Assembly: GCF_014874095.1 (NCBI RefSeq)
Contig: NZ_JADBEB010000001.1
Location: 558,001 to 622,000, forward strand
Reading direction: 5' to 3'
DNA from: Plantactinospora soyae
GTDB lineage: Bacteria; Actinomycetota; Actinomycetes; Mycobacteriales; Micromonosporaceae
Length of the DNA: 64,000 nt
In this document: positions 1 through 64,000 of the stretch, piece by piece
Position numbering within the stretch: the stretch's first letter is position 1
How the letters are laid out: every line of letters starts with the position of its first letter
The notes under the pieces: model-generated
Databases searched by the model: none
Told to the model about the DNA's origin: nothing
What the model saw: only the letters and a program-made list of their open reading frames with translations
Position numbers and translations under genes: made by a program

Positions 1-424
1 CGACCCGGAACAACGCCCGTACCCCGTCGATCAGGCCGGCCGCGGTGGTCACGCTGAAGGTCCGCTCCGCACCGTCGGATGGACCGGCCAGGATCATCAC
101 CCGACGGTCGATGATGATCGTCTCGTGTGGCAGCGGTGCCGGCGAGATGCGTACCCGGACACCCTGTGCCTCGGCGTCGCGCAGGTGGGTACGGTGTTCC
201 TCCGTGTCGAGCGCGGCCGAGGTGTAGAGCTTCCGCACGACGAGGCCGTCGGCCACCTGCCGGCGTACCCCGGACGTGATCGCCATCCGCGCGGTCGTCC
301 GGGACCAGGTCTCCAGGTCGGTCGCGGCGCAGGTGAACTCGGTACGCGCGCCGATGAAGAGATGACCGGCCCGCCGGACGAGTTCCTCCTCGCCGCGTAC
401 GGTCACCACCTGCTCGTCCGCCAT
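1..424 (-). CDS. Helix-turn-helix (LuxR-type) transcriptional regulator, N-terminal part only
   Basis: The gene enters from its ATG at 424 and runs off the left edge, leaving 141 codons. The visible part holds LYTSAAL, then RISPAPLPHETIIIDRR and ILAGPSDG, a pattern I associate with the phospholipase-D-like sensor half of actinomycete regulators that carry a C-terminal LuxR-type helix-turn-helix. The DNA-binding domain itself would lie outside the window, so the class is inferred from this half only. CAGACT lies six bases before the ATG, at the position of a leaderless -10 box, and no Shine-Dalgarno sequence is visible. The gene is divergent from the aldo/keto reductase at 591. Confidence 0.55.
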   Translation of the reverse strand, partial: MADEQVVTVRGEEELVRRAGHLFIGARTEFTCAATDLETWSRTTARMAITSGVRRQVADGLVVRKLYTSAALDTEEHRTHLRDAEAQGVRVRISPAPLPHETIIIDRRVMILAGPSDGAERTFSVTTAAGLIDGVRALFRV

Positions 425-590
425 CCGCCCAGTCTGGCTCCGCCGTCCGGGCCGCGACAACCCGCCCCGGCCGCGACCCGACGCCGAACCGGGAGCGGAC
501 CGACGCCGAACCGGAAGCCGGACCGGTGGTCAACTGGCCACTTGTTGCCAATCCCGGCAGCCGGCACTCGGCGGCGCCAGGCTCGGTGTC

Positions 591-1484
591 ATGACGACGA
601 ACACCCCGACCCCGGCCGCCAGCTTCCTGCTCGGCGGCGACCTGCGGATCAACCGGCTCGGCTTCGGCGCGATGCGGCTCGCCGCGAACTCGCTGCACGG
701 GCCGACCCGGGATCCCCGGACCGGCATCGCCGTGCTCCGCCGAGCCGTCGAGCTCGGGGTCGACCACATCGACACGGCCGGCTTCTACGGGCGCGGCGAC
801 GTGCACGCCCACGAGTTGATCCGCCAGGCGCTGTACCCGTACCCGGAGGATCTGGTGATCGCCACCAAGGTCGGCCCGCTTCGGGACGCGACCGGGATGC
901 CCTCCGGGGAGGCCGACGCCGGCCAGCTCCGGGGCCTGGTCGAGGAGGACCTGCGCCGGCTCGGCCTGGAGCGACTCGACCTGGTCTACCTCCGGGTGGG
1001 CGGCCTGGGCCCGGTCGGCGGGGAGTCGATCGCGCAGCGGTACGGCGTGCTCGCGGCGCTCCGGGAGGAGGGGCTGATCCGGCACCTCGGGATCAGTAAC
1101 GTCGACGCGGCCCAGTACGCCGAAGCCGAGGCCATCGCACCGGTGACCGCGGTGCAGAACCACTTCCACCTCCAGCACCGGGACGACGCCGAACTGCTCG
1201 CCCGGTGCACGGCGCTGGGCAGCGCCTACGTGCCCTTCTTCCCGCTCGGCGGCGGCAACCGTCCGCTCGACCCGAGCCGGTACCGTCGGATCGCGGAGCG
1301 CCACGGCGCGACCGCCGCCCAGGTGGCCCTGGCCTGGCTGCTCGCCCGGTCTCCGGTCATGCTCGCCATCCCCGGCACCGGTTCGCCGGACCATCTCGAA
1401 GAGAACATGGCGGCGGCGACGCTCCGGCTGTCCGAAGCGGACCTGGCCGAACTGTCGATGGAAGAAAGTGACGTTCGCGGATAG
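591..1484 (+). CDS. Aldo/keto reductase family protein lacking the usual catalytic histidine
   Basis: 297 residues forming one TIM-barrel aldo/keto reductase domain of normal length. The expected tetrad is only partly present: Asp61 and Tyr66 in HIDTAGFYG and Lys93 in ATKVGP are in place, but the strand that normally reads DLYQLH reads DLVYLR, so Arg135 stands where the general-acid partner histidine should be. Family members with this change exist, so the protein may still bind NADPH but have altered or weak carbonyl reduction. The substrate is unknown. The start ATG has no clear Shine-Dalgarno; CAGGCT seven bases upstream could be a -10 element. The gene stands alone between a divergent regulator and a secreted protease. 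Confidence 0.8.
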   Translation: MTTNTPTPAASFLLGGDLRINRLGFGAMRLAANSLHGPTRDPRTGIAVLRRAVELGVDHIDTAGFYGRGDVHAHELIRQALYPYPEDLVIATKVGPLRDATGMPSGEADAGQLRGLVEEDLRRLGLERLDLVYLRVGGLGPVGGESIAQRYGVLAALREEGLIRHLGISNVDAAQYAEAEAIAPVTAVQNHFHLQHRDDAELLARCTALGSAYVPFFPLGGGNRPLDPSRYRRIAERHGATAAQVALAWLLARSPVMLAIPGTGSPDHLEENMAAATLRLSEADLAELSMEESDVRG

Positions 1485-1629
1485 CTACCGCCCTGCCCGG
1501 GACGTACGCTCGGCGACGCAGGCCCCCGGACGGGTACGCCCGTCCGGGGGTCGCGCCGCCGGCCGGCGCCCCCGTGGGTCGCCGGCCCGGCGCGACAGAG
1601 GAATCTCCCCGGACGGCGGAAGGGTACGC

Positions 1630-3558
1630 ATGAGAACGAGACGCACCATCCTGGTGGCTGCCGCCACAGCGGTGCTCACCGTGCTGGCGCTGGCACCGGC
1701 GAGCCCGGCCGCGGCAGCCCGTTACTCGAACCTGGATCCCGGCGGGCAGCCACGGCTGACCGAGCGGGTCCCGGTCAACGTGGTCTTTCTCGGCTACTCG
1801 CCGTCCCAGGTGCCCCGGTCGACGTTCAGCGCCGGGCTGCCGGCCGACTACGAACCGGTGGTGCGGTCCCGGCAGTTGTACATGACGCAGGAGAAACTGG
1901 GCCTGCACTACGACTACGACTACCGGATCAGTTACACCGACGAGCGCTACGAGGACAGGTTCTTCGGCGAGCTGAAGCGGTTGGCCCGGCCGGCGCCGCT
2001 GAGCGAGTACCAGACGCTCTACAACGCCCAGCAGGGCAACGTCCTCGACGTCACCGAGAACCACCACATCGACGCGCCGAGCGTGGAGCGCTGGCTGGCG
2101 AAGAACCCGCCCGCCGGGGTCGACACCCGACGGAACACGGTCTTCCTGATCAACTGGTACGGCCGGCCGGACTTCCGGTTCCACGTCTACACGAAGACGG
2201 ACGAGCCCGATCCGGACACCGGATACAACTTCGGGACCGAGCGCGAGAGCCGCAAGATCATCGCGTGGGGCGGGACCACCGCCAACGACGAGGAGAACGG
2301 GCTCGGCTCCACCCACCGGATCTGGTTCCACGACCTCTCGGCCGGGCCGGAATCCTGGACCTCCAACTGGAACGTCGACGACCCGGATCTCGACGGCAAC
2401 GGCGTCGAGGACTACCGGATGCCACCGACCTGGGAATACACCCCGGGCGGCTACCGGGCGGCGAGCGCACTCGCCGGGGACCTCAGCAAGATCACCCGGT
2501 ACGTCGCGTTGAACCTCCTCTTCACCACCTCGCCGCTGTACCCGGCGGAACTGCCGACGGCGGAGCCGCCGCGCTCGATCAACCTCGACAGCAACGTCTA
2601 CGAGGGCTGGCCGGGCGTGGACGCCTCCACCAAGTACATCGACCGGGACCTGCTCCTCGACGAACTCCGGGAGCTGCGCTGGCGCAACCGGCTGGACTAC
2701 GACAGCCAGGACCTGCCGTTCACCGGCGACGCCGAACGCTGCTACCGGCTGGCGCTGGAGACCGACGAGTCCTGCTACCCGGAGACCGGCTACCCGGGGT
2801 TCGCCAACTTCTACCTACAGAACCAGCGTGAGCTGGCGCGTACCCAGGACGACCAGGGCAAGGTCGACTACGAGATGCCGATCTTCAGCTACGCCGTACC
2901 GGAGGGAACTCCTGTCCCGGCCCTCGGCTTCGCCGACGACAACTGGGTCGACGGCACCCAGTCGTACGTCTTCGCGTTCATCTCACCGGAGATCGTCGAG
3001 TCCGGGTACGGGCTGACCACGACCCTCATCCACGAGGTGGGCCACCACATCGGGATGAGTCACCCGCACGACGGCTACGACAGCGCGTCCGAAGTGGACT
3101 ACGTACCGGCCGACGAGTTCTATTTCGTCAACGCTGGTGACCAGACCAACTCGATGATGAGTTACATCGATCTGAACTGGGATTTCAGCCAATTCGACCA
3201 TGACAACAGCGACCGGTTCCTGACCGCCGCCTACAACGAGGCCGCCAACCGGCTCGCCGCGGACGTCCTCGACGCACCCCGGGCACACCGGGCGTACGAC
3301 GAGTTGGCGGCGGCGGACCGGCTGCTCGGGCGGGCCAAGGCGGCCCTGGCCAACCACCAGTACCGGTCGGCACAGACGTACGCCGAGCAGGCTTACTCAG
3401 CGGTGGTCGACGGCGCCCGGGAGGTGGGCGTACCGGCCGACAAGGCCGCCAAGCAGCTGTCCCAGGAGGCGAAGGCCGCCCGGACCAGCGTGGAGACGAA
3501 CCAGCCGCACGAGTTCATCGACAGCCTCGACCCGGACGGGCCGCGCGCCCAGTCCTGA
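1630..3558 (+). CDS. Secreted zinc metallopeptidase-like protein (metzincin-type HExxHxxGxxH)
   Basis: 642 residues with an N-terminal signal peptide (MRTRR followed by a hydrophobic stretch ending near ASPAAAA). Residues 468-478 read HEVGHHIGMSH, a full HExxHxxGxxH zinc site, and MMSYID at about 509-514 is placed like a Met-turn, so this is probably an exported zinc endopeptidase. I do not recognise a closer family. The C-terminal 100 residues are predicted helical. The ATG at 1630 is chosen because GGAAGG lies just upstream and the signal peptide begins there; an in-frame start at 1468 would put 54 charged residues before the signal peptide and overlap the preceding gene. A strong hairpin follows the stop codon. 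Confidence 0.7.
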   Translation: MRTRRTILVAAATAVLTVLALAPASPAAAARYSNLDPGGQPRLTERVPVNVVFLGYSPSQVPRSTFSAGLPADYEPVVRSRQLYMTQEKLGLHYDYDYRISYTDERYEDRFFGELKRLARPAPLSEYQTLYNAQQGNVLDVTENHHIDAPSVERWLAKNPPAGVDTRRNTVFLINWYGRPDFRFHVYTKTDEPDPDTGYNFGTERESRKIIAWGGTTANDEENGLGSTHRIWFHDLSAGPESWTSNWNVDDPDLDGNGVEDYRMPPTWEYTPGGYRAASALAGDLSKITRYVALNLLFTTSPLYPAELPTAEPPRSINLDSNVYEGWPGVDASTKYIDRDLLLDELRELRWRNRLDYDSQDLPFTGDAERCYRLALETDESCYPETGYPGFANFYLQNQRELARTQDDQGKVDYEMPIFSYAVPEGTPVPALGFADDNWVDGTQSYVFAFISPEIVESGYGLTTTLIHEVGHHIGMSHPHDGYDSASEVDYVPADEFYFVNAGDQTNSMMSYIDLNWDFSQFDHDNSDRFLTAAYNEAANRLAADVLDAPRAHRAYDELAAADRLLGRAKAALANHQYRSAQTYAEQAYSAVVDGAREVGVPADKAAKQLSQEAKAARTSVETNQPHEFIDSLDPDGPRAQS

Positions 3559-3568
3559 CCGTAGGCGC

Positions 3569-3606
3569 CGTCGGGTGGGGGCGGAGATCTCCGTCCCCAC
3601 CCGACG
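3569..3606 (+). terminator. Hairpin terminator after the metzincin-like gene
   Basis: Twelve-base arms CGTCGGGTGGGG (3569-3580) and CCCCACCCGACG (3595-3606) enclose a second perfect stem, CGGAGA/TCTCCG. There is no T-run, as is common for actinobacterial terminators. It begins 11 bases after the stop codon at 3558. Confidence 0.6.
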
Positions 3607-3696
3607 ACCGTCCCCGCCGTCCGCGCCCCGAGCCGAGCAGCACCCGCTCGTCCACCCCGGCACGATATCGGGTCGAGACCGCCGGGCCGATCACGC

Positions 3697-4506
3697 ATGA
3701 TTGCCGTCGTGAGCAGACGGCTGAGGGCGATCGCCCAGGAGACGGTCGCGGCCGTGGAGCGTGGTTCCTACCGTACGGAGCGGGGCACGGAGGTGGCTCT
3801 CGCCGACGAGGTGACCGCAGCAGTGGCCGGCACCCGGCTGTACCTGCCGGACGAGGTCCTGCCGCCACCCTCGCCGGTCGGAGCCCCGCCCGTGGTGGAG
3901 GTGACCAACGAGACGACCCTGGCGGCGACCCGCCGGCTCGGCGGTGACCCGGCCTGTCTGGTGTTCGCCTCGGCCCGGAACCCGGGCGGCGGGTTCCTCA
4001 ACGGGGCCCAGGCCCAGGAGGAGAGCGTGGCCCGGGGCTCGGCCCTGTACCCGTGCCTGCGCGCCGCCGGGGACTTCTACGCCCGGCACCGCGCCGATCC
4101 GTACCTCGGCTACAGCGACCGGATCATTTACTCCCCGTCGGTACCGGTGTTCCGGGACGACGGTGGCGCTGCCCTGGCGGCGCCGTACCCGACCTCGTTC
4201 CTGACCTCGGCGGCGCCGAACCGGTCGGCGATGCTGCGCAACCAGCCCGAACACCTTGCCGACATCCCGGCAATCCTGCGCCGCCGGGCCGCCCGGGTGC
4301 TCGCGGTCGCCGCCGCGCACGGACACCGGACCCTCGTCCTCGGGGCGTGGGGTTGCGGCGTCTTCGGCAACGAGCCGGCGACCGTGGCGGACGCGTTCGC
4401 CGACGCCCTGCGGCAGAGCCCGTGGTTCGCCCGCGTGGTCTTCGCCGTGTTCGACCGGCAGTCCGGCACCCCGACCTACGCCGCGTTCCGGGGAACGTTC
4501 GGCTGA
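3697..4506 (+). CDS. TIGR02452-type bacterial poly(ADP-ribose) glycohydrolase (macrodomain fold)
   Basis: 269 residues. The PARG signature is complete: NPGGGFLNGAQAQEES gives GGG at 97-99 and the catalytic QEE at 107-109 with the expected spacing. Family enzymes hydrolyse ADP-ribose polymers or protein-bound ADP-ribose in the cytoplasm. The ATG at 3697 is used, but GTG at 3709 is an alternative because CATGAT at 3696-3701 looks like a -10 box seven bases before it. The next gene is an Imm51-type immunity protein in the same direction, 112 bases away. No ADP-ribosyltransferase is visible nearby, so its substrate in this organism is open. Confidence 0.8.
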   Translation: MIAVVSRRLRAIAQETVAAVERGSYRTERGTEVALADEVTAAVAGTRLYLPDEVLPPPSPVGAPPVVEVTNETTLAATRRLGGDPACLVFASARNPGGGFLNGAQAQEESVARGSALYPCLRAAGDFYARHRADPYLGYSDRIIYSPSVPVFRDDGGAALAAPYPTSFLTSAAPNRSAMLRNQPEHLADIPAILRRRAARVLAVAAAHGHRTLVLGAWGCGVFGNEPATVADAFADALRQSPWFARVVFAVFDRQSGTPTYAAFRGTFG

Positions 4507-4606
4507 CCGGGGCCGGGTCACGCCCGGTGCCGCCGACGCGGGACAGGCCGGCGCCACCGCCGGATCACCGCCCGTCCGGCGGAGCCGGTCCGTCGGTGGC
4601 CCGCCC

Positions 4607-4612
4607 TAGGAT
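4607..4612 (+). promoter_or_regulatory. TAGGAT -10 box of a leaderless promoter
   Basis: TAGGAT ends six bases before the GTG at 4619, so transcription would begin on the start codon. No Shine-Dalgarno is present. No convincing -35 box is visible. Confidence 0.45.
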
Positions 4613-4618
4613 CCACCC

Positions 4619-4978
4619 GTGACCGAAGCAGACGACTCCCTGAGCCCGCTGAGGCTCTTCGAGTACGACCACAACCCGGGCAACTACTGCCTGCTGCTCA
4701 GCGACGTCCACATGGTGAAGGTGTCGGACGTCTTCGAGGAGTGCGGCTACCTCGGCAACGGCTACGACTGGTCCGGCGTGGCACGTTCGGCGGTACGGAC
4801 ACACGCCCCGGAACTCGCCGACCGGCTGCGGTACGACCCCGAGGCCGGCACCTTCGTGGCCTACGGAACGGACCCGGCGGCCCTACGACAACTCGGCGTC
4901 CTGCTCCGGAACGCCTTCCAGGACGGGGCGACCCTCGCCACCCTGATCCGGACCGGCGACGCCGACTGGTTCGACTGA
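4619..4978 (+). CDS. Imm51-family immunity-like protein
   Basis: 119 residues with no signal peptide or membrane segment. The central block VFEECGYLGNGYDWSGVA followed by DPEAGTFVAYG is what I associate with immunity protein 51, a family of small cytoplasmic proteins that neutralise polymorphic toxins. No toxin gene flanks it here, so it is an orphan immunity gene or a domesticated relative. It follows the PARG gene in the same direction but has its own leaderless-type start (GTG at 4619, TAGGAT six bases before). It converges with the epimerase gene that ends at 5031. Confidence 0.6.
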   Translation: MTEADDSLSPLRLFEYDHNPGNYCLLLSDVHMVKVSDVFEECGYLGNGYDWSGVARSAVRTHAPELADRLRYDPEAGTFVAYGTDPAALRQLGVLLRNAFQDGATLATLIRTGDADWFD

Positions 4979-5030
4979 GCGACCCACGCTCGCCGGCTCG
5001 ACCGGGCGGATCCGCTCCGGCGGCCCGGAC

Positions 5031-5705
5031 TCAGGAGTGGGGCCCCGGACCGAACCCGGTCAGGTCCCGGTTCTCCAGTACGTGTCGGGGAAAGCCGTGC
5101 TCGGCGACGCTCAGCATGGCGATCCCCAACTGCTCGGTCGTGGTGACGCTACGCGGAAAGAGCCGTCGGAGCAGTCCGCCGAGCGGTGTGATGAGCGCGT
5201 AGAGGAGCCGGTACAACCGGGTCTTCGACCGGACGCCGTGCAGTGGCTGGATGAAGCCGGGCCGGAACGCGTACGCGTTGGGCAGCAGCGCGATCAGCGC
5301 GTTCTCGGTACGGCCCTTGACCCGGGCCCACATGGTGCGCCCCTGTTCCGTGCCGTCGGTGCCCTGCCCCGACACGTACACGAAGGTCAGCTCCGGATTG
5401 ACCTCGGCCAGGGTCCGGGCGGCGGCCAGGGCGAAGTCGTAAGTGACCCGGGTGTAGTCAGGTTCGTTCATCCCGACCGAGGAGACGCCGAGACAGTAGA
5501 AGCAGGCGTCGTAGCCGGCGAACTCGTCCGCCAGGTCGGTGAAGTCGAGAAAATCCTTCCGGACCAGCTCCCGCAGCTTCGCGTCCCGCCGCCCGGTCGG
5601 GGTACGCAGGACCGAGAGGACGGCCTCGACCCTCGGGTCCAGCAGGCACTCCCGGAGCACGCCCTGCCCCACCATGCCGGTCGCGCCGAACAGGATGACC
5701 TTCAT
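5031..5705 (-). CDS. NAD(P)-binding epimerase/dehydratase family protein (atypical SDR)
   Basis: 224 residues with one Rossmann fold. GATGMVGQG near the N-terminus is the dinucleotide-binding glycine motif, and YCLGVSSVG and FVYVSGQGTD occupy the places of the NNAG-type and active-site strands of atypical short-chain dehydrogenases. The protein resembles small NmrA/HSCARG-like oxidoreductases; substrate and cofactor preference cannot be read from sequence. The ATG at 5705 is preceded by GGAAGG. The gene lies downstream of, and in the same direction as, the aldo/keto reductase at 5870-6916, with 164 bases between them. Confidence 0.75.
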   Translation of the reverse strand: MKVILFGATGMVGQGVLRECLLDPRVEAVLSVLRTPTGRRDAKLRELVRKDFLDFTDLADEFAGYDACFYCLGVSSVGMNEPDYTRVTYDFALAAARTLAEVNPELTFVYVSGQGTDGTEQGRTMWARVKGRTENALIALLPNAYAFRPGFIQPLHGVRSKTRLYRLLYALITPLGGLLRRLFPRSVTTTEQLGIAMLSVAEHGFPRHVLENRDLTGFGPGPHS

Positions 5706-5869
5706 GTCGTGCCTTCCCGGACGTCGGGTCCGCGCCGGTCAACCGACCGTCGGTGTCGAGGGTACGACCCCGACGGTCGAGATCCGGCTCCGGCGCACCG
5801 GACCGGCGGCGGAGTCGTCCGGTGCACCTGTCCGAGCGCGGACCCGATGCCCTCGTCCTCCCGCCGGGG

Positions 5870-6916
5870 TCAGCCGGGCTGTCCCGCCGTCGACTCCGAG
5901 CGCGCCCAGTCGGGCTTGACGGCCATCATCCGGGCGGTCTTCGTGGCGTCCGTCTCGACCAGGTCGCCCAGCGTGTCGTCGATCCGGCGCATCGCCTCGT
6001 CGTCCAGCCGGACGCCGGCCGCCGCCGCGTTCTCGGTGACCTGCTCCGGCCGGGACGCGCCGATCAGCGCGGTGCTGACCCCGGGCCGCCGCAACGTCCA
6101 GGCGACCGCGAGTTGGGCCATCGACAGCCCGGCCTCGGCGGCGACGGGACGGAGTTCCTGCACCCGGCGGAGCAGTTCGTCGCCGAGCACCCGCCGGATG
6201 AACATCGGCGCACGACCGCCGCTGGCCGCCCGGGAGCCGACCGGCGGCGCCTGACCCGGCTGGTACTTGCCGGTCAGCACGCCCTGGGACAGCGGTTGGA
6301 AGGCAATCTGACCGATCCCCTCCCCGTCGCACAACGGCACGATCTCGGGCTCGATGACCCGCCAGAGCATGTTGTACTGCGGCTGGTTGGACACGATCCG
6401 GTTGCGCAGCCCGAGCTGGTCGGCGAGGTCGAGGGCTTCCCGGATCTGGGCCGCCGTCCACTCCGAGACGCCGAGGTAGAGCACCTTGCCCTGGCGTACC
6501 AGGTCGTCGAAGGCGATCAGCGTCTCGTCCAGCGGCGTCTGGTCGTCGAACCGGTGCGCCTGGTACAGGTCGACGTAGTCGGTGCCGAGCCGGCGCAGCG
6601 AGGCGTTGCAGGACTCCAGGATGTGCTTGCGGGACAGGCCCTGGTCGTTGGGCCCGTCACCGGTCCGCAGGCACACCTTGGTGGCGATCTCCACCGATTC
6701 CCGACGTACGCCGCGCAGCGCCTGGCCGAGCAGTTCCTCGGCGGCGCCCCGGGCGTAGACGTCGGCGGTGTCGAAGGTGGTGATGCCCGCGTCCAGCGCG
6801 GCCCGTACGCAGCTCAGCGCCGCCGCCCTGGCCACCAGTTCACCGTGGGTGAGCCAGTTCCCGTAGGTGATCTCGCTGACGAGCAGGCCGCTGCGGCCGA
6901 GATGACGATGCTCCAT
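5870..6916 (-). CDS. Aldo/keto reductase (potassium-channel beta-subunit type)
   Basis: 348 residues. The full catalytic tetrad is present: Asp49 and Tyr54 in FDTADVY, Lys80 in IATKV, and His121 in DLYQAH. SNQPQYNML and FQPLSQGVLTGKY are typical of the Kv-beta/YajO branch, so this should be a cytoplasmic NADPH-dependent carbonyl reductase of unknown substrate. The ATG at 6916 is chosen over an in-frame GTG 36 bases upstream because the family consensus MEHRHLGRSGL starts there, and because TAGGGT at 6925-6930 would place transcription initiation only one or two bases before it. Unlike the paralogue at 591, no catalytic residue is missing. Confidence 0.88.
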   Translation of the reverse strand: MEHRHLGRSGLLVSEITYGNWLTHGELVARAAALSCVRAALDAGITTFDTADVYARGAAEELLGQALRGVRRESVEIATKVCLRTGDGPNDQGLSRKHILESCNASLRRLGTDYVDLYQAHRFDDQTPLDETLIAFDDLVRQGKVLYLGVSEWTAAQIREALDLADQLGLRNRIVSNQPQYNMLWRVIEPEIVPLCDGEGIGQIAFQPLSQGVLTGKYQPGQAPPVGSRAASGGRAPMFIRRVLGDELLRRVQELRPVAAEAGLSMAQLAVAWTLRRPGVSTALIGASRPEQVTENAAAAGVRLDDEAMRRIDDTLGDLVETDATKTARMMAVKPDWARSESTAGQPG

Positions 6917-7010
6917 GGCGACCCACCCTAACCACCGGGCACGCTCGACCACCGGGCACGCTCAACCAGCGGACACGCGCGACCTGACCGGTGCACCCCG
7001 GCGTCGGGCC

Positions 7011-7847
7011 CTACTCCGACTCCGACGCCGCCGGTTCCCGCCCCCGCAGCCGTACCGCGAGCAGCATCAGCAGCGCGACCGCGAACATCGCGGTGCCGAC
7101 GACGTTCACCTGGGGCGGGATCCCCCGCTGGTTGGCTCCCCAGACGTACATCGGGAAGGTGACCGTGGTGCCGGAGTTGAAGTTCGTGATGACGAAGTCG
7201 TCGAAGGAGAGCGAGAAGGCGAGCAGCGCGGCGGCCACGATGCCGGGCAGCACCAACGGCAGGGTGATCCGGCGGAACGCCTGCCACTGGCTGGCGTAGA
7301 GGTCCATCGCCGCCTCCTCCAGCCGGGTGTCCATTCCGGACAGCCGGGCCCGGACGGTCACCACCACGAACGAGACGCAGAACATCACGTGCGCGAGGAC
7401 CACGGTCCAGAAGCCCTGCGGTACACCGGCGGCCACCAGCAGGGCGAGCAGCGAGGTGCCCAGCACCACCTCCGGGGTGGCCATCGGCGCCAGGACCAGC
7501 AGGTTGACCGCCGACCGTCCCCGGAACCGGTGTCGGACCAGGGCGAACGCCATCAGCGTACCGAGCACTGTGGACACGACCGTGGCGACGAAGCCGATCT
7601 GCACGCTCCGTACCACCGCGTCGCACATGCCGGCACTGCCGCACGGGTCCCGCCAGTTGTCGAGGGTGAACTCGTGAAAGTCGTACGACAGCCGGCTCGA
7701 CGGCCGGTTGAACGACAGTCCCGCCACCACCACGACCGGCAGCAGCAGATAGCCGAGTACGCAGGCGGCGACGGCCAGCGGCCAGTGGTCGGCCACCCAG
7801 CGCCCGATCCGGCCCCGCACGGCTGTCCCACCTCCTCGACGCCGCAC
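7011..7847 (-). CDS. potC: ABC transporter permease, spermidine/putrescine type (PotC-like)
   Basis: 278 residues with about six membrane helices and the inner-membrane EAA loop (EEAAMDLYASQWQAFRRI, then TLPLVLPG) that docks on the ATPase. It is the last gene of the potD-potA-potB-potC operon and begins two bases after potB. The initiation region is duplicated: GAGGAGGTGGGA followed by GTG occurs twice, 27 bases apart and in frame, so translation could begin at 7847 or at 7820. The longer form only adds nine residues (RRRGGGTA) before the first arginine-rich stretch. Substrate specificity for polyamines is inferred from PotD and the subfamily, not proved. Confidence 0.85.
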   Translation of the reverse strand: MRRRGGGTAVRGRIGRWVADHWPLAVAACVLGYLLLPVVVVAGLSFNRPSSRLSYDFHEFTLDNWRDPCGSAGMCDAVVRSVQIGFVATVVSTVLGTLMAFALVRHRFRGRSAVNLLVLAPMATPEVVLGTSLLALLVAAGVPQGFWTVVLAHVMFCVSFVVVTVRARLSGMDTRLEEAAMDLYASQWQAFRRITLPLVLPGIVAAALLAFSLSFDDFVITNFNSGTTVTFPMYVWGANQRGIPPQVNVVGTAMFAVALLMLLAVRLRGREPAASESE

Positions 7848-7864
7848 GGCTATCCCACCTCCTC
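7811..7864 (-). repeat. 27-bp tandem duplication of the potC ribosome-binding and start site
   Basis: Two direct copies (7838-7864 and 7811-7837 on the minus strand), each holding GAGGAGGTGGGA, a short spacer and GTG, differing at a few positions. Both GTG codons are in the potC frame. Confidence 0.8.
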
Positions 7865-8758
7865 GGCGCCGGCCCGCCGGACGTACCCGACGACCATCGC
7901 GAGGATCGCGCCGAGCAGCAGTACGGAGAGCGCGCCCCCCTGCGGGTAGTCCAGCCGGACCAGGAACGCGGAGTCGATGACATTGCCGATCATGTACTCG
8001 TTCGGGGTGCCGAGCAGTTCGGCGCTGATGTAGTCACCGCTCGCCGGGATGAAGGTCAGCAGGGTGCCGGCCACCACCCCCGGCATCGACAGCGGCAGCA
8101 TGACCCGCCGGAGCACCTGACTCGGGCCGGCGTACAGGTCCTGTGCGGCCGACAGCAGCCGGCGGTCCAGCCGCTGGAGGCTGGCGTAGATCGGCAGCAC
8201 CATGAACGGCAGGTAGCAGTAGGTCAGGCTGGTCACCACCGCCACCGGTGAGGCGAGTAGCCGGCCGTCCGGGCCCAGCACGTGCAGGTCACGGAGCAGT
8301 CCGACCAGGGCGCCGCCGTCGGACAGCACGGCCTTCCAGGCCAGGGTCCGGACCAGGAAACTCGTGAACATCGGCGCGACCACGCAGACCAGCAGCAGGT
8401 TCTGCCAGCGCCCGGCGCGCAGCGCGAGGACGTACGCCAGCGGGTAGCCGAGCAGCAACGCCAGGGCGGTGGCGAGCGCGGCGTAGCCGAAGGACCGGCC
8501 CAGTTGCGGCCAGTACCCGGCCAGCGCATCCGGATAGTTGCCGAACGACCAGGTCATCGCGTAGCCGTCGGTCAGCGAGCCGGCCGGGTCGTAGAGGCTG
8601 GTGGCACCGAGTTGGACCGCCGGGAGCAGGAAGAAGACCACCAGCCAGAGCCCGCCGGGCAGAACCAGGAGGTACGGCAGTGCCCGGCGCCGCCGTACCC
8701 CGGACGCCGGCACCGGCGCGACCTGATCCGGTACGTCGAGCCGGGCCGGCCCGGTCAC
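7850..8758 (-). CDS. potB: ABC transporter permease, spermidine/putrescine type (PotB-like)
   Basis: 302 residues with six predicted membrane helices beginning at about residue 28 (LPYLLVLPGGLWLVVFF). An EAA-type loop (AAQDLYAGPSQVLRRVMLPL) marks it as the partner permease of PotC. The GTG at 8758 is chosen because it lies 16 bases after the potA stop and leaves a normal short N-terminus. The longer in-frame reading from 8968 would translate the tandem repeats of the potA 3' end as a meaningless Thr-Pro ladder and overlap potA by about 190 bases. The membrane complex would import polyamines or a related cation. Confidence 0.85.
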   Translation of the reverse strand: MTGPARLDVPDQVAPVPASGVRRRRALPYLLVLPGGLWLVVFFLLPAVQLGATSLYDPAGSLTDGYAMTWSFGNYPDALAGYWPQLGRSFGYAALATALALLLGYPLAYVLALRAGRWQNLLLVCVVAPMFTSFLVRTLAWKAVLSDGGALVGLLRDLHVLGPDGRLLASPVAVVTSLTYCYLPFMVLPIYASLQRLDRRLLSAAQDLYAGPSQVLRRVMLPLSMPGVVAGTLLTFIPASGDYISAELLGTPNEYMIGNVIDSAFLVRLDYPQGGALSVLLLGAILAMVVGYVRRAGAEEVG

Positions 8759-8774
8759 CGCGGCCCCGCCCGGT

Positions 8775-10085
8775 TCACGACCGGCTCGCTTCCACCGAAC
8801 CGGCTCCGGTCGCCGCATCGGCGTCGGCGTTGGTGTCGGCGCTGCTGTCGGCGTTGGTGTCGACACTGCTGTCGGCGTTGGTGTCGACACTGCTGTCGGC
8901 GTTGGTGTCGGTGCTGCTGTGGGTGAGGAGGAAGGCGTGCCTCGGGTGCCAGTGCGCGACCACGGCACTGCCCACCGGGACCCGTGGCGCCTCGCCGTCG
9001 GCGGCGACGAAGACCGACAACTCGACGCCCCGACCGGTCCGGACCAGGTACTGCGTGCTCACCCCGAGATAGGCGGCGTCGCTGACCGTACCGTCGATCC
9101 ACTGGTGGCCGTCCGGCACCTGATCCGCCGTCCCGGCCAGCCGCACCTTCTCCGGCCGTACCCCGAGCAGCGCCGCGCCGGCGAGGGTACGGGCCCGGTC
9201 CGCCGGCACCGAGAAGCGCCGGCCGTACGCCTCGACCAGGACGTCGTCGCCGCCGCGTCCGAGCACCGTGCCGGCGAGCAGGTTCGACCGGCCCAGGAAG
9301 TTGGCCACGAAGGCGGTCGCCGGGAACTCGTACAGTTCCGCCGGCGGGCCGAGCTGTTCGATCCGGCCGGCGTTCATCACCGCGACGGTGTCGGCCAGCG
9401 TCATGGCCTCCTCCTGGTCGTGGGTCACGTGTACGAAGGTGACGCCCACCTCGGTCTGGATCCGCTTGAGTTCGAGCTGCATCCGGCGGCGCAGCGCCAG
9501 GTCGAGCGCGCCGAGTGGCTCGTCCAGCAGCAGCACCCGGGGCCGGTTGACCAGTGCCCGGGCCAGGGCCACCCGCTGCTGCTGACCGCCGGAGAGCCGG
9601 GCCGGCCGCTGCCGGTCGTACCCGTCGAGCTGCACCAGCGCCAGCATCCGGCGCACCTGCCCGGCCACGTCCGGTACGCCCCGGCGACGCAGCCCGAACG
9701 CGACGTTCTCGAAGACGTCGAGGTGTGGAAAGAGCGCGTAGCTCTGGAACACGGTATTCACCGGCCGCCGGTACGGCCGCAGCCCGGTGATGTCCTCCCC
9801 GCCGAGCAGTACCCGGCCGCCGGTCGGCTCCTCCAGCCCGGCCACCATCCGCAGAGTGGTGGTCTTGCCGCAGCCCGAGGGGCCCAGCAGGGCGAAGAAC
9901 GACCCGGCCGGCACGCTCAGGTCGAGCCGGTCCACGGCGGTGACGCCGCCCTCCCCCGACGACGCGGAGCGCCGACCTGCCGGACCGAAGCGCCGCCCCG
10001 CCGAGCCGAGGCGCCGTCCCGCCGGACCGAACCGCTTGGTGAGGCCGGCCAGCCGCAGCTTCCCGGCCGACTCCTCGCTCGCCAC
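8775..10085 (-). CDS. potA: ABC transporter ATP-binding protein, polyamine type (PotA-like)
   Basis: 436 residues, longer than the usual 350-380. Walker A is GPSGCGKTT (68-76), followed by the signature LSGGQQQR and Walker B VLLLDEP, with a C-terminal TOBE/OB domain (LGVRPEKVRL). It energises PotB/PotC at the inner membrane face. Two repeat expansions make it long: an N-terminal FGPAGRR/LGSAGRR run inserted between the first strand (LTKRFG) and TAVDRLDL, encoded by three 21-bp units, and a C-terminal tail of NADSSVDT units encoded by four 24-bp units. Neither lies in a conserved domain, so function is probably kept. The GTG start is two bases after the potD stop. Confidence 0.9.
   Translation of the reverse strand: MASEESAGKLRLAGLTKRFGPAGRRLGSAGRRFGPAGRRSASSGEGGVTAVDRLDLSVPAGSFFALLGPSGCGKTTTLRMVAGLEEPTGGRVLLGGEDITGLRPYRRPVNTVFQSYALFPHLDVFENVAFGLRRRGVPDVAGQVRRMLALVQLDGYDRQRPARLSGGQQQRVALARALVNRPRVLLLDEPLGALDLALRRRMQLELKRIQTEVGVTFVHVTHDQEEAMTLADTVAVMNAGRIEQLGPPAELYEFPATAFVANFLGRSNLLAGTVLGRGGDDVLVEAYGRRFSVPADRARTLAGAALLGVRPEKVRLAGTADQVPDGHQWIDGTVSDAAYLGVSTQYLVRTGRGVELSVFVAADGEAPRVPVGSAVVAHWHPRHAFLLTHSSTDTNADSSVDTNADSSVDTNADSSADTNADADAATGAGSVEASRS
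8823..8918 (-). repeat. Four 24-bp tandem repeats in the 3' end of potA
   Basis: Units begin at 8823, 8847, 8871 and 8895. The second and third are identical; the outer two differ at two or three positions. On the coding strand they encode the acidic NADSSVDT ladder at the PotA C-terminus. Confidence 0.9.
9970..10032 (-). repeat. Three 21-bp tandem repeats in the 5' end of potA
   Basis: Units 9970-9990, 9991-10011 and 10012-10032 encode seven-residue FGPAGRR-like steps and keep the reading frame. They sit inside the first beta-sheet region of the ATPase, a place where most homologues have a two- or three-residue turn. Confidence 0.8.
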
Positions 10086-10087
10086 CC

Positions 10088-11281
10088 CTACCCCCCGATG
10101 ACCTGCTGGAACTTCGACTCGTACTCCCGCTCCCGGGCCTCGTCGAGGGGCATGAACACCTTCGACCTGGCCAGCAGCGCCTGATCGGGGAAGATCAGCG
10201 GGTTGGTCGCCAACTCCGGGTCGATCTTCTCCATCTCCGCCTGCGCACCCTGTACCGGGCAGATGTAGTTGACGTACGCCGCGACCTGGGCCGCGACCGC
10301 CGGCTCATAGTAGTAGTCCATCAGCGCCTCGGCGTTCGCCCGGTGGCTCGCCCGGTTCGGCACCAGCATGTTGTCGGAGTAGAGCATCGCGCCGGAATCC
10401 GGGGCCACGAAACGGATCCGCTGGTCCTCGGCGGCGAGTTGGATGACGTCGCCCGACCAGGCGATACAGGCCGCCACGTCGCCCTTGGCGAGTTCCGGGG
10501 CGTAGTCGTTGCCGGTGAACCGACGGATCTGTCCGCTCTCGACGGCCCTTCTGAGCTTGTCCAGCGCCTGGTCGAACTGGTCGGCGGTGAAGTTCGCCGG
10601 ATCGTGTCCGCCCGCCTGGAGCAGCAGCCCCATGGTGTCCCGCATCTCGCTCAACGCGGTCACCCTGCCCTTGAGGTCGGGCCGGGTGAGCAGTTCGTCG
10701 ACGGTACGGACCTCCCTGGTCACGTTGCCGTTGTAGGCCAGTCCGGCCAGGCCCGACTGCCACGGGATGGCGAGCACGTTCTCCCGGTCGTACGGGCGGT
10801 CGCGCAGCGACGGGAGCAGGTTCCGGCCGACGTTCGGCAGCCTCGCCCCGTCGAGTCGCTGTACCCAGCCGAGCCCGATCACCCGGGCCGCCATCCAGTC
10901 GCTGAGCACGATGATGTCCCGGCCGATGGGCTGGCAGGAGCTGAGCTGGGGCCGTACCTTGCCGAAGAACTCGTTGTTGTCGTTGATGTCCTCGGTGTAC
11001 GTCACCTGGATGCCGGTCCGCGCCTGGAACTTGTCGAGGCTGGGCCGCTTCGACCCGTCCTCGTCGTCCACGTCCAGGTACTGCGGCCAGTTGGAGAAGA
11101 TCAGCTCCTTCTCGGCTCCGGAGAGATCCTCACTGACGCAGCTCGCCTCGGTCTGCCGGGCGCCCTTCGTCCCGCAGCTCCCCAGAGCGGCCGTCATCGC
11201 GAGCAGGGCCGCCGAGCCGGCCGCGCCGCGCAGCAGGGCACGCCGGGGCAGCCTCGGCAGGGGATGCGGACGGTCGCGCAT
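10088..11281 (-). CDS. potD: Polyamine-type ABC transporter substrate-binding lipoprotein (PotD-like)
   Basis: 397 residues. RRALLRG (13-19) is a twin-arginine-like export motif, followed by a hydrophobic stretch and a lipobox ending LGSC with Cys36, so the mature protein is probably an exported lipoprotein. The body has the spermidine/putrescine binding protein pattern (FSNWPQYLDVDD, VPWQSG-like IPWQSGLAGLAYN, YINPL-like C-terminus). It is the first gene of the operon potD-potA-potB-potC, with two-base spacings that suggest translational coupling. GGAGGAG precedes the ATG. The ligand is inferred from family, not from visible binding residues. Confidence 0.87.
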   Translation of the reverse strand: MRDRPHPLPRLPRRALLRGAAGSAALLAMTAALGSCGTKGARQTEASCVSEDLSGAEKELIFSNWPQYLDVDDEDGSKRPSLDKFQARTGIQVTYTEDINDNNEFFGKVRPQLSSCQPIGRDIIVLSDWMAARVIGLGWVQRLDGARLPNVGRNLLPSLRDRPYDRENVLAIPWQSGLAGLAYNGNVTREVRTVDELLTRPDLKGRVTALSEMRDTMGLLLQAGGHDPANFTADQFDQALDKLRRAVESGQIRRFTGNDYAPELAKGDVAACIAWSGDVIQLAAEDQRIRFVAPDSGAMLYSDNMLVPNRASHRANAEALMDYYYEPAVAAQVAAYVNYICPVQGAQAEMEKIDPELATNPLIFPDQALLARSKVFMPLDEAREREYESKFQQVIGG

Positions 11282-11402
11282 GGCAGGGCTCCTCCGGGGT
11301 CGTGCCGACGGGCAGGGCAGGCAAGGTCGGCCCGCTGGCCGGAGGCGTCGCGGGAGATCCGATCAGACGCCGATCTTGGCATGCGACCGTCCGGGCACGA
11401 CG

Positions 11403-11434
11403 ACGCCCCCGTACCGGAGAGCACGGGGGCGTTT
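11403..11434 (+). terminator. Hairpin between potD and the DUF3499 gene
   Basis: ACGCCCCCGT (11403-11412) pairs perfectly with ACGGGGGCGT (11423-11432) across a 10-base loop, with TTT following on the plus strand. It lies 18 bases from a palindromic element copy. Its service to a minus-strand transcript (DUF3499) would be factor-independent only in part, as the T-tract is on the plus side. Confidence 0.45.
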
Positions 11435-11451
11435 CTCACCGGCCTGAGGGT

Positions 11452-11505
11452 GTTAGGAAGGGCCCCTTCCTATGCAAAAAGCGATAGGAAGGGGCCCTTC
11501 CTTAC
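11452..11505 (+). repeat. 54-bp palindromic element, copy 1
   Basis: Left arm GTTAGGAAGGGCCCCTTCCT, loop around GCAAAAAGC, right arm ending GGGGCCCTTCCTTAC. Each arm carries its own GGGCCC palindrome and the two arms are inverted repeats of each other. It lies 15 bases past the stop of the minus-strand DUF3499 gene. The same element recurs at 27654, 38949, 49075 and 57592. Confidence 0.9.
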
Positions 11506-11520
11506 AGCTACAGCTACAGG

Positions 11521-11889
11521 TCAGTGGCTGGGTGGGATGACGCGGAGGTGGCCACGGCGACCGGTCTGCTGGCCGGTGTTGGGGTCGACCCCGGCCTCGT
11601 CCGGGCGGGGCGGGGCCGGGCGGGCGGCCTCCCGGACCGCCTCGGCCAGCGCCACCAGGTCGTCGGTGGTCGGCGGTGGGGGCTCGAACTCCCCCTCGTG
11701 CCGGACCACGTCCCAGCCGCGCGGGGCCGTCAGGCTCCGGGCGTGCGGCTCACAGAGGTCGTACGTGTGCGGCTCAGCGAAGGCCGCGAGCGGCCCCACC
11801 ACGGCTGTCGACTCGGTGTAGACATAGGTCAGCGTGGCTACGGCCTGTCGGGGGCAGCCGTTGCGGGAGCAACGCCGTGGTGACCTCAC
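11521..11889 (-). CDS. DUF3499 family protein
   Basis: 122 residues. The N-terminal half reads RCSRNGCPRQAVATLTYVY and then YDLCEPHA, so two cysteines in CSRNGC and a Cys/His pair in CEPH could bind a metal. This is the actinobacteria-specific DUF3499 family, whose function is not known to me. The C-terminal third is acidic and proline-rich with low complexity. TACCGT lies exactly six bases upstream of the GTG, predicting a leaderless transcript. Its position beside the metallopeptidase and whiB2 genes is conserved in actinobacteria. Confidence 0.85.
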   Translation of the reverse strand: MRSPRRCSRNGCPRQAVATLTYVYTESTAVVGPLAAFAEPHTYDLCEPHARSLTAPRGWDVVRHEGEFEPPPPTTDDLVALAEAVREAARPAPPRPDEAGVDPNTGQQTGRRGHLRVIPPSH

Positions 11890-11895
11890 GGCGGC

Positions 11896-11901
11896 ACGGT
11901 A
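11896..11901 (-). promoter_or_regulatory. TACCGT -10 box of the DUF3499 gene
   Basis: Six bases separate TACCGT from the GTG at 11889, the spacing of a leaderless start. No Shine-Dalgarno sequence is present between them. Confidence 0.5.
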
Positions 11902-12023
11902 TCTCCATTACCGGCTCCGCCGCTCCGCTTGGGCTTCCGACACGCCGGTAGTGGTGATCACAATTCGGGCTCCCGCCTGGCGACACGGCCGAATCCACGA
12001 ACCGATCTTGATCGCGCCGGGTC

Positions 12024-12029
12024 TACCCT
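12024..12029 (+). promoter_or_regulatory. TACCCT -10 box of the metallopeptidase gene
   Basis: TACCCT ends six bases before the GTG at 12036. This favours that GTG as the start over the ATG at 12075. Confidence 0.45.
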
Positions 12030-12035
12030 GTCGTC

Positions 12036-12524
12036 GTGGGCGGGACGTTCACCACGAGTGAAGCGGGGTTCGAGATGACCAGTCCGGAGAATCGCCGGCC
12101 CGACCCCGGGCGCCGGTCCCGCCGGGATCGGCACGGGCGCGGGCTGCGCGGCCGGCTCGTCCCGGCCACGGTTCCGCTCGCCCGGACGAAGTCGGAGATC
12201 TTCGACGATCTGGTGCTGGACACCGTGGAGACCCTGGAACGGCGGTTCGCCAAGGAGCTGGCCGGGGTCGAGTTCGCGGTCGAGGACGTGCCGCCGGACC
12301 TGAACGTCTACGACTCGGACGTCCTGGAGGACGGCGAGGTGCCCCTCGCCCGCCTGCTGCCCGGTCGGCCCGGCCGGCAGGAGGTGCCGCCGAGGATCGT
12401 GCTCTACCGCCGCCCCCTGGAGTTCCGGGCGATAGACCGCGAGGACCTCGCCGACCTGGTACACGACGTGATCATCGAGCAGGTCGCGAACCTGCTCGGC
12501 GTCGATCCCGATGAGCTGGCCTGA
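12036..12524 (+). CDS. Metallopeptidase family protein (zincin-like, degenerate HExxH)
   Basis: 162 residues. It matches the actinobacterial family of small zincin-like proteins found beside whiB2: FDDLVLDTVETLERRFAKEL, then a variable region, then LVHDVIIEQVANLLGVD. The last block is where active members carry HExxHxxGxxD; here it reads HDVIIEQVANLLGVD, so the second metal histidine is absent and protease activity is doubtful. Start choice: GTG at 12036 has a leaderless -10 box six bases away, while ATG at 12075 has only a weak GGGG. The first 13 residues are therefore uncertain. It converges with whiB2, 33 bases apart. Confidence 0.75.
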   Translation: MGGTFTTSEAGFEMTSPENRRPDPGRRSRRDRHGRGLRGRLVPATVPLARTKSEIFDDLVLDTVETLERRFAKELAGVEFAVEDVPPDLNVYDSDVLEDGEVPLARLLPGRPGRQEVPPRIVLYRRPLEFRAIDREDLADLVHDVIIEQVANLLGVDPDELA

Positions 12525-12557
12525 CCCGGGCGGCCCCCACCACCCGGGCGCGGCCGG

Positions 12558-12815
12558 TCAGGCGACGCGACGCTTCAACTTGCGCCGTTCGCGTTCGGAC
12601 AACCCGCCCCAGATCCCGAACCGTTCGTCATGTCCGAGCGCGTATTCCAGGCACTCGGTCTTGACCTCACACCGGGAGCAGATCCGCTTCGCCTCGCGGG
12701 TCGAGCCGCCCTTCTCGGGAAAAAACGCCTCCGGATCGGTCTGCGAGCACAGCGCGCGCTCTTGCCACTCCGGAGCATTTCCGAGCAGGTCGGCCACCTC
12801 GAGTCGGCCGTCCAT
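12558..12815 (-). CDS. whiB2: WhiB-family iron-sulfur regulator (WhiB2/WhmD type)
   Basis: 85 residues. Four cysteines at 23, 46, 49 and 55 give the C-x22-C-xx-C-x5-C pattern that holds a 4Fe-4S cluster, followed by the GIWGG turn (67-71) and a basic C-terminus (RERRKLKRR) for DNA contact. SQTDPEAFFPEKGGSTREAK is typical of WhiB2/WhmD, the developmental and septation regulator that works with WhiA. AAGGAGG lies eight bases before the ATG. A good promoter is visible upstream. The gene order with the metallopeptidase and DUF3499 genes supports orthology. Confidence 0.92.
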   Translation of the reverse strand: MDGRLEVADLLGNAPEWQERALCSQTDPEAFFPEKGGSTREAKRICSRCEVKTECLEYALGHDERFGIWGGLSERERRKLKRRVA

Positions 12816-13163
12816 CCAGTTGCCTCCTTATCGCGCACCGGCGTGGCAGCCGGCGCAACCCCCCACGCGGAAGGCGTGTTTGTCCGTCCGGTAGCGATTT
12901 GATGCGCTCCGTACGAACGACCCCACTGAAATTACACGTGTGTTATACGTGCGTCGTCAAGCCGAACCTGCTAAGTGGAGTCACCCCTGCCGCGTGCCCG
13001 GACGACTGTGGAGTCATCGCGGTCTCGCAACCTGCCCTATCGATTCAGACCCGGCAGGGGTAACGCCCCGCTCGGCGAGTTGCGTCAGATATCGGCGTTT
13101 CGCGGCCGGCGCGCCCCGTGGCGTCCCGCGAACGGGTGTACCCGTGGATCGGGCCCGGAGGGG
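12816..13163. other. Gene-free stretch between whiB2 and fbiC
   Basis: 348 bases. It holds the whiB2 leader and promoter (12931-12960). Upstream of the promoter are 9-base inverted repeats ACCCCTGCC (12983-12991) and GGCAGGGGT (13053-13061), 61 bases apart. A tight dyad ACGGGT-GT-ACCCGT lies near 13133-13146, just past the fbiC stop. I see no supported gene here. Confidence 0.6.
12931..12960 (-). promoter_or_regulatory. whiB2 promoter overlapped by a TTACAC palindrome
   Basis: On the minus strand TTGACG (12955-12960) and TGTAAT (12931-12936) are 18 bases apart, a good vegetative-type promoter starting near 12924. The spacer and -10 are covered by TTACACGTGTGTTA (12932-12945), a near-perfect dyad. 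Its half-sites resemble the BldD half-site TNACNC, but the spacer is two bases rather than one, so BldD control is only a suggestion. Confidence 0.5.
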
Positions 13164-15719
13164 TCAACCGGTGTGCCCGTAGACCGTGGTACGCCGTCGG
13201 GCCTGCCGTCCGGCCGCCGTCGCGATCCGCTCCAGCTGGGCGACGGTACGCGCCGAACCATGGTCCGATCCCGCCATCCGGGAGATCGTCTCCTCCATCA
13301 ACGTGCCGCCGAGGTCGTTGCAGCCGCCCCGGAGCAGTTCCGCCGTTCCGGAGTCGCCGAGCTTGACCCAGGAGCACTGGATGTTCGCGATCCGCCCGTG
13401 CAGCAGCAGCCGGGCCATGGCGTGCACGATTCGGTTTTCCCGCCAGGTGGGACCCGGTCGGGCGATCCCGGCGAGGTAGATCGGGGCGTTCGTGTGTACG
13501 AACGGCAGGCCGACGAACTCGGTGAACCCGCCGGTACGGTCCTGCAGCCCGGCCAGCACCCGGAAGTGTCCCAGCCACTGTCGGGGGTGGTCGACGTGGC
13601 CGTACATCATCGTGGAGCTGGACCGGATGCCCAGCTCGTGCGCGGTGCCGACCACCTCGACCCAGGTGGCGGCCGGCAGTTTGCCCTTGGTGAGCACCCA
13701 GCGCACCTCGTCGTCGAGGATCTCCGCCGCCGTGCCGGGGATGGTGTCCAGGCCGGCGTCGCGCAGCTCGGTGAGCCAGTCCCGGACCGGTACGCCCGCC
13801 TTGGCGGCACCGGTGACGATCTCCATCGGCGAGAAGGCGTGCACGTGCATGCCCGGCACCCGGGCCTTGATCCCCCGGACCAGCTCCGCGTACGCCGAGA
13901 CCGGCAGTTTGGGGTCGATCCCGCCCTGCATGCAGACCTCGGTGGCGCCGGCCGCCCAGGCCTCCTCGGCCCGGTCCGCGACCTGCCGGGCGGAGAGCCG
14001 GTACGCGTCGGCGTCCCGCTCCCGCTGGGCGAACGCGCAGAACCGGCAGCCCACGTAGCAGACGTTGGAGAAGTTGATATTGCGGTTCACCACGTACGTC
14101 ACGTCGTCGCCGACCGCCGCCCGGCGGACGTCGTCGGCGATCCGGCACACCTCGTCCAGGTCCGCCCCGTCGGCGCCGAACAGCGCCAGCGCCGCCGCCT
14201 CGTGCCGGGGCTCCAGCAGCGCGGCCGGGTCGTCGCCGGCCAGCCGCAGTCCGGCGCGCAGGTCGGAGTCGCCGCCGGCCGGCACCCCGCCCGGGACCAG
14301 CGTCCGCTCGCCGAGCGCCGCAGCGGGCACCGCGCCGGGAATCCGGGCACCGACCTCGGCCCAGTCGCCGTAGACCTGGTCGAAGTCGCCGCGCCGGTCA
14401 CCGGTCCGCCCGGTGGTGTCGATCGTGGCGTGCAGGTCGACCCGACCCCCCGGCACGAAGGCGTCGTCCGGCTCCTGCCAGGGACGACCGGTGGGACGGG
14501 CGTCGGCGACCCCGAGCCCGGTGACCGGGTCGGCGAGCGCGGCCACGTGGGCGGCGAGCCGGGGGTCCAGCCACGGATCGCCGCGCCGGACGTACTCGGG
14601 GTAGATCGTCAACCGCTCCTGGAGGGTGAACCCGGCCGCCTCGGACCGGGCCGCCAACTCGTCCAGATGCGGCCAGGGACGCTCCGGGTTGACGTGGTCC
14701 GGGGTCACCGGCGACACGCCGCCCCAGTCGTCGATGCCGGCCCGCAGCAGGAGGTCGAACTCCCCCTCGATCAGGTTCGGCGGCGCCTGGATCCGGGCTC
14801 CCGGGCCGAGCAGGATCCGGGACACCGCCACCGTGGCCGCCAGGTCGTGCAGTTCCGCGTCGGGCATCCCGCGCATCGCGGTGTCCGGCTTGGCCCGGAA
14901 GTTCTGCACGATGACTTCCTGGATGTGGCCGTACTCCCGGGCACTGCGCCGGATCGCGAAGATCGAGTCGACCCGCTCGGCGAGCGTCTCACCGATGCCG
15001 ATCAGGATGCCGGTGGTGAAGGGCACGGCCACCCGCCCGGCGTCGGCGAGCACCCGCAGCCGTACCGCGGGTTCCTTGTCCGGCGAGCCGTAGTGCGGCC
15101 CGCCGGGCTCGGACCAGAGCCGGGTGGCGGTGGTCTCCAGCATCATGCCCATGCTCGGCGCGACCGGCTTGAGCCGTTGCAGCTCCGCCCAGGAGAGCAC
15201 GCCGGGGTTCAGGTGCGGCAGCAGGCCGGTCTCCTCGAGTACCGCGATCGCGCACGCCCGCAGGTAGTCCAGGGTCGAGTCGAAGCCACGCTCGGTCAGC
15301 CACTGCCGGGCCTGCGGCCAGCGCTCCTCCGGCCGGTCGCCGAGGGTGAACAACGCCTCCTTGCAGCCCTGCGCCGCACCCGCCGCCGCGATCGCCAGCA
15401 CCTCGTCCCGCTCCAGGTAGGCGGCGGGCAGCCGGTGCGGCACGGTCGCGAAGGTGCAGTAGTGGCAGCGGTCCTGACAGAGCCGGGTCAGTGGGATGAA
15501 GACCTTCTTGGAGAAGGTGACCACCCCGGGCCGCCCGGCATCGACCAACCCGGCGTCCCGCAGCCGGCCGGCGATGGCCAGCAACTCGTCGAGGAACTCG
15601 CCGCGCGCGGCGAGCAGCGCCGCCGCCTCGTCCGGGTCGAGGGCCCGGCCGTCCGCCGCCCGGCGCAACGCCCGGCGCAGACTCGCGGTGGTCGGCGCCC
15701 CGTCAGTCCCATCAGCCAC
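13164..15719 (-). CDS. fbiC: Bifunctional FO synthase (CofG and CofH fused)
   Basis: 851 residues containing two complete radical-SAM halves. The first (CofG) has CQDRCHYC with Cys81, Cys85 and Cys88; the second (CofH) has CYVGCRFC with Cys554, Cys558 and Cys561. Each binds a 4Fe-4S cluster and S-adenosylmethionine. Together they condense tyrosine with 5-amino-6-ribitylamino-uracil to form FO, the deazaflavin chromophore of coenzyme F420. The two-domain fusion is the actinobacterial form. The GTG at 15719 has TAGGCT six bases upstream, a leaderless layout. It lies 1.3 kb from cofD-cofE, so chromophore and tail genes are near each other. Confidence 0.95.
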
Positions 15720-15725
15720 TCGTGC

Positions 15726-15731
15726 AGCCTA
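15726..15731 (-). promoter_or_regulatory. TAGGCT -10 box of fbiC
   Basis: Six bases separate TAGGCT from the fbiC GTG at 15719, predicting a leaderless mRNA. Confidence 0.5.
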
Positions 15732-15843
15732 GGCCGTGGAACCGGCCGGACGGCGCCCGGCGGCCCCTGGTCCGGGCCCGGACCGGGTGGCAACGGTCAC
15801 AGCCCTCGGGAGGATGGACCCGCGTCCATCCTCCCGATCCGGC

Positions 15844-16911
15844 TCAGTGCTGGCGCGGCTGGGTCGGGTCGTCGTCCCGGTCGGCCGGCGGCGGCTGGAT
15901 GCCCGCCGACGGCTGCTGGCTGGCCGGATTGATCCGCTGGGTGCGGTCGGCGGTGCGCTGCGGGATCACCTGGGTCCGGCCCTCCTCCTCTTCCTCGTCC
16001 GGCTCGGGGGCGACCGACGGGGCGGGGCCGGCCGACGGCGGCGCCGAGACGGGCCCGGCGGGCGTGCCTGCGGACCCCGGCGCCCCGAACGGAGCGGCCG
16101 GCGGCGCGGACGCGGGCGGAGCCGAGGCGGGCGGGGCGGAGGCGGGCGGGGCCGAGGCCGGGATACCGGAGACCGGTTGGCCGTAGGCGGCCGGCTGGGC
16201 GTAGCCGGTGGGCTGCGGGTAGCCGGCCGGCTGGCCGAAGTCGGTGGGCTGGCCGTAGACCGTCGGCTGGCCGTAGACGTTCGGGTCGCCACCCTGACCC
16301 TGCGGGTAGCCGGCCGGCGGGTAGCCCGGCTGGCCGTACGGCTGCTGACCGTACGGCGGCTGGCCGTAGGGCGGCTGACCGTACGACTGGGGCTGGCCGT
16401 AGAGACCCGGCTGCGGCTTCGGCTTGGGTACGTAGAAGAGCGTCCGCCACACCCGGAAGACCACGAAGGCCGCGGCGGCGAGCAGGGCGAAGGCTCCGCC
16501 CATCAGCAGAAGTCCGGTGAACGCCCGCCGGAACTCCGTGTCGGCCAGCAGGCTGAAGATCCCGGCGAGGAGGGTCACCAGGCCGAACAGCGCCGAGAAG
16601 GCGTACTCGCCGAGCGCCACGAGGGTGATCACCCGGGCGCGACCGACCACCGGCTGGATGTGCGTCGCGAGCAGCACGGCGAGCACCGGAAGGGCGGTCT
16701 GCTCGATGCCCACGAAGCCGTAGAAGGCGCTCAGGGACCGGTCGCCGAATTCGGAACCCTCCCAGCCACCGAAGAACAACTCGATCATCCCGGCGAACAG
16801 GAACAGCGCGTTGGCGCCGAGCAGCACGAACGCGATCAACTCGCGTAACGGCTTGGTTGTCTGGCTGGCCTGCGGCGCGTCGGTCGGCGCGGGCCCGGGC
16901 TGGCTGGTCAA
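15844..16911 (-). CDS. Four-helix membrane protein with Tyr-Gly-Gln-Pro-rich cytoplasmic tail
   Basis: 355 residues. About four hydrophobic helices occupy residues 24-155. The tail is low complexity: PYGQP-type repeats (about 172-250), four ASAPP repeats (about 250-270) and an acidic EPDEEEEEGRTQVIPQ segment. I recognise no enzymatic domain. Such proteins are common in Micromonosporaceae and may be scaffold-like. The start is TTG at 16911, favoured by GAGGGGGAA just upstream. It is divergent from cofD with about 100 bases between. Confidence 0.7.
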   Translation of the reverse strand: MTSQPGPAPTDAPQASQTTKPLRELIAFVLLGANALFLFAGMIELFFGGWEGSEFGDRSLSAFYGFVGIEQTALPVLAVLLATHIQPVVGRARVITLVALGEYAFSALFGLVTLLAGIFSLLADTEFRRAFTGLLLMGGAFALLAAAAFVVFRVWRTLFYVPKPKPQPGLYGQPQSYGQPPYGQPPYGQQPYGQPGYPPAGYPQGQGGDPNVYGQPTVYGQPTDFGQPAGYPQPTGYAQPAAYGQPVSGIPASAPPASAPPASAPPASAPPAAPFGAPGSAGTPAGPVSAPPSAGPAPSVAPEPDEEEEEGRTQVIPQRTADRTQRINPASQQPSAGIQPPPADRDDDPTQPRQH

Positions 16912-17010
16912 AATTCCCCCTCAGGCAGTTTACGGACGGTGGCGACGCCTGAGCCTAGTCGGCGAACCCGCCCGCCGCCCGCGCGGAGCGGATGGGCGAG
17001 GATGGTGACC

Positions 17011-17982
17011 ATGCGCATCGTGGTATTGACCGGGGGCATCGGCGGCGCTCGCTTCCTGACCGGCGTACGCGCGTACGCCGGTCAGGTCGGCGCCGAGGTG
17101 ACCGCGGTGGTCAACGTCGGTGACGACGTACTGCTGCACGGGCTGAAGATCTGTCCGGACCTGGACAGCGTCATGTACACCCTCGGTGGTGGGGCGGACC
17201 GGGAACGGGGCTGGGGACGGGCCGGCGAGACCTGGACGGTCAAGGAGGAGCTGGCCGCGTACGGCGCGGAGCCGACCTGGTTCGGTCTCGGTGACCGGGA
17301 CGTGGCGACCCACCTGGTCCGCAGTTCGATGCTGGGCGCCGGCTATCCGCTCTCGGCGGTGACCGAGGCGCTCTGCGCACGCTGGCAACCGGGCGTACGC
17401 CTGCTGCCCGCCACCGACGACCGCCTGGAGACCCACGTCGTGGTGAGCGGACCCGACGACGGTACGACCGACGCCCCCGACGCCCAGCGCGCCATCCACT
17501 TCCAGGAGTGGTGGGTACGCCACCGGGGCGCACTGCCGACCCACCGCTTCGTCTTCGTCGGCGCCGAGGCGGCCAAGCCGGCGGCGGGGGTGCTGGACGC
17601 GCTGGCCGAGGCGGATGTCGTGCTGCTCGCCCCGAGCAATCCGGTGGTGAGCGTCGCGCCGATCCTCGCCGTGCCGGGGATCCGGGAGGCGCTGGTCGCC
17701 GGCACCGCGCCGGTGATCGGAATCTCCCCGATCATCGGTGGTGCCCCGGTACGCGGCATGGCCGACCGCTGCCTGGCGGTGCTCGGGGTGCCGTGCACCG
17801 CGGCCGGGGTGGGCGGGCTCTACGGTCCCCGCTCGGCCGGTGGCATCCTGGACTCCTGGCTGGTGGACACCGCCGACGCCGGTGCCGAGGTCCCGGGCCT
17901 GACCGTGCGGGCGGCACCGCTGTGGATGACCGACGAGGCGGCGACCGCGACGATGGTCCGGACCGCGATGGAGCTGGCATGA
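17011..17982 (+). CDS. cofD: 2-phospho-L-lactate transferase (CofD/FbiA)
   Basis: 323 residues, family length. The N-terminal MRIVVLTGGIGGARFLTG is the CofD nucleotide/FO binding loop, followed by VNVGDDVLLHGLKICPDLD that holds the metal-binding aspartates. The enzyme transfers the phospholactate-type (or phosphoenolpyruvate-derived) moiety to FO to give F420-0 or its dehydro form. The ATG at 17011 is chosen because the conserved strand begins there; ATG at 17002 is in frame three codons earlier. Its stop overlaps the cofE start as ATGA, so the two are translationally coupled. Confidence 0.93.
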   Translation: MRIVVLTGGIGGARFLTGVRAYAGQVGAEVTAVVNVGDDVLLHGLKICPDLDSVMYTLGGGADRERGWGRAGETWTVKEELAAYGAEPTWFGLGDRDVATHLVRSSMLGAGYPLSAVTEALCARWQPGVRLLPATDDRLETHVVVSGPDDGTTDAPDAQRAIHFQEWWVRHRGALPTHRFVFVGAEAAKPAAGVLDALAEADVVLLAPSNPVVSVAPILAVPGIREALVAGTAPVIGISPIIGGAPVRGMADRCLAVLGVPCTAAGVGGLYGPRSAGGILDSWLVDTADAGAEVPGLTVRAAPLWMTDEAATATMVRTAMELA

Positions 17983-19133
17983 GACTAGAGGTGTTACCGG
18001 TGCTCGGCCTCGGCGACATCACCGAGGGCGACGACCTGGCGGCGCTGATCGCCATGGCCGCGCCCTGGTTGCGCGATGGCGACGTGCTGGTGGTGACCAG
18101 CAAGATCGTGTCAAAGGCGGAGGGCCGGATGGTCGACGTACCGGTCGACGGTCCGGAGCGGGAGGTGGCCCGGTCCGAGATCCTCGCCGGGGAGACCGCC
18201 CGGCCGGTGGCCCGGCGTGGCGCGACCCGGATCGTCCAGACGCACCACGGTTTCGTGATGGCCTCCGCCGGGATCGACGCCTCCAACGTGGACCGTTCAC
18301 GGCTGGTACTGCTGCCCAAGGACCCGGACGCGTCCGCCCGGGGGCTACGGGCCGCGATCCGCGAACAGCACGGCGCCGACGTGGTGGTCATCATCTCGGA
18401 CACGATGGGCCGTCCATGGCGCAACGGCCTCACCGACGTGGCGCTCGGTGTCGCCGGCATGCCGGCGGTCCGCGACCACCGGGGCGAGGTCGACCCGTAC
18501 GGCAACCGGATGAGCATCACCCAGATGGCGGTGGTGGACGAGTTGGCCGGTGCGGGCGAACTGGTGAAGGGCAAGTGCGACCAGGTGCCGGTCGCGGTGA
18601 TCCGTGGCTACCTCTACGGCGCCGACCCGGACGACGGCGACGGCGCGGCGGCCCTGGTCCGGGATGCCGCGCAGGACCTCTTCTCGTTGGGCACCGCCGA
18701 GGCCCGGGCCGAGGGGCTCCGCGCCGCCGCCACCCTCGGCGAGTCGACCGGCACGCACGGCCGCCGGGTCGCCGGGCCGGACGAGCCGGCCGGGACGGGC
18801 GATCTGGCGGCGGTGAACCGGGCGATCGGCACGGTGGCCGGGGTAATCACCCCGGGCACGGTCTTCACCCCGGTCAGCGACGAGCGGGTACGGGCCCGGC
18901 TCGCCGGTGCGACGCCGGCCGTACCGTCCGACGCCACCGCGATGGTCGACTGCTGGCCGCCCGGTCCACCCGACTCCGCCGCGTTCATCCGGTTCGGTGC
19001 CGACCTGCACCGGCTGCGTGCCGCGCTGGCCGCCGAGGGCCTGGACTCGACCCTGCTGCTGGCCCCCGCCGAGGGCGTCGGAGCGACCCTGGTGGTCACC
19101 CCGCCGCCCGGCCCGGCCGTCCTACCAGCCTGA
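17979..19133 (+). CDS. cofE: F420-0:gamma-glutamyl ligase with a non-canonical C-terminal extension
   Basis: 384 residues. Residues 1-250 are a complete CofE ligase (VTSKIVSKAEGR, QTHHGFVMASAGIDASN, IISDTMGRPWRNGLTDVALG), which adds glutamates to F420-0. Mycobacterial FbiB adds a nitroreductase-like FMN domain of about 200 residues; here the extension is only about 130 residues, starts GRRVAGPDEP and lacks the RRSIRRF-type FMN arginine cluster, so reduction of dehydro-F420-0 by this protein is doubtful. The first six codons include AGA, CTA and TTA, all rare in such DNA. Start fixed by ATGA overlap with cofD. Confidence 0.9.
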   Translation: MRLEVLPVLGLGDITEGDDLAALIAMAAPWLRDGDVLVVTSKIVSKAEGRMVDVPVDGPEREVARSEILAGETARPVARRGATRIVQTHHGFVMASAGIDASNVDRSRLVLLPKDPDASARGLRAAIREQHGADVVVIISDTMGRPWRNGLTDVALGVAGMPAVRDHRGEVDPYGNRMSITQMAVVDELAGAGELVKGKCDQVPVAVIRGYLYGADPDDGDGAAALVRDAAQDLFSLGTAEARAEGLRAAATLGESTGTHGRRVAGPDEPAGTGDLAAVNRAIGTVAGVITPGTVFTPVSDERVRARLAGATPAVPSDATAMVDCWPPGPPDSAAFIRFGADLHRLRAALAAEGLDSTLLLAPAEGVGATLVVTPPPGPAVLPA

Positions 19134-19180
19134 CCGGTCCGGCCCGGTCGGCCGCCGTGCCTGGTGGCGGGCGGTGGTGG

Positions 19181-20209
19181 TCAGACGTCCAGCATGGCCC
19201 GGCCGAGCGGGGTCAGGATGTGCAGCACGGTGTTCCGGTCCCGGTGGCTGACCAGCAGCCCCGCGTTGCGTAGTACGGAGGTGTGCTGGCTCGCGGCGGC
19301 CGGCGAGATGTGCAGCCGGCGGGCCACCTCCCCGGTGGAGCAGCCGTCGCCCACCACCTCCAGAACCCTCGCCCGGGTACGCCCGAGCAGTGCCGCGAGC
19401 GCCGCCTGCCCGCCACTCGATCCGAGCGTCGGGACCGGACCGCCGCCCTCGCCCGGGGCCGGGGTGAGGCCGCCCAGCCGGTCGACCGGATAGACCAGGA
19501 CCGGGGGCAGTTCGGGGTCGACGAGGGTCACCGGGATACGGGCGCAGAAGAACGACGGCACCAGGAGCAGTCCGCGCCCGTCGAGGTGCAGTTCCCGGTC
19601 GACCGGATAGTCGGCCACCTCGAGCACCCCGGAGTCCCACCGCATCGCCGGGCGCAGGCTGGCCAGCAGTCCTTCGGCACCACCGTCGAGCAGCGCCCGG
19701 GCCCGGCGGCTCCGGTCCGCCTCCACCGCCGCCTGGATCCGCGCCCAGTACGGCTCGATCGCCGTCACCTGGTACGCCCGCATCGAATCGGCCAGGTGCC
19801 GCAGCACCTCGCCGTCGCCCCGGGCCAGCGCGCTCGCCGAACTGGGCAGTGGCAGCGGATTCTCCCCGGCCAGGACGGTCAGGTCCCGCTCCAGCAGGGT
19901 GATCGGCGTGGACGCGATGGTGTCCAGCCCCGCCTCCAGCCCGTGCAGGCTCTGGTACGGGGTCAGAAAGTCGGGAAAGTAGCCCCGGGGCGGGTTGAGT
20001 GCGAGCAGCAGACGCAGTTGGCCCAGCGCGCTGTTTCGGCGGAGCCCACCGGACACGTCACGCCGCCAGCCGGCCATCACCGGATCCCGGCTACGCCCCT
20101 GCAACAGGTGGAGGCTGAGGACAAGCTCCCAGACCTGGTCGGCGGCAGGGGCGACGCGGGTCCGGGCGATGTCCTCGCTGGAGAAGAAGATTCTCAGCAT
20201 GGCACGCAC
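19181..20209 (-). CDS. DUF5937/ArsR-type winged-helix transcriptional regulator
   Basis: 342 residues. The C-terminal 85 residues form an ArsR-like winged helix (RARVLEVVGDGCSTGEVARRL, then ISPAAASQHTSVLRNAGLL, then SHRDRNTVLHILTPLG). The N-terminal 230 residues are the uncharacterised sensor region found in DUF5937 regulators. No metal-binding cysteine pair of classic ArsR proteins is seen, so the ligand is unknown. The GTG at 20209 is followed three codons later by an ATG (20200) that could also serve. A perfect 24-bp dyad lies over its -35 region and suggests autoregulation. Confidence 0.75.
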   Translation of the reverse strand: MRAMLRIFFSSEDIARTRVAPAADQVWELVLSLHLLQGRSRDPVMAGWRRDVSGGLRRNSALGQLRLLLALNPPRGYFPDFLTPYQSLHGLEAGLDTIASTPITLLERDLTVLAGENPLPLPSSASALARGDGEVLRHLADSMRAYQVTAIEPYWARIQAAVEADRSRRARALLDGGAEGLLASLRPAMRWDSGVLEVADYPVDRELHLDGRGLLLVPSFFCARIPVTLVDPELPPVLVYPVDRLGGLTPAPGEGGGPVPTLGSSGGQAALAALLGRTRARVLEVVGDGCSTGEVARRLHISPAAASQHTSVLRNAGLLVSHRDRNTVLHILTPLGRAMLDV

Positions 20210-20248
20210 TCCCGAGTCGCCGGAGAAGGGTGTCCGGCAACCCGTGGA

Positions 20249-20298
20249 ACTCTACCCCGGTGCCATCTATCTCTGTCTTTCAGCCAGAGCTGAAAGAC
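20249..20298 (-). promoter_or_regulatory. Promoter and 9+9 bp dyad operator of the winged-helix regulator
   Basis: On the minus strand TAGAGT (20249-20254) is a likely -10. Upstream, GTCTTTCAG (20275-20283) and CTGAAAGAC (20290-20298) form a perfect inverted repeat with a six-base spacer. It overlaps the expected -35 position, the usual placing of a repressor site. Confidence 0.5.
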
Positions 20299-20443
20299 CT
20301 CGACGGCCAGCGGACCCACCGGGCATGCTCACTGTGCCGATACCGGGGCTACTGGCGTCATCGACGCTGGACCGGCCCTGCGGCGTGCCGGGGCAGGGGA
20401 GGAACGCGGCGCCCGGACGGTCCCAACGAGGGTTCGCGGCCCT

Positions 20444-21541
20444 TCATCCGCGAAGGGTTCCGTCCGGGTAGTCGCTTTCCGCACCATGCCGATCCTCTGC
20501 CCCGATCCAGAGGGCCACCCGGTGATCCTCGTCGGTCACGTAGTAGCGGGATCCGTCCAGTTCGGCCAGACCCTCCACATTGTGCAGTGGGGCGAGGTCC
20601 GAGACCAGCTCACCGGCCAGCACCCGGCCCTCCTGACCGGCGGTCCACCGGAACCGCACGTGCCGACTGGTGACGTCTCCCCCGGTGGGATGCGCGTCGA
20701 GCAGCACCGATCCCTTGCCGAGTGCGTCGATCGAACCGATCACGGCGTCGTACGAGCCGTCGTCCCGGGACGAGAGCGCCCGGAATCCGGTGAGTTCGCC
20801 GGGGCGGGTCACCCCGGTCACCGCGTACGCCCCGACGACCCGGGGCCAGCTCCGCCGGTCGAACATCCCGGCCACGTCCGCCAGCTCGACGACGATCGGT
20901 TCGCCCCGGTCGGTGACCGGAAAGCGCAGCCCGAGGAGCAGGGTGCCGGCCGGGGTGAAGGCCGCCGCCTCCACGTTCACCGGCAGGTCGTCGTCGGCCA
21001 ACCGACTCACCCAGGTCTTCGCCCGCGCGGTCCCCCGGTCCCGGGTGGCGACGATGAACCGGTGCCGGATCTGCTCATTGGGGGGCAGCACGGTTATCCC
21101 GGCGGCCACGATCGCGTCGTTCACGGCCCGGTGCAGCCGGAACTGGTTGCGGACCACGTGCAGCCGGGGCACCGGGGTCACCGCGTCGGCCTCACGGAAC
21201 CGGGCCACGAAGGCACGGCGTGGACGCAGCGGACCGCGCTTCGAGCCGAAGTGCGAGCCGAGCACGTAGATCCACTCGTCGTACCGGGCCAGCGCCTCGC
21301 CGTCCTCGGTCCGGCCGTTCTCCTCCCCGGCGTGCATCGGCAGGTGGTGGGTCACCCACGCGCCGTCGTACCGCTCGATCAGCAGGGCCAGGCAGTGTTC
21401 GACCGACCCCTCGTCGAGCACCGTCCAGAAGGCCCGCCGTGCGCCGTGCGCGGCGAGCAGCGCGGGCGACCGTACCGGCAGCAGGTCGCTCGCCTCGTTG
21501 CCGGCGACACCGAGTTCCACCGTACGCAGCGGGCGGGTCAT
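20444..21541 (-). CDS. DUF3616-like cytoplasmic protein, probable beta-propeller
   Basis: 365 residues without signal peptide or membrane segments. Repeating strand-rich units such as LLLGLRFPVTDRGEPIVVELADV and NVEGLAELDGSRYYVTDED recall DUF3616 and phytase-like propellers, but I cannot assign a function. The ATG at 21541 has TACCAT exactly six bases upstream, predicting a leaderless mRNA. It is divergent from the NUDIX gene with only 35 bases between the start codons. It ends 234 bases from the winged-helix regulator, transcribed in the same direction. Confidence 0.55.
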   Translation of the reverse strand: MTRPLRTVELGVAGNEASDLLPVRSPALLAAHGARRAFWTVLDEGSVEHCLALLIERYDGAWVTHHLPMHAGEENGRTEDGEALARYDEWIYVLGSHFGSKRGPLRPRRAFVARFREADAVTPVPRLHVVRNQFRLHRAVNDAIVAAGITVLPPNEQIRHRFIVATRDRGTARAKTWVSRLADDDLPVNVEAAAFTPAGTLLLGLRFPVTDRGEPIVVELADVAGMFDRRSWPRVVGAYAVTGVTRPGELTGFRALSSRDDGSYDAVIGSIDALGKGSVLLDAHPTGGDVTSRHVRFRWTAGQEGRVLAGELVSDLAPLHNVEGLAELDGSRYYVTDEDHRVALWIGAEDRHGAESDYPDGTLRG

Positions 21542-21547
21542 GGGATC

Positions 21548-21570
21548 ATGGTACGAGTGTCGCCTAGGGT
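21548..21570. promoter_or_regulatory. Back-to-back leaderless -10 boxes in a 35-bp divergent gap
   Basis: TACCAT on the minus strand (21548-21553) lies six bases before the ATG at 21541; TAGGGT on the plus strand (21565-21570) lies six bases before the GTG at 21577. Only 11 bases separate the two boxes. Confidence 0.5.
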
Positions 21571-21576
21571 GGCCGT

Positions 21577-22146
21577 GTGCTGGACGCCCTGTACGCCGAC
21601 ACGTTGGCCCTGCTCACCGCCTGGCGACCACCCACCACCGGTGCGGCCGACGCCCTGGACCGGACCCTCCGGCTGCTCCGCGACGGCGGGCCGGTGGCGA
21701 TGACCCGGGAGCACCGCCCCGGCCACATCACGGCCAGCACGCTGGTGCTGGACTCGACCGGCAGCCGGGTACTCCTCTGCCTGCACGGCCGCTTCCGGCA
21801 GTGGGTGCAGCTCGGCGGGCACTGCGAGGCCACCGACCCGACCCTGGCCGGCGCGGCGCTGCGGGAGGCGACGGAGGAGTCCGGCATCGACGGGCTCTGG
21901 CTGGAGCCGGTACCGATCGACCTGGACATCCATCCGGTGCCCTGTGCCGGCGGCTCCTGGCACCACGATGTACGGTTCGCCGCGATCGCCCCGGCGGAGG
22001 CGGTCGAGCGGGTCAGCGCCGAGTCGGTCGAACTCGGCTGGTTTCCGCCCGACGCGCTGCCCGAGCCGCTGGCGGGCGCCACCGAGCAACTGGTGGCGCC
22101 GGCACTGGCGGCGTTCAGACGTAGTTCTCTTCGCCCCGCTCCTTGA
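21577..22146 (+). CDS. NUDIX hydrolase
   Basis: 189 residues. The NUDIX box runs from about Gly80 to Ile104 with LREATEESGI (95-104) holding the metal-binding glutamates Glu97, Glu100 and Glu101; GGHCEATDPTL before it has the two-residue-longer form seen in a common actinobacterial subgroup. The enzyme should hydrolyse a nucleoside diphosphate linked to another moiety; the substrate cannot be told. GTG start with TAGGGT six bases upstream (leaderless). Its last 32 bases overlap the 3' end of the convergent manC gene. Confidence 0.85.
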   Translation: MLDALYADTLALLTAWRPPTTGAADALDRTLRLLRDGGPVAMTREHRPGHITASTLVLDSTGSRVLLCLHGRFRQWVQLGGHCEATDPTLAGAALREATEESGIDGLWLEPVPIDLDIHPVPCAGGSWHHDVRFAAIAPAEAVERVSAESVELGWFPPDALPEPLAGATEQLVAPALAAFRRSSLRPAP

Positions 22147-23215
22147 GCTCGTCGACCAGCTTCTTGACGTCCTGGGCCCGGTCGCGGGGACAGACCAGCA
22201 CCGCGTCCGGGGTGTCCACCACGATCAGGTCCCGGACGCCCAGCGCGGCGACCAGCCGGCCGGACTGCGGCACCACCACCAGACGCTCGCAGTCCCGGAG
22301 CAGCACACCGGGCTTCGGCTCGACCTGCTCGGCACCGAGCACCACGTTGCCGCTCTCGTCGGCCGGCAACACCTCGCCGAGCGTGTCGAAGTCGCCGACG
22401 TCGTTCCAGCCGAAGTCTCCCGGTACGGTGGCGACCCGCCCTGCCATCGCGGCGCCCTCCATCACGGCGTAGTCGACGGAGATCTTGGGCAGCGTGGGCC
22501 AGACGGTGCCGAGCACCTCCTCGCGCTCGGGCGTGTCCCAGGACTGCGCGATGGTGGTCAGCCCGGCGTGCAGCACGGGCTGCTGCCGCGCCAGCTCGGC
22601 CAGGAAGACGTCGACCCGCCAGACGAACATGCTCGCGTTCCACAGGTGCCGCCCGGAGCGCAGGTACGCCTCGGCGACGTCGGCCGCCGGCTTCTCCTTG
22701 AACTCCTCGACCCGGCGCAACGGGCCCGAGCCGAGCAGTTCGCCGCACTGGAGATAGCCGTACCCGGTCTCGGCCCGGGTGGGTTTGATGCCCACCGTCA
22801 TCAGCAGGCCCTGCTCGGCACCGCCGACCGCCTCCCGCACCGTCGCGGCCCAACCGTCCGGGTCGCCGATCAGATGGTCCGCCGCGAACGAACCCATCAC
22901 CGCTTCCGGCTCGCGCAGCGCGATGACCGCGGCGGCGAGCGCGATCGCCGCGCAGGAGTCCCGGGGCGAGGGCTCGACCAGGATGTTCTCCTCTGGCAGG
23001 CCGGTCAGCTGGCGGGCGACCGCGGCCACGTGCGCGGCGCCGGTGACCACCATGGTCCGCTCCGGAGTGGTCAGCGGCCCGAGCCGGTTGACCGTGGCCT
23101 GCAACAGCGAGTCGCCGGTACCGGTGAGCGGATGGAGAAACTTGGGATGACCGGCACGGGACAGCGGCCACAGACGTGTACCGCTACCGCCCGCCGGGAT
23201 TACGGCGAAGAGCAT
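22115..23215 (-). CDS. manC: Mannose-1-phosphate guanylyltransferase
   Basis: 366 residues, the short single-domain form. The nucleotidyltransferase signature IPAGGSGTRLWPLSR is followed by PKFLHPL, then EPSPRDSCAAIALAA and FKEKP, the sugar-phosphate and metal sites. It makes GDP-mannose for mannosylated glycolipids and glycoproteins. The ATG at 23215 is chosen because CATGAT (23222-23227) lies exactly six bases before it; the GTG at 23221 is in frame two codons upstream. Its neighbour on the minus strand is a GT4 glycosyltransferase 112 bases upstream, an arrangement matching manB-wbbL1 in mycobacteria. Confidence 0.9.
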   Translation of the reverse strand: MLFAVIPAGGSGTRLWPLSRAGHPKFLHPLTGTGDSLLQATVNRLGPLTTPERTMVVTGAAHVAAVARQLTGLPEENILVEPSPRDSCAAIALAAAVIALREPEAVMGSFAADHLIGDPDGWAATVREAVGGAEQGLLMTVGIKPTRAETGYGYLQCGELLGSGPLRRVEEFKEKPAADVAEAYLRSGRHLWNASMFVWRVDVFLAELARQQPVLHAGLTTIAQSWDTPEREEVLGTVWPTLPKISVDYAVMEGAAMAGRVATVPGDFGWNDVGDFDTLGEVLPADESGNVVLGAEQVEPKPGVLLRDCERLVVVPQSGRLVAALGVRDLIVVDTPDAVLVCPRDRAQDVKKLVDELKERGEENYV

Positions 23216-23221
23216 CAGCAC

Positions 23222-23227
23222 ATCATG
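23222..23227 (-). promoter_or_regulatory. CATGAT -10-like box of manC
   Basis: CATGAT lies six bases before the ATG at 23215, suggesting a leaderless start. The first base departs from TANNNT. Confidence 0.35.
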
Positions 23228-23326
23228 CCGGACACGTGTGCCCGATCACTCCGGCTTGTCGCGACGGTACGCGATCAAACCGGTACGGACGGCAGCGACA
23301 TCCCCGCTGACCTGGCCTCGCGCTGA

Positions 23327-24472
23327 TCATGCGCGGGCCCGGGTCCACGCCGCGATGTGCACCTCGGCGCTCGACTCCCAGGTGAACTCCTTGGCCCGGT
23401 CGAAGCCCGCCTTCGCCAGCGAGAGCCGCCGCGACTCGTCGTCCAGCAGCGCGCCGAGATCCGTCGCGATCTGCTGCGGGTCCTCGCTGGTGTACGCGAC
23501 CGCGTCGCCGCCCACCTCCGGCAACGACAGTCGCGGCGTGGTCAGCACCGGTGTGGCGCAGGCCATCGCCTCCAGGATCGGCAGGCCGAACCCCTCGCCG
23601 TAGGACGGATACGCGGCGACCAGCGCACCGCCGAGGAAGCCGGGCAGGTCGGCGTAGCGCAGGTAGCCGGGGCGCAGCAGCCGCAGGTGCGCCGGTACGT
23701 CGGCGACGGCCCGGTCGATCTCGTCGTCGTGACCCTGGCCGCCAGCGAGGACCAGGGCCGGCGGGGCGGGCCGGTCCTTCACCGCCAGCACCCAGCCACG
23801 GATGAGGTTCGGCACGTTCTTGCGCGGCTCCTTGGACCCGAGGAACGCCACGTAGCTGTTCGCGCCCAGGCCGAGCCGGGCGCGTACCCGCGCCTTCTCT
23901 TCGTCGCTCGGCGCGTGGAAGGCCGCCTGGTCCACCCCGTGGTACGCCACGTCGATCCGGGTCGGATCGGCGTCCAGCAACCGGATCAACTCGTCCCGGG
24001 TCGCCTTGCTGGGCACGATCACCCGGTCCGCCCGACGCAGCGACGTCTTGATCGCGCTGCGGAAGAAGGTCCGCCGGGTCTTGTCGTAGTGCTCGGGCTC
24101 GGTGAAGAAGGTGGCGTCGTGCACGGTGACCGTCACCGGACAGCCGGCCCGGAGCGGGCAGGTGTAGAACGGCGAGTGCAGCACGTGCGCGCCGACCTGC
24201 TGGGCGAGCAGCGGAAGCCCGGTCTGCTCCCAGGCGAGCCGGGCCGGTCGGTGCGCCACCGCCGCCGGTGCCGGGATCACCTCCGCGCCCGGCAGCATCC
24301 GGGCGTACCGCTCACCGTCGGTGCGCAGCGCGACCACGACCAACTCCAGGCCCGGGCCGATGACCTTGCCCAGGGCGCCGAGGAGTCCGTCGACGTATCT
24401 ACCAACGCCGCCCCGGTCGGCGGGCACGCTGGTGGCGTCAATGAGCACGCGGGGCGGACGACCGGCGGTCAC
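23327..24472 (-). CDS. GT4-family glycosyltransferase
   Basis: 381 residues. It has the two-Rossmann GT-B layout: DRGGVGRYVDGLLGAL at the N-terminal acceptor side, then FLGSKEPRKNVPNLIRGW and the donor-binding PSYGEGFGLPILEAMACATPV with the EX7E glutamates. It should transfer a sugar from a nucleotide donor, plausibly GDP-mannose made by the neighbouring ManC, onto a cell-envelope acceptor; this is inferred from position. The GTG at 24472 has GAGGAG upstream. TAGGCT at 24522-24527 is a possible -10. The gene is divergent from TIGR03089. Confidence 0.85.
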   Translation of the reverse strand: MTAGRPPRVLIDATSVPADRGGVGRYVDGLLGALGKVIGPGLELVVVALRTDGERYARMLPGAEVIPAPAAVAHRPARLAWEQTGLPLLAQQVGAHVLHSPFYTCPLRAGCPVTVTVHDATFFTEPEHYDKTRRTFFRSAIKTSLRRADRVIVPSKATRDELIRLLDADPTRIDVAYHGVDQAAFHAPSDEEKARVRARLGLGANSYVAFLGSKEPRKNVPNLIRGWVLAVKDRPAPPALVLAGGQGHDDEIDRAVADVPAHLRLLRPGYLRYADLPGFLGGALVAAYPSYGEGFGLPILEAMACATPVLTTPRLSLPEVGGDAVAYTSEDPQQIATDLGALLDDESRRLSLAKAGFDRAKEFTWESSAEVHIAAWTRARA

Positions 24473-24706
24473 TGTGGCGACTCCTCGAAAGGTGTGGTGT
24501 GGGGAACAACACTGCGATCCAAGCCTACGCCGCGCCCGCCCGAGCGCGTCGACTGCGACCCGTCGGGCAACTGTCTTTCCGGTGACTCAAACGGTTCACG
24601 GGTGTTGGTCGTCACAGTGGGTGCCGAACCCACTCGAATCGGGTACCGACCACCGCCGATGTGGCGTGAATGTCGCCGGCCGCCCGGGTCGGTATCGTTC
24701 CGGACG

Positions 24707-25414
24707 ATGACCGAGAACATTGCCGGGATCTTCGCCGCCGCGATCGCCGCCGACCCGACCCGACCCCTGCTGACCTGGTACGACGACGCGACCGGTGACC
24801 GTACCGAACTTTCCGGGGCGACCCTGGCCAACTGGGTCGCCAAGACCGCCAACCTGCTGGTCGACTCGGCCGGGCTGGCGCCGGGCGACTCCGCCGGGGT
24901 GCTGCTGCCGGCACACTGGCAGACCGCTGCCGTCCTGCTCGGCTGCTGGTCGGCCGGGCTGGAGGTGACCGGCGGCCAACCCGGTGACCCGGCGAGCCGC
25001 CCGGTCGACGTGCTCTTCGCCGCCGTCGACCGGATCACCGAGGCGGCGGCCTGGCCGACCGGTGACCGGTACGCCCTCGCGCTCGCCCCGCTCGCCGCCC
25101 CGGTACGCGACCTGCCGCCCGGGTACGCCGACTACGTGATCGAGGTACGCGGGCACGGCGACCACTTCACTCCGGAGCCGCAGGGGGGCCCTCAGGACGC
25201 CCTGCTCGCCGCTCGGGCCGCCCAGCGGGCCACCGAGTTGGGCATCGGTGCCGGCGACCGGGTACTGGTCGACGCGGACCGCTACCCGGACCCGGTGGAC
25301 TGGCTGCTCGCCCCGCTGCACGCCGGAGCCAGCCTGGTGCTCTGCGGACACCTCGACCACGGTCGACTTCCCGACCGGGCGGCCACGGAAAAGGTCACCG
25401 TGCAACTCACCTGA
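24707..25414 (+). CDS. TIGR03089 family protein
   Basis: 235 residues. It resembles the N-terminal part of AMP-binding enzymes (FAAAIAADPTRPLLTWYDDATGDRTELSGATLANWV, shown here in part) but lacks the P-loop and the adenylation core, as is normal for the actinobacterial TIGR03089 family. Its role is unknown; the place beside manC and a glycosyltransferase is conserved. The ATG at 24707 lies eight bases after TATCGT (24693-24698), so the mRNA leader would be only one or two bases. Confidence 0.8.
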   Translation: MTENIAGIFAAAIAADPTRPLLTWYDDATGDRTELSGATLANWVAKTANLLVDSAGLAPGDSAGVLLPAHWQTAAVLLGCWSAGLEVTGGQPGDPASRPVDVLFAAVDRITEAAAWPTGDRYALALAPLAAPVRDLPPGYADYVIEVRGHGDHFTPEPQGGPQDALLAARAAQRATELGIGAGDRVLVDADRYPDPVDWLLAPLHAGASLVLCGHLDHGRLPDRAATEKVTVQLT

Positions 25415-25499
25415 TCCACGCCCACCTGACCGGCACGGGCAATTCACCCGATCGTCACCGGCGACCGACCTGGACCTCGGCCTGCACGACCGGACGCCG

Positions 25500-27503
25500 T
25501 TACCCGGCTCCGCCACGCTCCCGGGCGAACCGCTCGAACGCGAGCAGCGACTCCGGGTTCGCCAACGCCCCGGTGGCGGCGGCCGAGTCCACCGGGGACC
25601 CGGTGAGGATCTTCTTCACCGGCACCTCCAGCTTCTTGGCCGACAGGGTCCGGGGTACCGCGCCGACCTGGTGGATCTCGTCGGGCACGTGCCGGGGCGA
25701 CAACCCGGTACGCAGCTCGCGGGCGATCTTCGCGGTCAGCGCCCGATCCAACTCCAACCCCTCGGCCAGCACCACGAAGAGCAGCAGCTCACCGGCACCG
25801 CCCTCGCTGTCCTCCAGGTGCACCACCACCGAGTCGGTCACCTCGGGCAGCCCCTCCACCACGGAGTAGAACTCGGCGGTGCCGAGCCGTACCCCGCCCC
25901 GGTTCAGGGTGGCGTCGGATCGGCCGGTGATCACGCAGCCGCCCCGCTCGTTGATCGTGATCCAGTCCCCGTGCCGCCACACGCCCGGATAGACGTCGAA
26001 GTACGCCTCCCGGTAGCGGACGCCGTCCGGGTCGTTCCAGAATCCCACCGGCATGCTGGGCATCGGCGCGGTGATCACCAGCTCGCCGAGCTGATCGACC
26101 ACCGGCGAGCCGTCCGCCGACCGGGCCTCGACCCGGGCACCGAGACAACGGCAGGCGATCTCGCCGGCCCGTACCGGCAGCAGCGGCACCCCGCCGACGA
26201 AACCGGTGCAGACGTCGGTGCCACCGGAGATCGAGTCCAGTCGCAGGTCGGCGCCGACCGTGTCGTACACCCAGCGGAAGCCCTCGACCGGCAGCGGCGC
26301 ACCGGTCGAACCGACCCCGCGCAGCGCGGACAGATCGACCAGGTCCGCCGGGCGCAGCTCGGCCTTGCGGCAGGCCAGCAGGAACGGCGCCGAGGTCCCG
26401 AAGTAGCTGGTCCCGGTGTCGGCGGCGAGCCGCCACAGCGTGCCGAGATCGGGCCGGGCCGGCTGACCCGGCTTGGCGGCCACCGCCGGGTTCCCGTCGA
26501 ACAGCACGATCGCCGCACCCACCGCCGGCCCGCTGACCAGGAAGTTCCACATCATCCAGCCGGTGGTGGTGAACCAGAAGAACCGGTCCGCCGGGCCGAG
26601 GTCGTGGTGCAGCGCGAGCATCTTGAGGTGCTCGAGCAGGATGCCGCCGTGCCCGTGCACGATCGGCTTCGGCAGCCCGGTGGTGCCCGAGGAGTAGAGC
26701 ACGTACAGCGGGTGGTCGAACGGCACCGGCGCGAAGGTCAGCGGCTCGTCAGTACCGGCCGCCAGGTCCGCCCAGCCCAGGGTGCCGTCCGGCGGCGCGG
26801 CGTCCGGCTCCAGATAGGGCAGCACCACCGTGTGTACGACCGACGGCAACGCGGCCCGGATCGCCGCCACCTCGGTACGGCGGTCGACCGGCTTGTCGCC
26901 GTACCGGTAGCCGTCCACCGCCACCAGCACGGTCGGCTCGATCTGCCGCCAGCGGTCCAGCACGCTCCGGGTGCCGAACTCGGGCGCACAGGAGGAGAAG
27001 ATCGCGCCGAGGCTGGTGGTGGCGAGCATCAGCACGAACGTCTCGGGGATGTTCGGGGCGTACGCCGCGACCCGGTCACCGGTGCCGACCCCGAGCCGGA
27101 CCAGACCGGCCCGGACCCGGCGTACCTGGTCCCGTAGTTCGGCCGCGGTCAGGGTGACCGGCGCGCGGGTCTGGCTGTGCCCGAGCACCACCGGCGCGTC
27201 GTCCGCCAGCCCCGGCATCCGGAGCACGTGCTCGGCATAGTTCAGGGTGGCGCCGGGAAACCAGCGGGTCCCCGGCATCTCGGCATCGACGAGCGTCGCG
27301 GTCGGCTCGGCGTACGCCTTGACCTCGAAGTAGTCCCAGATCGACCGCCAGAACCCGTCAAGGTCGGTCACCGACCAGCGCCACAGCGCGGCGTAGTCGT
27401 CGAATTCGAGTCCCCGATTGGTACGCAACCAGTGCAGGTAGGCGCCGATCCGGGACCGGTCGCGTACGTCGGCCGGTGGGCTCCAGAGCACCTCGCCAAC
27501 CAT
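25500..27503 (-). CDS. Acetoacetate-CoA ligase
   Basis: 667 residues, the length of acetoacetyl-CoA synthetases. The AMP-binding motif is LYSSGTTGLPKPIVHGHGG, and the N-terminal WSVTDLDGFWRSIWDYF and the C-terminal VRLGTAEFYSVVEGLPEV fit the acetoacetate branch; PVKKIL at the C-terminus has the catalytic lysine region. It activates acetoacetate with ATP and CoA in the cytoplasm, feeding ketone-body or polymer carbon into lipid metabolism. The ATG at 27503 has GGGAGGGAGGAG upstream; longer in-frame readings lack such a site. It stands downstream of the thioesterase with a palindromic element between. Confidence 0.9.
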   Translation of the reverse strand: MVGEVLWSPPADVRDRSRIGAYLHWLRTNRGLEFDDYAALWRWSVTDLDGFWRSIWDYFEVKAYAEPTATLVDAEMPGTRWFPGATLNYAEHVLRMPGLADDAPVVLGHSQTRAPVTLTAAELRDQVRRVRAGLVRLGVGTGDRVAAYAPNIPETFVLMLATTSLGAIFSSCAPEFGTRSVLDRWRQIEPTVLVAVDGYRYGDKPVDRRTEVAAIRAALPSVVHTVVLPYLEPDAAPPDGTLGWADLAAGTDEPLTFAPVPFDHPLYVLYSSGTTGLPKPIVHGHGGILLEHLKMLALHHDLGPADRFFWFTTTGWMMWNFLVSGPAVGAAIVLFDGNPAVAAKPGQPARPDLGTLWRLAADTGTSYFGTSAPFLLACRKAELRPADLVDLSALRGVGSTGAPLPVEGFRWVYDTVGADLRLDSISGGTDVCTGFVGGVPLLPVRAGEIACRCLGARVEARSADGSPVVDQLGELVITAPMPSMPVGFWNDPDGVRYREAYFDVYPGVWRHGDWITINERGGCVITGRSDATLNRGGVRLGTAEFYSVVEGLPEVTDSVVVHLEDSEGGAGELLLFVVLAEGLELDRALTAKIARELRTGLSPRHVPDEIHQVGAVPRTLSAKKLEVPVKKILTGSPVDSAAATGALANPESLLAFERFARERGGAG

Positions 27504-27653
27504 CGTCCCGCTCCTCCCTCCCCCGCCAGCACGCCGCTGTGCCGGCCCGGTCGCCATCCTGCCGTACCCCGATCCGCAATTCTGCGCCCGGCGCCCGCCC
27601 TCGGACGCGTGCCCCACCCACATGCCGCACCCCCACACCATGTGGACCCGGAT

Positions 27654-27707
27654 GTAAGGAAGGGCCCCTTCCTATCGTTTTCTGTAGAAGAAGGGCCCCT
27701 TCCTAAC
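27654..27707 (-). repeat. 54-bp palindromic element, copy 2
   Basis: Reads GTAAGGAAGGGCCCCTTCCT, then a TATCG-TTTTC-TGTAG loop, then a right arm ending CCTAAC on the plus strand; the inverted orientation relative to copies 1, 3 and 4. It lies between the thioesterase stop (27722) and the acetoacetate-CoA ligase start (27503), both minus-strand genes. Confidence 0.9.
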
Positions 27708-27721
27708 ACCCAAGCGGAGGC

Positions 27722-28258
27722 TCAGCCGGCGACGGAGGGGTCGCCCACGGCACGGTGGTCCTGGATGGCCCGGCGCTTGGCCAGCCGGTGCGCCCGACGG
27801 ATCTCCGCCTCGCGGAACCGCCGTTCGTCCTGCGGGGTCTCCGGCAGCACCGGTCGGACCGGACGCGGGTTCCCGGCCACGTCCACCCCGACGAAGACCA
27901 GGTACGCCGTGGCCACCACGATCGGATCGTCCTCGGCGCTGTCCCAACGCTCGGCGACCACCCGGACCCCGACCTCCATCGAGGTCTGCCCGGTCCAGTT
28001 GACCTGGGCGTGCGCGTGCACCAGGTCACCGACCCGGACCGGTTCGGCGAAGACGATCTCGTCGATCGCGGCCGTCACCGCCGTACCGCCGGAGTGTCGG
28101 GCGGCCGAGGCTCCGGCGACGTCGTCGACGAACTTCATCAGTACGCCACCGTGCACGGTTCCGTAGAGGTTCACATCCACCGCCGTCATGATCCGACTCA
28201 GCGTCACCCGCGAGTACGAGGTCGGTTTGCCGGTCGGCGGGGCGGACTGCTCGGTCAC
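27722..28258 (-). CDS. Acyl-CoA thioesterase (hotdog fold, BACH/YciA type)
   Basis: 178 residues with one hotdog domain. TAVDVNLYGTVHGGVLMKFVDDVAG contains the Asn/His-Gly-Gly segment and the catalytic aspartate of BACH-type enzymes, followed by VTAAIDEIVFAEPVRVGDLVHAHAQV. It should hydrolyse medium or long acyl-CoAs. The GTG at 28258 is preceded by AGGAG and starts at VTEQSAPP; the longer in-frame ORF from 28369 would translate an intergenic repeat. Its stop codon is 15 bases from palindromic copy 2. Confidence 0.88.
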   Translation of the reverse strand: MTEQSAPPTGKPTSYSRVTLSRIMTAVDVNLYGTVHGGVLMKFVDDVAGASAARHSGGTAVTAAIDEIVFAEPVRVGDLVHAHAQVNWTGQTSMEVGVRVVAERWDSAEDDPIVVATAYLVFVGVDVAGNPRPVRPVLPETPQDERRFREAEIRRAHRLAKRRAIQDHRAVGDPSVAG

Positions 28259-28260
28259 GG

Positions 28261-28362
28261 CATCTCCTGGCTGCGCTCGGTCATGGCCTCTCCTCGCTGC
28301 GCTCGTCGGCACCAATGACTCCCATGACTGGGCGGGCCGATGCCCCCGCTGCGCTCGGTCAT
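28261..28362 (-). repeat. GCTGCGCTCGGTCA-type intergenic repeats
   Basis: Three degenerate copies of a motif that reads ATGACCGAGCGCAGC on the minus strand lie at about 28261-28284, 28285-28308 and 28341-28362, upstream of the thioesterase start. Such motifs are common between genes in actinomycetes and create spurious MTERS-type ORF starts. Confidence 0.4.
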
Positions 28363-28487
28363 CCGGCAACGGTACGGCGCTGGCCAGGGGCCCCGCCCCG
28401 TCCCGTGACGCTGGTTACTCGGCGGTGACGGGCTGCAAGATCGAATCGCCCGGCGGTGCGCAGGCTGCTCGATCCCGCCGAAGGCGG

Positions 28488-28493
28488 TACGGT
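28488..28493 (+). promoter_or_regulatory. TACGGT -10 box of the 28500 membrane-protein gene
   Basis: TACGGT ends six bases before the ATG at 28500, the leaderless arrangement; no Shine-Dalgarno is present. Confidence 0.5.
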
Positions 28494-28499
28494 GCGCGG

Positions 28500-29171
28500 A
28501 TGCGACATCTCTGGAGTTTTCTCGCCGGAGTGGTGGCGGCGCCACTTTCCTGGGCACTGATCGCGCTCGGTCAGGACGGCTCGGCCCGCACCGTCACCCG
28601 TTGGGTGGAACTCGGTACGTACAACACGGCCAACCTGATCCAGGCCACCGTCTATCTCGCAGTGGCGGGTGTCCTGCTCGGCCTGCTCGGGACGCTACGG
28701 GTGTCGCCGCTCGGCCCGCTGGTCGCCGGCCTGCTGCTCGTCGCCCCGTACGTCGGGCTGTTCGTCGACCCCTTCACCGTGCGCGACGCGGTGCCGACGA
28801 ACTGGAAGGTGTTCGGCGACCCGCTGCCACTGCTCCAGGTCCTGGACAACGGCACGATGTTCCTGATCGGCGTGCTGCTGTTGATGGCGACGTTCAGTGT
28901 GCAGCGGTGGCGACAGTGGCCTCGTACGGTCACCGCTCCGGTTCCGGCCGAGTCCGGTGTGGACGAGCCGACCCCGACGGACTGGTCGGTGCTGAACAAC
29001 CCGCCGGAGCACGACATCCACCCGCCGACCCTGGGCTACCCGGAGCCGGACACCGCTCCGCTGCCGCCGCTGCCACGCCGCGACGCCGGTTCACCGACCG
29101 GGTCGCCGTGGTCGGCCCCGCCCCGGAGCAGCGCGAAGCGCGACGATTCGGCGGACAGTCCGTCCCTGTGA
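28500..29171 (+). CDS. Four-helix membrane protein with hydrophilic tail
   Basis: 223 residues. Four hydrophobic segments span roughly residues 5-22, 47-65, 70-90 and 115-135, followed by a hydrophilic proline-rich tail. I recognise no catalytic motif. It begins MRHLWSFLAGVVAAPLSW and its neighbour at 29281 begins MRHLGSLALGIVSAPILW, so the two are tandem paralogues. The start is fixed by the leaderless-type TACGGT box. Function unknown. Confidence 0.7.
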   Translation: MRHLWSFLAGVVAAPLSWALIALGQDGSARTVTRWVELGTYNTANLIQATVYLAVAGVLLGLLGTLRVSPLGPLVAGLLLVAPYVGLFVDPFTVRDAVPTNWKVFGDPLPLLQVLDNGTMFLIGVLLLMATFSVQRWRQWPRTVTAPVPAESGVDEPTPTDWSVLNNPPEHDIHPPTLGYPEPDTAPLPPLPRRDAGSPTGSPWSAPPRSSAKRDDSADSPSL

Positions 29172-29280
29172 CGATGTCCGGGGCGGGTCGTTCGGTCGAT
29201 CCGCCCCGGACCGACACGGGGACGCCGACGTTGCCCGATCCGGGTACGGTGCCGTGAAGTGACCGGCTGAGGAGGTTGGG

Positions 29281-30267
29281 ATGCGGCACCTTGGATCGCT
29301 GGCTCTGGGGATAGTGAGCGCACCGATACTCTGGGTGTTGACCGGGCTCGGCTGGGCCAAACTCAACCTCGGGCTGAACGGCGATTCGACCGGCGAGGCG
29401 CTCCTCGGATTCGTCGTCCTGATCGTCGCCGCCGCCCTGCTCGCCGCGCTGTTGCTGCCCCGGTGGTCTCCGCTCGGCCCGGCCGCCGCCGGCGGACTGT
29501 TCATGATCATGGCGCTCTGGGCCCTGATCGACATCAGCTCGATCATCGAGGCGATGCCACGGGACTTCCTCGGCACCGAGTTCGCCCTGACGATTCCGGT
29601 CGGAGCGCTCTCCGTGCTGATCAGCGTCCCGCTACTGGCGACCGTCGCCCTTCCGCACCGTTGGCGGGGCAACCGTCCGGCGGTGGCCGGCTATCCGGGA
29701 GCCGCCGGACAGCCCGGATACCCGCCCTTCGCACCGCCCGGCCAGGCCCCGCCGCCCGGCCAGATGCCCCCGCCCGGCCAGATGCCCCCGCCCGGCCAGT
29801 ACCCGCCAGCCGGCCAGTACCCGCCGGGTGCCCCCGTACCTCCCGGAGGCCAGTTCCCGCCCGGCGGTCCGGCCGGCCATCCGCCGAACTTCGGCCCAGC
29901 GGGCAGCCCCAACTACGGACCCTCGGCAACCCCGGGCTACGCGCCGGCGGGCCCGCCGAACTTCGGCCCCTCGGTACCGCCGAACTTCGGCCCGACGGTG
30001 CCGTCGCACAACACCCCACCCGGTACGCCGTACTACGGCCCGCCCGCGACACCGGGACAGCCCCGGATGCCGGGACCGCAGGCGCCGGGCTCGCCGATCT
30101 CGGGCCCGCCGGTGCCCGGGCCGCCGATCTTCTCCCCGCTGCCGCCGCCGCCGGGCCGGGCCGACCATCCGGGTACGGACGAGACCACCCAGTTCACCGG
30201 TGAGCCGGACGACGACGGTACGGACGGCGCGACCCGCCGACTCGGCGACGACACCCGTCCGAGGTAG
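29281..30267 (+). CDS. Four-helix membrane protein with long Pro/Gly-rich tail
   Basis: 328 residues. The first 135 residues hold four membrane helices related to the preceding gene. The remaining 190 residues are low-complexity PPPGQM, PPAGQY and PPNFGPS-type repeats, with an acidic threonine-rich end. The gene has a strong GAGGAGG before its ATG and a TACGGT box at 29245-29250, giving a short leader. It is 109 bases from its paralogue. The tail type resembles that of the protein at 15844. Function unknown. Confidence 0.7.
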   Translation: MRHLGSLALGIVSAPILWVLTGLGWAKLNLGLNGDSTGEALLGFVVLIVAAALLAALLLPRWSPLGPAAAGGLFMIMALWALIDISSIIEAMPRDFLGTEFALTIPVGALSVLISVPLLATVALPHRWRGNRPAVAGYPGAAGQPGYPPFAPPGQAPPPGQMPPPGQMPPPGQYPPAGQYPPGAPVPPGGQFPPGGPAGHPPNFGPAGSPNYGPSATPGYAPAGPPNFGPSVPPNFGPTVPSHNTPPGTPYYGPPATPGQPRMPGPQAPGSPISGPPVPGPPIFSPLPPPPGRADHPGTDETTQFTGEPDDDGTDGATRRLGDDTRPR

Positions 30268-30281
30268 CAGCCGAAGCAGCC

Positions 30282-30331
30282 GACAGTCGACAGCCGTCCG
30301 GGTAGCGGGCAGGACAGTCGACAGCCGTCCG
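30282..30331. repeat. 19-bp direct repeats
   Basis: GACAGTCGACAGCCGTCCG occurs at 30282-30300 and again at 30313-30331, exactly 31 bases apart. The duplication lies between the membrane-protein stop and the MerR remnant. Confidence 0.8.
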
Positions 30332-30350
30332 AGGTGGGAGAAGGACGCCG

Positions 30351-30680
30351 TCAGCCGCCGAGGATGTCCTCGTACACCCCGACCTTGTAGTTGATCAGGT
30401 CGAGTGAGCGGGTGAACTGGGCGATCTGGCCCGTCACCCGCTCACGATGCTGACGCATCAGGGTGAGTCGCTCCGCCTCGTTGCCGGCGCCCGCCCTGAC
30501 CAGTTCCGTGTAGCCACGGATCGCCGGCAGGGGCATCCCGGAGGCACGCAGGATCACGCAGACCGTCAGCCAGTCCACGTCGTGCTCGGTGTAGAGGCCC
30601 CCCGTCGCGGCGTACCGGGTGCGCCAGGATCCCCTCACGCTCGTAGAACCGCAGCGTGTACGCGCTCAGACCGGGGGCAA
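30351..30680 (-). pseudogene. MerR-family regulator remnant: 5' end lost and frameshifted
   Basis: The minus strand reads GLSAYTLRFYEREGILAHPVRRDGG in one frame and LYTEHDVDWLTVCVILRASG and VGVYEDILGG in the next, together a MerR regulator missing its first helix and start. The frame changes at a run of six G residues (C on the plus strand, 30598-30603); the coding text lost there is about four residues, so this is more than a single-base error. The 5' end stops near 30676-30682, where an aldo/keto reductase fragment on the other strand begins. MerR and aldo/keto reductase genes are often divergent neighbours in actinomycetes. Confidence 0.75.
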
Positions 30681-30792
30681 CCCCGACCACGACGACAGCA
30701 TCCGGATCATCCACGCCGCCCTCGACCGGGGCGTCAACTTCGTCGACACCGCCGACATGTACTCCGGTGGCGAGTCGGAGGAGATTGGTTAG
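30676..30792 (+). pseudogene. Aldo/keto reductase fragment
   Basis: The plus strand encodes GNPDHDDSIRIIHAALDRG, then VNFVDTADMYSGGESEEIG and a stop. This is residues about 25-60 of an aldo/keto reductase, including the catalytic DTADMYS segment. Both ends are missing: the start is fused to the MerR remnant and the 3' side runs straight into the stop codon of the convergent MFS gene. No complete reading frame remains. Confidence 0.75.
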
Positions 30793-31991
30793 CGCAGGTT
30801 CTTGTTGGTGCGGGCGGTCCAGACCGCGAGTGCGGCTGCCAGGGCGCAGGCACCGCCGAGCCACAGAACAGTCTGGAGGGTGAGCGAGTCGACGATGACA
30901 CCGCCGGTCAGCGCGCCGAGGCCGATCGAGAGGTTGAACACCGCCACCCACAGGGCGGAGGCCGCTTCCACGGCTTGTGGCGCCGTCTTGATCATCCATG
31001 TTTGCAGGCTGACCGACACGCCGCCGAAGGCCAGGCCCCAGGCGATCAACAGTACGGCCCCGCCGACTGGTCCCCGGCCCAGCACCAGGTAGAGCGGCAT
31101 CGCGGCGGCCAGGGATACGGTGATGGCCAGCACGGTCCGGTGCGGATTGCGCGCCAGCGCGGCGCCGGCGACGAAGTTGCCGACCATGCCCGCCAGCCCG
31201 AATCCGAACAGCAACGGGCCGACGAGTCGTTCATCGATACCCGAGAGCTCCTGCAGCGCCGGGCTCACGAAGGTGTAAGCCGAGAAATGGCCGGTCACGA
31301 TGAGGAATGTCGCAAGGATGCCGACGCGTACACCTGGGTTGCCGAGCTGTTCGGCCAGCAGCCGCAGACGGACGGGCTGGGACGCGGCCAACGGCGGCAG
31401 CAGGGCCAGCAGAGCGAGCAGCGCGACGCACGCCAGGGCGCTCAGCGTCGCGAAGGCGATGCGCCAGCCCGAGAATTCGCCGAGCAGCGTGCCGAGCGGG
31501 ACACCGAACACGTTCGCGGCTCCGACGCCGCCAAAGATGATCGCGGTGGCCCGTGACACGTTCGCGGGCGCCACGAGTCGGACGGCCAGACCGCTGGCAA
31601 CCGCCCAGAAACCTCCGATCGCCACCCCGACCAGCACCCGGGAGGCGACCAGAATGGCGAAGCTCGGCGCCAGGGCCGAGGCCACATTGGCGAGCATCAT
31701 CAGCCCCATCAAGCCGAGCAGAAGCAGCCGCCGGTTCATTCCGCCGACGAGCATCGGAACCAGCGGGGCCGCGACCGCGGCGACCAGGCTGGGCACCGTC
31801 ACCATCAGCCCGGCGGTCCCCTCGGAGACCGACAGCGCCGATCCCACGGCGGTCAGCAGCCCGATTGGTAGTTGCTCAGCAGTCACCAGCAGAAACGTTC
31901 CCAAGGCCACTGCGGTGACCGCCAGCCAGTGACTACTCGGCGAGGTCTGTTGGTCGCTCACCTGGGCGGCGGCCTCTTCTGTGGTCGTCAC
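30789..31991 (-). CDS. MFS transporter, drug/sugar efflux type
   Basis: 400 residues with twelve predicted helices. NRRLLLLGLMGLMMLAN, then SRVLVGVAIGGFWAVASGLA fit the AraJ/NepI/YdhP branch of major-facilitator proton antiporters. It is divergent from a TetR gene that shares its control region, so it is probably an efflux pump induced by its own substrate. The GTG at 31991 is chosen because GAGGAGG lies eight bases upstream; a GTG at 32006 overlaps that site. TTGTGG (32064-32069) and TAGGGT (32041-32046) form its promoter. Its stop overlaps the stop of the aldo/keto reductase fragment. Confidence 0.85.
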   Translation of the reverse strand: MTTTEEAAAQVSDQQTSPSSHWLAVTAVALGTFLLVTAEQLPIGLLTAVGSALSVSEGTAGLMVTVPSLVAAVAAPLVPMLVGGMNRRLLLLGLMGLMMLANVASALAPSFAILVASRVLVGVAIGGFWAVASGLAVRLVAPANVSRATAIIFGGVGAANVFGVPLGTLLGEFSGWRIAFATLSALACVALLALLALLPPLAASQPVRLRLLAEQLGNPGVRVGILATFLIVTGHFSAYTFVSPALQELSGIDERLVGPLLFGFGLAGMVGNFVAGAALARNPHRTVLAITVSLAAAMPLYLVLGRGPVGGAVLLIAWGLAFGGVSVSLQTWMIKTAPQAVEAASALWVAVFNLSIGLGALTGGVIVDSLTLQTVLWLGGACALAAALAVWTARTNKNLR

Positions 31992-32013
31992 CGATACCTC
32001 CTCCACTCATTCA

Positions 32014-32081
32014 GGAACGATCGCTCCCATAGGCCAGTGGACCCTAGTATGGGAACGATCGATCCACAAGTCTGGTAGAGT
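32014..32081. promoter_or_regulatory. Divergent MFS/tetR promoters with two GGANCGATCGNTCC operators
   Basis: Operator 1 (32014-32027) and operator 2 (32052-32065) are 14-bp palindromes of the form GGA-N-CGATCG-N-TCC. The MFS promoter is TTGTGG (32064-32069), 17 bases, TAGGGT (32041-32046). The tetR -10 is TAGAGT (32076-32081), six bases before its ATG. Operator 2 covers the MFS spacer and the tetR -35; operator 1 lies in the MFS leader. Confidence 0.6.
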
Positions 32082-32087
32082 GGCGGC

Positions 32088-32693
32088 ATGGGACGCCCCC
32101 GAGAGTTCGACGAGCAGGACGCCGTCATCAGGGCGACCGATCTGTTCTGGCGTCGCGGTTACAACGCCACCTCGGTACGTGATCTGGGTGCCGATCTCAG
32201 ACTCACTCCCAGCAGCATGTACCGGACGTTCACCGACAAGCACACGCTGTTCCTGCGCGCGCTCGACCACTACCGGGCTACCGAGTCCGCTCAGGCTGAG
32301 CAACGGTTGGACGCCGCCGGCCGTCCGGTCCGCCAAGCACTGCGGGACTGGATGCTGTGGCTGGTCTCCTGCCCGTCCGACGGCGAGTCCGGTCGAGGCT
32401 GCTTCGTGGTCAACACCGCCACCGAACTCGGCACCACCGACGCTCAGGTCCGTCAGCGGACCGAGGCCGCTTTCGAGGTCACCCGGCAGGCACTGCGATC
32501 GCTTCTGCACAAAGGCCGCCACAATGGCGAGCTGCCCATCGGCCTCGACATCGACGCCGCCGTGGAACTGCTGTTCACCACGGTGCTCGGGTTGCGGGTA
32601 CGAGAACGCGCCGGCCACGACTCCGCACGTCTGGCCACCGCGATCGACGCCGTGATCCAGGCCCTGGGGTCCACCTCCACACAACCTTCCTGA
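32088..32693 (+). CDS. TetR-family transcriptional repressor
   Basis: 201 residues. The N-terminal helix-turn-helix reads RATDLFWRRGYNATSVRDLG, then LTPSSMYRTFTDKHTLFLRAL, the standard TetR DNA-binding layout. The C-terminal domain (GCFVVNTATELG) is of the TetR_C type common in regulators of efflux and oxidoreductase genes, with Cys near the ligand pocket. It probably represses itself and the divergent MFS pump through the two visible operators. The ATG at 32088 lies six bases after TAGAGT, so its mRNA is likely leaderless. Confidence 0.88.
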   Translation: MGRPREFDEQDAVIRATDLFWRRGYNATSVRDLGADLRLTPSSMYRTFTDKHTLFLRALDHYRATESAQAEQRLDAAGRPVRQALRDWMLWLVSCPSDGESGRGCFVVNTATELGTTDAQVRQRTEAAFEVTRQALRSLLHKGRHNGELPIGLDIDAAVELLFTTVLGLRVRERAGHDSARLATAIDAVIQALGSTSTQPS

Positions 32694-32885
32694 CCACCAA
32701 CACCAAGGGCCCAGCATCACCAAACCGAAACACCCTCGCCTGGCCAGATCCGTCCGATACTCCCGCCGAGCCCGTCCCCACACCCGCACTCGTTGCCGGC
32801 GAGAGCCCGCTCTGACCTCGACTGGAGAACCGGACGGTGTCTGGCGGTCACCCGTACTGACCGATCCGGCCCGGCGACGCCGCCC

Positions 32886-32907
32886 GGCGGCGGAGCGTGC
32901 CGCCGCC
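32886..32907. terminator. GC hairpin between tetR and the Uma2 pseudogene
   Basis: GGCGGCGG (32886-32893) and CCGCCGCC (32900-32907) with a six-base loop, between two convergent genes. No T-run. It could serve either strand. Confidence 0.4.
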
Positions 32908-32943
32908 TGACGTCCTACCGTTGCCGGAGCCGGGTGCTGTCGG

Positions 32944-33503
32944 TCAACGGGCGAGGTGGTGGTCTGCCGGCGCGGTGTGCAGGAGCCACGTCAGCGGCAT
33001 CTTCGCGGCCACCTCGTAGGTCTTGTCGGCGCCGAGCACCTGCAGCGTGACGGTCTGCGCTACGTCCCGTTCGACCATCCAGTATCGCGGGATCCGGCAC
33101 GCTCGTACTCTCGGCGCCTGACCACCTCGTCCATCGCCTCGGAGCCGGGCGACACGATCTCGACCGCGAGAACCAGGTCGGTGAGCGCCAGCCAGACGCT
33201 CCGGGGCTGGGGGCGGGGCCACAGCGTCAGATCGGGGATCCGGCCGCCGTCACCGTCCGGGCCCGGGATCCGGACGCCGGCAGCCTGTAGCACCTGCTCG
33301 GCCGGCCAGCCGGCCATGGCGAGCCAGACGAGGAGGCGACTGGCGATCGCGGCATGCTCGGAATCGGGCGGGGACGTGATCGACAGCGCTCCCTCGGGAC
33401 TCAACTCATAGCGGTGGCCGTGCTGGTCGGCGGCATTCATCGCTGCCAGGTCGTCGAGCGTGACGACGGCAGAAAGCTGCCTGCCGAACGCCTCAGCACT
33501 CAT
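32944..33503 (-). pseudogene. Uma2-family (PD-(D/E)XK-like) gene with a single-base frameshift
   Basis: The first 145 codons read a Uma2 protein (HGHRYELSPEGALSITSPP, then VRIPGPDGDGGRIPDLTLW and LAVEIVSPGSEAMDEVVRRREYERAG) and then run out of frame. The remaining coding text, IPRYWMVERDVAQTVTLQVL to the stop at 32944, continues in the next frame. One missing G near 33091-33095 (GCCGG then ATCCC, expected GCCGGG) accounts for it. The rest is intact, so this is either a very recent mutation or a sequencing error. TACGAT lies six bases before the ATG at 33503. Confidence 0.75.
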
Positions 33504-33509
33504 GCGGCC

Positions 33510-33515
33510 ATCGTA
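33510..33515 (-). promoter_or_regulatory. TACGAT -10 box of the Uma2 gene
   Basis: Six bases from the ATG at 33503, the leaderless layout, confirming that start over the ORF start at 33545. Confidence 0.45.
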
Positions 33516-33570
33516 TGCACCGGCCAGCCACGCAGCGAGCATCACGTGGGCGTGGCCGCACTGCCGCAGC

Positions 33571-34734
33571 TCAGTCCTTGAGGAGTTGGCGGGCCACCAC
33601 GATCCGCTGGACCTGGTTGGTGCCCTCGTAGATCTGGGTGATCTTGGCGTCCCGCATCATCCGCTCCACCGGGTAGTCCCGGGTGTAGCCGTACCCGCCG
33701 AGCAACTGCACCGCGTCGGTGGTGATCTCCATGGCGGCGTCCGAGGCGAAGCACTTCGCCGCCGCGCCGAAGTAGGTCAGGTCGGGGTCGTTCCGCTCCG
33801 ACCTGGCCGCCGCCGCGTACGTCAACTGGCGGGCCGCCTCCAGCTTCATGCCCATGTCCGCGAGCATGAACTGGATCCCCTGGAACTCGGCGACCGCCTT
33901 GCCGAACTGCTTGCGCTCCTTGACGTACCCCTTGGCGTAGTCCAGCGCGCCCTGGGCGATCCCGATCGCCTGGGCCGCGATGGTGACCCGGGTGTGGTCC
34001 AGGGTCCGCATCGCGGTGCCGAAGCCGGTACCCGGGTCGCCGATCATCCGGTCCGCCGGGATCCGCACGCTGTCGAGGTAGACCTCGCGGGTGGGCGAAC
34101 CCTTGATCCCGAGCTTCTTCTCCGGCGCGCCGAAGCTGACCCCCGAGTCCGACTTCTCCACCACGAAGGCGGAGATGCCCCGGGACCGGGCCGAGGGGTC
34201 GGTCACTGCGAAGACCGTGTAGTACTCGGAGACCCCGGCGTTGGTGATCCACCGCTTGACGCCGTCCAGGACGTAGTGGTCGCCGTCCCGGACCGCCCGG
34301 GTCGTCATCGACGCGGCGTCGCTGCCCGCCTCCGGCTCGGACAGGCAGTACGAGAACATCCCCTCGCCCTGGGCCACCCGCGGCAGGTAGCGCCGCTTCA
34401 ACTCCTCGGAGCCGGCGAGCAGCAGCGGCAGGGTGCCGAGCTTGTTCACGGCCGGGATCAGCGAGGAGGCGGCGCAGGCGCGGGCGACCTCCTCGATCAC
34501 GATCGCGGTGGCCAGCGCGTCGGCACCGGCGCCGCCGTACTCCTCGGGGATGTGCGGGGCGTGGAAGTCCGCGGCCCGCAGCGCCTCGTACGACGCCTTG
34601 GGGAACTCGGCGGTCTCGTCGGCCTCGGCGGCGTGCGGAGCGACCTTGGCGTCGCAGACCGCCCGGACGGCCTCCCGGATCGCCTCGTGCTCCTCCGGCA
34701 TCAGGTATGCGTCGAACGACGACTCACTGGTCAT
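33571..34734 (-). CDS. Acyl-CoA dehydrogenase
   Basis: 387 residues, standard FAD-dependent acyl-CoA dehydrogenase. [21 protein letters not shown] and [18 protein letters not shown] are the FAD/substrate segments, [12 protein letters not shown] the conserved helix, and the C-terminal QIYEGTNQ carries the catalytic glutamate. It introduces the alpha,beta double bond in beta-oxidation; chain-length preference is not visible. The ATG at 34734 has GGGGAGGG upstream. A possible operator and -10 lie near 34781-34797. No electron-transfer flavoprotein or thiolase gene is adjacent. Confidence 0.92.
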
Positions 34735-35124
34735 CGCGGCCCTCCCCGTTCCTCGTACCCCGGCGGCACCCGCCTCGTACCTGACAATACTCGTCAGTAA
34801 CATTTGCGGGAAACCCCGCGTGCAGCGGGATATCTCACCCGGCCAGTTCCCCCCACCGCCACCGGGTGAGCCCTCGATGGAGGTCGGACGGTACGTCGAA
34901 GCTCACGTAGCCGGTCGGGGCTCAGCCGCACCCGCTCGCTCGTAGCGGTCAGGTCGGCGTACTCACCGCAGTTCGACGCGGTCATCCGTGGGACGGCCTG
35001 GCACTGGCCATGATTCCCATCCCGCTGCTGTGGTGGTCTCAACCGGCGGCAACGTGAAATACCAGGATCCGGGGCGTCAGCGGCCGACCCGAGTTCGGGT
35101 ACCGGGTCGCCATGGATCGGATGG
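34735..35124. other. Gene-free stretch upstream of the acyl-CoA dehydrogenase gene
   Basis: 390 bases. The left 65 bases hold the dehydrogenase leader, promoter and dyad. The rest shows no supported gene; a minus-strand ORF of 63 residues beginning MTASNCGEYADLT has no recognisable relatives and no ribosome-binding site. No repeat is visible. Confidence 0.5.
34781..34797 (-). promoter_or_regulatory. CTGAC-N7-GTCAG dyad over the acyl-CoA dehydrogenase promoter
   Basis: CTGAC (34781-34785) and GTCAG (34793-34797) flank TATTGT (minus strand, 34784-34789), a fair -10 box with a weak TTCCCG -35. The position suggests a repressor site, perhaps of a TetR-type fatty-acid regulator; none is adjacent. 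Confidence 0.35.
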
Positions 35125-35571
35125 CTACCTCTCGTCCGCCTGCCTTGCGTTGGCGCTGTCGTACGCGGCCTGGTGGCGGCGGATCTCGCCATGGTGATCG
35201 GCGGACCAGGCCGCCAGGGCCAGCACGGTCGACAGTAGCGAGGTGCCGAGTTCGGTGAGGGTGTACTCGACGCGGGGCGGGACTTCGGGGTAGGAGGTTC
35301 GGGTGATGAGCCCCGTACGCCGGAGGTGCTTCAGGGTCAGCGTGAGCATCCGCTGGGAGATGCCGGGGATCGCGTCGGCCAGGTCCGAGTAGCGGATGGG
35401 GCCGTCGGCGAGGGTACCGATGATCAACACGCTCCACTTGTCGCCGACGAGGTCCAGGACCTCGCGGATGAAGTCGGCGTCCTCGTCGTTCCAGCGCGCA
35501 CAGGGCCCTGGCACGGTCCGGACGTTCGCCCGGACGTTGGTTCGTCTCCTTCGAAGATCCTCTGCGCTCAT
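35125..35571 (-). CDS. HxlR-family transcriptional regulator
   Basis: 148 residues. A cysteine in PGPCARWNDEDADF precedes the winged helix (LVGDKWSVLIIGTLADGPIR, then ISQRMLTLTLKHLRRTGLI, then PPRVEYTLTELG), the complete HxlR pattern. Members of the class often sense redox or electrophilic signals through that cysteine. It is divergent from a DsbA-type oxidoreductase with 115 bases between, so it probably controls that gene and itself. The ATG at 35571 has GAGGTGG upstream. Confidence 0.88.
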   Translation of the reverse strand: MSAEDLRRRRTNVRANVRTVPGPCARWNDEDADFIREVLDLVGDKWSVLIIGTLADGPIRYSDLADAIPGISQRMLTLTLKHLRRTGLITRTSYPEVPPRVEYTLTELGTSLLSTVLALAAWSADHHGEIRRHQAAYDSANARQADER

Positions 35572-35601
35572 CCCGCCACCTCGTTGTCATCGAACCGCTA
35601 C

Positions 35602-35646
35602 GCACATGAATGTGCCTTTTGTGACCTCCCGATTCTAATGCATGAT
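35602..35646. promoter_or_regulatory. HxlR/DsbA divergent control region with GCACAT-GA-ATGTGC dyad
   Basis: A perfect dyad GCACATGAATGTGC (35602-35615) lies directly upstream of TTGTGA (35619-35624) and CATGAT (35641-35646), spaced 16 bases, the likely promoter of the DsbA gene. The dyad is a candidate HxlR site. Confidence 0.45.
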
Positions 35647-35686
35647 GGGGCTACGAACAGGAAGTGAGAAATGAGGGGAGGCTACG

Positions 35687-36409
35687 ATGAAGATCGAGTT
35701 CTGGTCGGACATCGTCTGCCCGTACTGCGGGCTGATGGATCACCGGCTGCACCTCGCACTGGACCGTTTCCCGTACGGCGACCAGGTGGAGGTGATTCAC
35801 CGGTCGATCCAGCTCCATCCCGACCTGCCGTGCGAGGGTGTCAGTCAACGGGAGTTGATCCAGCTGGCTGGGGCCCCCGCGACGACGGTGGACCGGGTCC
35901 TGCGGCCGATCGAGCGGGCCGCCGAAGCGGAGGGCCTGACGCCCTACCGCGCGGTCGATCGCACGCTCGGCCCGACCGACCTGGCCCACGAACTGCTCGC
36001 CTACGCCACCGACCAGGGCCGGGGTAACGAGATCTGGACAGCGATGTTCCGCGCGCACTTCGGGCACGCCCGCAAGCTGTGGACCGCCGCAGAGGTTCTC
36101 GACTTCGCCGCCGAGGTGGGCCTGGACCCTGCCGGGGCCGCCGAGGCTCTGGAGAGCCGCCGCTACCGGGCCCGGGTAGCGGCCGACCAGCGCGAGGCAA
36201 ATCGCCTCGGCGCCCACGGCGCGCCGTTCCTCGTCTTCGACGGCCGCTTCGCCGTCCCCGGCGCCATCGGCACTGATGACCTGCTCGCGGTCATCACCAG
36301 GACGTGGACCGAAAGCCACCCCACGCCGCAGCCGCTGCCGGTGGTCGGCGGGACCGAAGGCATGTGCACCCCGGACGGCTGCGCGGTGCCCGACCCCGGC
36401 CACAGCTGA
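35687..36409 (+). CDS. DsbA-family (FrnE-like) oxidoreductase
   Basis: 240 residues, thioredoxin fold with an alpha-helical insert. FWSDIVCPYC gives the CPYC active site at residues 11-14, and GAHGAPFLVFDGRFAVPGA contains the cis-proline loop. FrnE-type proteins are cytoplasmic disulfide isomerases/oxidoreductases linked to polyketide synthesis or oxidative stress; there is no signal peptide. The ATG is preceded by GAGGGGAGG. Divergent to the HxlR regulator, which fits redox control. A strong terminator follows at 36471. Confidence 0.9.
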   Translation: MKIEFWSDIVCPYCGLMDHRLHLALDRFPYGDQVEVIHRSIQLHPDLPCEGVSQRELIQLAGAPATTVDRVLRPIERAAEAEGLTPYRAVDRTLGPTDLAHELLAYATDQGRGNEIWTAMFRAHFGHARKLWTAAEVLDFAAEVGLDPAGAAEALESRRYRARVAADQREANRLGAHGAPFLVFDGRFAVPGAIGTDDLLAVITRTWTESHPTPQPLPVVGGTEGMCTPDGCAVPDPGHS

Positions 36410-36470
36410 TACCCGCTGACCCGCCGGGCCGACGGAATCCGACCCGGGATCCGGGCTCGCCAACCCAGGC

Positions 36471-36503
36471 CGGCCCGCCTCCGGAAGATCCGGAGGCGGG
36501 CCG
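36471..36503 (+). terminator. Hairpin terminator after the DsbA gene
   Basis: CGGCCCGCCTCCGG (36471-36484), loop AAGAT, CCGGAGGCGGGCCG (36490-36503): a 14-bp perfect stem 60 bases after the stop codon. Confidence 0.75.
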
Positions 36504-36514
36504 GGACGGGCGAG

Positions 36515-36642
36515 CGGTCAGGCGACCGGGAACACGGACCCGGTCGGGCGACCAGGAACGCGGAACCGGTCAGATGACCAGGAACGCGGAACCGGTCAGA
36601 TGACCAGGAACGCGGAACCGGTCAGGCGACCACGGAACGCAG
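36515..36642. repeat. 26-bp tandem repeats, about 4.9 copies
   Basis: Units CGGTCAGATGACCAGGAACG plus CGGAAC start at 36515, 36541, 36567, 36593 and 36619 (last one partial). Units 3 and 4 are identical. The last unit runs into the gene-end remnant at 36622-36660 and all units resemble its final bases, so they probably arose from it by slippage. Confidence 0.9.
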
Positions 36643-36660
36643 CGGGATCCCCGCCGCGCG
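36622..36660 (-). pseudogene. Twelve-codon 3'-end remnant of an M14-peptidase paralogue
   Basis: The minus strand encodes RAAGIPLRSVVA and a stop, identical at protein level to the C-terminus of the M14 peptidase whose gene ends at 39001. The DNA differs at about ten positions, nearly all third codon positions, including TGA for TAA. This is the pattern of a once-expressed paralogue rather than of a recent DNA duplication. It lies just past the stop of the 473-residue gene and out of its frame. Confidence 0.6.
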
Positions 36661-36668
36661 GCTGATCG

Positions 36669-38090
36669 TCAGGGGACGACGCGGGTACCGGCAGTGTCGC
36701 CCGGCAGCCCGGACATGCTCTCCTCGAACGGTGGTACGGGAGTGCTCGCCAGCACCGAACCGTCGGCGGAGTACGCCGTGACGGTCGCGGGCTGGTTCGG
36801 TGGCACCCTGGTCCTGCCGGCCTTCGACGAGTCCAGCGGCACCGCAACGGGTGTCCCACCGCCGATCGTGACCGAGGCGGTGACGGCGTCGACCGGAGCC
36901 ACCACCATCACCTGGTCGGTCCGGGTATCCGAGCCCTCGGCGCGCAGCCGCCACCCGAGCGGACGCCGCTCGGCGCCCTCGGCCGGCAGCAACAGCCGCA
37001 ACTCCGTCCGGGTGGACCTGTCGGCGCCGTTCCAACGCATGGCGTACGCGATGACCCCGCCGCCGGGCGGCTGCACGGTGAGCAGCACGGCGGTCTGGCC
37101 GCGCAACGTGGCCGACCAGTGCAGCCGTACGGCCACTCCGGTCGGCGGGAGGTGGCTGTCCTCGATCGCCGTCGAGATGAGGTCGGTCAAGAGGGTTCGG
37201 TCCACCGCCGGGCCCCGGGCCTCCTGCACCGCGGCATCGAGGACCGCGTCGGTCGACTCCCCCGGCATCCCGAACAGGGGCCCGTACGCGCCGCCGCCCA
37301 ACCGCTCCTGGTGGACGAGGTCGCCGTCCCGGGTGACCCGGGTGATGAGGCCGGAGCGGAACTGCGTCGGCGGTAGGACCACCACCCCGACCCCGGGCCC
37401 GTCCGGAACGGCCAGTTGTCGAGGCTCGACCCTGCCGCTCGGCGAGTAGTACGGGTCCCCGACGATCGTCACGGTCGAGTCGGGCGGTCCGATCGCGATC
37501 CCGAATCCGCCCTCTTCCATGGTGGCCCGCATCACGGTCAGCACGGACGGATCGGTGTTCTGCTCGCCGCCGGCGGCTCTCATCTGTCGAGCGTCGGCAC
37601 CGGTCGGTCCCTCGTACCAGAGGAAATGCCACTCGGTGCGGGAGCCGAGCCGGAGCGGGGCGAAGACGAGCGCGAGCCGCGGTCCGGGCCGGTCGCTGGC
37701 GTAGACGACCCGGATCTCCTTCCGGTCGGCCACCTCCCACCGGCCGATGCCCTGCGGATCGTCGAACCCGTCGACCTGGTCGCGCAGGGCGGTCAGCCAC
37801 GCCCGGTTCCCGGCGAGCGAACCTCTGGTCGGTCCTTCGGCCAGTGCCGACGGGGGTGCGGCGGGCGCGACGTTGGGCGGCCAGCCCGGCAGCGGGACGA
37901 CGTTGGCCGGGATCCCGAGGGCGACGGCGACAACCGCCGCCGCGACCGCGAGAGTTCCCAGCCGCCGCGTCCGGCGATGCCGTACCTCACGCTTGGCGAA
38001 CCGGGGCCAGGGATCGGAGAGTACGCCGATGCCGTCCGCCTCCCGCTGCAACGTGTCCCGGAGCGTCGATTCCACAAGGTCGTCGGTCAT
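36669..38090 (-). CDS. Membrane-anchored protein co-transcribed with the sigma factor (putative anti-sigma or sensor)
   Basis: 473 residues. A cytoplasmic N-terminus of about 45 residues (DPWPRFAKREVRHRRTRR) is followed by one membrane helix (LGTLAVAAAVVAVALGIPA) and a long extracytoplasmic part rich in beta strands with no named domain. The start overlaps the sigma-factor stop as ATGA, so the two are translationally coupled. Such pairs usually make a sigma/anti-sigma couple, but I see no zinc-binding HxxxCxxC anti-sigma motif, so the role is inferred from position only. Confidence 0.65.
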   Translation of the reverse strand: MTDDLVESTLRDTLQREADGIGVLSDPWPRFAKREVRHRRTRRLGTLAVAAAVVAVALGIPANVVPLPGWPPNVAPAAPPSALAEGPTRGSLAGNRAWLTALRDQVDGFDDPQGIGRWEVADRKEIRVVYASDRPGPRLALVFAPLRLGSRTEWHFLWYEGPTGADARQMRAAGGEQNTDPSVLTVMRATMEEGGFGIAIGPPDSTVTIVGDPYYSPSGRVEPRQLAVPDGPGVGVVVLPPTQFRSGLITRVTRDGDLVHQERLGGGAYGPLFGMPGESTDAVLDAAVQEARGPAVDRTLLTDLISTAIEDSHLPPTGVAVRLHWSATLRGQTAVLLTVQPPGGGVIAYAMRWNGADRSTRTELRLLLPAEGAERRPLGWRLRAEGSDTRTDQVMVVAPVDAVTASVTIGGGTPVAVPLDSSKAGRTRVPPNQPATVTAYSADGSVLASTPVPPFEESMSGLPGDTAGTRVVP

Positions 38091-38617
38091 GCTGGTTCTC
38101 CCTGCAGACGTACCGGTGGGGGCGGAGCGGCCGGGGTGAGCTGGCCTCGCAGTCGGGCCAGGCCCCGCGACGCCTGGCTTTTCACCGAACCTACCGAGCA
38201 GCCGAGAATGCGTGCGGTGTCCGCCTCGCTGAGGTCCTCGAAGTAGCGCAGCACGAGGATCGCCTGGGTACGGCGCGGCAGTTGCCGCAGCGCCAGAACG
38301 AGTTGTTGGCGCTGCTCCACCCGGGCGTACGCGTCGGGCACCGGTTCGGTGTCCGACGCCAGCAGCGGCACCTCGACCGGTCGGCGTCGACGGCGCCAGC
38401 TGATCGCGGTGTTGACCATCGCCCGGCGTACGTAGACCTCGGGCGCGTCCTTGCGCAGGATCCGACCCCAGTGCCGGTGGGTCTTCTCCAACGCCGACTG
38501 CACCAGGTCCTCGGCCGTGCCCCGGTCACCGGTCAGCAGGTAGGCCGTCCGGGTCAACGGCCCCCACTGCTGGCGCACGAACAGTCGAAACTGTTCCTCG
38601 TGTTCGCGTGTCGGCAC
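38087..38617 (-). CDS. RNA polymerase sigma factor, SigE-type ECF family (actinomycete)
   Basis: 176 residues. Region 2 reads RTAYLLTGDRGTAEDLVQSALEK and region 4 reads QLPRRTQAILVLRYFEDLSEADTARILGCSVGSVKSQ, the standard two-domain ECF layout of the actinomycete SigE-like family. It directs polymerase to a small regulon, probably in response to an envelope signal relayed by the membrane protein encoded just downstream. The GTG at 38617 has GGAGGTGG upstream. No target promoter is visible in the window. Confidence 0.9.
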   Translation of the reverse strand: MPTREHEEQFRLFVRQQWGPLTRTAYLLTGDRGTAEDLVQSALEKTHRHWGRILRKDAPEVYVRRAMVNTAISWRRRRRPVEVPLLASDTEPVPDAYARVEQRQQLVLALRQLPRRTQAILVLRYFEDLSEADTARILGCSVGSVKSQASRGLARLRGQLTPAAPPPPVRLQGEPA

Positions 38618-38796
38618 GCCACCTCCAGGTCATCCGCAACGTGTCGCTGCTCGGATGTGAGGTAGACGCCGCCGGTCCCCGCCGAGGTTGAGTGTGGACG
38701 GGGTCGCGGTCACCCGGGAGGGCGCGGGATGCTGTCTCCGGGATCCCGGCTGTGCGTGTGGTGACGCGGGCTCAGGGGTTTCCCCGCCCGTACCCG

Positions 38797-38945
38797 TCAG
38801 TGTGCGGCGATGTCCCGGACGAAGGCCCGCCAGGCGGTCGGATCGAAGGTCAGCACCGGCCCCTGCCGGTCCTTGCTGTCCCGTACGCCGACCACACCCG
38901 GCGCCAACTCGTCCGCGACCTCGACACAGTTCCCGCCGTTGGAGT
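38797..38945 (-). pseudogene. DUF397 protein, 5' end lost at a palindromic element
   Basis: The minus strand reads SNSNGGNCVEVADELAPG, then VVGVRDSKDRQGPVLTFDP and TAWRAFVRDIAAH with a stop: an intact DUF397 domain lacking only its first dozen residues (usually a start and a WRKSSYS-like segment). The coding text stops where palindromic copy 3 begins at 38949. Reading on into the element gives FCIGRGP and then a stop with no start codon. DUF397 proteins accompany XRE regulators in actinomycetes; none is adjacent. Confidence 0.8.
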
Positions 38946-38948
38946 TGG

Positions 38949-38996
38949 AGGGGCCCCTTCCTATGCAAAAAGCGATAAGAAGGGGCCCTTCCTTTC
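38949..38996 (+). repeat. Palindromic element, copy 3, left end truncated
   Basis: Starts at GGGGCCCCTTCCTATGC, loop AAAAAGC, right arm GATAAGAAGGGGCCCTTCCT; about eight outer bases of the left arm are missing and replaced by DUF397 coding sequence (TTGGAG). It lies five bases past the M14 peptidase stop at 39001. Confidence 0.85.
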
Positions 38997-39000
38997 AGCC

Positions 39001-41850
39001 TTACGCGACGACGGAGCGCAACGGAATACCGGCTGCGCGGAGTTCGCGTACCAGGTCGCGGAGGAACGGGTGCTCGTCCGACGACAGGCCCTGTGGGTTG
39101 GGGATGGTCAGGTAGGCCGAGCCGTTTGCCGTGTTGATCCGGGCGTCGGCGGTGTGCCGGGCGACGATCGCCCGGGTCCGGTCGAGGTCGGCGGCGGCCA
39201 CCTGGACGCTGATCGGCCGCCATTCACCGCCCAGGTTCTCCGGCTGCGGCGCCGCCGCTGCCGAGGCCCGAGCCGACGGTACGGCCGGAGCCGTCGCCCG
39301 CGCCCCCGGTGACGCCGAGGCCGTACGCGGTGCCAGCAGTGCGTTGGCGACCAGGTGCAGGCCACTCTCGTTGTACGCCCGGAACAGCGGGTTGAACGCG
39401 AACAGCACCGCCCTGCCCGCGCCGGTGGGTTCGTCGACCAGCGCCACCGTGCCCTTGAGCGCGTCCGCGTGCACGGTGTAGCCGTTGAGCCAGAACCGGT
39501 CGTCGGCCGGGTACCGCAGCACGTTCGTCCCGGTCGTGCTCGGGCTCAGGATCGAGTCGTTGTTGTTGAACTCGAAGTCCTCGGCCGGCCGGCCCAGCCC
39601 CACCGGGCTGCTCCGGTCCACGTCGACCCGCAGGTGCGAGCCGATCACCGTGTAGTCGGCCGGCTTCGCCACCTCGGTCGTCGAGGTCAGTCCGGCCGCC
39701 CGGGCCATCCGGGTGCCCTGGTTACGCAGCCCGAGGTAGGTGCCGCCGCCGGCGACCCAGGCCCGCAGGTTGGCCTGCCCGGCGGCGGTGAGCCCACCGG
39801 TCGGGTTGCTGCCGTCCGGAACCAGCAGGACGCTCCGGCCGGTGAACGCCGACGTGTTGTCGTTGACGTCCGCCGTGGTCACCGGCTTGAGGTCCAGGCC
39901 CCACCGGTTGCCGAGCACGTACCGGGCCTCGCCGTGCGAGCCGGAGGTGGTGGAGATGCCGGTGCCGGCGTACAGGCCGACGTCGGGAAGGGCCAGCGCG
40001 GTCCCGCTTGCCGGGGTACGGCGAGCGGTCAGGGTCACCCCGAGCGACTCGGCCAGCTTGTCGCGGGTACCGGTCAGGCTGGCCGCCGGCAGGGTGACGA
40101 CGCCGGTGGTCTGGTCCCGGCGCAGTTCGACGCCCGCGCCGAGGAGCGCGAAGGTGAGTTCGGCCGCCGCCGCGGAGTCGAGCGGGTACGCGTACGAGCC
40201 GTGCCTCGGCGCGCCGCCGTCCCGCCCGCCGTCGATGTCGCGGACCCGTTCCGCCTTCGGGGAGAGCCGGTCACCGGTGTAGACCGTCTGTACCCCCATC
40301 AGCAGCGGATTGCTCCAGGACGAGACGTCGTAGAAGTACGGGAACGGGACGTACGGGTCCTCGCCCATGATCGCCTGGATCCAGTGCTTCTGCGGCTGGT
40401 CCATCGGGATCCAGTAGGCGCCCTCCGGCACCGTCAGGTTCCGGGCCGACCGGCCGCCGAAGATCCGCGCGTTCGGCACCTTCACCGAACGGGTCAGCTC
40501 GTACACCTCGACGTCCATCCGGCGCAGCCGCTCGACGAGCTGCCGTACGTCACCGAGCTGCCGATCCGGCAGCAGGAAGTACGACCGGACGGTGATGTCC
40601 GGAACCGGGAACTGGACCTCGTTGGTCGGCTGGACCACCTCGTTGGGCTGCAACGCCCCGGCCCGGCCCTCGGCGAGGGCGTCGGACCAGATGTCGTAGT
40701 AGCCGGAGAGCACCTCACGCTTGTTGGCCGAGGCCCAGCCGATGGTGGCCCACTGGGTGTTGAACTGCTGCTGCACCCGGTCCGGGACCGCCGACGAACT
40801 GCCCTTCTCGTACGTCATCCCGGCGGCGCCGAAGCCGGTGGCCGGCACCGTGTCGCCGTACCCCATGAAGAACATGTCGTAGGTGTCGTAGTTGAAGTAG
40901 CACTCGGTGGTGACCGTCTCGGTGCAGGCGCCGTTGTAGCCGAAGCCGGCCGCGTTCGCCGCGCCGATCCGGTTGATCCAGTCGACCGACTCGTCGGAGA
41001 TCTCGTGGTGGATCGGGTCGGCGTTCGGCGGGAAGAAGTACTCCCGGCCGCCCATCTCGTGCGCGTCGATGAAGACCTGCGGCGGGTACGTCCGGAGCAG
41101 TTCGACCTTGGCGTCGGTCTCCGGCTGGGTCCGGGCGAACCAGTCCCGGTTCAGGTCGAAGCCGTACTCGTTCTGCCGCCGGGTGGCGTCCCGGCCGTCC
41201 GGGTTCTGGGTCGGCACGATGATCGTGACGAGGTTGTCGTTGCGCTCCCGTACGTCGCAGGAGAGGCCGGCGGCCAGCTCGTACAGCGTCTTGAGCGCGG
41301 CGTCGCCCCCGGACTTCTCGCCGCCGTGCACGTTGCCGGTGACCCAGACGATCGCCGGGCCCTTGGCGGCGGTCTCGGCCGCCTTCCGCTCGGACAGCTT
41401 GCGCGGGTCGCGCAGCGCCCGGACGTCCTCGGCGATCTCGGCCAGCTCACCGCGGCGGAGGTGGCTGGAGTCCGAGACGATCGCGTACGGCATCGACTGG
41501 CCGAGGACGCTGTTGCCGAGGTTGCCGGTGATCACCCGGTCGGAGGCGCCGTCCACGGCCGTCAGGTAGGAACGGATCTCGTCGTCGGTGACGACCCGTT
41601 CCTGGCCGACCCCGAGCGGGAAGCCCAGATGGCTCTCCGGACTCGGTACGTCGGCCAGCCGGGCCGTCGGGTCCTGGCTGCACCCGTTCGGGCTGGACGG
41701 GCCGCCGGGGTGGGCACCGGCCGGCGTGCCGGACAGCAGCGACAGCGGGGCGAGCAGGATCGCGGCGGCGGCCACACCGCCCAGTCGCCGGGCCAGGACC
41801 GAGTTCGGAGGCTTCGGAGGGAAGTGCGGGGGGAACTTCGAAAGTGTCAT
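39001..41850 (-). CDS. Secreted M14-family zinc carboxypeptidase-like protein
   Basis: 949 residues. A signal peptide (VLARRLGGVAAAAILLAPL to about residue 47) is followed by an M14 domain: zinc ligands His175 and Glu178 in GNVHGGEKSGG, His264 in FIDAHEMGG, substrate arginine in LNRDWF, and catalytic Glu348 in GMTYEKG. The C-terminal 400 residues include a Rossmann-like GATase-type region and a low-complexity Ala/Pro segment. The protein is exported and should trim C-termini. The ATG at 41850 is chosen over 41874 for its AAGGGAAG site and promoter distance. Its last 12 residues are echoed by the remnant at 36622. Confidence 0.88.
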   Translation of the reverse strand: MTLSKFPPHFPPKPPNSVLARRLGGVAAAAILLAPLSLLSGTPAGAHPGGPSSPNGCSQDPTARLADVPSPESHLGFPLGVGQERVVTDDEIRSYLTAVDGASDRVITGNLGNSVLGQSMPYAIVSDSSHLRRGELAEIAEDVRALRDPRKLSERKAAETAAKGPAIVWVTGNVHGGEKSGGDAALKTLYELAAGLSCDVRERNDNLVTIIVPTQNPDGRDATRRQNEYGFDLNRDWFARTQPETDAKVELLRTYPPQVFIDAHEMGGREYFFPPNADPIHHEISDESVDWINRIGAANAAGFGYNGACTETVTTECYFNYDTYDMFFMGYGDTVPATGFGAAGMTYEKGSSSAVPDRVQQQFNTQWATIGWASANKREVLSGYYDIWSDALAEGRAGALQPNEVVQPTNEVQFPVPDITVRSYFLLPDRQLGDVRQLVERLRRMDVEVYELTRSVKVPNARIFGGRSARNLTVPEGAYWIPMDQPQKHWIQAIMGEDPYVPFPYFYDVSSWSNPLLMGVQTVYTGDRLSPKAERVRDIDGGRDGGAPRHGSYAYPLDSAAAAELTFALLGAGVELRRDQTTGVVTLPAASLTGTRDKLAESLGVTLTARRTPASGTALALPDVGLYAGTGISTTSGSHGEARYVLGNRWGLDLKPVTTADVNDNTSAFTGRSVLLVPDGSNPTGGLTAAGQANLRAWVAGGGTYLGLRNQGTRMARAAGLTSTTEVAKPADYTVIGSHLRVDVDRSSPVGLGRPAEDFEFNNNDSILSPSTTGTNVLRYPADDRFWLNGYTVHADALKGTVALVDEPTGAGRAVLFAFNPLFRAYNESGLHLVANALLAPRTASASPGARATAPAVPSARASAAAAPQPENLGGEWRPISVQVAAADLDRTRAIVARHTADARINTANGSAYLTIPNPQGLSSDEHPFLRDLVRELRAAGIPLRSVVA

Positions 41851-42300
41851 CTGAAGTTCTTCCCTTCTCTTCAAAATCGGCGTATGGGAGATCGGAGCCT
41901 ATGACCAGGCATTTCCGGCGGTCAAGATCTCGGAGGACGGCGATGCGGGTCGGTCACGAAGCACGCCTACCAGCAACAATCGGGGGAATAGCCTCGACGG
42001 CCGCCGCTGTCCGGGAGGACTGCCGACCCTCCTTCGCGGGCGGCCCGGTCGGGCGGCGCCGCGGACGACACGCTGGTGGTGGGCCGCTGTGAAGATGCCG
42101 ACCGAAGATGCGCCGAGAAGCGCCGTCCGCGTAGGCTCAGCGCTTGTAGTCCCTCGCGCGGGCGGCCGACTCGCCGACCGCGCGGCCGTGACACCCAGGT
42201 GTACCAGGCCCACAATGTCCGACATCGGTGCTCTCCTCCAGCGCCGACCTCCCGACCGCGACGCAATGAAGCGCCGCCACTGCGAGCGGAGAACACAGGC
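41851..42300. other. Gene-free divergent region between the M14 and UDP-glucose dehydrogenase genes
   Basis: 450 bases. The left end holds the M14 leader and promoter. Long ORFs occur on both strands (for example a 118-residue minus-strand frame at 41967-42323), but they have no recognisable domain, no ribosome-binding site and GC-driven composition. I see no repeat or clear promoter for the plus-strand gene. Confidence 0.5.
41896..41925 (-). promoter_or_regulatory. Promoter of the M14 peptidase gene
   Basis: TTGACC (41920-41925), an 18-base spacer and TAGGCT (41896-41901) on the minus strand give a transcription start near 41889 and a leader of about 40 bases. Confidence 0.5.
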
Positions 42301-43728
42301 GTGACGATCCCGTACCCCAGCACTCAGCCCCTGCCGACGATTCCGGCGGTGACCCCGCCCTCCGGGGCCGCCCGCCCGCGACTGACCTTCCTCGGGACCG
42401 GCTACCTGGGCGCGACGTACGCGATCTGCTTCGCCGAACTCGGCTACGAGGTGATCGGGTTCGACGTCGACGCGGAGAAGATCGCCAAGCTGGCCGGCGG
42501 CGAGGTGCCGTTCCACGAGCCGGGCCTGGACGAGCTGCTCAAGCGCAACCTGGCGGCCGGTCGGCTCCGGTTCAGCACCGACATCGCCGAGACCGCCGTC
42601 TTCGGCGACGTCCACTTCATCTGCGTCGGCACCCCGCAGCGGGCCGACGGGATGGGCGCCGACCTGTCGTACGTCGAGGCGGCGGTGACCGGGCTGTCCC
42701 AGCACCTGATCCGCAAGGCCCTGATCGTCGGCAAGTCCACCGTGCCGGTCGGCACCGCCGAGTGGATCGAGCAGCTCGTCGGCAAGCACGCCGAAGCCGA
42801 TCTCGGCGTCGAGGTCGCCTGGAGCCCCGAGTTCCTCCAGGAGGGCTTCGCCGTCGAGGACGTGCTGCGCCCGAACCGGATCGTGGTGGGCGTCAAGACC
42901 GAGTGGGCCAACGGGATGCTCTACGCCTCGCACAAGGGCGTCTTCGACCTCGCCGCCACCGAGGACCGCGAGGTTCCGCTGGTGGTGACCGATTTCGCCA
43001 CCGCCGAACTGGTCAAGGTGGCCGCCAACGCCTTCCTCGCCACCAAGATCTCGTTCATCAACGCGATGGCCGAGGTCTGCGAGGTCGCCGGCGGGGACGT
43101 TACCCAGCTCGCCCGGGCGATCGGCTACGACCCCCGGATCGGCAACCGCTTCCTCCAGGCCGGGGTCGGCTTCGGCGGCGGCTGCCTGCCCAAGGACATC
43201 CGGGCCTTCCAGGCTCGGGCCCAGGAACTCGGTGCCGGCGAGGCGCTGCGCTTCCTGCACGAGGTGGACCTGATCAACCTGCGGCGCCGGAGCCGGGTGC
43301 TCCAACTCGCCGCCGAACTGCTCGGCCGCCGCTACGGCCCGGCCGGTCCCGACCTTTCCGGCACCCGGGTCGCGGTGCTCGGTGCCACCTTCAAGCCCAA
43401 CTCCGACGACGTCCGGGACGCCCCGTCACTCGCCGTGGCCGCCGCGTTGTCCAAGGCCGGTGCCGACGTACGCGTGTACGACCCGCAGGGCATGGGGAAC
43501 GCCCGTCGGGAACGGCCCGAGCTGACGTACGAGGCCAGCATGAACGACGCCGTACGCGGCGCCGACCTGGTCTGCGTACTCACCGAGTGGGCCGACTTCC
43601 GCAACGCCGATCCGATCGCGCTGGGCGAGCTGGCCTCGGGTCGCCGAGTGGTCGACGGCCGCAACTGCCTCGACTCAGGACTGTGGACCCAGGCCGGCTG
43701 GGAGTACCGGGGCATGGGCCGCCCGTAG
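42301..43728 (+). CDS. UDP-glucose 6-dehydrogenase
   Basis: 475 residues. The N-terminal NAD fold begins LTFLGTGYLGATYAICFAELGYEVIGFD; VGKSTVPVGTAEW and EFLQEGFAVEDVLRPNRIVVG are the central segments; the catalytic nucleophile Cys295 lies in GFGGGCLPKD; GATFKPNSDDVRDAPS begins the UDP-binding domain. It oxidises UDP-glucose twice to UDP-glucuronate for envelope polysaccharides. The GTG at 42301 is used because the protein then starts with a 25-residue tail before the dinucleotide fold; longer readings from 42076 are unlikely. It is followed by a terminator and the giant membrane protein gene. Confidence 0.92.
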   Translation: MTIPYPSTQPLPTIPAVTPPSGAARPRLTFLGTGYLGATYAICFAELGYEVIGFDVDAEKIAKLAGGEVPFHEPGLDELLKRNLAAGRLRFSTDIAETAVFGDVHFICVGTPQRADGMGADLSYVEAAVTGLSQHLIRKALIVGKSTVPVGTAEWIEQLVGKHAEADLGVEVAWSPEFLQEGFAVEDVLRPNRIVVGVKTEWANGMLYASHKGVFDLAATEDREVPLVVTDFATAELVKVAANAFLATKISFINAMAEVCEVAGGDVTQLARAIGYDPRIGNRFLQAGVGFGGGCLPKDIRAFQARAQELGAGEALRFLHEVDLINLRRRSRVLQLAAELLGRRYGPAGPDLSGTRVAVLGATFKPNSDDVRDAPSLAVAAALSKAGADVRVYDPQGMGNARRERPELTYEASMNDAVRGADLVCVLTEWADFRNADPIALGELASGRRVVDGRNCLDSGLWTQAGWEYRGMGRP

Positions 43729-43789
43729 CCGTGCCGGACTCCTAGCGGAGTCGCCGCAACGCGACAATCATGAATTCGACGCCGACTTG

Positions 43790-43821
43790 CCGGCCGTGGA
43801 CCCGAACAGGTCCACGGCCGG
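43790..43821 (+). terminator. Hairpin terminator after UDP-glucose dehydrogenase
   Basis: CCGGCCGTGGAC (43790-43801) and GTCCACGGCCGG (43810-43821) with an eight-base loop, followed by ACTCTT. A smaller hairpin GACTCC-TAGC-GGAGTC lies at 43737-43752. Confidence 0.7.
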
Positions 43822-43943
43822 ACTCTTAGGATCTCCTCAGTCGGGCTTCGCACGCGATCGGGGGCTGTTCAACGGTTGCCCGCCTTGGGCATGCTTCGGT
43901 GGAAGCCCGTGATGCGGCGTCAGCGCCGGCTGGAGGGGGTGCC

Positions 43944-46900
43944 GTGAGTACGTACCAGTGCTCCTCGTGTGGCCGGGAGATCGAGGCGGCTCCACGATGC
44001 CCGCACTGCGGGGCCGAGCAGCCGGAACGGCCGGACGACCTGGCCCGGATCGAACGGTCGATCGCGGAGATGAAGATCCGTGAGGCGGCGCTCGCCAAGG
44101 AACAGAAGACGATCGCCTCCCAGATGCAGGCGGCACTGTTCCAGCGGGACATCCTGGGGCACGCGGCGGACCAGCGGCGCAAGCAGAGCACCAAGCCACG
44201 CCGGGTGCTCCGCCGCAAGGCGGGCCGCCGGAGTCCGGCGGCGGCCGGCCCGATGACCCCGACCCCGCCGACCGTCACGCCCAGCTCGCCGCCGCCCCGG
44301 GTACCCCGGCAGCCGAAGAGCGGACGGGCGGACCGGACGACCCCACCGCCCCCGCCACCCCCGCCGCCACCGGGCGCGGAGCCCACCTGGGACGAGGACT
44401 CGACGGCCCGACCCGAGGCGTCGACCCGCGAGGTCCAGAACATCCTGCTCGGGCTCGGCGCACTGCTGCTCGGCATCGCGGCGGTGGTCTTCGCCGCCGT
44501 GGCCCTCAGTTCACTGGACGATTTCAGCCGGGTCGCCATCCTGGTGCTGGCGACCGTGCTGATGCTGGCCGTTCCGCCCCGGCTGGCCCGGCGCGGCCTG
44601 GTCGCCACCGCCGAGACCGTCGCGGCGGTCGGACTGCTCCTGGTGCCGTTGGTCGGGTACTCCCTCTGGACGGTCAACCGGTTCGGCGACAGCGGGGTGC
44701 CCGGATCACTCTTCGCGGGGCTGGTCTTCCTGCTCACCGCCGTCGTCGCGGCGGCGTACGCCGGGGCCACCGGCCTGAACGCCCCCCGGTACGCGGCGGT
44801 ACTCGCCGTCCAGCCGATCCTGCCCCTGCTGGCGTACGCCTGGCTCAGTGGCCCGACCGGCTGGGCCGTGGTGCTGACTGCGGTGGCCGTCGGCAACCTC
44901 TACCTCAGCCGGCTGTTCACCGACGACGGTCGGTTGACCGGCTGGCCCGCCCGGTTCCGGTTCGGTCCCGCCGCCCGGGAGTTCGGCCCGGCCGGTTCCG
45001 AGCAGTTCCGCTCCACCGGCCCGGCGACCCGGACGACGGGTGCTCCCGAACGGCCTGTCCGGTCCGCCGACCGGGGCGAGCCGGACGGCTCCGAACCACC
45101 GGAGTCCGGCGCCGGCGGACCGGACCGACCGGAGACCTTTCCGGAGGAGGCGGACGCGGTCCTCCAGGTCGATCCGGAGCAGGGTGGTCCCGGCAACCGG
45201 GTCCGGACCCCCCGGGCCCGCCCGGCGCCGACCCCGTTCGTACGGGAGCTGACCTGGACGCTGCACGCCCTGGCCTTCACCGCCGCCGTGGTGTGCGCGG
45301 TCGCCGCGCTGGTCAGCGCCGACACCGTGCCGAGTGCGACCCGGGCCGGCACCGCGCTGTTGCTGGCCGCCGTCGTGGGCCTGGCCGGCGCGCTGGCCCT
45401 GCGCCAGCCACCGTTGCCGGACATCGGCGCCGCCATCCTGACCCTGGCCGTGATCGGTGCCGCCGGCCGGATCGCCGCCGTCGCGCTGCCCGGCCGGGCC
45501 CTGGTGGTGATCGCCGCCGTCATCGCGCTCACCGGACTCGGCGTACGGGCGGTGCCGGAGGCGGCCCGTCGCGGCCCGCAGCTGGCCTCGGCGGCCGCCC
45601 TGGTCGTGATCGGCGTGGTGGTGGCCGGCGGTGCGCTGCGCGCGGCGATGGCACCGATCCGGGCCGCCCTGCCGGTCTGGGAGGCCGACCTCGCCGACTA
45701 CCCCGGCACGCTCGCCGCCGGGGTGGGCGCCACCTCCTGGCAGCTCGCCGTCACCGCCTTCCTGCTCACCATCGCCGCCGTGCTCGCCTCGCCACCCGAG
45801 ATACGCCGCGAGTTCGCCGTGGTCGGTGCGGCCCTGACCGCGCTGGCGATGCCGGCCTCGCTCGGCCTGCCCTGGGCGGCGGCTCCCTGGCCGGCGGTAC
45901 TGGTCGCGATCGGCATCGGTCTGGTCGGTCTCTCCGCCGAGACCCGGCGCGGCGCGCTGACCCACGCCGCCGCCGCGGCCGCGGTCGGGCTCGCCGGAGC
46001 CGCCGCCTCGGTGGTCCGCCCCGGCCTGACCGCCGCCGTCCTGTTCGCCCTCGCCGTCGCCGGAGCACTGATCGCGGCGGCGCCGGCCGCCCGGTTCGCC
46101 CCGCTGGGCCAGTCGGCCGGGCTGGTCGCCGACTGGGCGGCCGGCGGCGCCGCGTTCGCGTTCCCGGGCGCGGTGGCGGCGTTCGTCGCCGCGACGGTGC
46201 GGATCGAGGCGACGCCGACGGTGGACTCCGTCCAGGAGGCCACCGAACCGGTGCTCGCCGCCAGCTTCCTGGCCGTCTGCGCGGTCCTCTGCTACGCCGC
46301 CGTCACCCAGGTGGCCCACCGGCGCATCAGCCCGCCGCTGGCCCTCGGCACCGGACTCGGCGCGCTCGCGGTGACGGCGGCGGCCTTCGGCGCGCCCGGC
46401 GCCACCCTCGCCGACGCCTGGGTGGGTGGACTGCTCCTGGTCAGCGCGGTACTGCTGGTGCTGGCGCCGTCGATCGACGCCGGCCGGCGGGCCGACCGGT
46501 TGCTCGATGGCTCCGACATCGCCGCCGCCGCGGTCACGGCCGCGCTGGTCGGCACGCTGGCCAGGATCGCCGGGATCATCGGTGAGGGTGCCGAACTCGC
46601 CGCAGCCGCGTTCCTGATCCTGGTGGTCGCCGCCGGCATCCGGGCCATGCCGGCGGACTGGCGCCGGGGCCCGGTCCTCGGCATCGCGCTGACCGGTGGC
46701 ATCGTCGCGCTGATCGCCGGCTGGACCGCGCTCAGCGGCGGGCTGCGGGTACTGGCCACTCCCGGCCGGCTCTGGGAAGCCAACCTCGCCGACTGGCCGG
46801 TCGGCGGGGCCGCCAGCGGCTGGCAGGCACCGGTCGCCCTGGTGCTGCTGGCCGGAGCCGCCGCGATCGCGCTGCCCCGCCCCTGGGCGTACGACGTGGC

Positions 46901-49052
46901 CGGCGTCTGTGTCGGGCTCGCCACCATCGGCACCCCGGCGGCGCTCGGGCTGCCCTGGTGGTCCCCGATCGTGGTCGGCGGCGCCGTCGCCACCGTCTAC
47001 GGGGTGACCGCGGTCGTCGCCGCCGATCCCCGGGCCGGGCTGGCCCGGGCGACCGTCGCCGCCGCGGTCGCCGTACACGCCGTGGGGGCGAGCCTGGTCC
47101 GGCCGTGGACCACCGCGATCGCCCTGGGCGTCGTCGCCCTGATCGGTGTCGTCGTCGCCACCCTCGCCCGGGTGGTCGGCACCCTGTCCGGTCCGGCCGA
47201 GGAGGCCGAGTCCTGGACGCTGCCGCCACAGACCGCCCAGATCGGCGGGCTCGCCGCCGGTGGCGCCCTGTTCGCGCTCGCCGGCTCGCTCGCCGCGCTC
47301 GCCGCCTCACTGCACTGGTCCGCCGAGATCGTCGTCCTCGCCAACCTCGGCGCGGCGAGCCTCGGGGTGGCGGTGGTGGCGCTGGTCCGCCGACAGGTGC
47401 CGCAGTACCTGCCGTACGCCACCATCGGCATCGTCGGCGGCGCGACGGCGACCGCGATCGCGGCCCTGCTCGCCGGGCTGCCCTGGGGCGTGTACGCCGC
47501 CGCGGCCGTCCTGCTCGGCGTACTCGCCGAACTGGTCCGGGCGGTCACTCCGGCGCCGACGCCGCTCCGTGAGCCGATCCGGCGCTGGTCGGTGATGCTC
47601 GGCGGGGCGTTGCGCCGGCTGCCCGAGCCGGCCCGTACCGGCCGTTGGTCGGTCAGTCCCGCCGTCGGGGCGATGCTCGCCGCCACCCTGCCGACCGCGC
47701 TGGCCGTCGCCGCGCTCGCCCCGGCCCTGGTCACGGCGTTGGTCGAGCCGTACCAGACCCTCAACCACATCTGGGACGGTCCGCCGGCCTCGCTCGTCGA
47801 CACCCGCAGCGATGTCGTCGACGGTGGCAGCAACGTCCTGGCGGCGCTGCTGCTGACCATCGCAGCCGGGCTGGCCGCGACCGGGTTCAGCGGGGGCCGG
47901 CCGGCCCGGGCGATTCCGGTGGTGCTGCCCGGGGCGGCGATCACGCTGCTCATCACCCCGATCTCGCTCGGCCTGGGCTGGCCGCACAGCACGATGGCCG
48001 CGCTCGCGGTCTTCACCCTGGCGATGCTCGGACTGGCGCTGACCCCGCCGCCGCCGGACGCCGAGGTGGCCCGCTCGCTGCGACTCACCCGGATCCTGGT
48101 CTTCGGGATCGGGATGGCGGCCGGCGGTGCCGGACTGGCCGGCGCGCTGGCGACCCGGCAACTGACCCTGTTCACCCTGGGCGCGGCGGTGGGCGTCGGT
48201 GCGGTCGCCGCGCTGGGCGGTCGGACCCAGAACGCCCGCATCCTCGGCTGGCTCTTCGCCTCCGTGATGGCGCAGACCTTCGTCTTCACCACCGGACTGG
48301 TGTTCGGCCTCGACCCGGCGTGGTCCGCGTTCGGGGTACTGGCGGTCGGCGCGGTCCTGCTGCTGGTCGCGGCGATGCTGCCCCGGCTGCGCCGCCCCGA
48401 GGCGATGCGCGAGGCGAACACCGTGGAGTGGAGCGGCTACGGGGCCGCGCTCATCGCCGCCGCGCTGGCGTACGACTCGCCCCGGCACATCGCCGCGCTG
48501 CTCGCCGCCTGGGGCGCGGTGCTCGGGATGGCGGCCGTACGGCCGTACCGGAACCCGACCGAGCGGCGCACCCTGTTCTGGTCGGCGGTCGGCTGCGAGA
48601 TCGTCGCCTGGTGGCTGCTGATGGCGCTGGCCGACGTCGCCCTGCCGGAGGCGTACACGCTGCCGTTCGCAGCACTCGCGCTGCTGGTCGGCCTGCTGGA
48701 ACTCCGGCACCGCTCGGACCTGAGCAGTTGGGTGGCGTACGGCCCGGCGCTGGTGGCGGCGTTCCTGCCGACGATGGTGATCGTGATGGCCGGCAACGAC
48801 AGCGCGGTGCGTCAGGTGCTGCTGCTGCTCGGCGGGGTGGCGACGCTGATCTTCGGCTCCAACCGCCGGCAGCAGGCTCCGGTGATCATCGGTGCGGTCG
48901 TCACGGCACTCGCCGCGCTGCGGGCGCTGTTCACCTTCGGCCCGTGGCTGGTGCTGATCCCGGTCGGTCTGCTGCTGCTGGCGTTCGGCGCGAGCAACGA
49001 GAACCGCCGCCGTACCCAGGAGCGCTTCCGCGCCGTACGCGGCATGCGCTGA
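43944..49052 (+). CDS. Giant polytopic membrane protein, SCO7613 C-terminal-domain type
   Basis: 1702 residues. It begins with a zinc ribbon (CSSCGREIEAAPRCPHCG; two CxxC pairs), then a short coiled coil (about 25-75), a proline-rich linker with a run of ten prolines, and then several dozen hydrophobic helices broken by one polar loop (about 270-350). This matches the actinobacterial SCO7613 C-terminal-domain proteins, whose function is unknown. The GTG at 43944 is chosen because GGAGGGGG lies six bases upstream and the zinc ribbon starts there. It converges with purE; palindromic copy 4 lies between. Confidence 0.8.
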   Translation: MSTYQCSSCGREIEAAPRCPHCGAEQPERPDDLARIERSIAEMKIREAALAKEQKTIASQMQAALFQRDILGHAADQRRKQSTKPRRVLRRKAGRRSPAAAGPMTPTPPTVTPSSPPPRVPRQPKSGRADRTTPPPPPPPPPPGAEPTWDEDSTARPEASTREVQNILLGLGALLLGIAAVVFAAVALSSLDDFSRVAILVLATVLMLAVPPRLARRGLVATAETVAAVGLLLVPLVGYSLWTVNRFGDSGVPGSLFAGLVFLLTAVVAAAYAGATGLNAPRYAAVLAVQPILPLLAYAWLSGPTGWAVVLTAVAVGNLYLSRLFTDDGRLTGWPARFRFGPAAREFGPAGSEQFRSTGPATRTTGAPERPVRSADRGEPDGSEPPESGAGGPDRPETFPEEADAVLQVDPEQGGPGNRVRTPRARPAPTPFVRELTWTLHALAFTAAVVCAVAALVSADTVPSATRAGTALLLAAVVGLAGALALRQPPLPDIGAAILTLAVIGAAGRIAAVALPGRALVVIAAVIALTGLGVRAVPEAARRGPQLASAAALVVIGVVVAGGALRAAMAPIRAALPVWEADLADYPGTLAAGVGATSWQLAVTAFLLTIAAVLASPPEIRREFAVVGAALTALAMPASLGLPWAAAPWPAVLVAIGIGLVGLSAETRRGALTHAAAAAAVGLAGAAASVVRPGLTAAVLFALAVAGALIAAAPAARFAPLGQSAGLVADWAAGGAAFAFPGAVAAFVAATVRIEATPTVDSVQEATEPVLAASFLAVCAVLCYAAVTQVAHRRISPPLALGTGLGALAVTAAAFGAPGATLADAWVGGLLLVSAVLLVLAPSIDAGRRADRLLDGSDIAAAAVTAALVGTLARIAGIIGEGAELAAAAFLILVVAAGIRAMPADWRRGPVLGIALTGGIVALIAGWTALSGGLRVLATPGRLWEANLADWPVGGAASGWQAPVALVLLAGAAAIALPRPWAYDVAGVCVGLATIGTPAALGLPWWSPIVVGGAVATVYGVTAVVAADPRAGLARATVAAAVAVHAVGASLVRPWTTAIALGVVALIGVVVATLARVVGTLSGPAEEAESWTLPPQTAQIGGLAAGGALFALAGSLAALAASLHWSAEIVVLANLGAASLGVAVVALVRRQVPQYLPYATIGIVGGATATAIAALLAGLPWGVYAAAAVLLGVLAELVRAVTPAPTPLREPIRRWSVMLGGALRRLPEPARTGRWSVSPAVGAMLAATLPTALAVAALAPALVTALVEPYQTLNHIWDGPPASLVDTRSDVVDGGSNVLAALLLTIAAGLAATGFSGGRPARAIPVVLPGAAITLLITPISLGLGWPHSTMAALAVFTLAMLGLALTPPPPDAEVARSLRLTRILVFGIGMAAGGAGLAGALATRQLTLFTLGAAVGVGAVAALGGRTQNARILGWLFASVMAQTFVFTTGLVFGLDPAWSAFGVLAVGAVLLLVAAMLPRLRRPEAMREANTVEWSGYGAALIAAALAYDSPRHIAALLAAWGAVLGMAAVRPYRNPTERRTLFWSAVGCEIVAWWLLMALADVALPEAYTLPFAALALLVGLLELRHRSDLSSWVAYGPALVAAFLPTMVIVMAGNDSAVRQVLLLLGGVATLIFGSNRRQQAPVIIGAVVTALAALRALFTFGPWLVLIPVGLLLLAFGASNENRRRTQERFRAVRGMR

Positions 49053-49074
49053 GGTGTCAGCAAGGCGCTGACGT

Positions 49075-49128
49075 GTTAGGAAGGGCCCCTTCTTCTACAA
49101 AAAGCGATAAGAAGGGGCCCTTCCTTAC
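49075..49128 (+). repeat. 54-bp palindromic element, copy 4
   Basis: Left arm GTTAGGAAGGGCCCCTTC, loop region TTCTACAAAAAGCGATAA, right arm GAAGGGGCCCTTCCTTAC. It fills the gap between two convergent genes. Its last bases (TTAC at 49125-49128) contain the purE stop codon. Confidence 0.9.
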
Positions 49129-49625
49129 ACCTGTTCCTGCAGTGCGGCGTCCTTCCGAGCGACCAGTTCCTCCAGCTCGGCCTGGTACGCCGACATCCGG
49201 TTCCGGAGCGTCTCGTCGGAGGCGGCGAGGATCCGCACCGCGAGCAGGCCGGCGTTGCGTCCGTTGCCGATCGAGACGGTCGCCACCGGGACGCCGGCCG
49301 GCATCTGCACGATCGAGAGCAGCGAGTCCAGGCCGTCGAGGTGCTTGAGGGCCACCGGAACGCCGATCACCGGCAGCGGGGTGGCCGCCGCGACCATGCC
49401 CGGCAGGGCCGCGGCACCGCCCGCACCAGCGATGATCACCCGGATGCCCCGATCGGCGGCGGTCTTCGCGTAGTCGATCATCTTGACCGGGGTGCGGTGC
49501 GCGGAGATGACACCTACCTCGTACCCGATCTCGAACTCGGCCAGGGCCTCGGCGGCAGCGCGCATCGTGGGCCAGTCCGAGTCACTCCCCATGATCACGC
49601 CGACCGTGGGTGCCACCTGCGTCAC
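49125..49625 (-). CDS. purE: N5-carboxyaminoimidazole ribonucleotide mutase (PurE class I)
   Basis: 166 residues. [24 protein letters not shown] and [25 protein letters not shown] are the substrate-binding motifs of class I PurE, including the catalytic His in SAHRTP. It moves the carboxyl group of N5-CAIR to give CAIR in purine synthesis. The GTG at 49625 overlaps the purK stop as GTGA, which fixes the start over an upstream GTG at 49649. The stop TAA is read from the edge of palindromic element copy 4. Confidence 0.95.
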
Positions 49626-50797
49626 GCCTGTCCCTCCCGTAGCCACCACGCCGCCCGGACCGCCCGGGCGCGTACCTTCTCCAGGTCGTCGCCGAGCACC
49701 GTGACGTGCCCGACCTTCCGGCCCGGCCGGATCTGCTTGCCGTAGAGGTGGACCTTGACCCCCGGGTCCTCGGCGAAGAGGTGGTGCAGCCGTTCGTCGA
49801 TCGACATGCCGCCGTCCGGACCGCCGAGCACGTTCGCCATCACCACCACCGGAGCGGTCAGCGCGGTGTCCCCCATCGGGTAGTCGAGGACCGCCCGCAG
49901 GTGCTGCTCGAACTGGGAGGTACGGGCGCCCTCGATCGTCCAGTGCCCCGAGTTGTGCGGTCGCATCGCCAGCTCGTTGACCACCAGGGCCGGCTCGCCG
50001 TCGGCGCCGATCACCTCGAACAGCTCCACTGCGAGCAGTCCGACCACGCCGAGCGAGGTGGCCAGGTCGATCGCGAGCTGCTGGGCCCGCAGCGCCACCT
50101 CCTCCGGCAGCCTCGGTGCCGGCGCCAGCACCTCCACACAGATCCCGTCCCGCTGCACGGTCTCCACCACCGGGTACGCCGCGACCTGGCCGAACGGCGA
50201 ACGCGCGACCTGTACGGCCAGCTCACGACGCAGCGCGACCCGTTCCTCGGCGATCAGCTCGGTGCCGGCGGCGCGCAGGGTGCCGACCAGTTCGGCCGCC
50301 TCGGTCGGGCCCGAGACGACCCAGACGCCCCGGCCGTCGTACCCGCCCCGGGTCGCCTTGAGAATCACCGGCCAGCCCAGCTCGGTACCGAATTCGAGCA
50401 GCTCGTCCGGTTCGGTCACCGGGCGCCAGCGCGGAACCGGGGCGCCGAGTTCGGTCAGCCGCTCCCGCATCGCCCGCTTGTCCTGGGCGAAGAGCAGCGC
50501 CTCGGCCGGCGGATAGACCGCGACACCGTCCGCCGCCAGGGCCCGGATGTGCTCGGTCGGCACGTGCTCGTGGTCGAAGGTGACCACGTCACAGCCGGCC
50601 GAGAACTCCCGCAGCGCGGCGAGATCGGTGTGCTGGCCGTACCGGACGTCGGAGGCGACCAGCGCGGCACCGTCGGAGGGATCGAGCGCGAGAACGCGGA
50701 GCGACTGGCCGAGGGCGATCGCGGCCTGGTGGGTCATCCGGGCCAGTTGGCCGCCGCCCACCATGCCGACAACGGGCAGACCCGTGCGGGAATCCAT
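49622..50797 (-). CDS. purK: N5-carboxyaminoimidazole ribonucleotide synthase
   Basis: 391 residues with an ATP-grasp fold: [16 protein letters not shown] at the N-terminus, [16 protein letters not shown] in the ATP-grasp core and [18 protein letters not shown] at the metal/ATP site. It uses ATP and bicarbonate to carboxylate AIR, the step before PurE. Coupled to purE by overlap. The ATG at 50797 is 13 bases after the stop of the DUF255 gene; TAGGCT (50809-50814), which overlaps that stop, may provide a separate start of transcription with a very short leader. Confidence 0.95.
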
Positions 50798-50810
50798 AGC
50801 GGGCGCAAGC

Positions 50811-52811
<2,001 letters not shown>

Positions 52812-52817
52812 CCGACG

Positions 52818-52823
52818 ACCATA
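52818..52823 (-). promoter_or_regulatory. TATGGT -10 box of the DUF255 gene
   Basis: Six bases from the GTG at 52811; leaderless arrangement with no Shine-Dalgarno. Confidence 0.5.
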
Positions 52824-52926
52824 ACCTCCCCGACCCGCCACCGCCGGTACGACGGCGGCACAGTCCGGGGCGCCCCGCTACCGGCCAGCTGCCGGTGGAC
52901 GCCTGCTTCATCGTCCGGCGGAGTCG

Positions 52927-55521
52927 TCAGGAGGCGCCGTCGGCCCGGAGCGGGAAGATCCGGACCTGCGCGGAGTCGAGCAGTGACCGGAGCACAGCGA
53001 CGATCTTGTCCGAGGGCATCGGCCGGAAGAAGTGGTAACCCTGCGCGGCCGTACAGCCCAGCTCGGCGAGCGCGGCCCGCTGGTCGGCGGTCTCCACCCC
53101 CTCGGCGACCACCCGCAGACCCAACTCGCGTCCGAGGTCCACGGTGGTACGCACGATGGCCGCCGCCTCCGGCGAATCCGCCATCCGCATCACGAACGAC
53201 CGGTCGACCTTGAGTTCGTCGACCGAGATCCGGGTCAGGAAGGTCAGCGACGAGAAGCCGGTGCCGAAGTCGTCGACGGCGCGTTGCACGCCCATCGCGC
53301 GCAGCGCGGAGAGCACCTCGTCGATGACCTCCAGCTCGCTCATCACCACCGTCTCGGTGATCTCCAGGACGAGCCGGCGGGCCGGTACCTGGTGCCGGCG
53401 CAGCGACTCGGCCACCTCGGCCGGCAGTCGCGGATCGAGCAGGCTACGGGCCGAGAGGTTGATCGAGATCGGTACGTCGAGACCATGTCGCGCCCAGTCG
53501 GCGGCAACCCCGAGGGCCTTGTCGACGACGTACCGGGTGAACGCGCCGAGCAGTTCGCTGCCCTCGATCGTCCGGACGAAGTCGACCGGATTCAGCCGGC
53601 CCCGGCGGGGATGCCGCCAACGGATCAACGCCTCCACCCCGGTCGGCTCCCCGGTGCAGAGGTCGACCGCCGGTTGGAGGGCCAGTTCGAGCTGGTCGTC
53701 GACGTCGAGCGCCTCCCGCAGCTCGGCGAGCAGGGCGAGCTTGTCGGTGCTGGCCGCGTCCCGGGCGCTGTCGTACGACGCCACGCTGCCGCCGCCCTGC
53801 TTCGCCTGGTACATCGCGATGTCGGCCCGGCGCAGCAACTCCGTCATGTCGGCCGTACCGGCGCCGGCCACCACCACTCCGACCGACACCTCGACCGACA
53901 TCCGTACCCCGGCCACCTCGATCGGGGTGGCGAGCAGTTCGACGATCTCGCGGGCCCGCCGCAGCACGTTCGGCATCGGGGAGCGCTCGGCTCCGGTACC
54001 CGGCTCGGACAGCACGGCGGGCGACGGGATCAGCAGGGCGAACTCGTCGCCACCGAGCCGGCCGAGCAACTCGCCCGGCCGGACCAGGATGTCCAACCGG
54101 TCCGCCGTCGCCTGGAGCAGCTCGTCACCGGCCGCGTGCCCGAGGGTGTCGTTCACCTCTTTGAAGTGGTTGATGTCGAGCAGCAGCAGCGCCACCGGAT
54201 GGTCGTGGCCGAGCTGGTGCAGCGCGACGTCGCCCTTGCTCAGCAACGCCGCCCGGTTGATCAGGTTGGTCAGCGCGTCGTGCACCGCCTCGTACGACGA
54301 TCGCGCCGTCACCAGCCGCAGCTCGCGGTGCGTCGCCGCGTCGTGCAGCGCGGCCGCCAGCGCGTCGCCGAAGGCCGACAGGGCGTCATGTTCGCGCTGC
54401 TGGGGAGGTATCGCCCGGGGCAGCCGGACCCGCAACTCGCCAACCTGGACGGTGCCGACCATCAGCGAACGGACCAGCTCCTGGTCGGTCCGTTCGCCGG
54501 ACTCGGGCCGATCGGTCCCGATCAGGTCGCGGTGTACCACCGGCCGACCCGGCTCGCCCCGGTAGCGCCGCCACCGGCCGTCGCCGCGCGGCACGTCCAC
54601 CTCGACCCGCTCCGCCCCGAACAGGGACAGCGGGCCGGTCACCCCGGCCGTCGCGACCCCGTGCTCGTCCAGCTGGTTGAGCGCGCCGGTGGCCTCGGCA
54701 AGGGCCCGCCAGGCGCGGCGCTCGTCGTCGGCCCGCAACCGATGGCTGTACGTCTGTTGCAGCAGCCACAACACCGGCGGCAGGAGCAGCAGCCAGCGTA
54801 GGTCGTGCTCGACCACGGCCACGACGGCCAGCCCGACGAGCACGTTGCCGACGAACATCAGCAACTTGCCCTGGAGTGCCCGCAGCAACGCCGGGCCGAG
54901 CGGCACCGCGTGCTTGAGCGAGAGGGTGAGCCCGGCGACTCCGGTGGTGGTCAGCAGGTAGGTCAGCGATCCGGTGGCCAGCGCGGCGATCAGTTGTGGC
55001 GTCAGTGCGGTGCCGACCGGCGCGCTCAGCACGTCCGTGGCGGAGGCACCCAGCGCGACGAGCGCACCCAGGGTGGCGGCGGTGGCCAACGCCACGCCGG
55101 TCGCCAGCGCGGCGGTGGTGTGTACGACGTCGAGCGCGGACCGCTGGTCGACGAAGATGGTCATCAGGGCCCAGGCCAACCCCGCACCGACGAGGGCGGC
55201 GGCCGGCAGCCAACCGGGCGGCACCAGGGCCAGGCCGATGATGAAGGCCGCCTCGCCCCAGGTGACACTGACTATGCCGGCGCCGACCCGGAACCTGAGC
55301 CGGAAGAGCTGCGCGACCGCCACCACCGCAGTGGCGATGCCGAGTCGGGCCAGGGGCGGCAGCGGGTCGTCAGCCGGCAGTTCCGTGGTGATCAGGAACC
55401 CGGACGCGGCGCTGCCCAACGCGAGCGCCAGCGCGGTGAAGGTGAGCACGCGGACCCGGCGAGGTGCCGCCGTGACGCCGACCAGATCGCGGAGACGTTC
55501 CAGCCGGCGACCCGAGATCAC
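52927..55521 (-). CDS. Membrane-bound GGDEF-EAL protein (diguanylate cyclase/phosphodiesterase)
   Basis: 864 residues. About seven membrane helices (residues 20-270) lead into a GAF-like linker, a GGDEF domain and an EAL domain. The cyclase motif LGGDEF (489-494) is intact; the product-inhibition site five residues before it is RPGE (481-484), with Glu for the usual Asp. The EAL domain keeps Glu630 in VEALIRW, NLSARSL, LEITET, DDFGTGFSSL and AEGVET, so hydrolysis of cyclic di-GMP is also expected. Which activity dominates cannot be told. Cyclic di-GMP controls BldD and thus development in actinomycetes, a plausible link with whiB2 here. Confidence 0.92.
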   Translation of the reverse strand: MISGRRLERLRDLVGVTAAPRRVRVLTFTALALALGSAASGFLITTELPADDPLPPLARLGIATAVVAVAQLFRLRFRVGAGIVSVTWGEAAFIIGLALVPPGWLPAAALVGAGLAWALMTIFVDQRSALDVVHTTAALATGVALATAATLGALVALGASATDVLSAPVGTALTPQLIAALATGSLTYLLTTTGVAGLTLSLKHAVPLGPALLRALQGKLLMFVGNVLVGLAVVAVVEHDLRWLLLLPPVLWLLQQTYSHRLRADDERRAWRALAEATGALNQLDEHGVATAGVTGPLSLFGAERVEVDVPRGDGRWRRYRGEPGRPVVHRDLIGTDRPESGERTDQELVRSLMVGTVQVGELRVRLPRAIPPQQREHDALSAFGDALAAALHDAATHRELRLVTARSSYEAVHDALTNLINRAALLSKGDVALHQLGHDHPVALLLLDINHFKEVNDTLGHAAGDELLQATADRLDILVRPGELLGRLGGDEFALLIPSPAVLSEPGTGAERSPMPNVLRRAREIVELLATPIEVAGVRMSVEVSVGVVVAGAGTADMTELLRRADIAMYQAKQGGGSVASYDSARDAASTDKLALLAELREALDVDDQLELALQPAVDLCTGEPTGVEALIRWRHPRRGRLNPVDFVRTIEGSELLGAFTRYVVDKALGVAADWARHGLDVPISINLSARSLLDPRLPAEVAESLRRHQVPARRLVLEITETVVMSELEVIDEVLSALRAMGVQRAVDDFGTGFSSLTFLTRISVDELKVDRSFVMRMADSPEAAAIVRTTVDLGRELGLRVVAEGVETADQRAALAELGCTAAQGYHFFRPMPSDKIVAVLRSLLDSAQVRIFPLRADGAS

Positions 55522-55707
55522 GGATCGCCGCCGTTCGTCAGCCGCCGTTGCGCGACGTGTCCGGCCCGCGGATGGCGTTGGGCGTCGGGTCTGGTAATCA
55601 TTCGGCGCCCCCTTCCGCGCACGGTGCGGGGACTTTTGGTCCCCCGGCGGAAGGCTAAGCCAATCCGATTCGGCGCAACAGAGGGCGCCGGGTCGGATTA
55701 GCGTGAA

Positions 55708-56010
55708 TCATGGCGCGGAAGGGCTGTTCCGATCCAGCTGAGGGGTATTGGGAGCGCTTCCATCAGATTCCTCCGGCCCGGCCGCCCCGTCGGGCTCGGA
55801 ACCGGTCGGATCCGCCTCGTCCGCCTCGTCGGCCCGCTGCTCCGGAAACCGGTCGGGCAGCCGGCGCAGCCGGGCGTTCATGTTGCGGATCAGCAGCACG
55901 GTGACGATGGCCAGCACAGTGATCATGAAGAGGCCCATCGGCCCCGCCAGGCCACCGGTCCGGGTGTCACCGAAGTTGTTCTCCGCGAGCACCTGTGCGG
56001 CGGTCAGCAT
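55708..56010 (-). CDS. Small single-helix membrane protein beside mca
   Basis: 100 residues. One membrane helix (PMGLFMITVLAIVTVLLIRN, residues 24-43) is followed by a basic segment and an acidic, disordered tail. It follows mca on the minus strand, 57 bases downstream, and the same kind of small gene accompanies mca in mycobacteria. Function unknown. The ATG at 56010 has GGAGG upstream. Confidence 0.75.
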   Translation of the reverse strand: MLTAAQVLAENNFGDTRTGGLAGPMGLFMITVLAIVTVLLIRNMNARLRRLPDRFPEQRADEADEADPTGSEPDGAAGPEESDGSAPNTPQLDRNSPSAP

Positions 56011-56067
56011 GGCAGGAATCCTCCGATGTGCGGTCTGTCCACTCCCTTACGGTACGCCTGTCACCAG

Positions 56068-56949
56068 TCAGCGGGCATGCATGGTCTCGCGTACCCCGGC
56101 GAACAGGTCGGACTCGGGCATCGGGCTGTCGACCACCGAACGGGCCAGCTCGAAATCCTCGGTCGGCCAGGCCTGCCGCTGCAACTCCATCGGGACGTGG
56201 AACCAGAAGCCGTCCGGATCGACCTGGGTCGCGTGCGCCCGCAGCGCGTCGTCGCGGACCGGGAAGTAGGAGGAGCACTCGACCCGGGTGGTGATCCGGG
56301 GACCCTTGTCGACCCGACCCTCCCAGCGCTCCAGCCACTCCGCGTACGGCGACTCCTTGCCGAGCGCCAACATGCCCTCGTGCAGCGCGGTGATCTTGGC
56401 CTTGGAGAAACCGATGTCGTAGTAGAGCTTCAACGGCTGCCACGGGGTGCCCAGCTCGGGAAAGCGCTCGGGGTCACCCGCCGCGTCGAACGCCGCCACG
56501 CTGACCTTGTGGCACATGATGTGGTCGGGGTGCGGGTAGCCACCCTCCTCGTCGTACGTGGTCACCACATGCGGCCGGAACTCGCGCATCAGCCGGACCA
56601 GCGGACCGGCCGCCACCTCCACGTCCTGCAGCCCGAAACATCCCTCGGGCAACGGCGGCAGCGGATCCCCCTCGGGCAGCCCCGAGTCGACGAATCCCAG
56701 CCAGGCCTGATCGACGCCGAGGATGGCCCGCGCCGAGTCCATCTCCGCCCGGCGGATCTCGGCGATGTTGGCCCAGACGTCCGGCCGGTCGAGTTTCGGA
56801 TTGAGGACGCTGCCCCGCTCGCCGCCCGTACACGTGACGACAAGGACCTGCACGCCTTCGGCGACGTATTTCGCCATGGTCGCCGCGCCCTTGCTCGACT
56901 CGTCGTCGGGATGGGCGTGGACGGCCATCAGACGTAGCTGCTCTGCCAA
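56068..56949 (-). CDS. mca: Mycothiol S-conjugate amidase
   Basis: 293 residues, LmbE/PIG-L fold. [14 protein letters not shown] holds the first zinc ligands (His13, Asp16) and [13 protein letters not shown] the third histidine. The enzyme cleaves mycothiol conjugates of drugs and electrophiles so that the mercapturic acid can be exported; the second paralogue MshB has a different context. The start is TTG at 56949 with a weak GGGAG 11 bases upstream; ATG eight codons later is less likely because [13 protein letters not shown] is conserved from there. It is divergent from DUF4307. Confidence 0.95.
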
Positions 56950-57148
56950 CTCCGGTGTGCTCCCTCGTCGCGCCTGGCCGGACCGGCTCGACCTGGCGAA
57001 CCGTCCGACCCTCTCGCCGACCCGCCGTCAGGTCGGCCGTTTTGGCCTTCTGAACGACCTGCCACACTCGGCCCGGCCGTCAACTGAGAAGATGGACTTA
57101 CCCATTCTTGCCGATGCCACCGACATCAGTCCCAGGAGATCGCCGCCG

Positions 57149-57583
57149 GTGCCCGAGACGCCCGCCACATTCGCACCTGCCGCCCCGGTGTTCCCACCCG
57201 GCCGGTACGGCCACCGACGCGCGCCCCGACGGCGCCGACCCTGGGTCGCGGGCCTGCTGGTGGTCGCCCTGCTGGCGGTGATGGGCGCGGTCTCGTACCG
57301 GCTCTACCGGCAGTACGGCGACCCCAACTACGACGCCCAGGTGATCACCTACACCGAGATCACCGAGTCGCAGCTGGTACTCGACTTCCGGGTGACCGTA
57401 CCGGCCGGCGGCTCGGCGATCTGTGTGGTCCGGGCCCGCTCCCGGGACGGCGCCGAGGTGGCCCGCGAGGAGTTGCGGGTGACCGCCGAGCCCGGACAGC
57501 GGCACCTGACCGCCCGGCACCGGCTCGTCACCACCGGCCGGGCGATCCTGGGCGAGGTCGTCCGCTGCCGACCCACCAGCTGA
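57149..57583 (+). CDS. DUF4307 membrane protein
   Basis: 144 residues. A basic proline-rich N-terminus (FPPGRYGHRRAPRRRR) is followed by one membrane helix (WVAGLLVVALLAVMGAVSY) and an extracytoplasmic domain with TYTEITESQLVLDFRVTVPA, the DUF4307 core. A conserved cysteine pair (Ile-Cys-Val and Arg-Cys-Arg) may form a disulfide outside the cell. Its place divergent to mca and before greA is conserved in actinobacteria. The GTG at 57149 has AGGAG upstream; an in-frame ATG at 57092 would add 19 residues. Confidence 0.85.
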   Translation: MPETPATFAPAAPVFPPGRYGHRRAPRRRRPWVAGLLVVALLAVMGAVSYRLYRQYGDPNYDAQVITYTEITESQLVLDFRVTVPAGGSAICVVRARSRDGAEVAREELRVTAEPGQRHLTARHRLVTTGRAILGEVVRCRPTS

Positions 57584-57591
57584 ACCAGCCG

Positions 57592-57645
57592 GTAAGGAAG
57601 GGCCCCTTCTTATCGCTTTCTGTAGAAGAAGGGCCCCTTACTAAC
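57592..57645 (-). repeat. 54-bp palindromic element, copy 5
   Basis: Reads GTAAGGAAGGGCCCCTTC on the left, TTATCGCTTTCTGTAGAA in the loop region, then GAAGGGCCCCTTACTAAC. One base in the right arm (TTACTAAC for TTCCTAAC) is changed. It lies eight bases after the DUF4307 stop, on the plus strand side of the greA gene. Confidence 0.9.
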
Positions 57646-57783
57646 ACCCCCACCGACGCGCCGACGCGCAAAGTTGCGCTCCGGGCACGGGGTGGCGATA
57701 AATCACGTGGCGTCCGGTGTGTAGCGCACTGGTAACTTGGTAATTCGTCCCTGTCCGCGCACGACTACCCGAGGAGATCGTCT

Positions 57784-58281
57784 GTGTCCACGACCGACCG
57801 CGCGGCGGCCACCTGGCTGTCCCAGGAGGCCTACGACCGGCTGCAGGCGGAGCTCAACGAGCTGATCGCCGGCCGAACTGCGATCGCCGCGGAGATCAAC
57901 GCCCGGCGCGAAGAGGGTGACCTCAGGGAGAACGGCGGTTACCACGCCGCCCGGGAGGAACAGGGCAAGCAGGAGTTCCGGATCCGCCAACTCCAGGAGC
58001 TGCTCCGTACCGCCCAGGTGGGCGAGGCACCCAGCGCGGACGTGGTGGCACCGGGCTGCGTCGTCACGATCCACTTCGACGACGACACCGACGACACCGA
58101 GACCTTCCTGCTCGGCTCGCGGGAGATCGCGGCGACCACCGACCTGACCGTCTACAGCCCCGCGTCAGCCCTCGGCAAGTCGATCCTCGGCTCCCGCCCC
58201 GGCCAGACCGTCACCTACACGGCGCCCAGCGGCGCCGAAATCAAGGTCACGGTGGTCCGGTTCGAGCCGTACGGCGCCTGA
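57784..58281 (+). CDS. greA: Transcription elongation factor GreA
   Basis: 165 residues. The coiled-coil tip ARREEGDLRENGGYHAAREEQG carries the acidic residues that GreA inserts into the polymerase secondary channel, and SALGKSILGSRPGQTVTY is the C-terminal FKBP-like domain. It rescues backtracked RNA polymerase. The GTG at 57784 has GAGGAG eight bases upstream. TTGCGC (57674-57679), 17 bases and GATAAA (57697-57702) could be its promoter. The order mca-DUF4307-greA matches mycobacteria. Confidence 0.95.
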   Translation: MSTTDRAAATWLSQEAYDRLQAELNELIAGRTAIAAEINARREEGDLRENGGYHAAREEQGKQEFRIRQLQELLRTAQVGEAPSADVVAPGCVVTIHFDDDTDDTETFLLGSREIAATTDLTVYSPASALGKSILGSRPGQTVTYTAPSGAEIKVTVVRFEPYGA

Positions 58282-58383
58282 GCCGGCCGGCGCCCGGAGC
58301 GCCCGCCTCGCGGCCGGAGGGCCGGCTGGCGAGCGCAGCCCAGGGAGCAGCACGACCGACCCGACGTTGAGGTCCCAGCCGGC

Positions 58384-59604
58384 TCAGCCCGGCTGGGCGA
58401 CGTCCACCTGGTAGCCGCTGCCCCGCAGTGCGCTGATCAGCCGGTCGGAGTGCTCCGGGCCACGCGTCTCCACCGAGAGCGCCACCTCCACCTCGCCGAG
58501 CCGCAGGTGCGGGTTCTGCCGCTGGTGCACCACGTCGACCACGTTGCCCCGGTACTCGCCGATCAGGCCCAGCAGCGACGCCAACTGCCCGGGCCGGTCC
58601 GCGCAGCGGACACTGATCCGGAGGAACCGGCCCGCCGACGCCAGGCCGTGCTCGATGACCCGCAGCATCAGCAGCGGATCGATGTTGCCGCCGGAGAGCA
58701 CCGCCACCACCGGCGCCTCCACCTGGACCGCACCGGCCAGCAACGCCGCCACGCCGGCCGCCCCGGCCGGTTCCACCACCTGCTTGCCCCGTTCGAGCAG
58801 CATCAGCAGGGCCCGTGAGATGTCGTCGTCCGAGACGGTCACGACCTCGTCGACCAGCTTGCTCACGTGCGCGAAGGTGAGTTCACCGGGGCGGCCAACC
58901 GCGATCCCGTCGGCGATGGTGGCGAACGCGGACAGCCGGACCGGCTCGCCCGCCAGCAACGAGGGTGGGAACGCCGCCGCGCCGGCGGCCTGCACCCCGA
59001 TCACCCGTACGTCCGGCCGGAGCGCCTTCGCGGCCACCGCGATCCCGGAGATCAGGCCACCGCCACCGACCCCGGCCACGATCGTGCGTACCTCCGGGCA
59101 CTGTTCCAGGATCTCCAGCGCCACCGTGCCCTGCCCGGCGATCACGTCCGGATGGTCGAACGGGTGGATGAAGACCGCTCCGGTACGGGTGGCGAAGTCC
59201 TCCGCCGCGACCAGGGACTCGTCGACGGTGTTGCCGACCAGTTCCACCCGGGCGCCGTACCCCTTGGTGGCCGCCACCTTCGGCAGTGGCGCACCCACCG
59301 GCATGAAGACCGTCGCGGTGGTGCCCAGCAGCCCGGCGGCGAGCGCCACGCCCTGGGCGTGGTTGCCGGCGCTCGCCGCCACCACCCCCCGGTCCCGCTC
59401 CTGTACCGAGAGCCGGGCGATCCGCACGTACGCGCCCCGCACCTTGTACGAACCGGCCCGCTGAACATGCTCGCCCTTGAGCCAGACCTCGCCGCCCAGC
59501 GCGGCGGAGAGCGGCCGGGACGGCTCCAGCGGAGTGATCCGGACAACCCCGGCGAGCAGTTCGCGGGCGGCGTTGACCTCGGCGAGTCCGACCAGCTCCG
59601 TCAT
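58384..59604 (-). CDS. ilvA: Threonine ammonia-lyase with C-terminal ACT domain
   Basis: 406 residues. The PLP lysine is Lys54 in GSYKVRGA, and ASAGNHAQGVALAAG and GVGGGGLISG are the cofactor phosphate loop segments. The last 75 residues form one ACT domain (ISVRCADRPGQLASLLGLIGE), the shorter form found in catabolic-type or feedback-modulated dehydratases. It deaminates threonine to 2-oxobutyrate. It converges with greA and is divergent from the membrane protein at 59805. No Shine-Dalgarno is evident; CGATCT near the ATG is only a weak -10 candidate. Confidence 0.93.
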   Translation of the reverse strand: MTELVGLAEVNAARELLAGVVRITPLEPSRPLSAALGGEVWLKGEHVQRAGSYKVRGAYVRIARLSVQERDRGVVAASAGNHAQGVALAAGLLGTTATVFMPVGAPLPKVAATKGYGARVELVGNTVDESLVAAEDFATRTGAVFIHPFDHPDVIAGQGTVALEILEQCPEVRTIVAGVGGGGLISGIAVAAKALRPDVRVIGVQAAGAAAFPPSLLAGEPVRLSAFATIADGIAVGRPGELTFAHVSKLVDEVVTVSDDDISRALLMLLERGKQVVEPAGAAGVAALLAGAVQVEAPVVAVLSGGNIDPLLMLRVIEHGLASAGRFLRISVRCADRPGQLASLLGLIGEYRGNVVDVVHQRQNPHLRLGEVEVALSVETRGPEHSDRLISALRGSGYQVDVAQPG

Positions 59605-59804
59605 GCCCAGATCGTCGCATCCCGCCCCGGACGCCCGACCGGCGGCAGCGCGCGGTGGTGCCCGAGGTCACCGGCCGGCGCGTTCCGTTGATGTTGTCGC
59701 CGTGGCCTACCGTCGTCCGCGTCACCCTCCCGATGCCCGTGTCGCTCTCCCACGCCCGTGCCGGAGGGTGGGTGGCTCGTCGACCACGAACGGAAAGTGG
59801 GGAC

Positions 59805-61844
59805 ATGTCTGCCGATCCCGGAGTTGACCCGCTGCCCTCGCCCAATGCCGATCGTCAGCCGCCCGGGACGTCCGAGCCGGTTGAGCCGCCCGAGCCGCCC
59901 GAGCCGGTTGAGCCGGTTGAGCCGGTTGAGCCGGTTGAGCCACTGACCGGAACCGAGCTGAGGCAGCTTCGTCGCGCGGAGACCACCAGCCGGCTCCTGA
60001 CCCACGCCAGGTGGCTCGTCCCGGCCGGCGGCCTGACCCTGGCGGTCATTGTCACGGTCACCGCCCCCGTCGTGCCGTGTACGCCGGCCGCGCCGTGTGG
60101 GCCGGACCCGCTCAGCAACCTGGTGTTCGGGCTGCTCTGGACCGCACCGCTGCTGGGCCTCGTGCACCTCTGGTCCGCCACCGTCTGGGCTGCCGTGCTG
60201 TCGACCTTGATGATCTCGTACGACGTCAGCGAGCCCGGGAACCTGCCGCTCTGGGTCAACCTGCTGCTGGTGGCGTACCCGATCGGGTGTGGGCTGCTCG
60301 CGGCCCGGATGCCGACCGGCCGCAGTGCGGTGGTCCGGGAGTGGCAGGGACGGACGGCGCGGTCGACTCTCCCGGCTCCGATCCGCCTGCCGTGGCCGTC
60401 GCTCGCCCCGCTGGTGGTGGCGGTCGTCCTGATCGTCGCCGGCCTGCTGCTGACCGGCTGGAGCGTGCACCGTCAGGCCCTGGCCGACGATCAGCAACGG
60501 GCGGCCGAGATCGTCCCCGCGACCGTTCGGTCCCATCCGGCCCCGGACGCGCTCGAACTCGGGTTCACCGACGGCCGCCCCGAAATGACCCTGCAGGTCT
60601 TCGACGCCACCGACTATCCGGTCGGCTCGACGGTGTCGATCGCGCTCGACGACGCCGGCCTCCGGCAGCTCCTGAGCGAACCCTACGACGCGACCCCGTG
60701 GCTGGCCCTCGCCTCGTTGCTCGGCGTACTCGGGATCGGCTTCGGCGCTCGGGGCGCCGCGCGGCTGGTCGCCTGGCGCCGGTTCTTCCGGCACCCCCAG
60801 CCGACCACCGCGGTACGCGTCCGCCGGACCCGCCGACAGGTGTACGTCTACCCGGGCCTGGGCGCCCCGACCTGGCCACTCGCCACGATCAAGGTCCGGG
60901 ATGACGCCCCCGGAAGGCCCCACCCCGCCGAGCCGGAACCGGCGCTGCTCTACGGCACGCCGGTGTCCGGACAGTGGTGCACCGTGGTCATGGGCGGGGT
61001 GGCCCTCTCACCGAGCCGCCCGCTGCGCGGCTTCACAGCCGCCGGACGAGAAGCGGAGGGTGGCCGCCGCCCCGCGATCAGCCTCTTCGCGGCAGCCCCG
61101 ACGCCGGCTCAACCCGCGAACGCCCAGACGCCGGACCAGTTCCCGGCAGCCCGGACGCCGGACCAACCCGCGAACGCCCAGACGCCGGACCAGTTCCCGG
61201 CGGCCCAGACGCCGGACCAACTCGCGGCAGCCCGGACGCCGTCCCGGAGAGTCCGACCGGTCGACTGGCCGACGCTGAGTCCGCTGGGAATCGCGCTGTT
61301 CGTGGTGTTGCTGCTCAGCGGCATAGTCGCCGGCATTCAGCTCCGTACGGAGTTCCTGACCGCGCTCGCCGACGCCGTCTGCTCGGCCGACGGCTGCGCT
61401 CCGGTCGCCATGGCCGCCGCCGGCTGGGCCGTCGGCGGGCTTCCTCTGCTGCTCGTCGGCGCGGTCTTCGCTCTCCTCGGACCCACCCGGCTCACCCTGG
61501 GCACGGCGGCCCTCGCATTGTCGATAATGACCTTCGGCATCAGCGTGATGTTCACGGGCGACGGCGAGACGCCACTGCGGGAGCTGGACCCCGACTTCGC
61601 ACTGTTCGGCCCGGGATTCGCGGCCACGATGGGAGGGCTGCTGCTCGGCGCCCTGCTCGGACGGGCCCTTCCCGAGCATCTCAGGCCGCACCGCTGGGCT
61701 CGTCCCAGCCCCGCCCCGGACGGCGCAGCCGACGCCGGCACCTGGTTCGACTGGGTCCGCAGGAGCAAACTGCTGCCGCTGCTCCTGATGGCCGCGCTAC
61801 AACTCCCCGCCCTACTCGTCGCGCTGATCTGGGCAGCCGGGTGA
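59805..61844 (+). CDS. Large membrane protein of unknown function with repeat-rich loops
   Basis: 679 residues. The N-terminal 45 residues hold a Glu-Pro-Val repeat run (EPVEPPEPPEPVEPV), then about ten membrane helices in two groups separated by a cytoplasmic or periplasmic region with an SH3-like EIVPATVRSHPAP segment and, at about residues 437-475, a repeated PDQ-FPAARTPDQ stretch. I recognise no known transporter or enzyme family. The ATG at 59805 is chosen because GTGGGGAC lies upstream; a 50-residue longer reading has no such site. It converges with the amidase gene. Confidence 0.7.
   Translation: MSADPGVDPLPSPNADRQPPGTSEPVEPPEPPEPVEPVEPVEPVEPLTGTELRQLRRAETTSRLLTHARWLVPAGGLTLAVIVTVTAPVVPCTPAAPCGPDPLSNLVFGLLWTAPLLGLVHLWSATVWAAVLSTLMISYDVSEPGNLPLWVNLLLVAYPIGCGLLAARMPTGRSAVVREWQGRTARSTLPAPIRLPWPSLAPLVVAVVLIVAGLLLTGWSVHRQALADDQQRAAEIVPATVRSHPAPDALELGFTDGRPEMTLQVFDATDYPVGSTVSIALDDAGLRQLLSEPYDATPWLALASLLGVLGIGFGARGAARLVAWRRFFRHPQPTTAVRVRRTRRQVYVYPGLGAPTWPLATIKVRDDAPGRPHPAEPEPALLYGTPVSGQWCTVVMGGVALSPSRPLRGFTAAGREAEGGRRPAISLFAAAPTPAQPANAQTPDQFPAARTPDQPANAQTPDQFPAAQTPDQLAAARTPSRRVRPVDWPTLSPLGIALFVVLLLSGIVAGIQLRTEFLTALADAVCSADGCAPVAMAAAGWAVGGLPLLLVGAVFALLGPTRLTLGTAALALSIMTFGISVMFTGDGETPLRELDPDFALFGPGFAATMGGLLLGALLGRALPEHLRPHRWARPSPAPDGAADAGTWFDWVRRSKLLPLLLMAALQLPALLVALIWAAG
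61114..61221 (+). repeat. Two 54-bp tandem repeats inside the 59805 gene
   Basis: Units 61114-61167 and 61168-61221 differ at two positions and encode the 18-residue PANAQTPDQFPAA-RTPDQ units. They lie in a predicted extramembrane loop and keep the frame. Confidence 0.9.
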
Positions 61845-61851
61845 TCCGGAC

Positions 61852-61905
61852 GGCCGCGCCCCGGCCCGGATCACCAGCGTGATCGGTTCGGTGGGGCGCG
61901 GCCGA
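61852..61905. terminator. Bidirectional terminator between convergent genes
   Basis: CGGCCGCGCCCC (61852-61863) pairs with GGGGCGCGGCCG (61894-61905). The loop holds a second perfect hairpin, GATCAC-CAGC-GTGATC (61870-61885). It ends five bases from the amidase stop and lies eight bases after the membrane-protein stop. Confidence 0.7.
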
Positions 61906-61909
61906 CGGA

Positions 61910-63304
61910 TCAGCTTGCCGGAGTCGGCACCTTGGGCCAGCCGGGTGCGTGGCGTCGCCACGGCGCCGTCAGCTCGAACTGTCCGGCCACCCCGAGCAGC
62001 AGCAGTTCCGACCCGGGTGGGCCGACCAGTTGCACCCCGACCGGCAGGCCGTCCGGACGCAGCCCGACCGGGACCACCAGCGACGGCAGCCCGGCGATGT
62101 TCCACGGCGCGGCGTACGGGGCGTACCGGATGCAGGTCAGCAGGTTGGACTGCCAGGACCGACCGGCCCAGCCCAGCGCTGCCGGCGGGGCGCTGGCCAG
62201 TGCGGGGGTGAGCAGCAGGTCCACCGAGTGGTCGCTGAAGAAGCCGATCGACCGCTCCCGCCACGCCGTCCGGTCCTTCTCCTGGACCAGCCCCCGCCGC
62301 TCCGCCCAGCCGCCCAACGCCGCGTGCCGCCGGGTACGCCGTTGCAGTGTCCCCGGGTCCAGCCCGGCCGCCGCCACCTCCGTGGCCGCCGACGCGAGCC
62401 AGGTCGCGACGCCGCGCAGGCCGAGCGAGGTCGGGTAGACCGGGTCGACCGAGACCGCGTCGTGTCCGGCCGCCGCGAGCAGTCGGGAACCGGCCGCCAC
62501 CGCGTCCCGGTTCGCCTGGTCGGGGCGGACGCCGGAGACCGGCGAACGCAGCGACACGGCGACCCGCAGCCGCTCCGGCGGCACCAGCTTGTCCGGGCGA
62601 CGGCCGGCGAGTACGGCGAAGCCGACGGCGGCGTCGGCCACGGTGGTGGCCAGGATGCCGTGCTCGGTCAGTCCGTACCAGTCGTTCGCGCCGAGTTGGC
62701 AGGGCACCACGCCCCGGCCGGGCTTGAGTCCGACCAGCCCGCAGCAGGCGGCCGGGATCCGGATCGAGCCGAGGCCGTCGTTGCACTGTGCGATCGGCAC
62801 CATTCCCGAGGCCACCGCGGCGGCGGCACCGCCCGACGATCCACCCGGGGTGCGATCGGTACGCCACGGGTTGCGGGTCACCGCCGTCTCGTCGTCGGTG
62901 AACGCGAACAGCCCCAGCTCGGGCATCCGGGTCACGCCGACGATGATCGCGCCCGCGCCGCGCAGCCGCCGGACCACCTCGTGGTCGTCCTCGGCGACCG
63001 GGCTACGGGCGGCCTCCGACCCGTTCCAGGTCGGCAGCCCGGCCACGGCGGTGTTCTCCTTGACCGCGATCGGCACCCCGGCCAGCGGAAGGTTGGCCAG
63101 GTCGTCCTGCTCGTCGACCTTCTCCGCCTCGACGATCGACTCGCCACCCCGCACCACCCGGAACGCCGACAGTTCGCGGTCCGTCCGGTCGACGTGGTCG
63201 AGGTGATCAGCTACCACCTGGGTGGCGGAGGCGTCACCACGGCGGACCGCCCGGGCGATCTGCTTCGCGGTCGCGCCCACCCAGGTCGGCATGATGTCCT
63301 GCAC
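61910..63304 (-). CDS. Amidase-signature family hydrolase
   Basis: 464 residues. The Ser-cisSer-Lys triad is present: Lys82 in IAVKEN, Ser157 in GGSSGG and the nucleophile Ser180 in DGLGSIRIPAACCG; the usual glycine before GS is a leucine. Such enzymes hydrolyse acyl amides; the substrate is unknown, and no GatB/GatC partner is near, so it is not the tRNA amidotransferase. The GTG at 63304 is chosen because GGGGAGG lies five bases upstream; the ORF could begin earlier. It follows metB on the minus strand, 125 bases downstream, with a terminator between. Confidence 0.88.
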   Translation of the reverse strand: MQDIMPTWVGATAKQIARAVRRGDASATQVVADHLDHVDRTDRELSAFRVVRGGESIVEAEKVDEQDDLANLPLAGVPIAVKENTAVAGLPTWNGSEAARSPVAEDDHEVVRRLRGAGAIIVGVTRMPELGLFAFTDDETAVTRNPWRTDRTPGGSSGGAAAAVASGMVPIAQCNDGLGSIRIPAACCGLVGLKPGRGVVPCQLGANDWYGLTEHGILATTVADAAVGFAVLAGRRPDKLVPPERLRVAVSLRSPVSGVRPDQANRDAVAAGSRLLAAAGHDAVSVDPVYPTSLGLRGVATWLASAATEVAAAGLDPGTLQRRTRRHAALGGWAERRGLVQEKDRTAWRERSIGFFSDHSVDLLLTPALASAPPAALGWAGRSWQSNLLTCIRYAPYAAPWNIAGLPSLVVPVGLRPDGLPVGVQLVGPPGSELLLLGVAGQFELTAPWRRHAPGWPKVPTPAS

Positions 63305-63374
63305 GGCCACCTCCCCATCGGCTTGTCCGCAGGGCTGTCCAGGCGGGCGGGGCGGTCCCACCCTGCGCGTCGGC

Positions 63375-63409
63375 CCGGACGCGCCGCGCCATCGGCGCGG
63401 CCCGTCCGG
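63375..63409 (-). terminator. Hairpin terminator after metB
   Basis: Outer arms CCGGACG (63375-63381) and CGTCCGG (63403-63409), inner arms CCGCGCC (63384-63390) and GGCGCGG (63394-63400), loop ATC. It lies about 20 bases beyond the metB stop on the minus strand. Confidence 0.6.
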
Positions 63410-63429
63410 TACGCACGTCCGAACAGCGG

Positions 63430-64000
63430 TCAGCCGAGCGCCTGCTCCAGATCTGCGAGTAGGTCGTCGGCGGTCTCGATGCCGACAGACAGTCGCACGA
63501 GATCGGCGGGAACTTCAAGCGCCGAGCCGGCGGCACTTGCATGCGTCATTCGGCCCGGATGTTCGATCAGGGATTCGACCCCACCCAACGACTCGGCGAG
63601 AACGAAGAGTTTCGCCCGGTTGCAGATCTGTACCGCCTGCTCAGCCCCGCCAGCGGCGCGGAACGAGATCATTCCGCCGAACCGGCGCATCTGCTTCGCC
63701 GCGATTTCGTGCCCCGGATGTTCCGGCAGCCCCGGATAGAGGACCTCGGCGACCGCCCGGTGCCCATTGAGGTAGTCGGCGATCCGCTCGGCGTTGTCGC
63801 AGTGCCGGTCCATCCGTACCCCGAGGGTCTTCACGCCGCGCAGGGTCAGCCAGGCGTCGAACGGGCCGTTCACCGCGCCCATGGCGTTCTGGTGGTAACG
63901 GAGTTCCTCGCCCAGCCCGCTGCTGGCCGCGACCAGGGCGCCGCCGACCACGTCGGAGTGCCCACCGACGTACTTGGTGGTGGAGTGCACGACCACGTCG
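63430..64000 (-). CDS. metB: Cystathionine gamma-synthase (C-terminal half)
   Basis: The gene enters from the right edge; 190 codons are visible. HSTTKYVGGHSDVVGGALV contains the PLP-binding lysine of the Cys/Met-metabolism enzymes, and LGGVESLIEHPGRMTHASA with DLVRLSVGIE is the C-terminal substrate-binding part typical of gamma-synthase or gamma-lyase. The precise branch cannot be settled without the N-terminal half; metB is favoured because this gene lies near greA in mycobacteria. The gene is followed by a hairpin terminator and the amidase. Confidence 0.85.
   Translation of the reverse strand, partial: DVVVHSTTKYVGGHSDVVGGALVAASSGLGEELRYHQNAMGAVNGPFDAWLTLRGVKTLGVRMDRHCDNAERIADYLNGHRAVAEVLYPGLPEHPGHEIAAKQMRRFGGMISFRAAGGAEQAVQICNRAKLFVLAESLGGVESLIEHPGRMTHASAAGSALEVPADLVRLSVGIETADDLLADLEQALG

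What the first reader, a model, noticed from the sequence alone, without database searches (positions are those of the whole stretch)
11452..57645. Five copies of an unrecognised 54-bp double-palindrome element
Copies at 11452-11505, 27654-27707, 38949-38996 (truncated), 49075-49128 and 57592-57645 share one design: an inverted repeat whose two arms each contain a further palindrome around GGGCCC, joined by an A-rich loop (CARAAARC). Four copies are complete, start GTTAG and end CTTAC. Three are in plus and two in minus orientation, and all lie at gene ends, 5 to 25 bases past stop codons. The right half is nearly invariant while the left half exists in two forms (CCTATGC and TTCTACA), which suggests spread by copying rather than chance. 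Three of the four complete copies are preceded by GGGTG. Read through in frame they give recurring peptides such as KGPFL, likely to appear in mis-annotated proteins. It behaves like a REP or MITE family, or a mobile transcription terminator, but it has no T-run.
Basis: partly seen in the sequence, partly recalled or inferred. Interest (0 to 1): 0.75.

Follow-up and report, generated by a model that had tools for sequence, protein, structure and literature searches.

The report
Stop-codon-docked palindromic repeat family
A roughly 60-base hairpin-forming DNA repeat, present in well over a hundred copies in this soil actinobacterium, mostly sits flush against the stop codons of genes and tends to stand in place of their original ends; it resembles the REP repeats of other bacteria but shows no link to the enzyme thought to spread those.

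Summary
The five copies are real and belong to a large family: 168 matches genome-wide at up to 3 mismatches, 0 for the reversed-pattern control, in a Plantactinospora-group genome. It occurs patchily in Micromonosporaceae (47 of 300 genomes, strict pattern). Its conserved end lies within -6..+5 nt of a gene's stop codon in 82 of 117 copies read, against 2.3% expected for uniform insertion. Compared with a congener poor in the element, 31 of 41 such genes keep exactly the same C-terminal length: the element sits at the native stop, and between convergent genes usually fills the gap. Sites are shared with P. alkalitolerans (36 of 36 mapped, biased sample), yet copies carry lineage-specific variants, i.e. 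concerted evolution. No consistent target duplication, no half-copies in the 18% of the genome read, no association with the REP transposase RAYT. Verdict: a RAYT-independent, REP-dimer-like family acting at mRNA 3' ends, most likely as terminator/3'-end hairpin or stop-proximal ribosome brake. New variant of a known kind; function unproven.

The parts
11452..11505 (-). Copy 1, complete; sense strand is minus; its stop-proximal end faces the DUF3499 gene ending at 11521, 15 nt away
27654..27707 (+). Copy 2, complete; sense-5' end not docked; [quoted passage not shown] present in G104, absent in G092, G058, G113, G032, G078
38949..38996 (-). Copy 3, truncated at the stop-distal end; 4 nt after the stop of the M14 peptidase-like gene ending at 39001; present in G104
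49075..49128 (-). Copy 4, complete; overlaps the stop codon of the AIR carboxylase-domain gene; present in G104 and G113, absent in G032, G058, G092, G078
49125..49127 (-). TAA stop codon of the AIR carboxylase-domain gene, supplied by the GTAAG end of copy 4
57592..57645 (+). Copy 5, complete; starts 8 nt after the stop of the DUF4307 gene ending at 57583; in G104 the stop of the same gene lies inside the element (TAA); absent in G092, G032, G058, G113, G078
11457..11469 (.). Self-palindromic arm GAAGGGSCCCTTC, example; the partner arm is at 11488-11500

Best explanation
The element is a high-copy, REP-dimer-like (REPIN/BIME-like) palindromic repeat of Micromonosporaceae: two inverted self-palindromic arms around a short loop. 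Shown by sequence: its conserved end is mostly docked at the native stop codons of genes, between convergent genes it usually stands in place of the native 3' intergenic sequence, sites persist between species, and the copies carry lineage-specific variants at shared sites. Inferred: it works as RNA, folding into a very stable hairpin that starts about 0-10 nt after the stop codon; that hairpin defines and protects the mRNA 3' end and limits read-through between convergent genes (a near-symmetric, two-way terminator or 3'-end stabiliser), and being so close it probably also slows the terminating ribosome, as stop-proximal REPs are reported to do in E. coli. Also inferred: new copies arose by a RAYT-independent copying process, and existing copies are overwritten by recombination or gene conversion between repeats. 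The copying enzyme and the reason for the exact docking are unknown.
For: Copy number 168 against 0 control. Docking 82 of 117 against 2.3% expected, and 82 against 20 between the two ends. In other genomes 53 of 85 copies dock by the sense-5' end and 19 of 85 by the other end (2 of 87 loci dropped for lacking a clear orientation). C-terminal length equals the G032 orthologue in 31 of 41 genes, 9 are shorter by 1-9 codons, 1 is longer by one. In 16 convergent pairs (1 more dropped for a 1,698-nt G032 gap) the G032 gap has a median of 53 nt, while in G000 a median of only 8.5 nt lies outside the element; it is shorter than the G032 gap in 14 of 16. Hairpin energies -46.7 and -55.7 kcal/mol on two typed consensus forms. 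Concerted evolution: sense position 20 T:C is 66:0 in P. alkalitolerans and 56:41 in G000, position 3 is 58:2 and 50:32 (one duplicate copy removed), although 36 of 36 P. alkalitolerans copies that map to the fetched G000 stretches share the site; 35 orthologous pairs differ at 4.17 of 56 positions against 5.66 for shuffled pairs. REPs within 15 nt of a stop are reported to stall ribosomes (passages of PMC12306157), and GTAG-REP ends often supply a stop codon (passage of PMC3733652).
Against: No expression, termination or ribosome data. There is no U-tract after the hairpin (CCUAACACC follows). Outer stem pairing is imperfect: at position -3 the commonest combination is an A-A mismatch, 78 of 112 copies, so a perfect long hairpin is not strictly kept. 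24 of 117 copies have no gene end within 150 nt of the conserved end; 2 lie inside predicted genes and 7 between divergent genes. G113 shows no end asymmetry (5 and 6 of 15). In 2 of 16 convergent pairs G000 keeps more spacer than G032. Gene calls are from a simple codon-usage caller. Stable hairpins are common after stops in this GC-rich genome anyway (42 of 45 and 55 of 60 ordinary gene ends, 38 of 45 and 54 of 60 shuffled controls; starting within 8 nt in 11 of 45 and 11 of 60). The sharing test is biased, because most fetched stretches were centred on copies. Recurrent mutation at a few two-state positions is an alternative to conversion.
Confidence: 0.6

Rival explanations
1. A classical MITE: terminal inverted repeats of a DDE insertion sequence, moved by its transposase, and tolerated only next to stop codons because insertions elsewhere are purged.
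For: Inverted-repeat design, high copy number, presence/absence differences between congeners. The ends carry stop codons, so insertion near a gene end is tolerated; 9 of 41 genes are shortened by 1-9 codons.
Against: No consistent target duplication (top by z-score: a 5-mer shared by 3 of 116 copies; largest fraction among the 12 printed combinations: a 3-mer in 8 of 116). No solo ends in 1.72 Mb. Uniform insertion into gaps with a gene end predicts about 2.3% docked, not 82 of 117. The native gap is lost rather than enlarged in 14 of 16 convergent pairs.
Confidence: 0.12
2. Ordinary terminators that look alike by convergence, without copying.
For: Location at gene ends; hairpins with GGGCCC cores and pyrimidine-rich 3' arms also turn up, weakly, in other actinobacterial families (L340, L341, L343).
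Against: 168 closely similar copies including the loop, 0 for the control; congeners G032, G058 and G092 have only 13, 4 and 2 mostly weak model hits at E up to 0.01; window sites differ between relatives.
Confidence: 0.05
3. A DNA site: each self-palindromic arm binds a protein (nucleoid, gyrase or repair factor) and gene ends are simply a permissive place.
For: Both arms are themselves palindromes; uneven distribution along the chromosome.
Against: The docking is asymmetric in G000 (82 against 20 between the two ends) and stop-codon exact, which a DNA site does not need. G113, however, shows no asymmetry.
Confidence: 0.12
4. Random insertion into 3' regions followed by deletion of the spacer down to the stop codon (deletion bias), so docking is secondary.
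For: At copy 5, G000 has 8 nt between stop and element, while in G104 the stop lies inside the element, fitting a short deletion between CCAGC repeats. Native gaps have mostly been lost.
Against: Few intermediate distances (11 of 117 copies at 6 nt or more); the other end is not packed equally tightly (20 of 117); preferred spacings at -5 and +2.
Confidence: 0.2

Closest known systems
REP / BIME elements of E. coli, especially stop-proximal REPs (PMC12306157: abstract, outline and passages seen)
   Same: Short palindromes at high copy, extragenic, downstream of genes; a subset within 15 nt of the stop codon reported to lower translation.
   Different: Here 117 of 118 places are a fixed-length dimer and 82 of 117 lie within -6..+5 nt of a stop; the paper gives 446 of 4,072 predicted E. 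coli REPs within 15 nt, and 260 of 496 proposed as translational regulators in an earlier study. Sequence relation not tested.
GTAG- and CGTC-tagged REP families and dimers (PMC3733652: passages seen)
   Same: Inverted dimers, gene-end location, convergent enrichment; termini of GTAG REPs often supply a stop codon to the flanking ORF.
   Different: Outer ends are mostly GTAAG, GTTAG, GCAAG or GAAAG, not GTAG or CGTC; no solo units found; no association with RAYT.
REPIN-RAYT systems (PMC3116915, PMC8049555: search listing with start of abstract only; further features recalled)
   Same: Hairpin of two inverted REPs acting as one unit; within-genome sequence population.
   Different: Y1_Tnp was not found in 11 of the 14 element-rich genomes tested, this one included.
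Neisserial DUS inverted pairs as terminators (PMC2397512: passages seen)
   Same: Repeated inverted signals that double as terminators and whose spread is tied to gene conversion.
   Different: The DUS is a 10-12 nt uptake signal; no uptake role tested here.
MITEs, and SPRITE, the pneumococcal rho-independent terminator-like element (PMC10969869: passages seen)
   Same: Small dispersed inverted repeats, some terminator-like.
   Different: No consistent target duplication and no parent element found here.

Membership tests
REP / REPIN | Short palindromic repeat, many copies, mainly extragenic and downstream of genes | tested here: met
REP / REPIN | Units also paired as inverted dimers | tested here: met
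   every full copy is an inverted pair of arms
REP / REPIN | Single units exist beside dimers | tested here: not met
   117 full copies, 1 partial hit, no solo arm in 1.72 Mb (18% of the genome; the rest unread)
REP / REPIN | Conserved GTAG or CGTC tag at one end of the stem | tested here: not met
   Outer ends are GTNAG or similar; an internal GTAG before the second arm is seen in part of the copies only (sense position 35 G:T 68:28 in G000, 28:39 in P. alkalitolerans)
REP / REPIN | Cognate RAYT (Y1 transposase) in the genome | tested here: not met
   0 in own genome (control rings in 6 of 14 reference genomes); 3 of 14 element-rich, 1 of 6 element-poor
MITE | Target-site duplication | tested here: not met
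   no offset with a duplication in more than 8 of 116 copies among the 12 best printed
MITE | Terminal inverted repeats shared with an autonomous insertion sequence | tested here: inconclusive
   No solo ends in 1.72 Mb; the rest of the genome was not read
Intrinsic terminator | Stable GC-rich hairpin after the stop codon | tested here: met
Intrinsic terminator | U-tract after the hairpin | tested here: not met
   CCUAACACC follows in the consensus
Intrinsic terminator | Transcripts end there | not testable with these tools
   no RNA data
Rfam RNA family | Match above a curated gathering score | tested here: not met
   six loci searched; best match 33.8 bits to a microRNA family with gathering score 99

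The most novel reading that the evidence does not exclude
A stop-codon-addressed repeat: new copies are installed exactly at the native stop codon, replacing the gene's own 3' end, by a process coupled to translation termination or mRNA 3'-end formation (for example through an RNA intermediate or an mRNA cut at the A site) rather than by a sequence-specific transposase, and are then kept uniform by conversion between copies.
Probability: 0.15. Interest if true: 0.88.

Novelty: new variant of a known kind. Interest (0 to 1): 0.56.

Why it matters
Why REP elements sit so close to stop codons, and how they spread, is unsettled. This family gives an unusually clean case: one fixed-length unit, over a hundred sites, most docked to within a few bases of the native stop, congeners with and without it, and no association with the usual transposase. 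It makes directly testable whether such repeats are selected as gene-end devices (termination, ribosome braking, mRNA protection) or are addressed to stop codons by their copying mechanism, and whether dispersed terminators evolve in concert. Practically, it affects C-terminal annotation (stop codons supplied by the repeat) and perhaps draft assembly in Micromonosporaceae.

Tried and rejected
Malformed first pattern, one base too long (1 match); corrected. Cognate RAYT: rejected. MITE with target duplication: rejected (102 combinations of offset and length had at least 3 copies with a shared word, none consistent). Copy-specific complementarity of the flanks beyond the element: none (-16.7 against -16.5 +/- 0.39 for shuffled partners; second window -17.5 against -17.4). 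Tandem duplications hugging the element: striking by eye at a few copies but not above a shuffled control (left 8 against mean 3.7, maximum 8; right 5 against mean 3.0, maximum 7). attC-like recombination site: set aside by eye from recalled attC features, because the GTT core points the wrong way; not tested by call. Known RNA family: none reached its gathering score. Viral contigs, exact pattern, plasmids and phages, one consensus: no match. Literature: no paper of the held PMC subset holds the arm sequence; none of the papers listed ties this repeat to Micromonosporaceae by title or abstract; these listings were capped. Hairpin position of ordinary gene ends: uninformative, because shuffled GC-rich sequence folds as well. 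Low linkage between variable sites fits recombination but also recurrent mutation at two-state positions; the lineage-specific shifts at shared sites are the stronger evidence.
Full report
Observation. The arm motif is far above chance in the window (13 matches against a shuffled mean of 2.1, ten of them the copies' arms). In the window's genome (G000, 9,715,930 bases, one contig) a pattern for the whole unit finds 168 matches at up to 3 mismatches, 89 on one strand and 79 on the other, and none for the reversed-pattern control. An exact scan of a public genome collection finds 76 stretches: 66 in Plantactinospora alkalitolerans, 6 in Micromonospora echinofusca MPMI6, 3 in M. sp. HM5-17 and 1 in M. 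okii. Within Micromonosporaceae a strict double-arm pattern is present in 47 of 300 genomes and 7 of 44 genera, from 1 to 121 copies, and differs sharply inside the window's own genus: 121, 75, 16 and 15 copies in four genomes and 0 in three. Looser patterns give 27 and 25 matches in G113 and G078, and 194, 121, 43 and 24 matches in genomes of four other genera (some fully palindromic copies match on both strands and count twice). With looser limits the model finds 13, 4 and 2 places, mostly weak (E up to 0.01), in the element-poor congeners G032, G058 and G092.

Anatomy. I read 1.72 Mb of G000 (18%): the window, loci and stretches around listed copies, and 20 evenly spaced stretches. A profile search gives 118 places: 117 full-length and 1 partial, no solo arms. 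Flank conservation decays outwards but reaches CTGAGGTG on one side and CACCTCAG on the other. Two typed consensus forms fold to -46.7 and -55.7 kcal/mol. Pairing of the arms is uninformative because the patterns imposed it; just outside, the commonest combination at position -3 is an A-A mismatch (78 of 112).

Docking. Placed against predicted genes, the conserved end lies within -6..+5 nt of a stop codon in 82 of 117 copies, farther (6-122 nt) in 11, and without a gene end within 150 nt in 24; the other end docks in 20 of 117. Uniform insertion into gaps that contain a gene end would dock 2.3% (binomial p about 1e-105), and the asymmetry between ends has p about 4e-10. Two spacings dominate: at -5 (25 copies) the TAA of the GTAAG end is the stop codon in most, and at +2 (21 copies) a stop, mostly TGA, stands two bases before TGYAAG; in 8 copies at -3 TGA abuts AAGG directly. 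Of 117 copies, 57 lie between convergent genes, 51 between codirectional ones, 7 between divergent ones and 2 inside predicted genes. Convergent placement is enriched against 49 of 296 background pairs (odds ratio 4.95). In other genomes 53 of 85 copies dock by the sense-5' end and 19 of 85 by the other (2 of 87 loci dropped; one search found none of the family-wide loci to be a G000 copy or a repeat of another locus). G113 alone shows no asymmetry (5 and 6 of 15).

Empty sites. For 41 docked-side genes I could compare the orthologue in congener G032 (44 flanks were queried, and the window's own region was also at hand). 31 have exactly the same C-terminal length, 9 are shorter by 1-9 codons in G000 and one is longer by one. 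So the element was put at, or trimmed to, the native stop: either the native stop is kept and the element follows within a few bases, or the element's TAA takes its place with a changed last residue. At sites 2655326 and 3365029 (and by eye 1225925) G032 itself carries a related, divergent hairpin. In 16 convergent pairs (a 17th was dropped for a 1,698-nt G032 gap) the G032 gap has a median of 53 nt (range 7-268), while in G000 a median of only 8.5 nt lies outside the element; the G000 remainder is shorter than the G032 gap in 14 of 16 and longer in 2 (1245858, 2630855). Mostly, then, the element stands in place of the native sequence.

Age and concerted evolution. In the window region copies 2 to 5 are shared with G104 (flanks mostly 88-95% identical); at copy 1 the G104 contigs break, so it is unresolved; copy 4 is also in G113; a profile search of the fetched orthologous stretches finds no copy in G032, G058, G092 or G078. 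36 of 36 distinct P. alkalitolerans copies that map by both flanks to the fetched G000 stretches have a G000 copy within 200 nt. Four of four mapped G078 sites and four of five mapped G113 sites are occupied in G000, but only 1 of 5 mapped relics of G032, G058 and G092 and 0 of 2 mapped sites of more distant genera. This sharing test is biased because most fetched stretches were centred on G000 copies. At 35 shared sites copies differ by 4.17 of 56 positions, only modestly less than randomly re-paired copies (5.66 +/- 0.21, minimum 5.0 in 1000 shuffles). Sense position 20 is T in 66 of 66 P. alkalitolerans copies but C in 41 of 97 in G000; position 3 is C in 2 of 60 against 32 of 82 (exact-pattern copies with T or C there). 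Many sites occupied before the split have thus changed in parallel in one lineage. Among pairs of variable sites with p<0.001, r2 is at most 0.27. Conversion between copies is the simplest account; recurrent mutation at a few permissive positions is not excluded.

Mobility. There is no consistent target duplication. Y1_Tnp (RAYT/IS200) was not found in G000 (the control rings in 6 of 14 reference genomes) and is uncorrelated with the element (3 of 14 element-rich, 1 of 6 element-poor). No match in viral contigs, plasmids or phages. What copies the element is unknown.

Mechanism. Shown: dispersed copying, docking at native stops, loss of native gene ends, lineage-specific variants at shared sites. 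Inferred: a function at the mRNA 3' end. A hairpin starting 0-10 nt after the stop must meet the terminating ribosome; for E. coli, REPs closer than 16 nt to the stop are reported to stall ribosomes and lower translation (passages of PMC12306157), and GTAG-REP ends often supply the stop codon (passage of PMC3733652). Near-symmetry and convergent placement suit a two-way terminator, although the U-tract is missing. I commit to a gene-end RNA hairpin (terminator or 3' stabiliser, probably also a ribosome brake).

Known or new. It works like a REP dimer at gene ends. As a member of the REP family it fails the tested tag, single-unit and RAYT features, so I call it a RAYT-independent REP-like family, a new variant of a known kind. 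No paper holding the arm sequence was found (PMC subset), and no listed title or abstract tied it to Micromonosporaceae (capped listings).

Noticed in passing
G000 positions listed: Copies are unevenly spread: 96 exact-match positions typed from the list depart from uniform (KS p 3.5e-7), with very few between about 5.2 and 8.3 Mb. Cause not established (core against accessory region, or replichore).
   Followed up: partly
L145:14961, L146:7190, L242, L252, L255, L257 (congener G032): Congener G032, poor in this element, has a different dispersed repeat, GACTGTCGAGCTG, in places with inverted partners, including the gap that holds copy 4 in the window.
   Followed up: partly
L340 and L341 (two genomes of another family of the class): A hairpin of similar design, GAAAGGAAGGGCCCCGCTCC..GGAGCGGGGCCCTTCCTTTC, with a TGA abutting it in L340. 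Gene context not checked.
   Followed up: no
G104 contigs C221 end and C418 start: In the draft assembly of the closest relative the flanks of copy 1 lie on two contigs, near their ends, so the repeat may fragment draft genomes.
   Followed up: no
window 57692-57715: CGATAAATSACGTGGCGTCC is kept in 5 of 7 congeners, with one or two changes in G113 and G078, while the rest of that gap is not conserved; a possible regulatory site upstream of the gene at 57784.
   Followed up: no
L288 (G113), L017 (G000): Short tandem repeats directly beside some copies (CGCTGAGGTGTAG-like, CGTTAGG-like); overall not above a shuffled control.
   Followed up: yes
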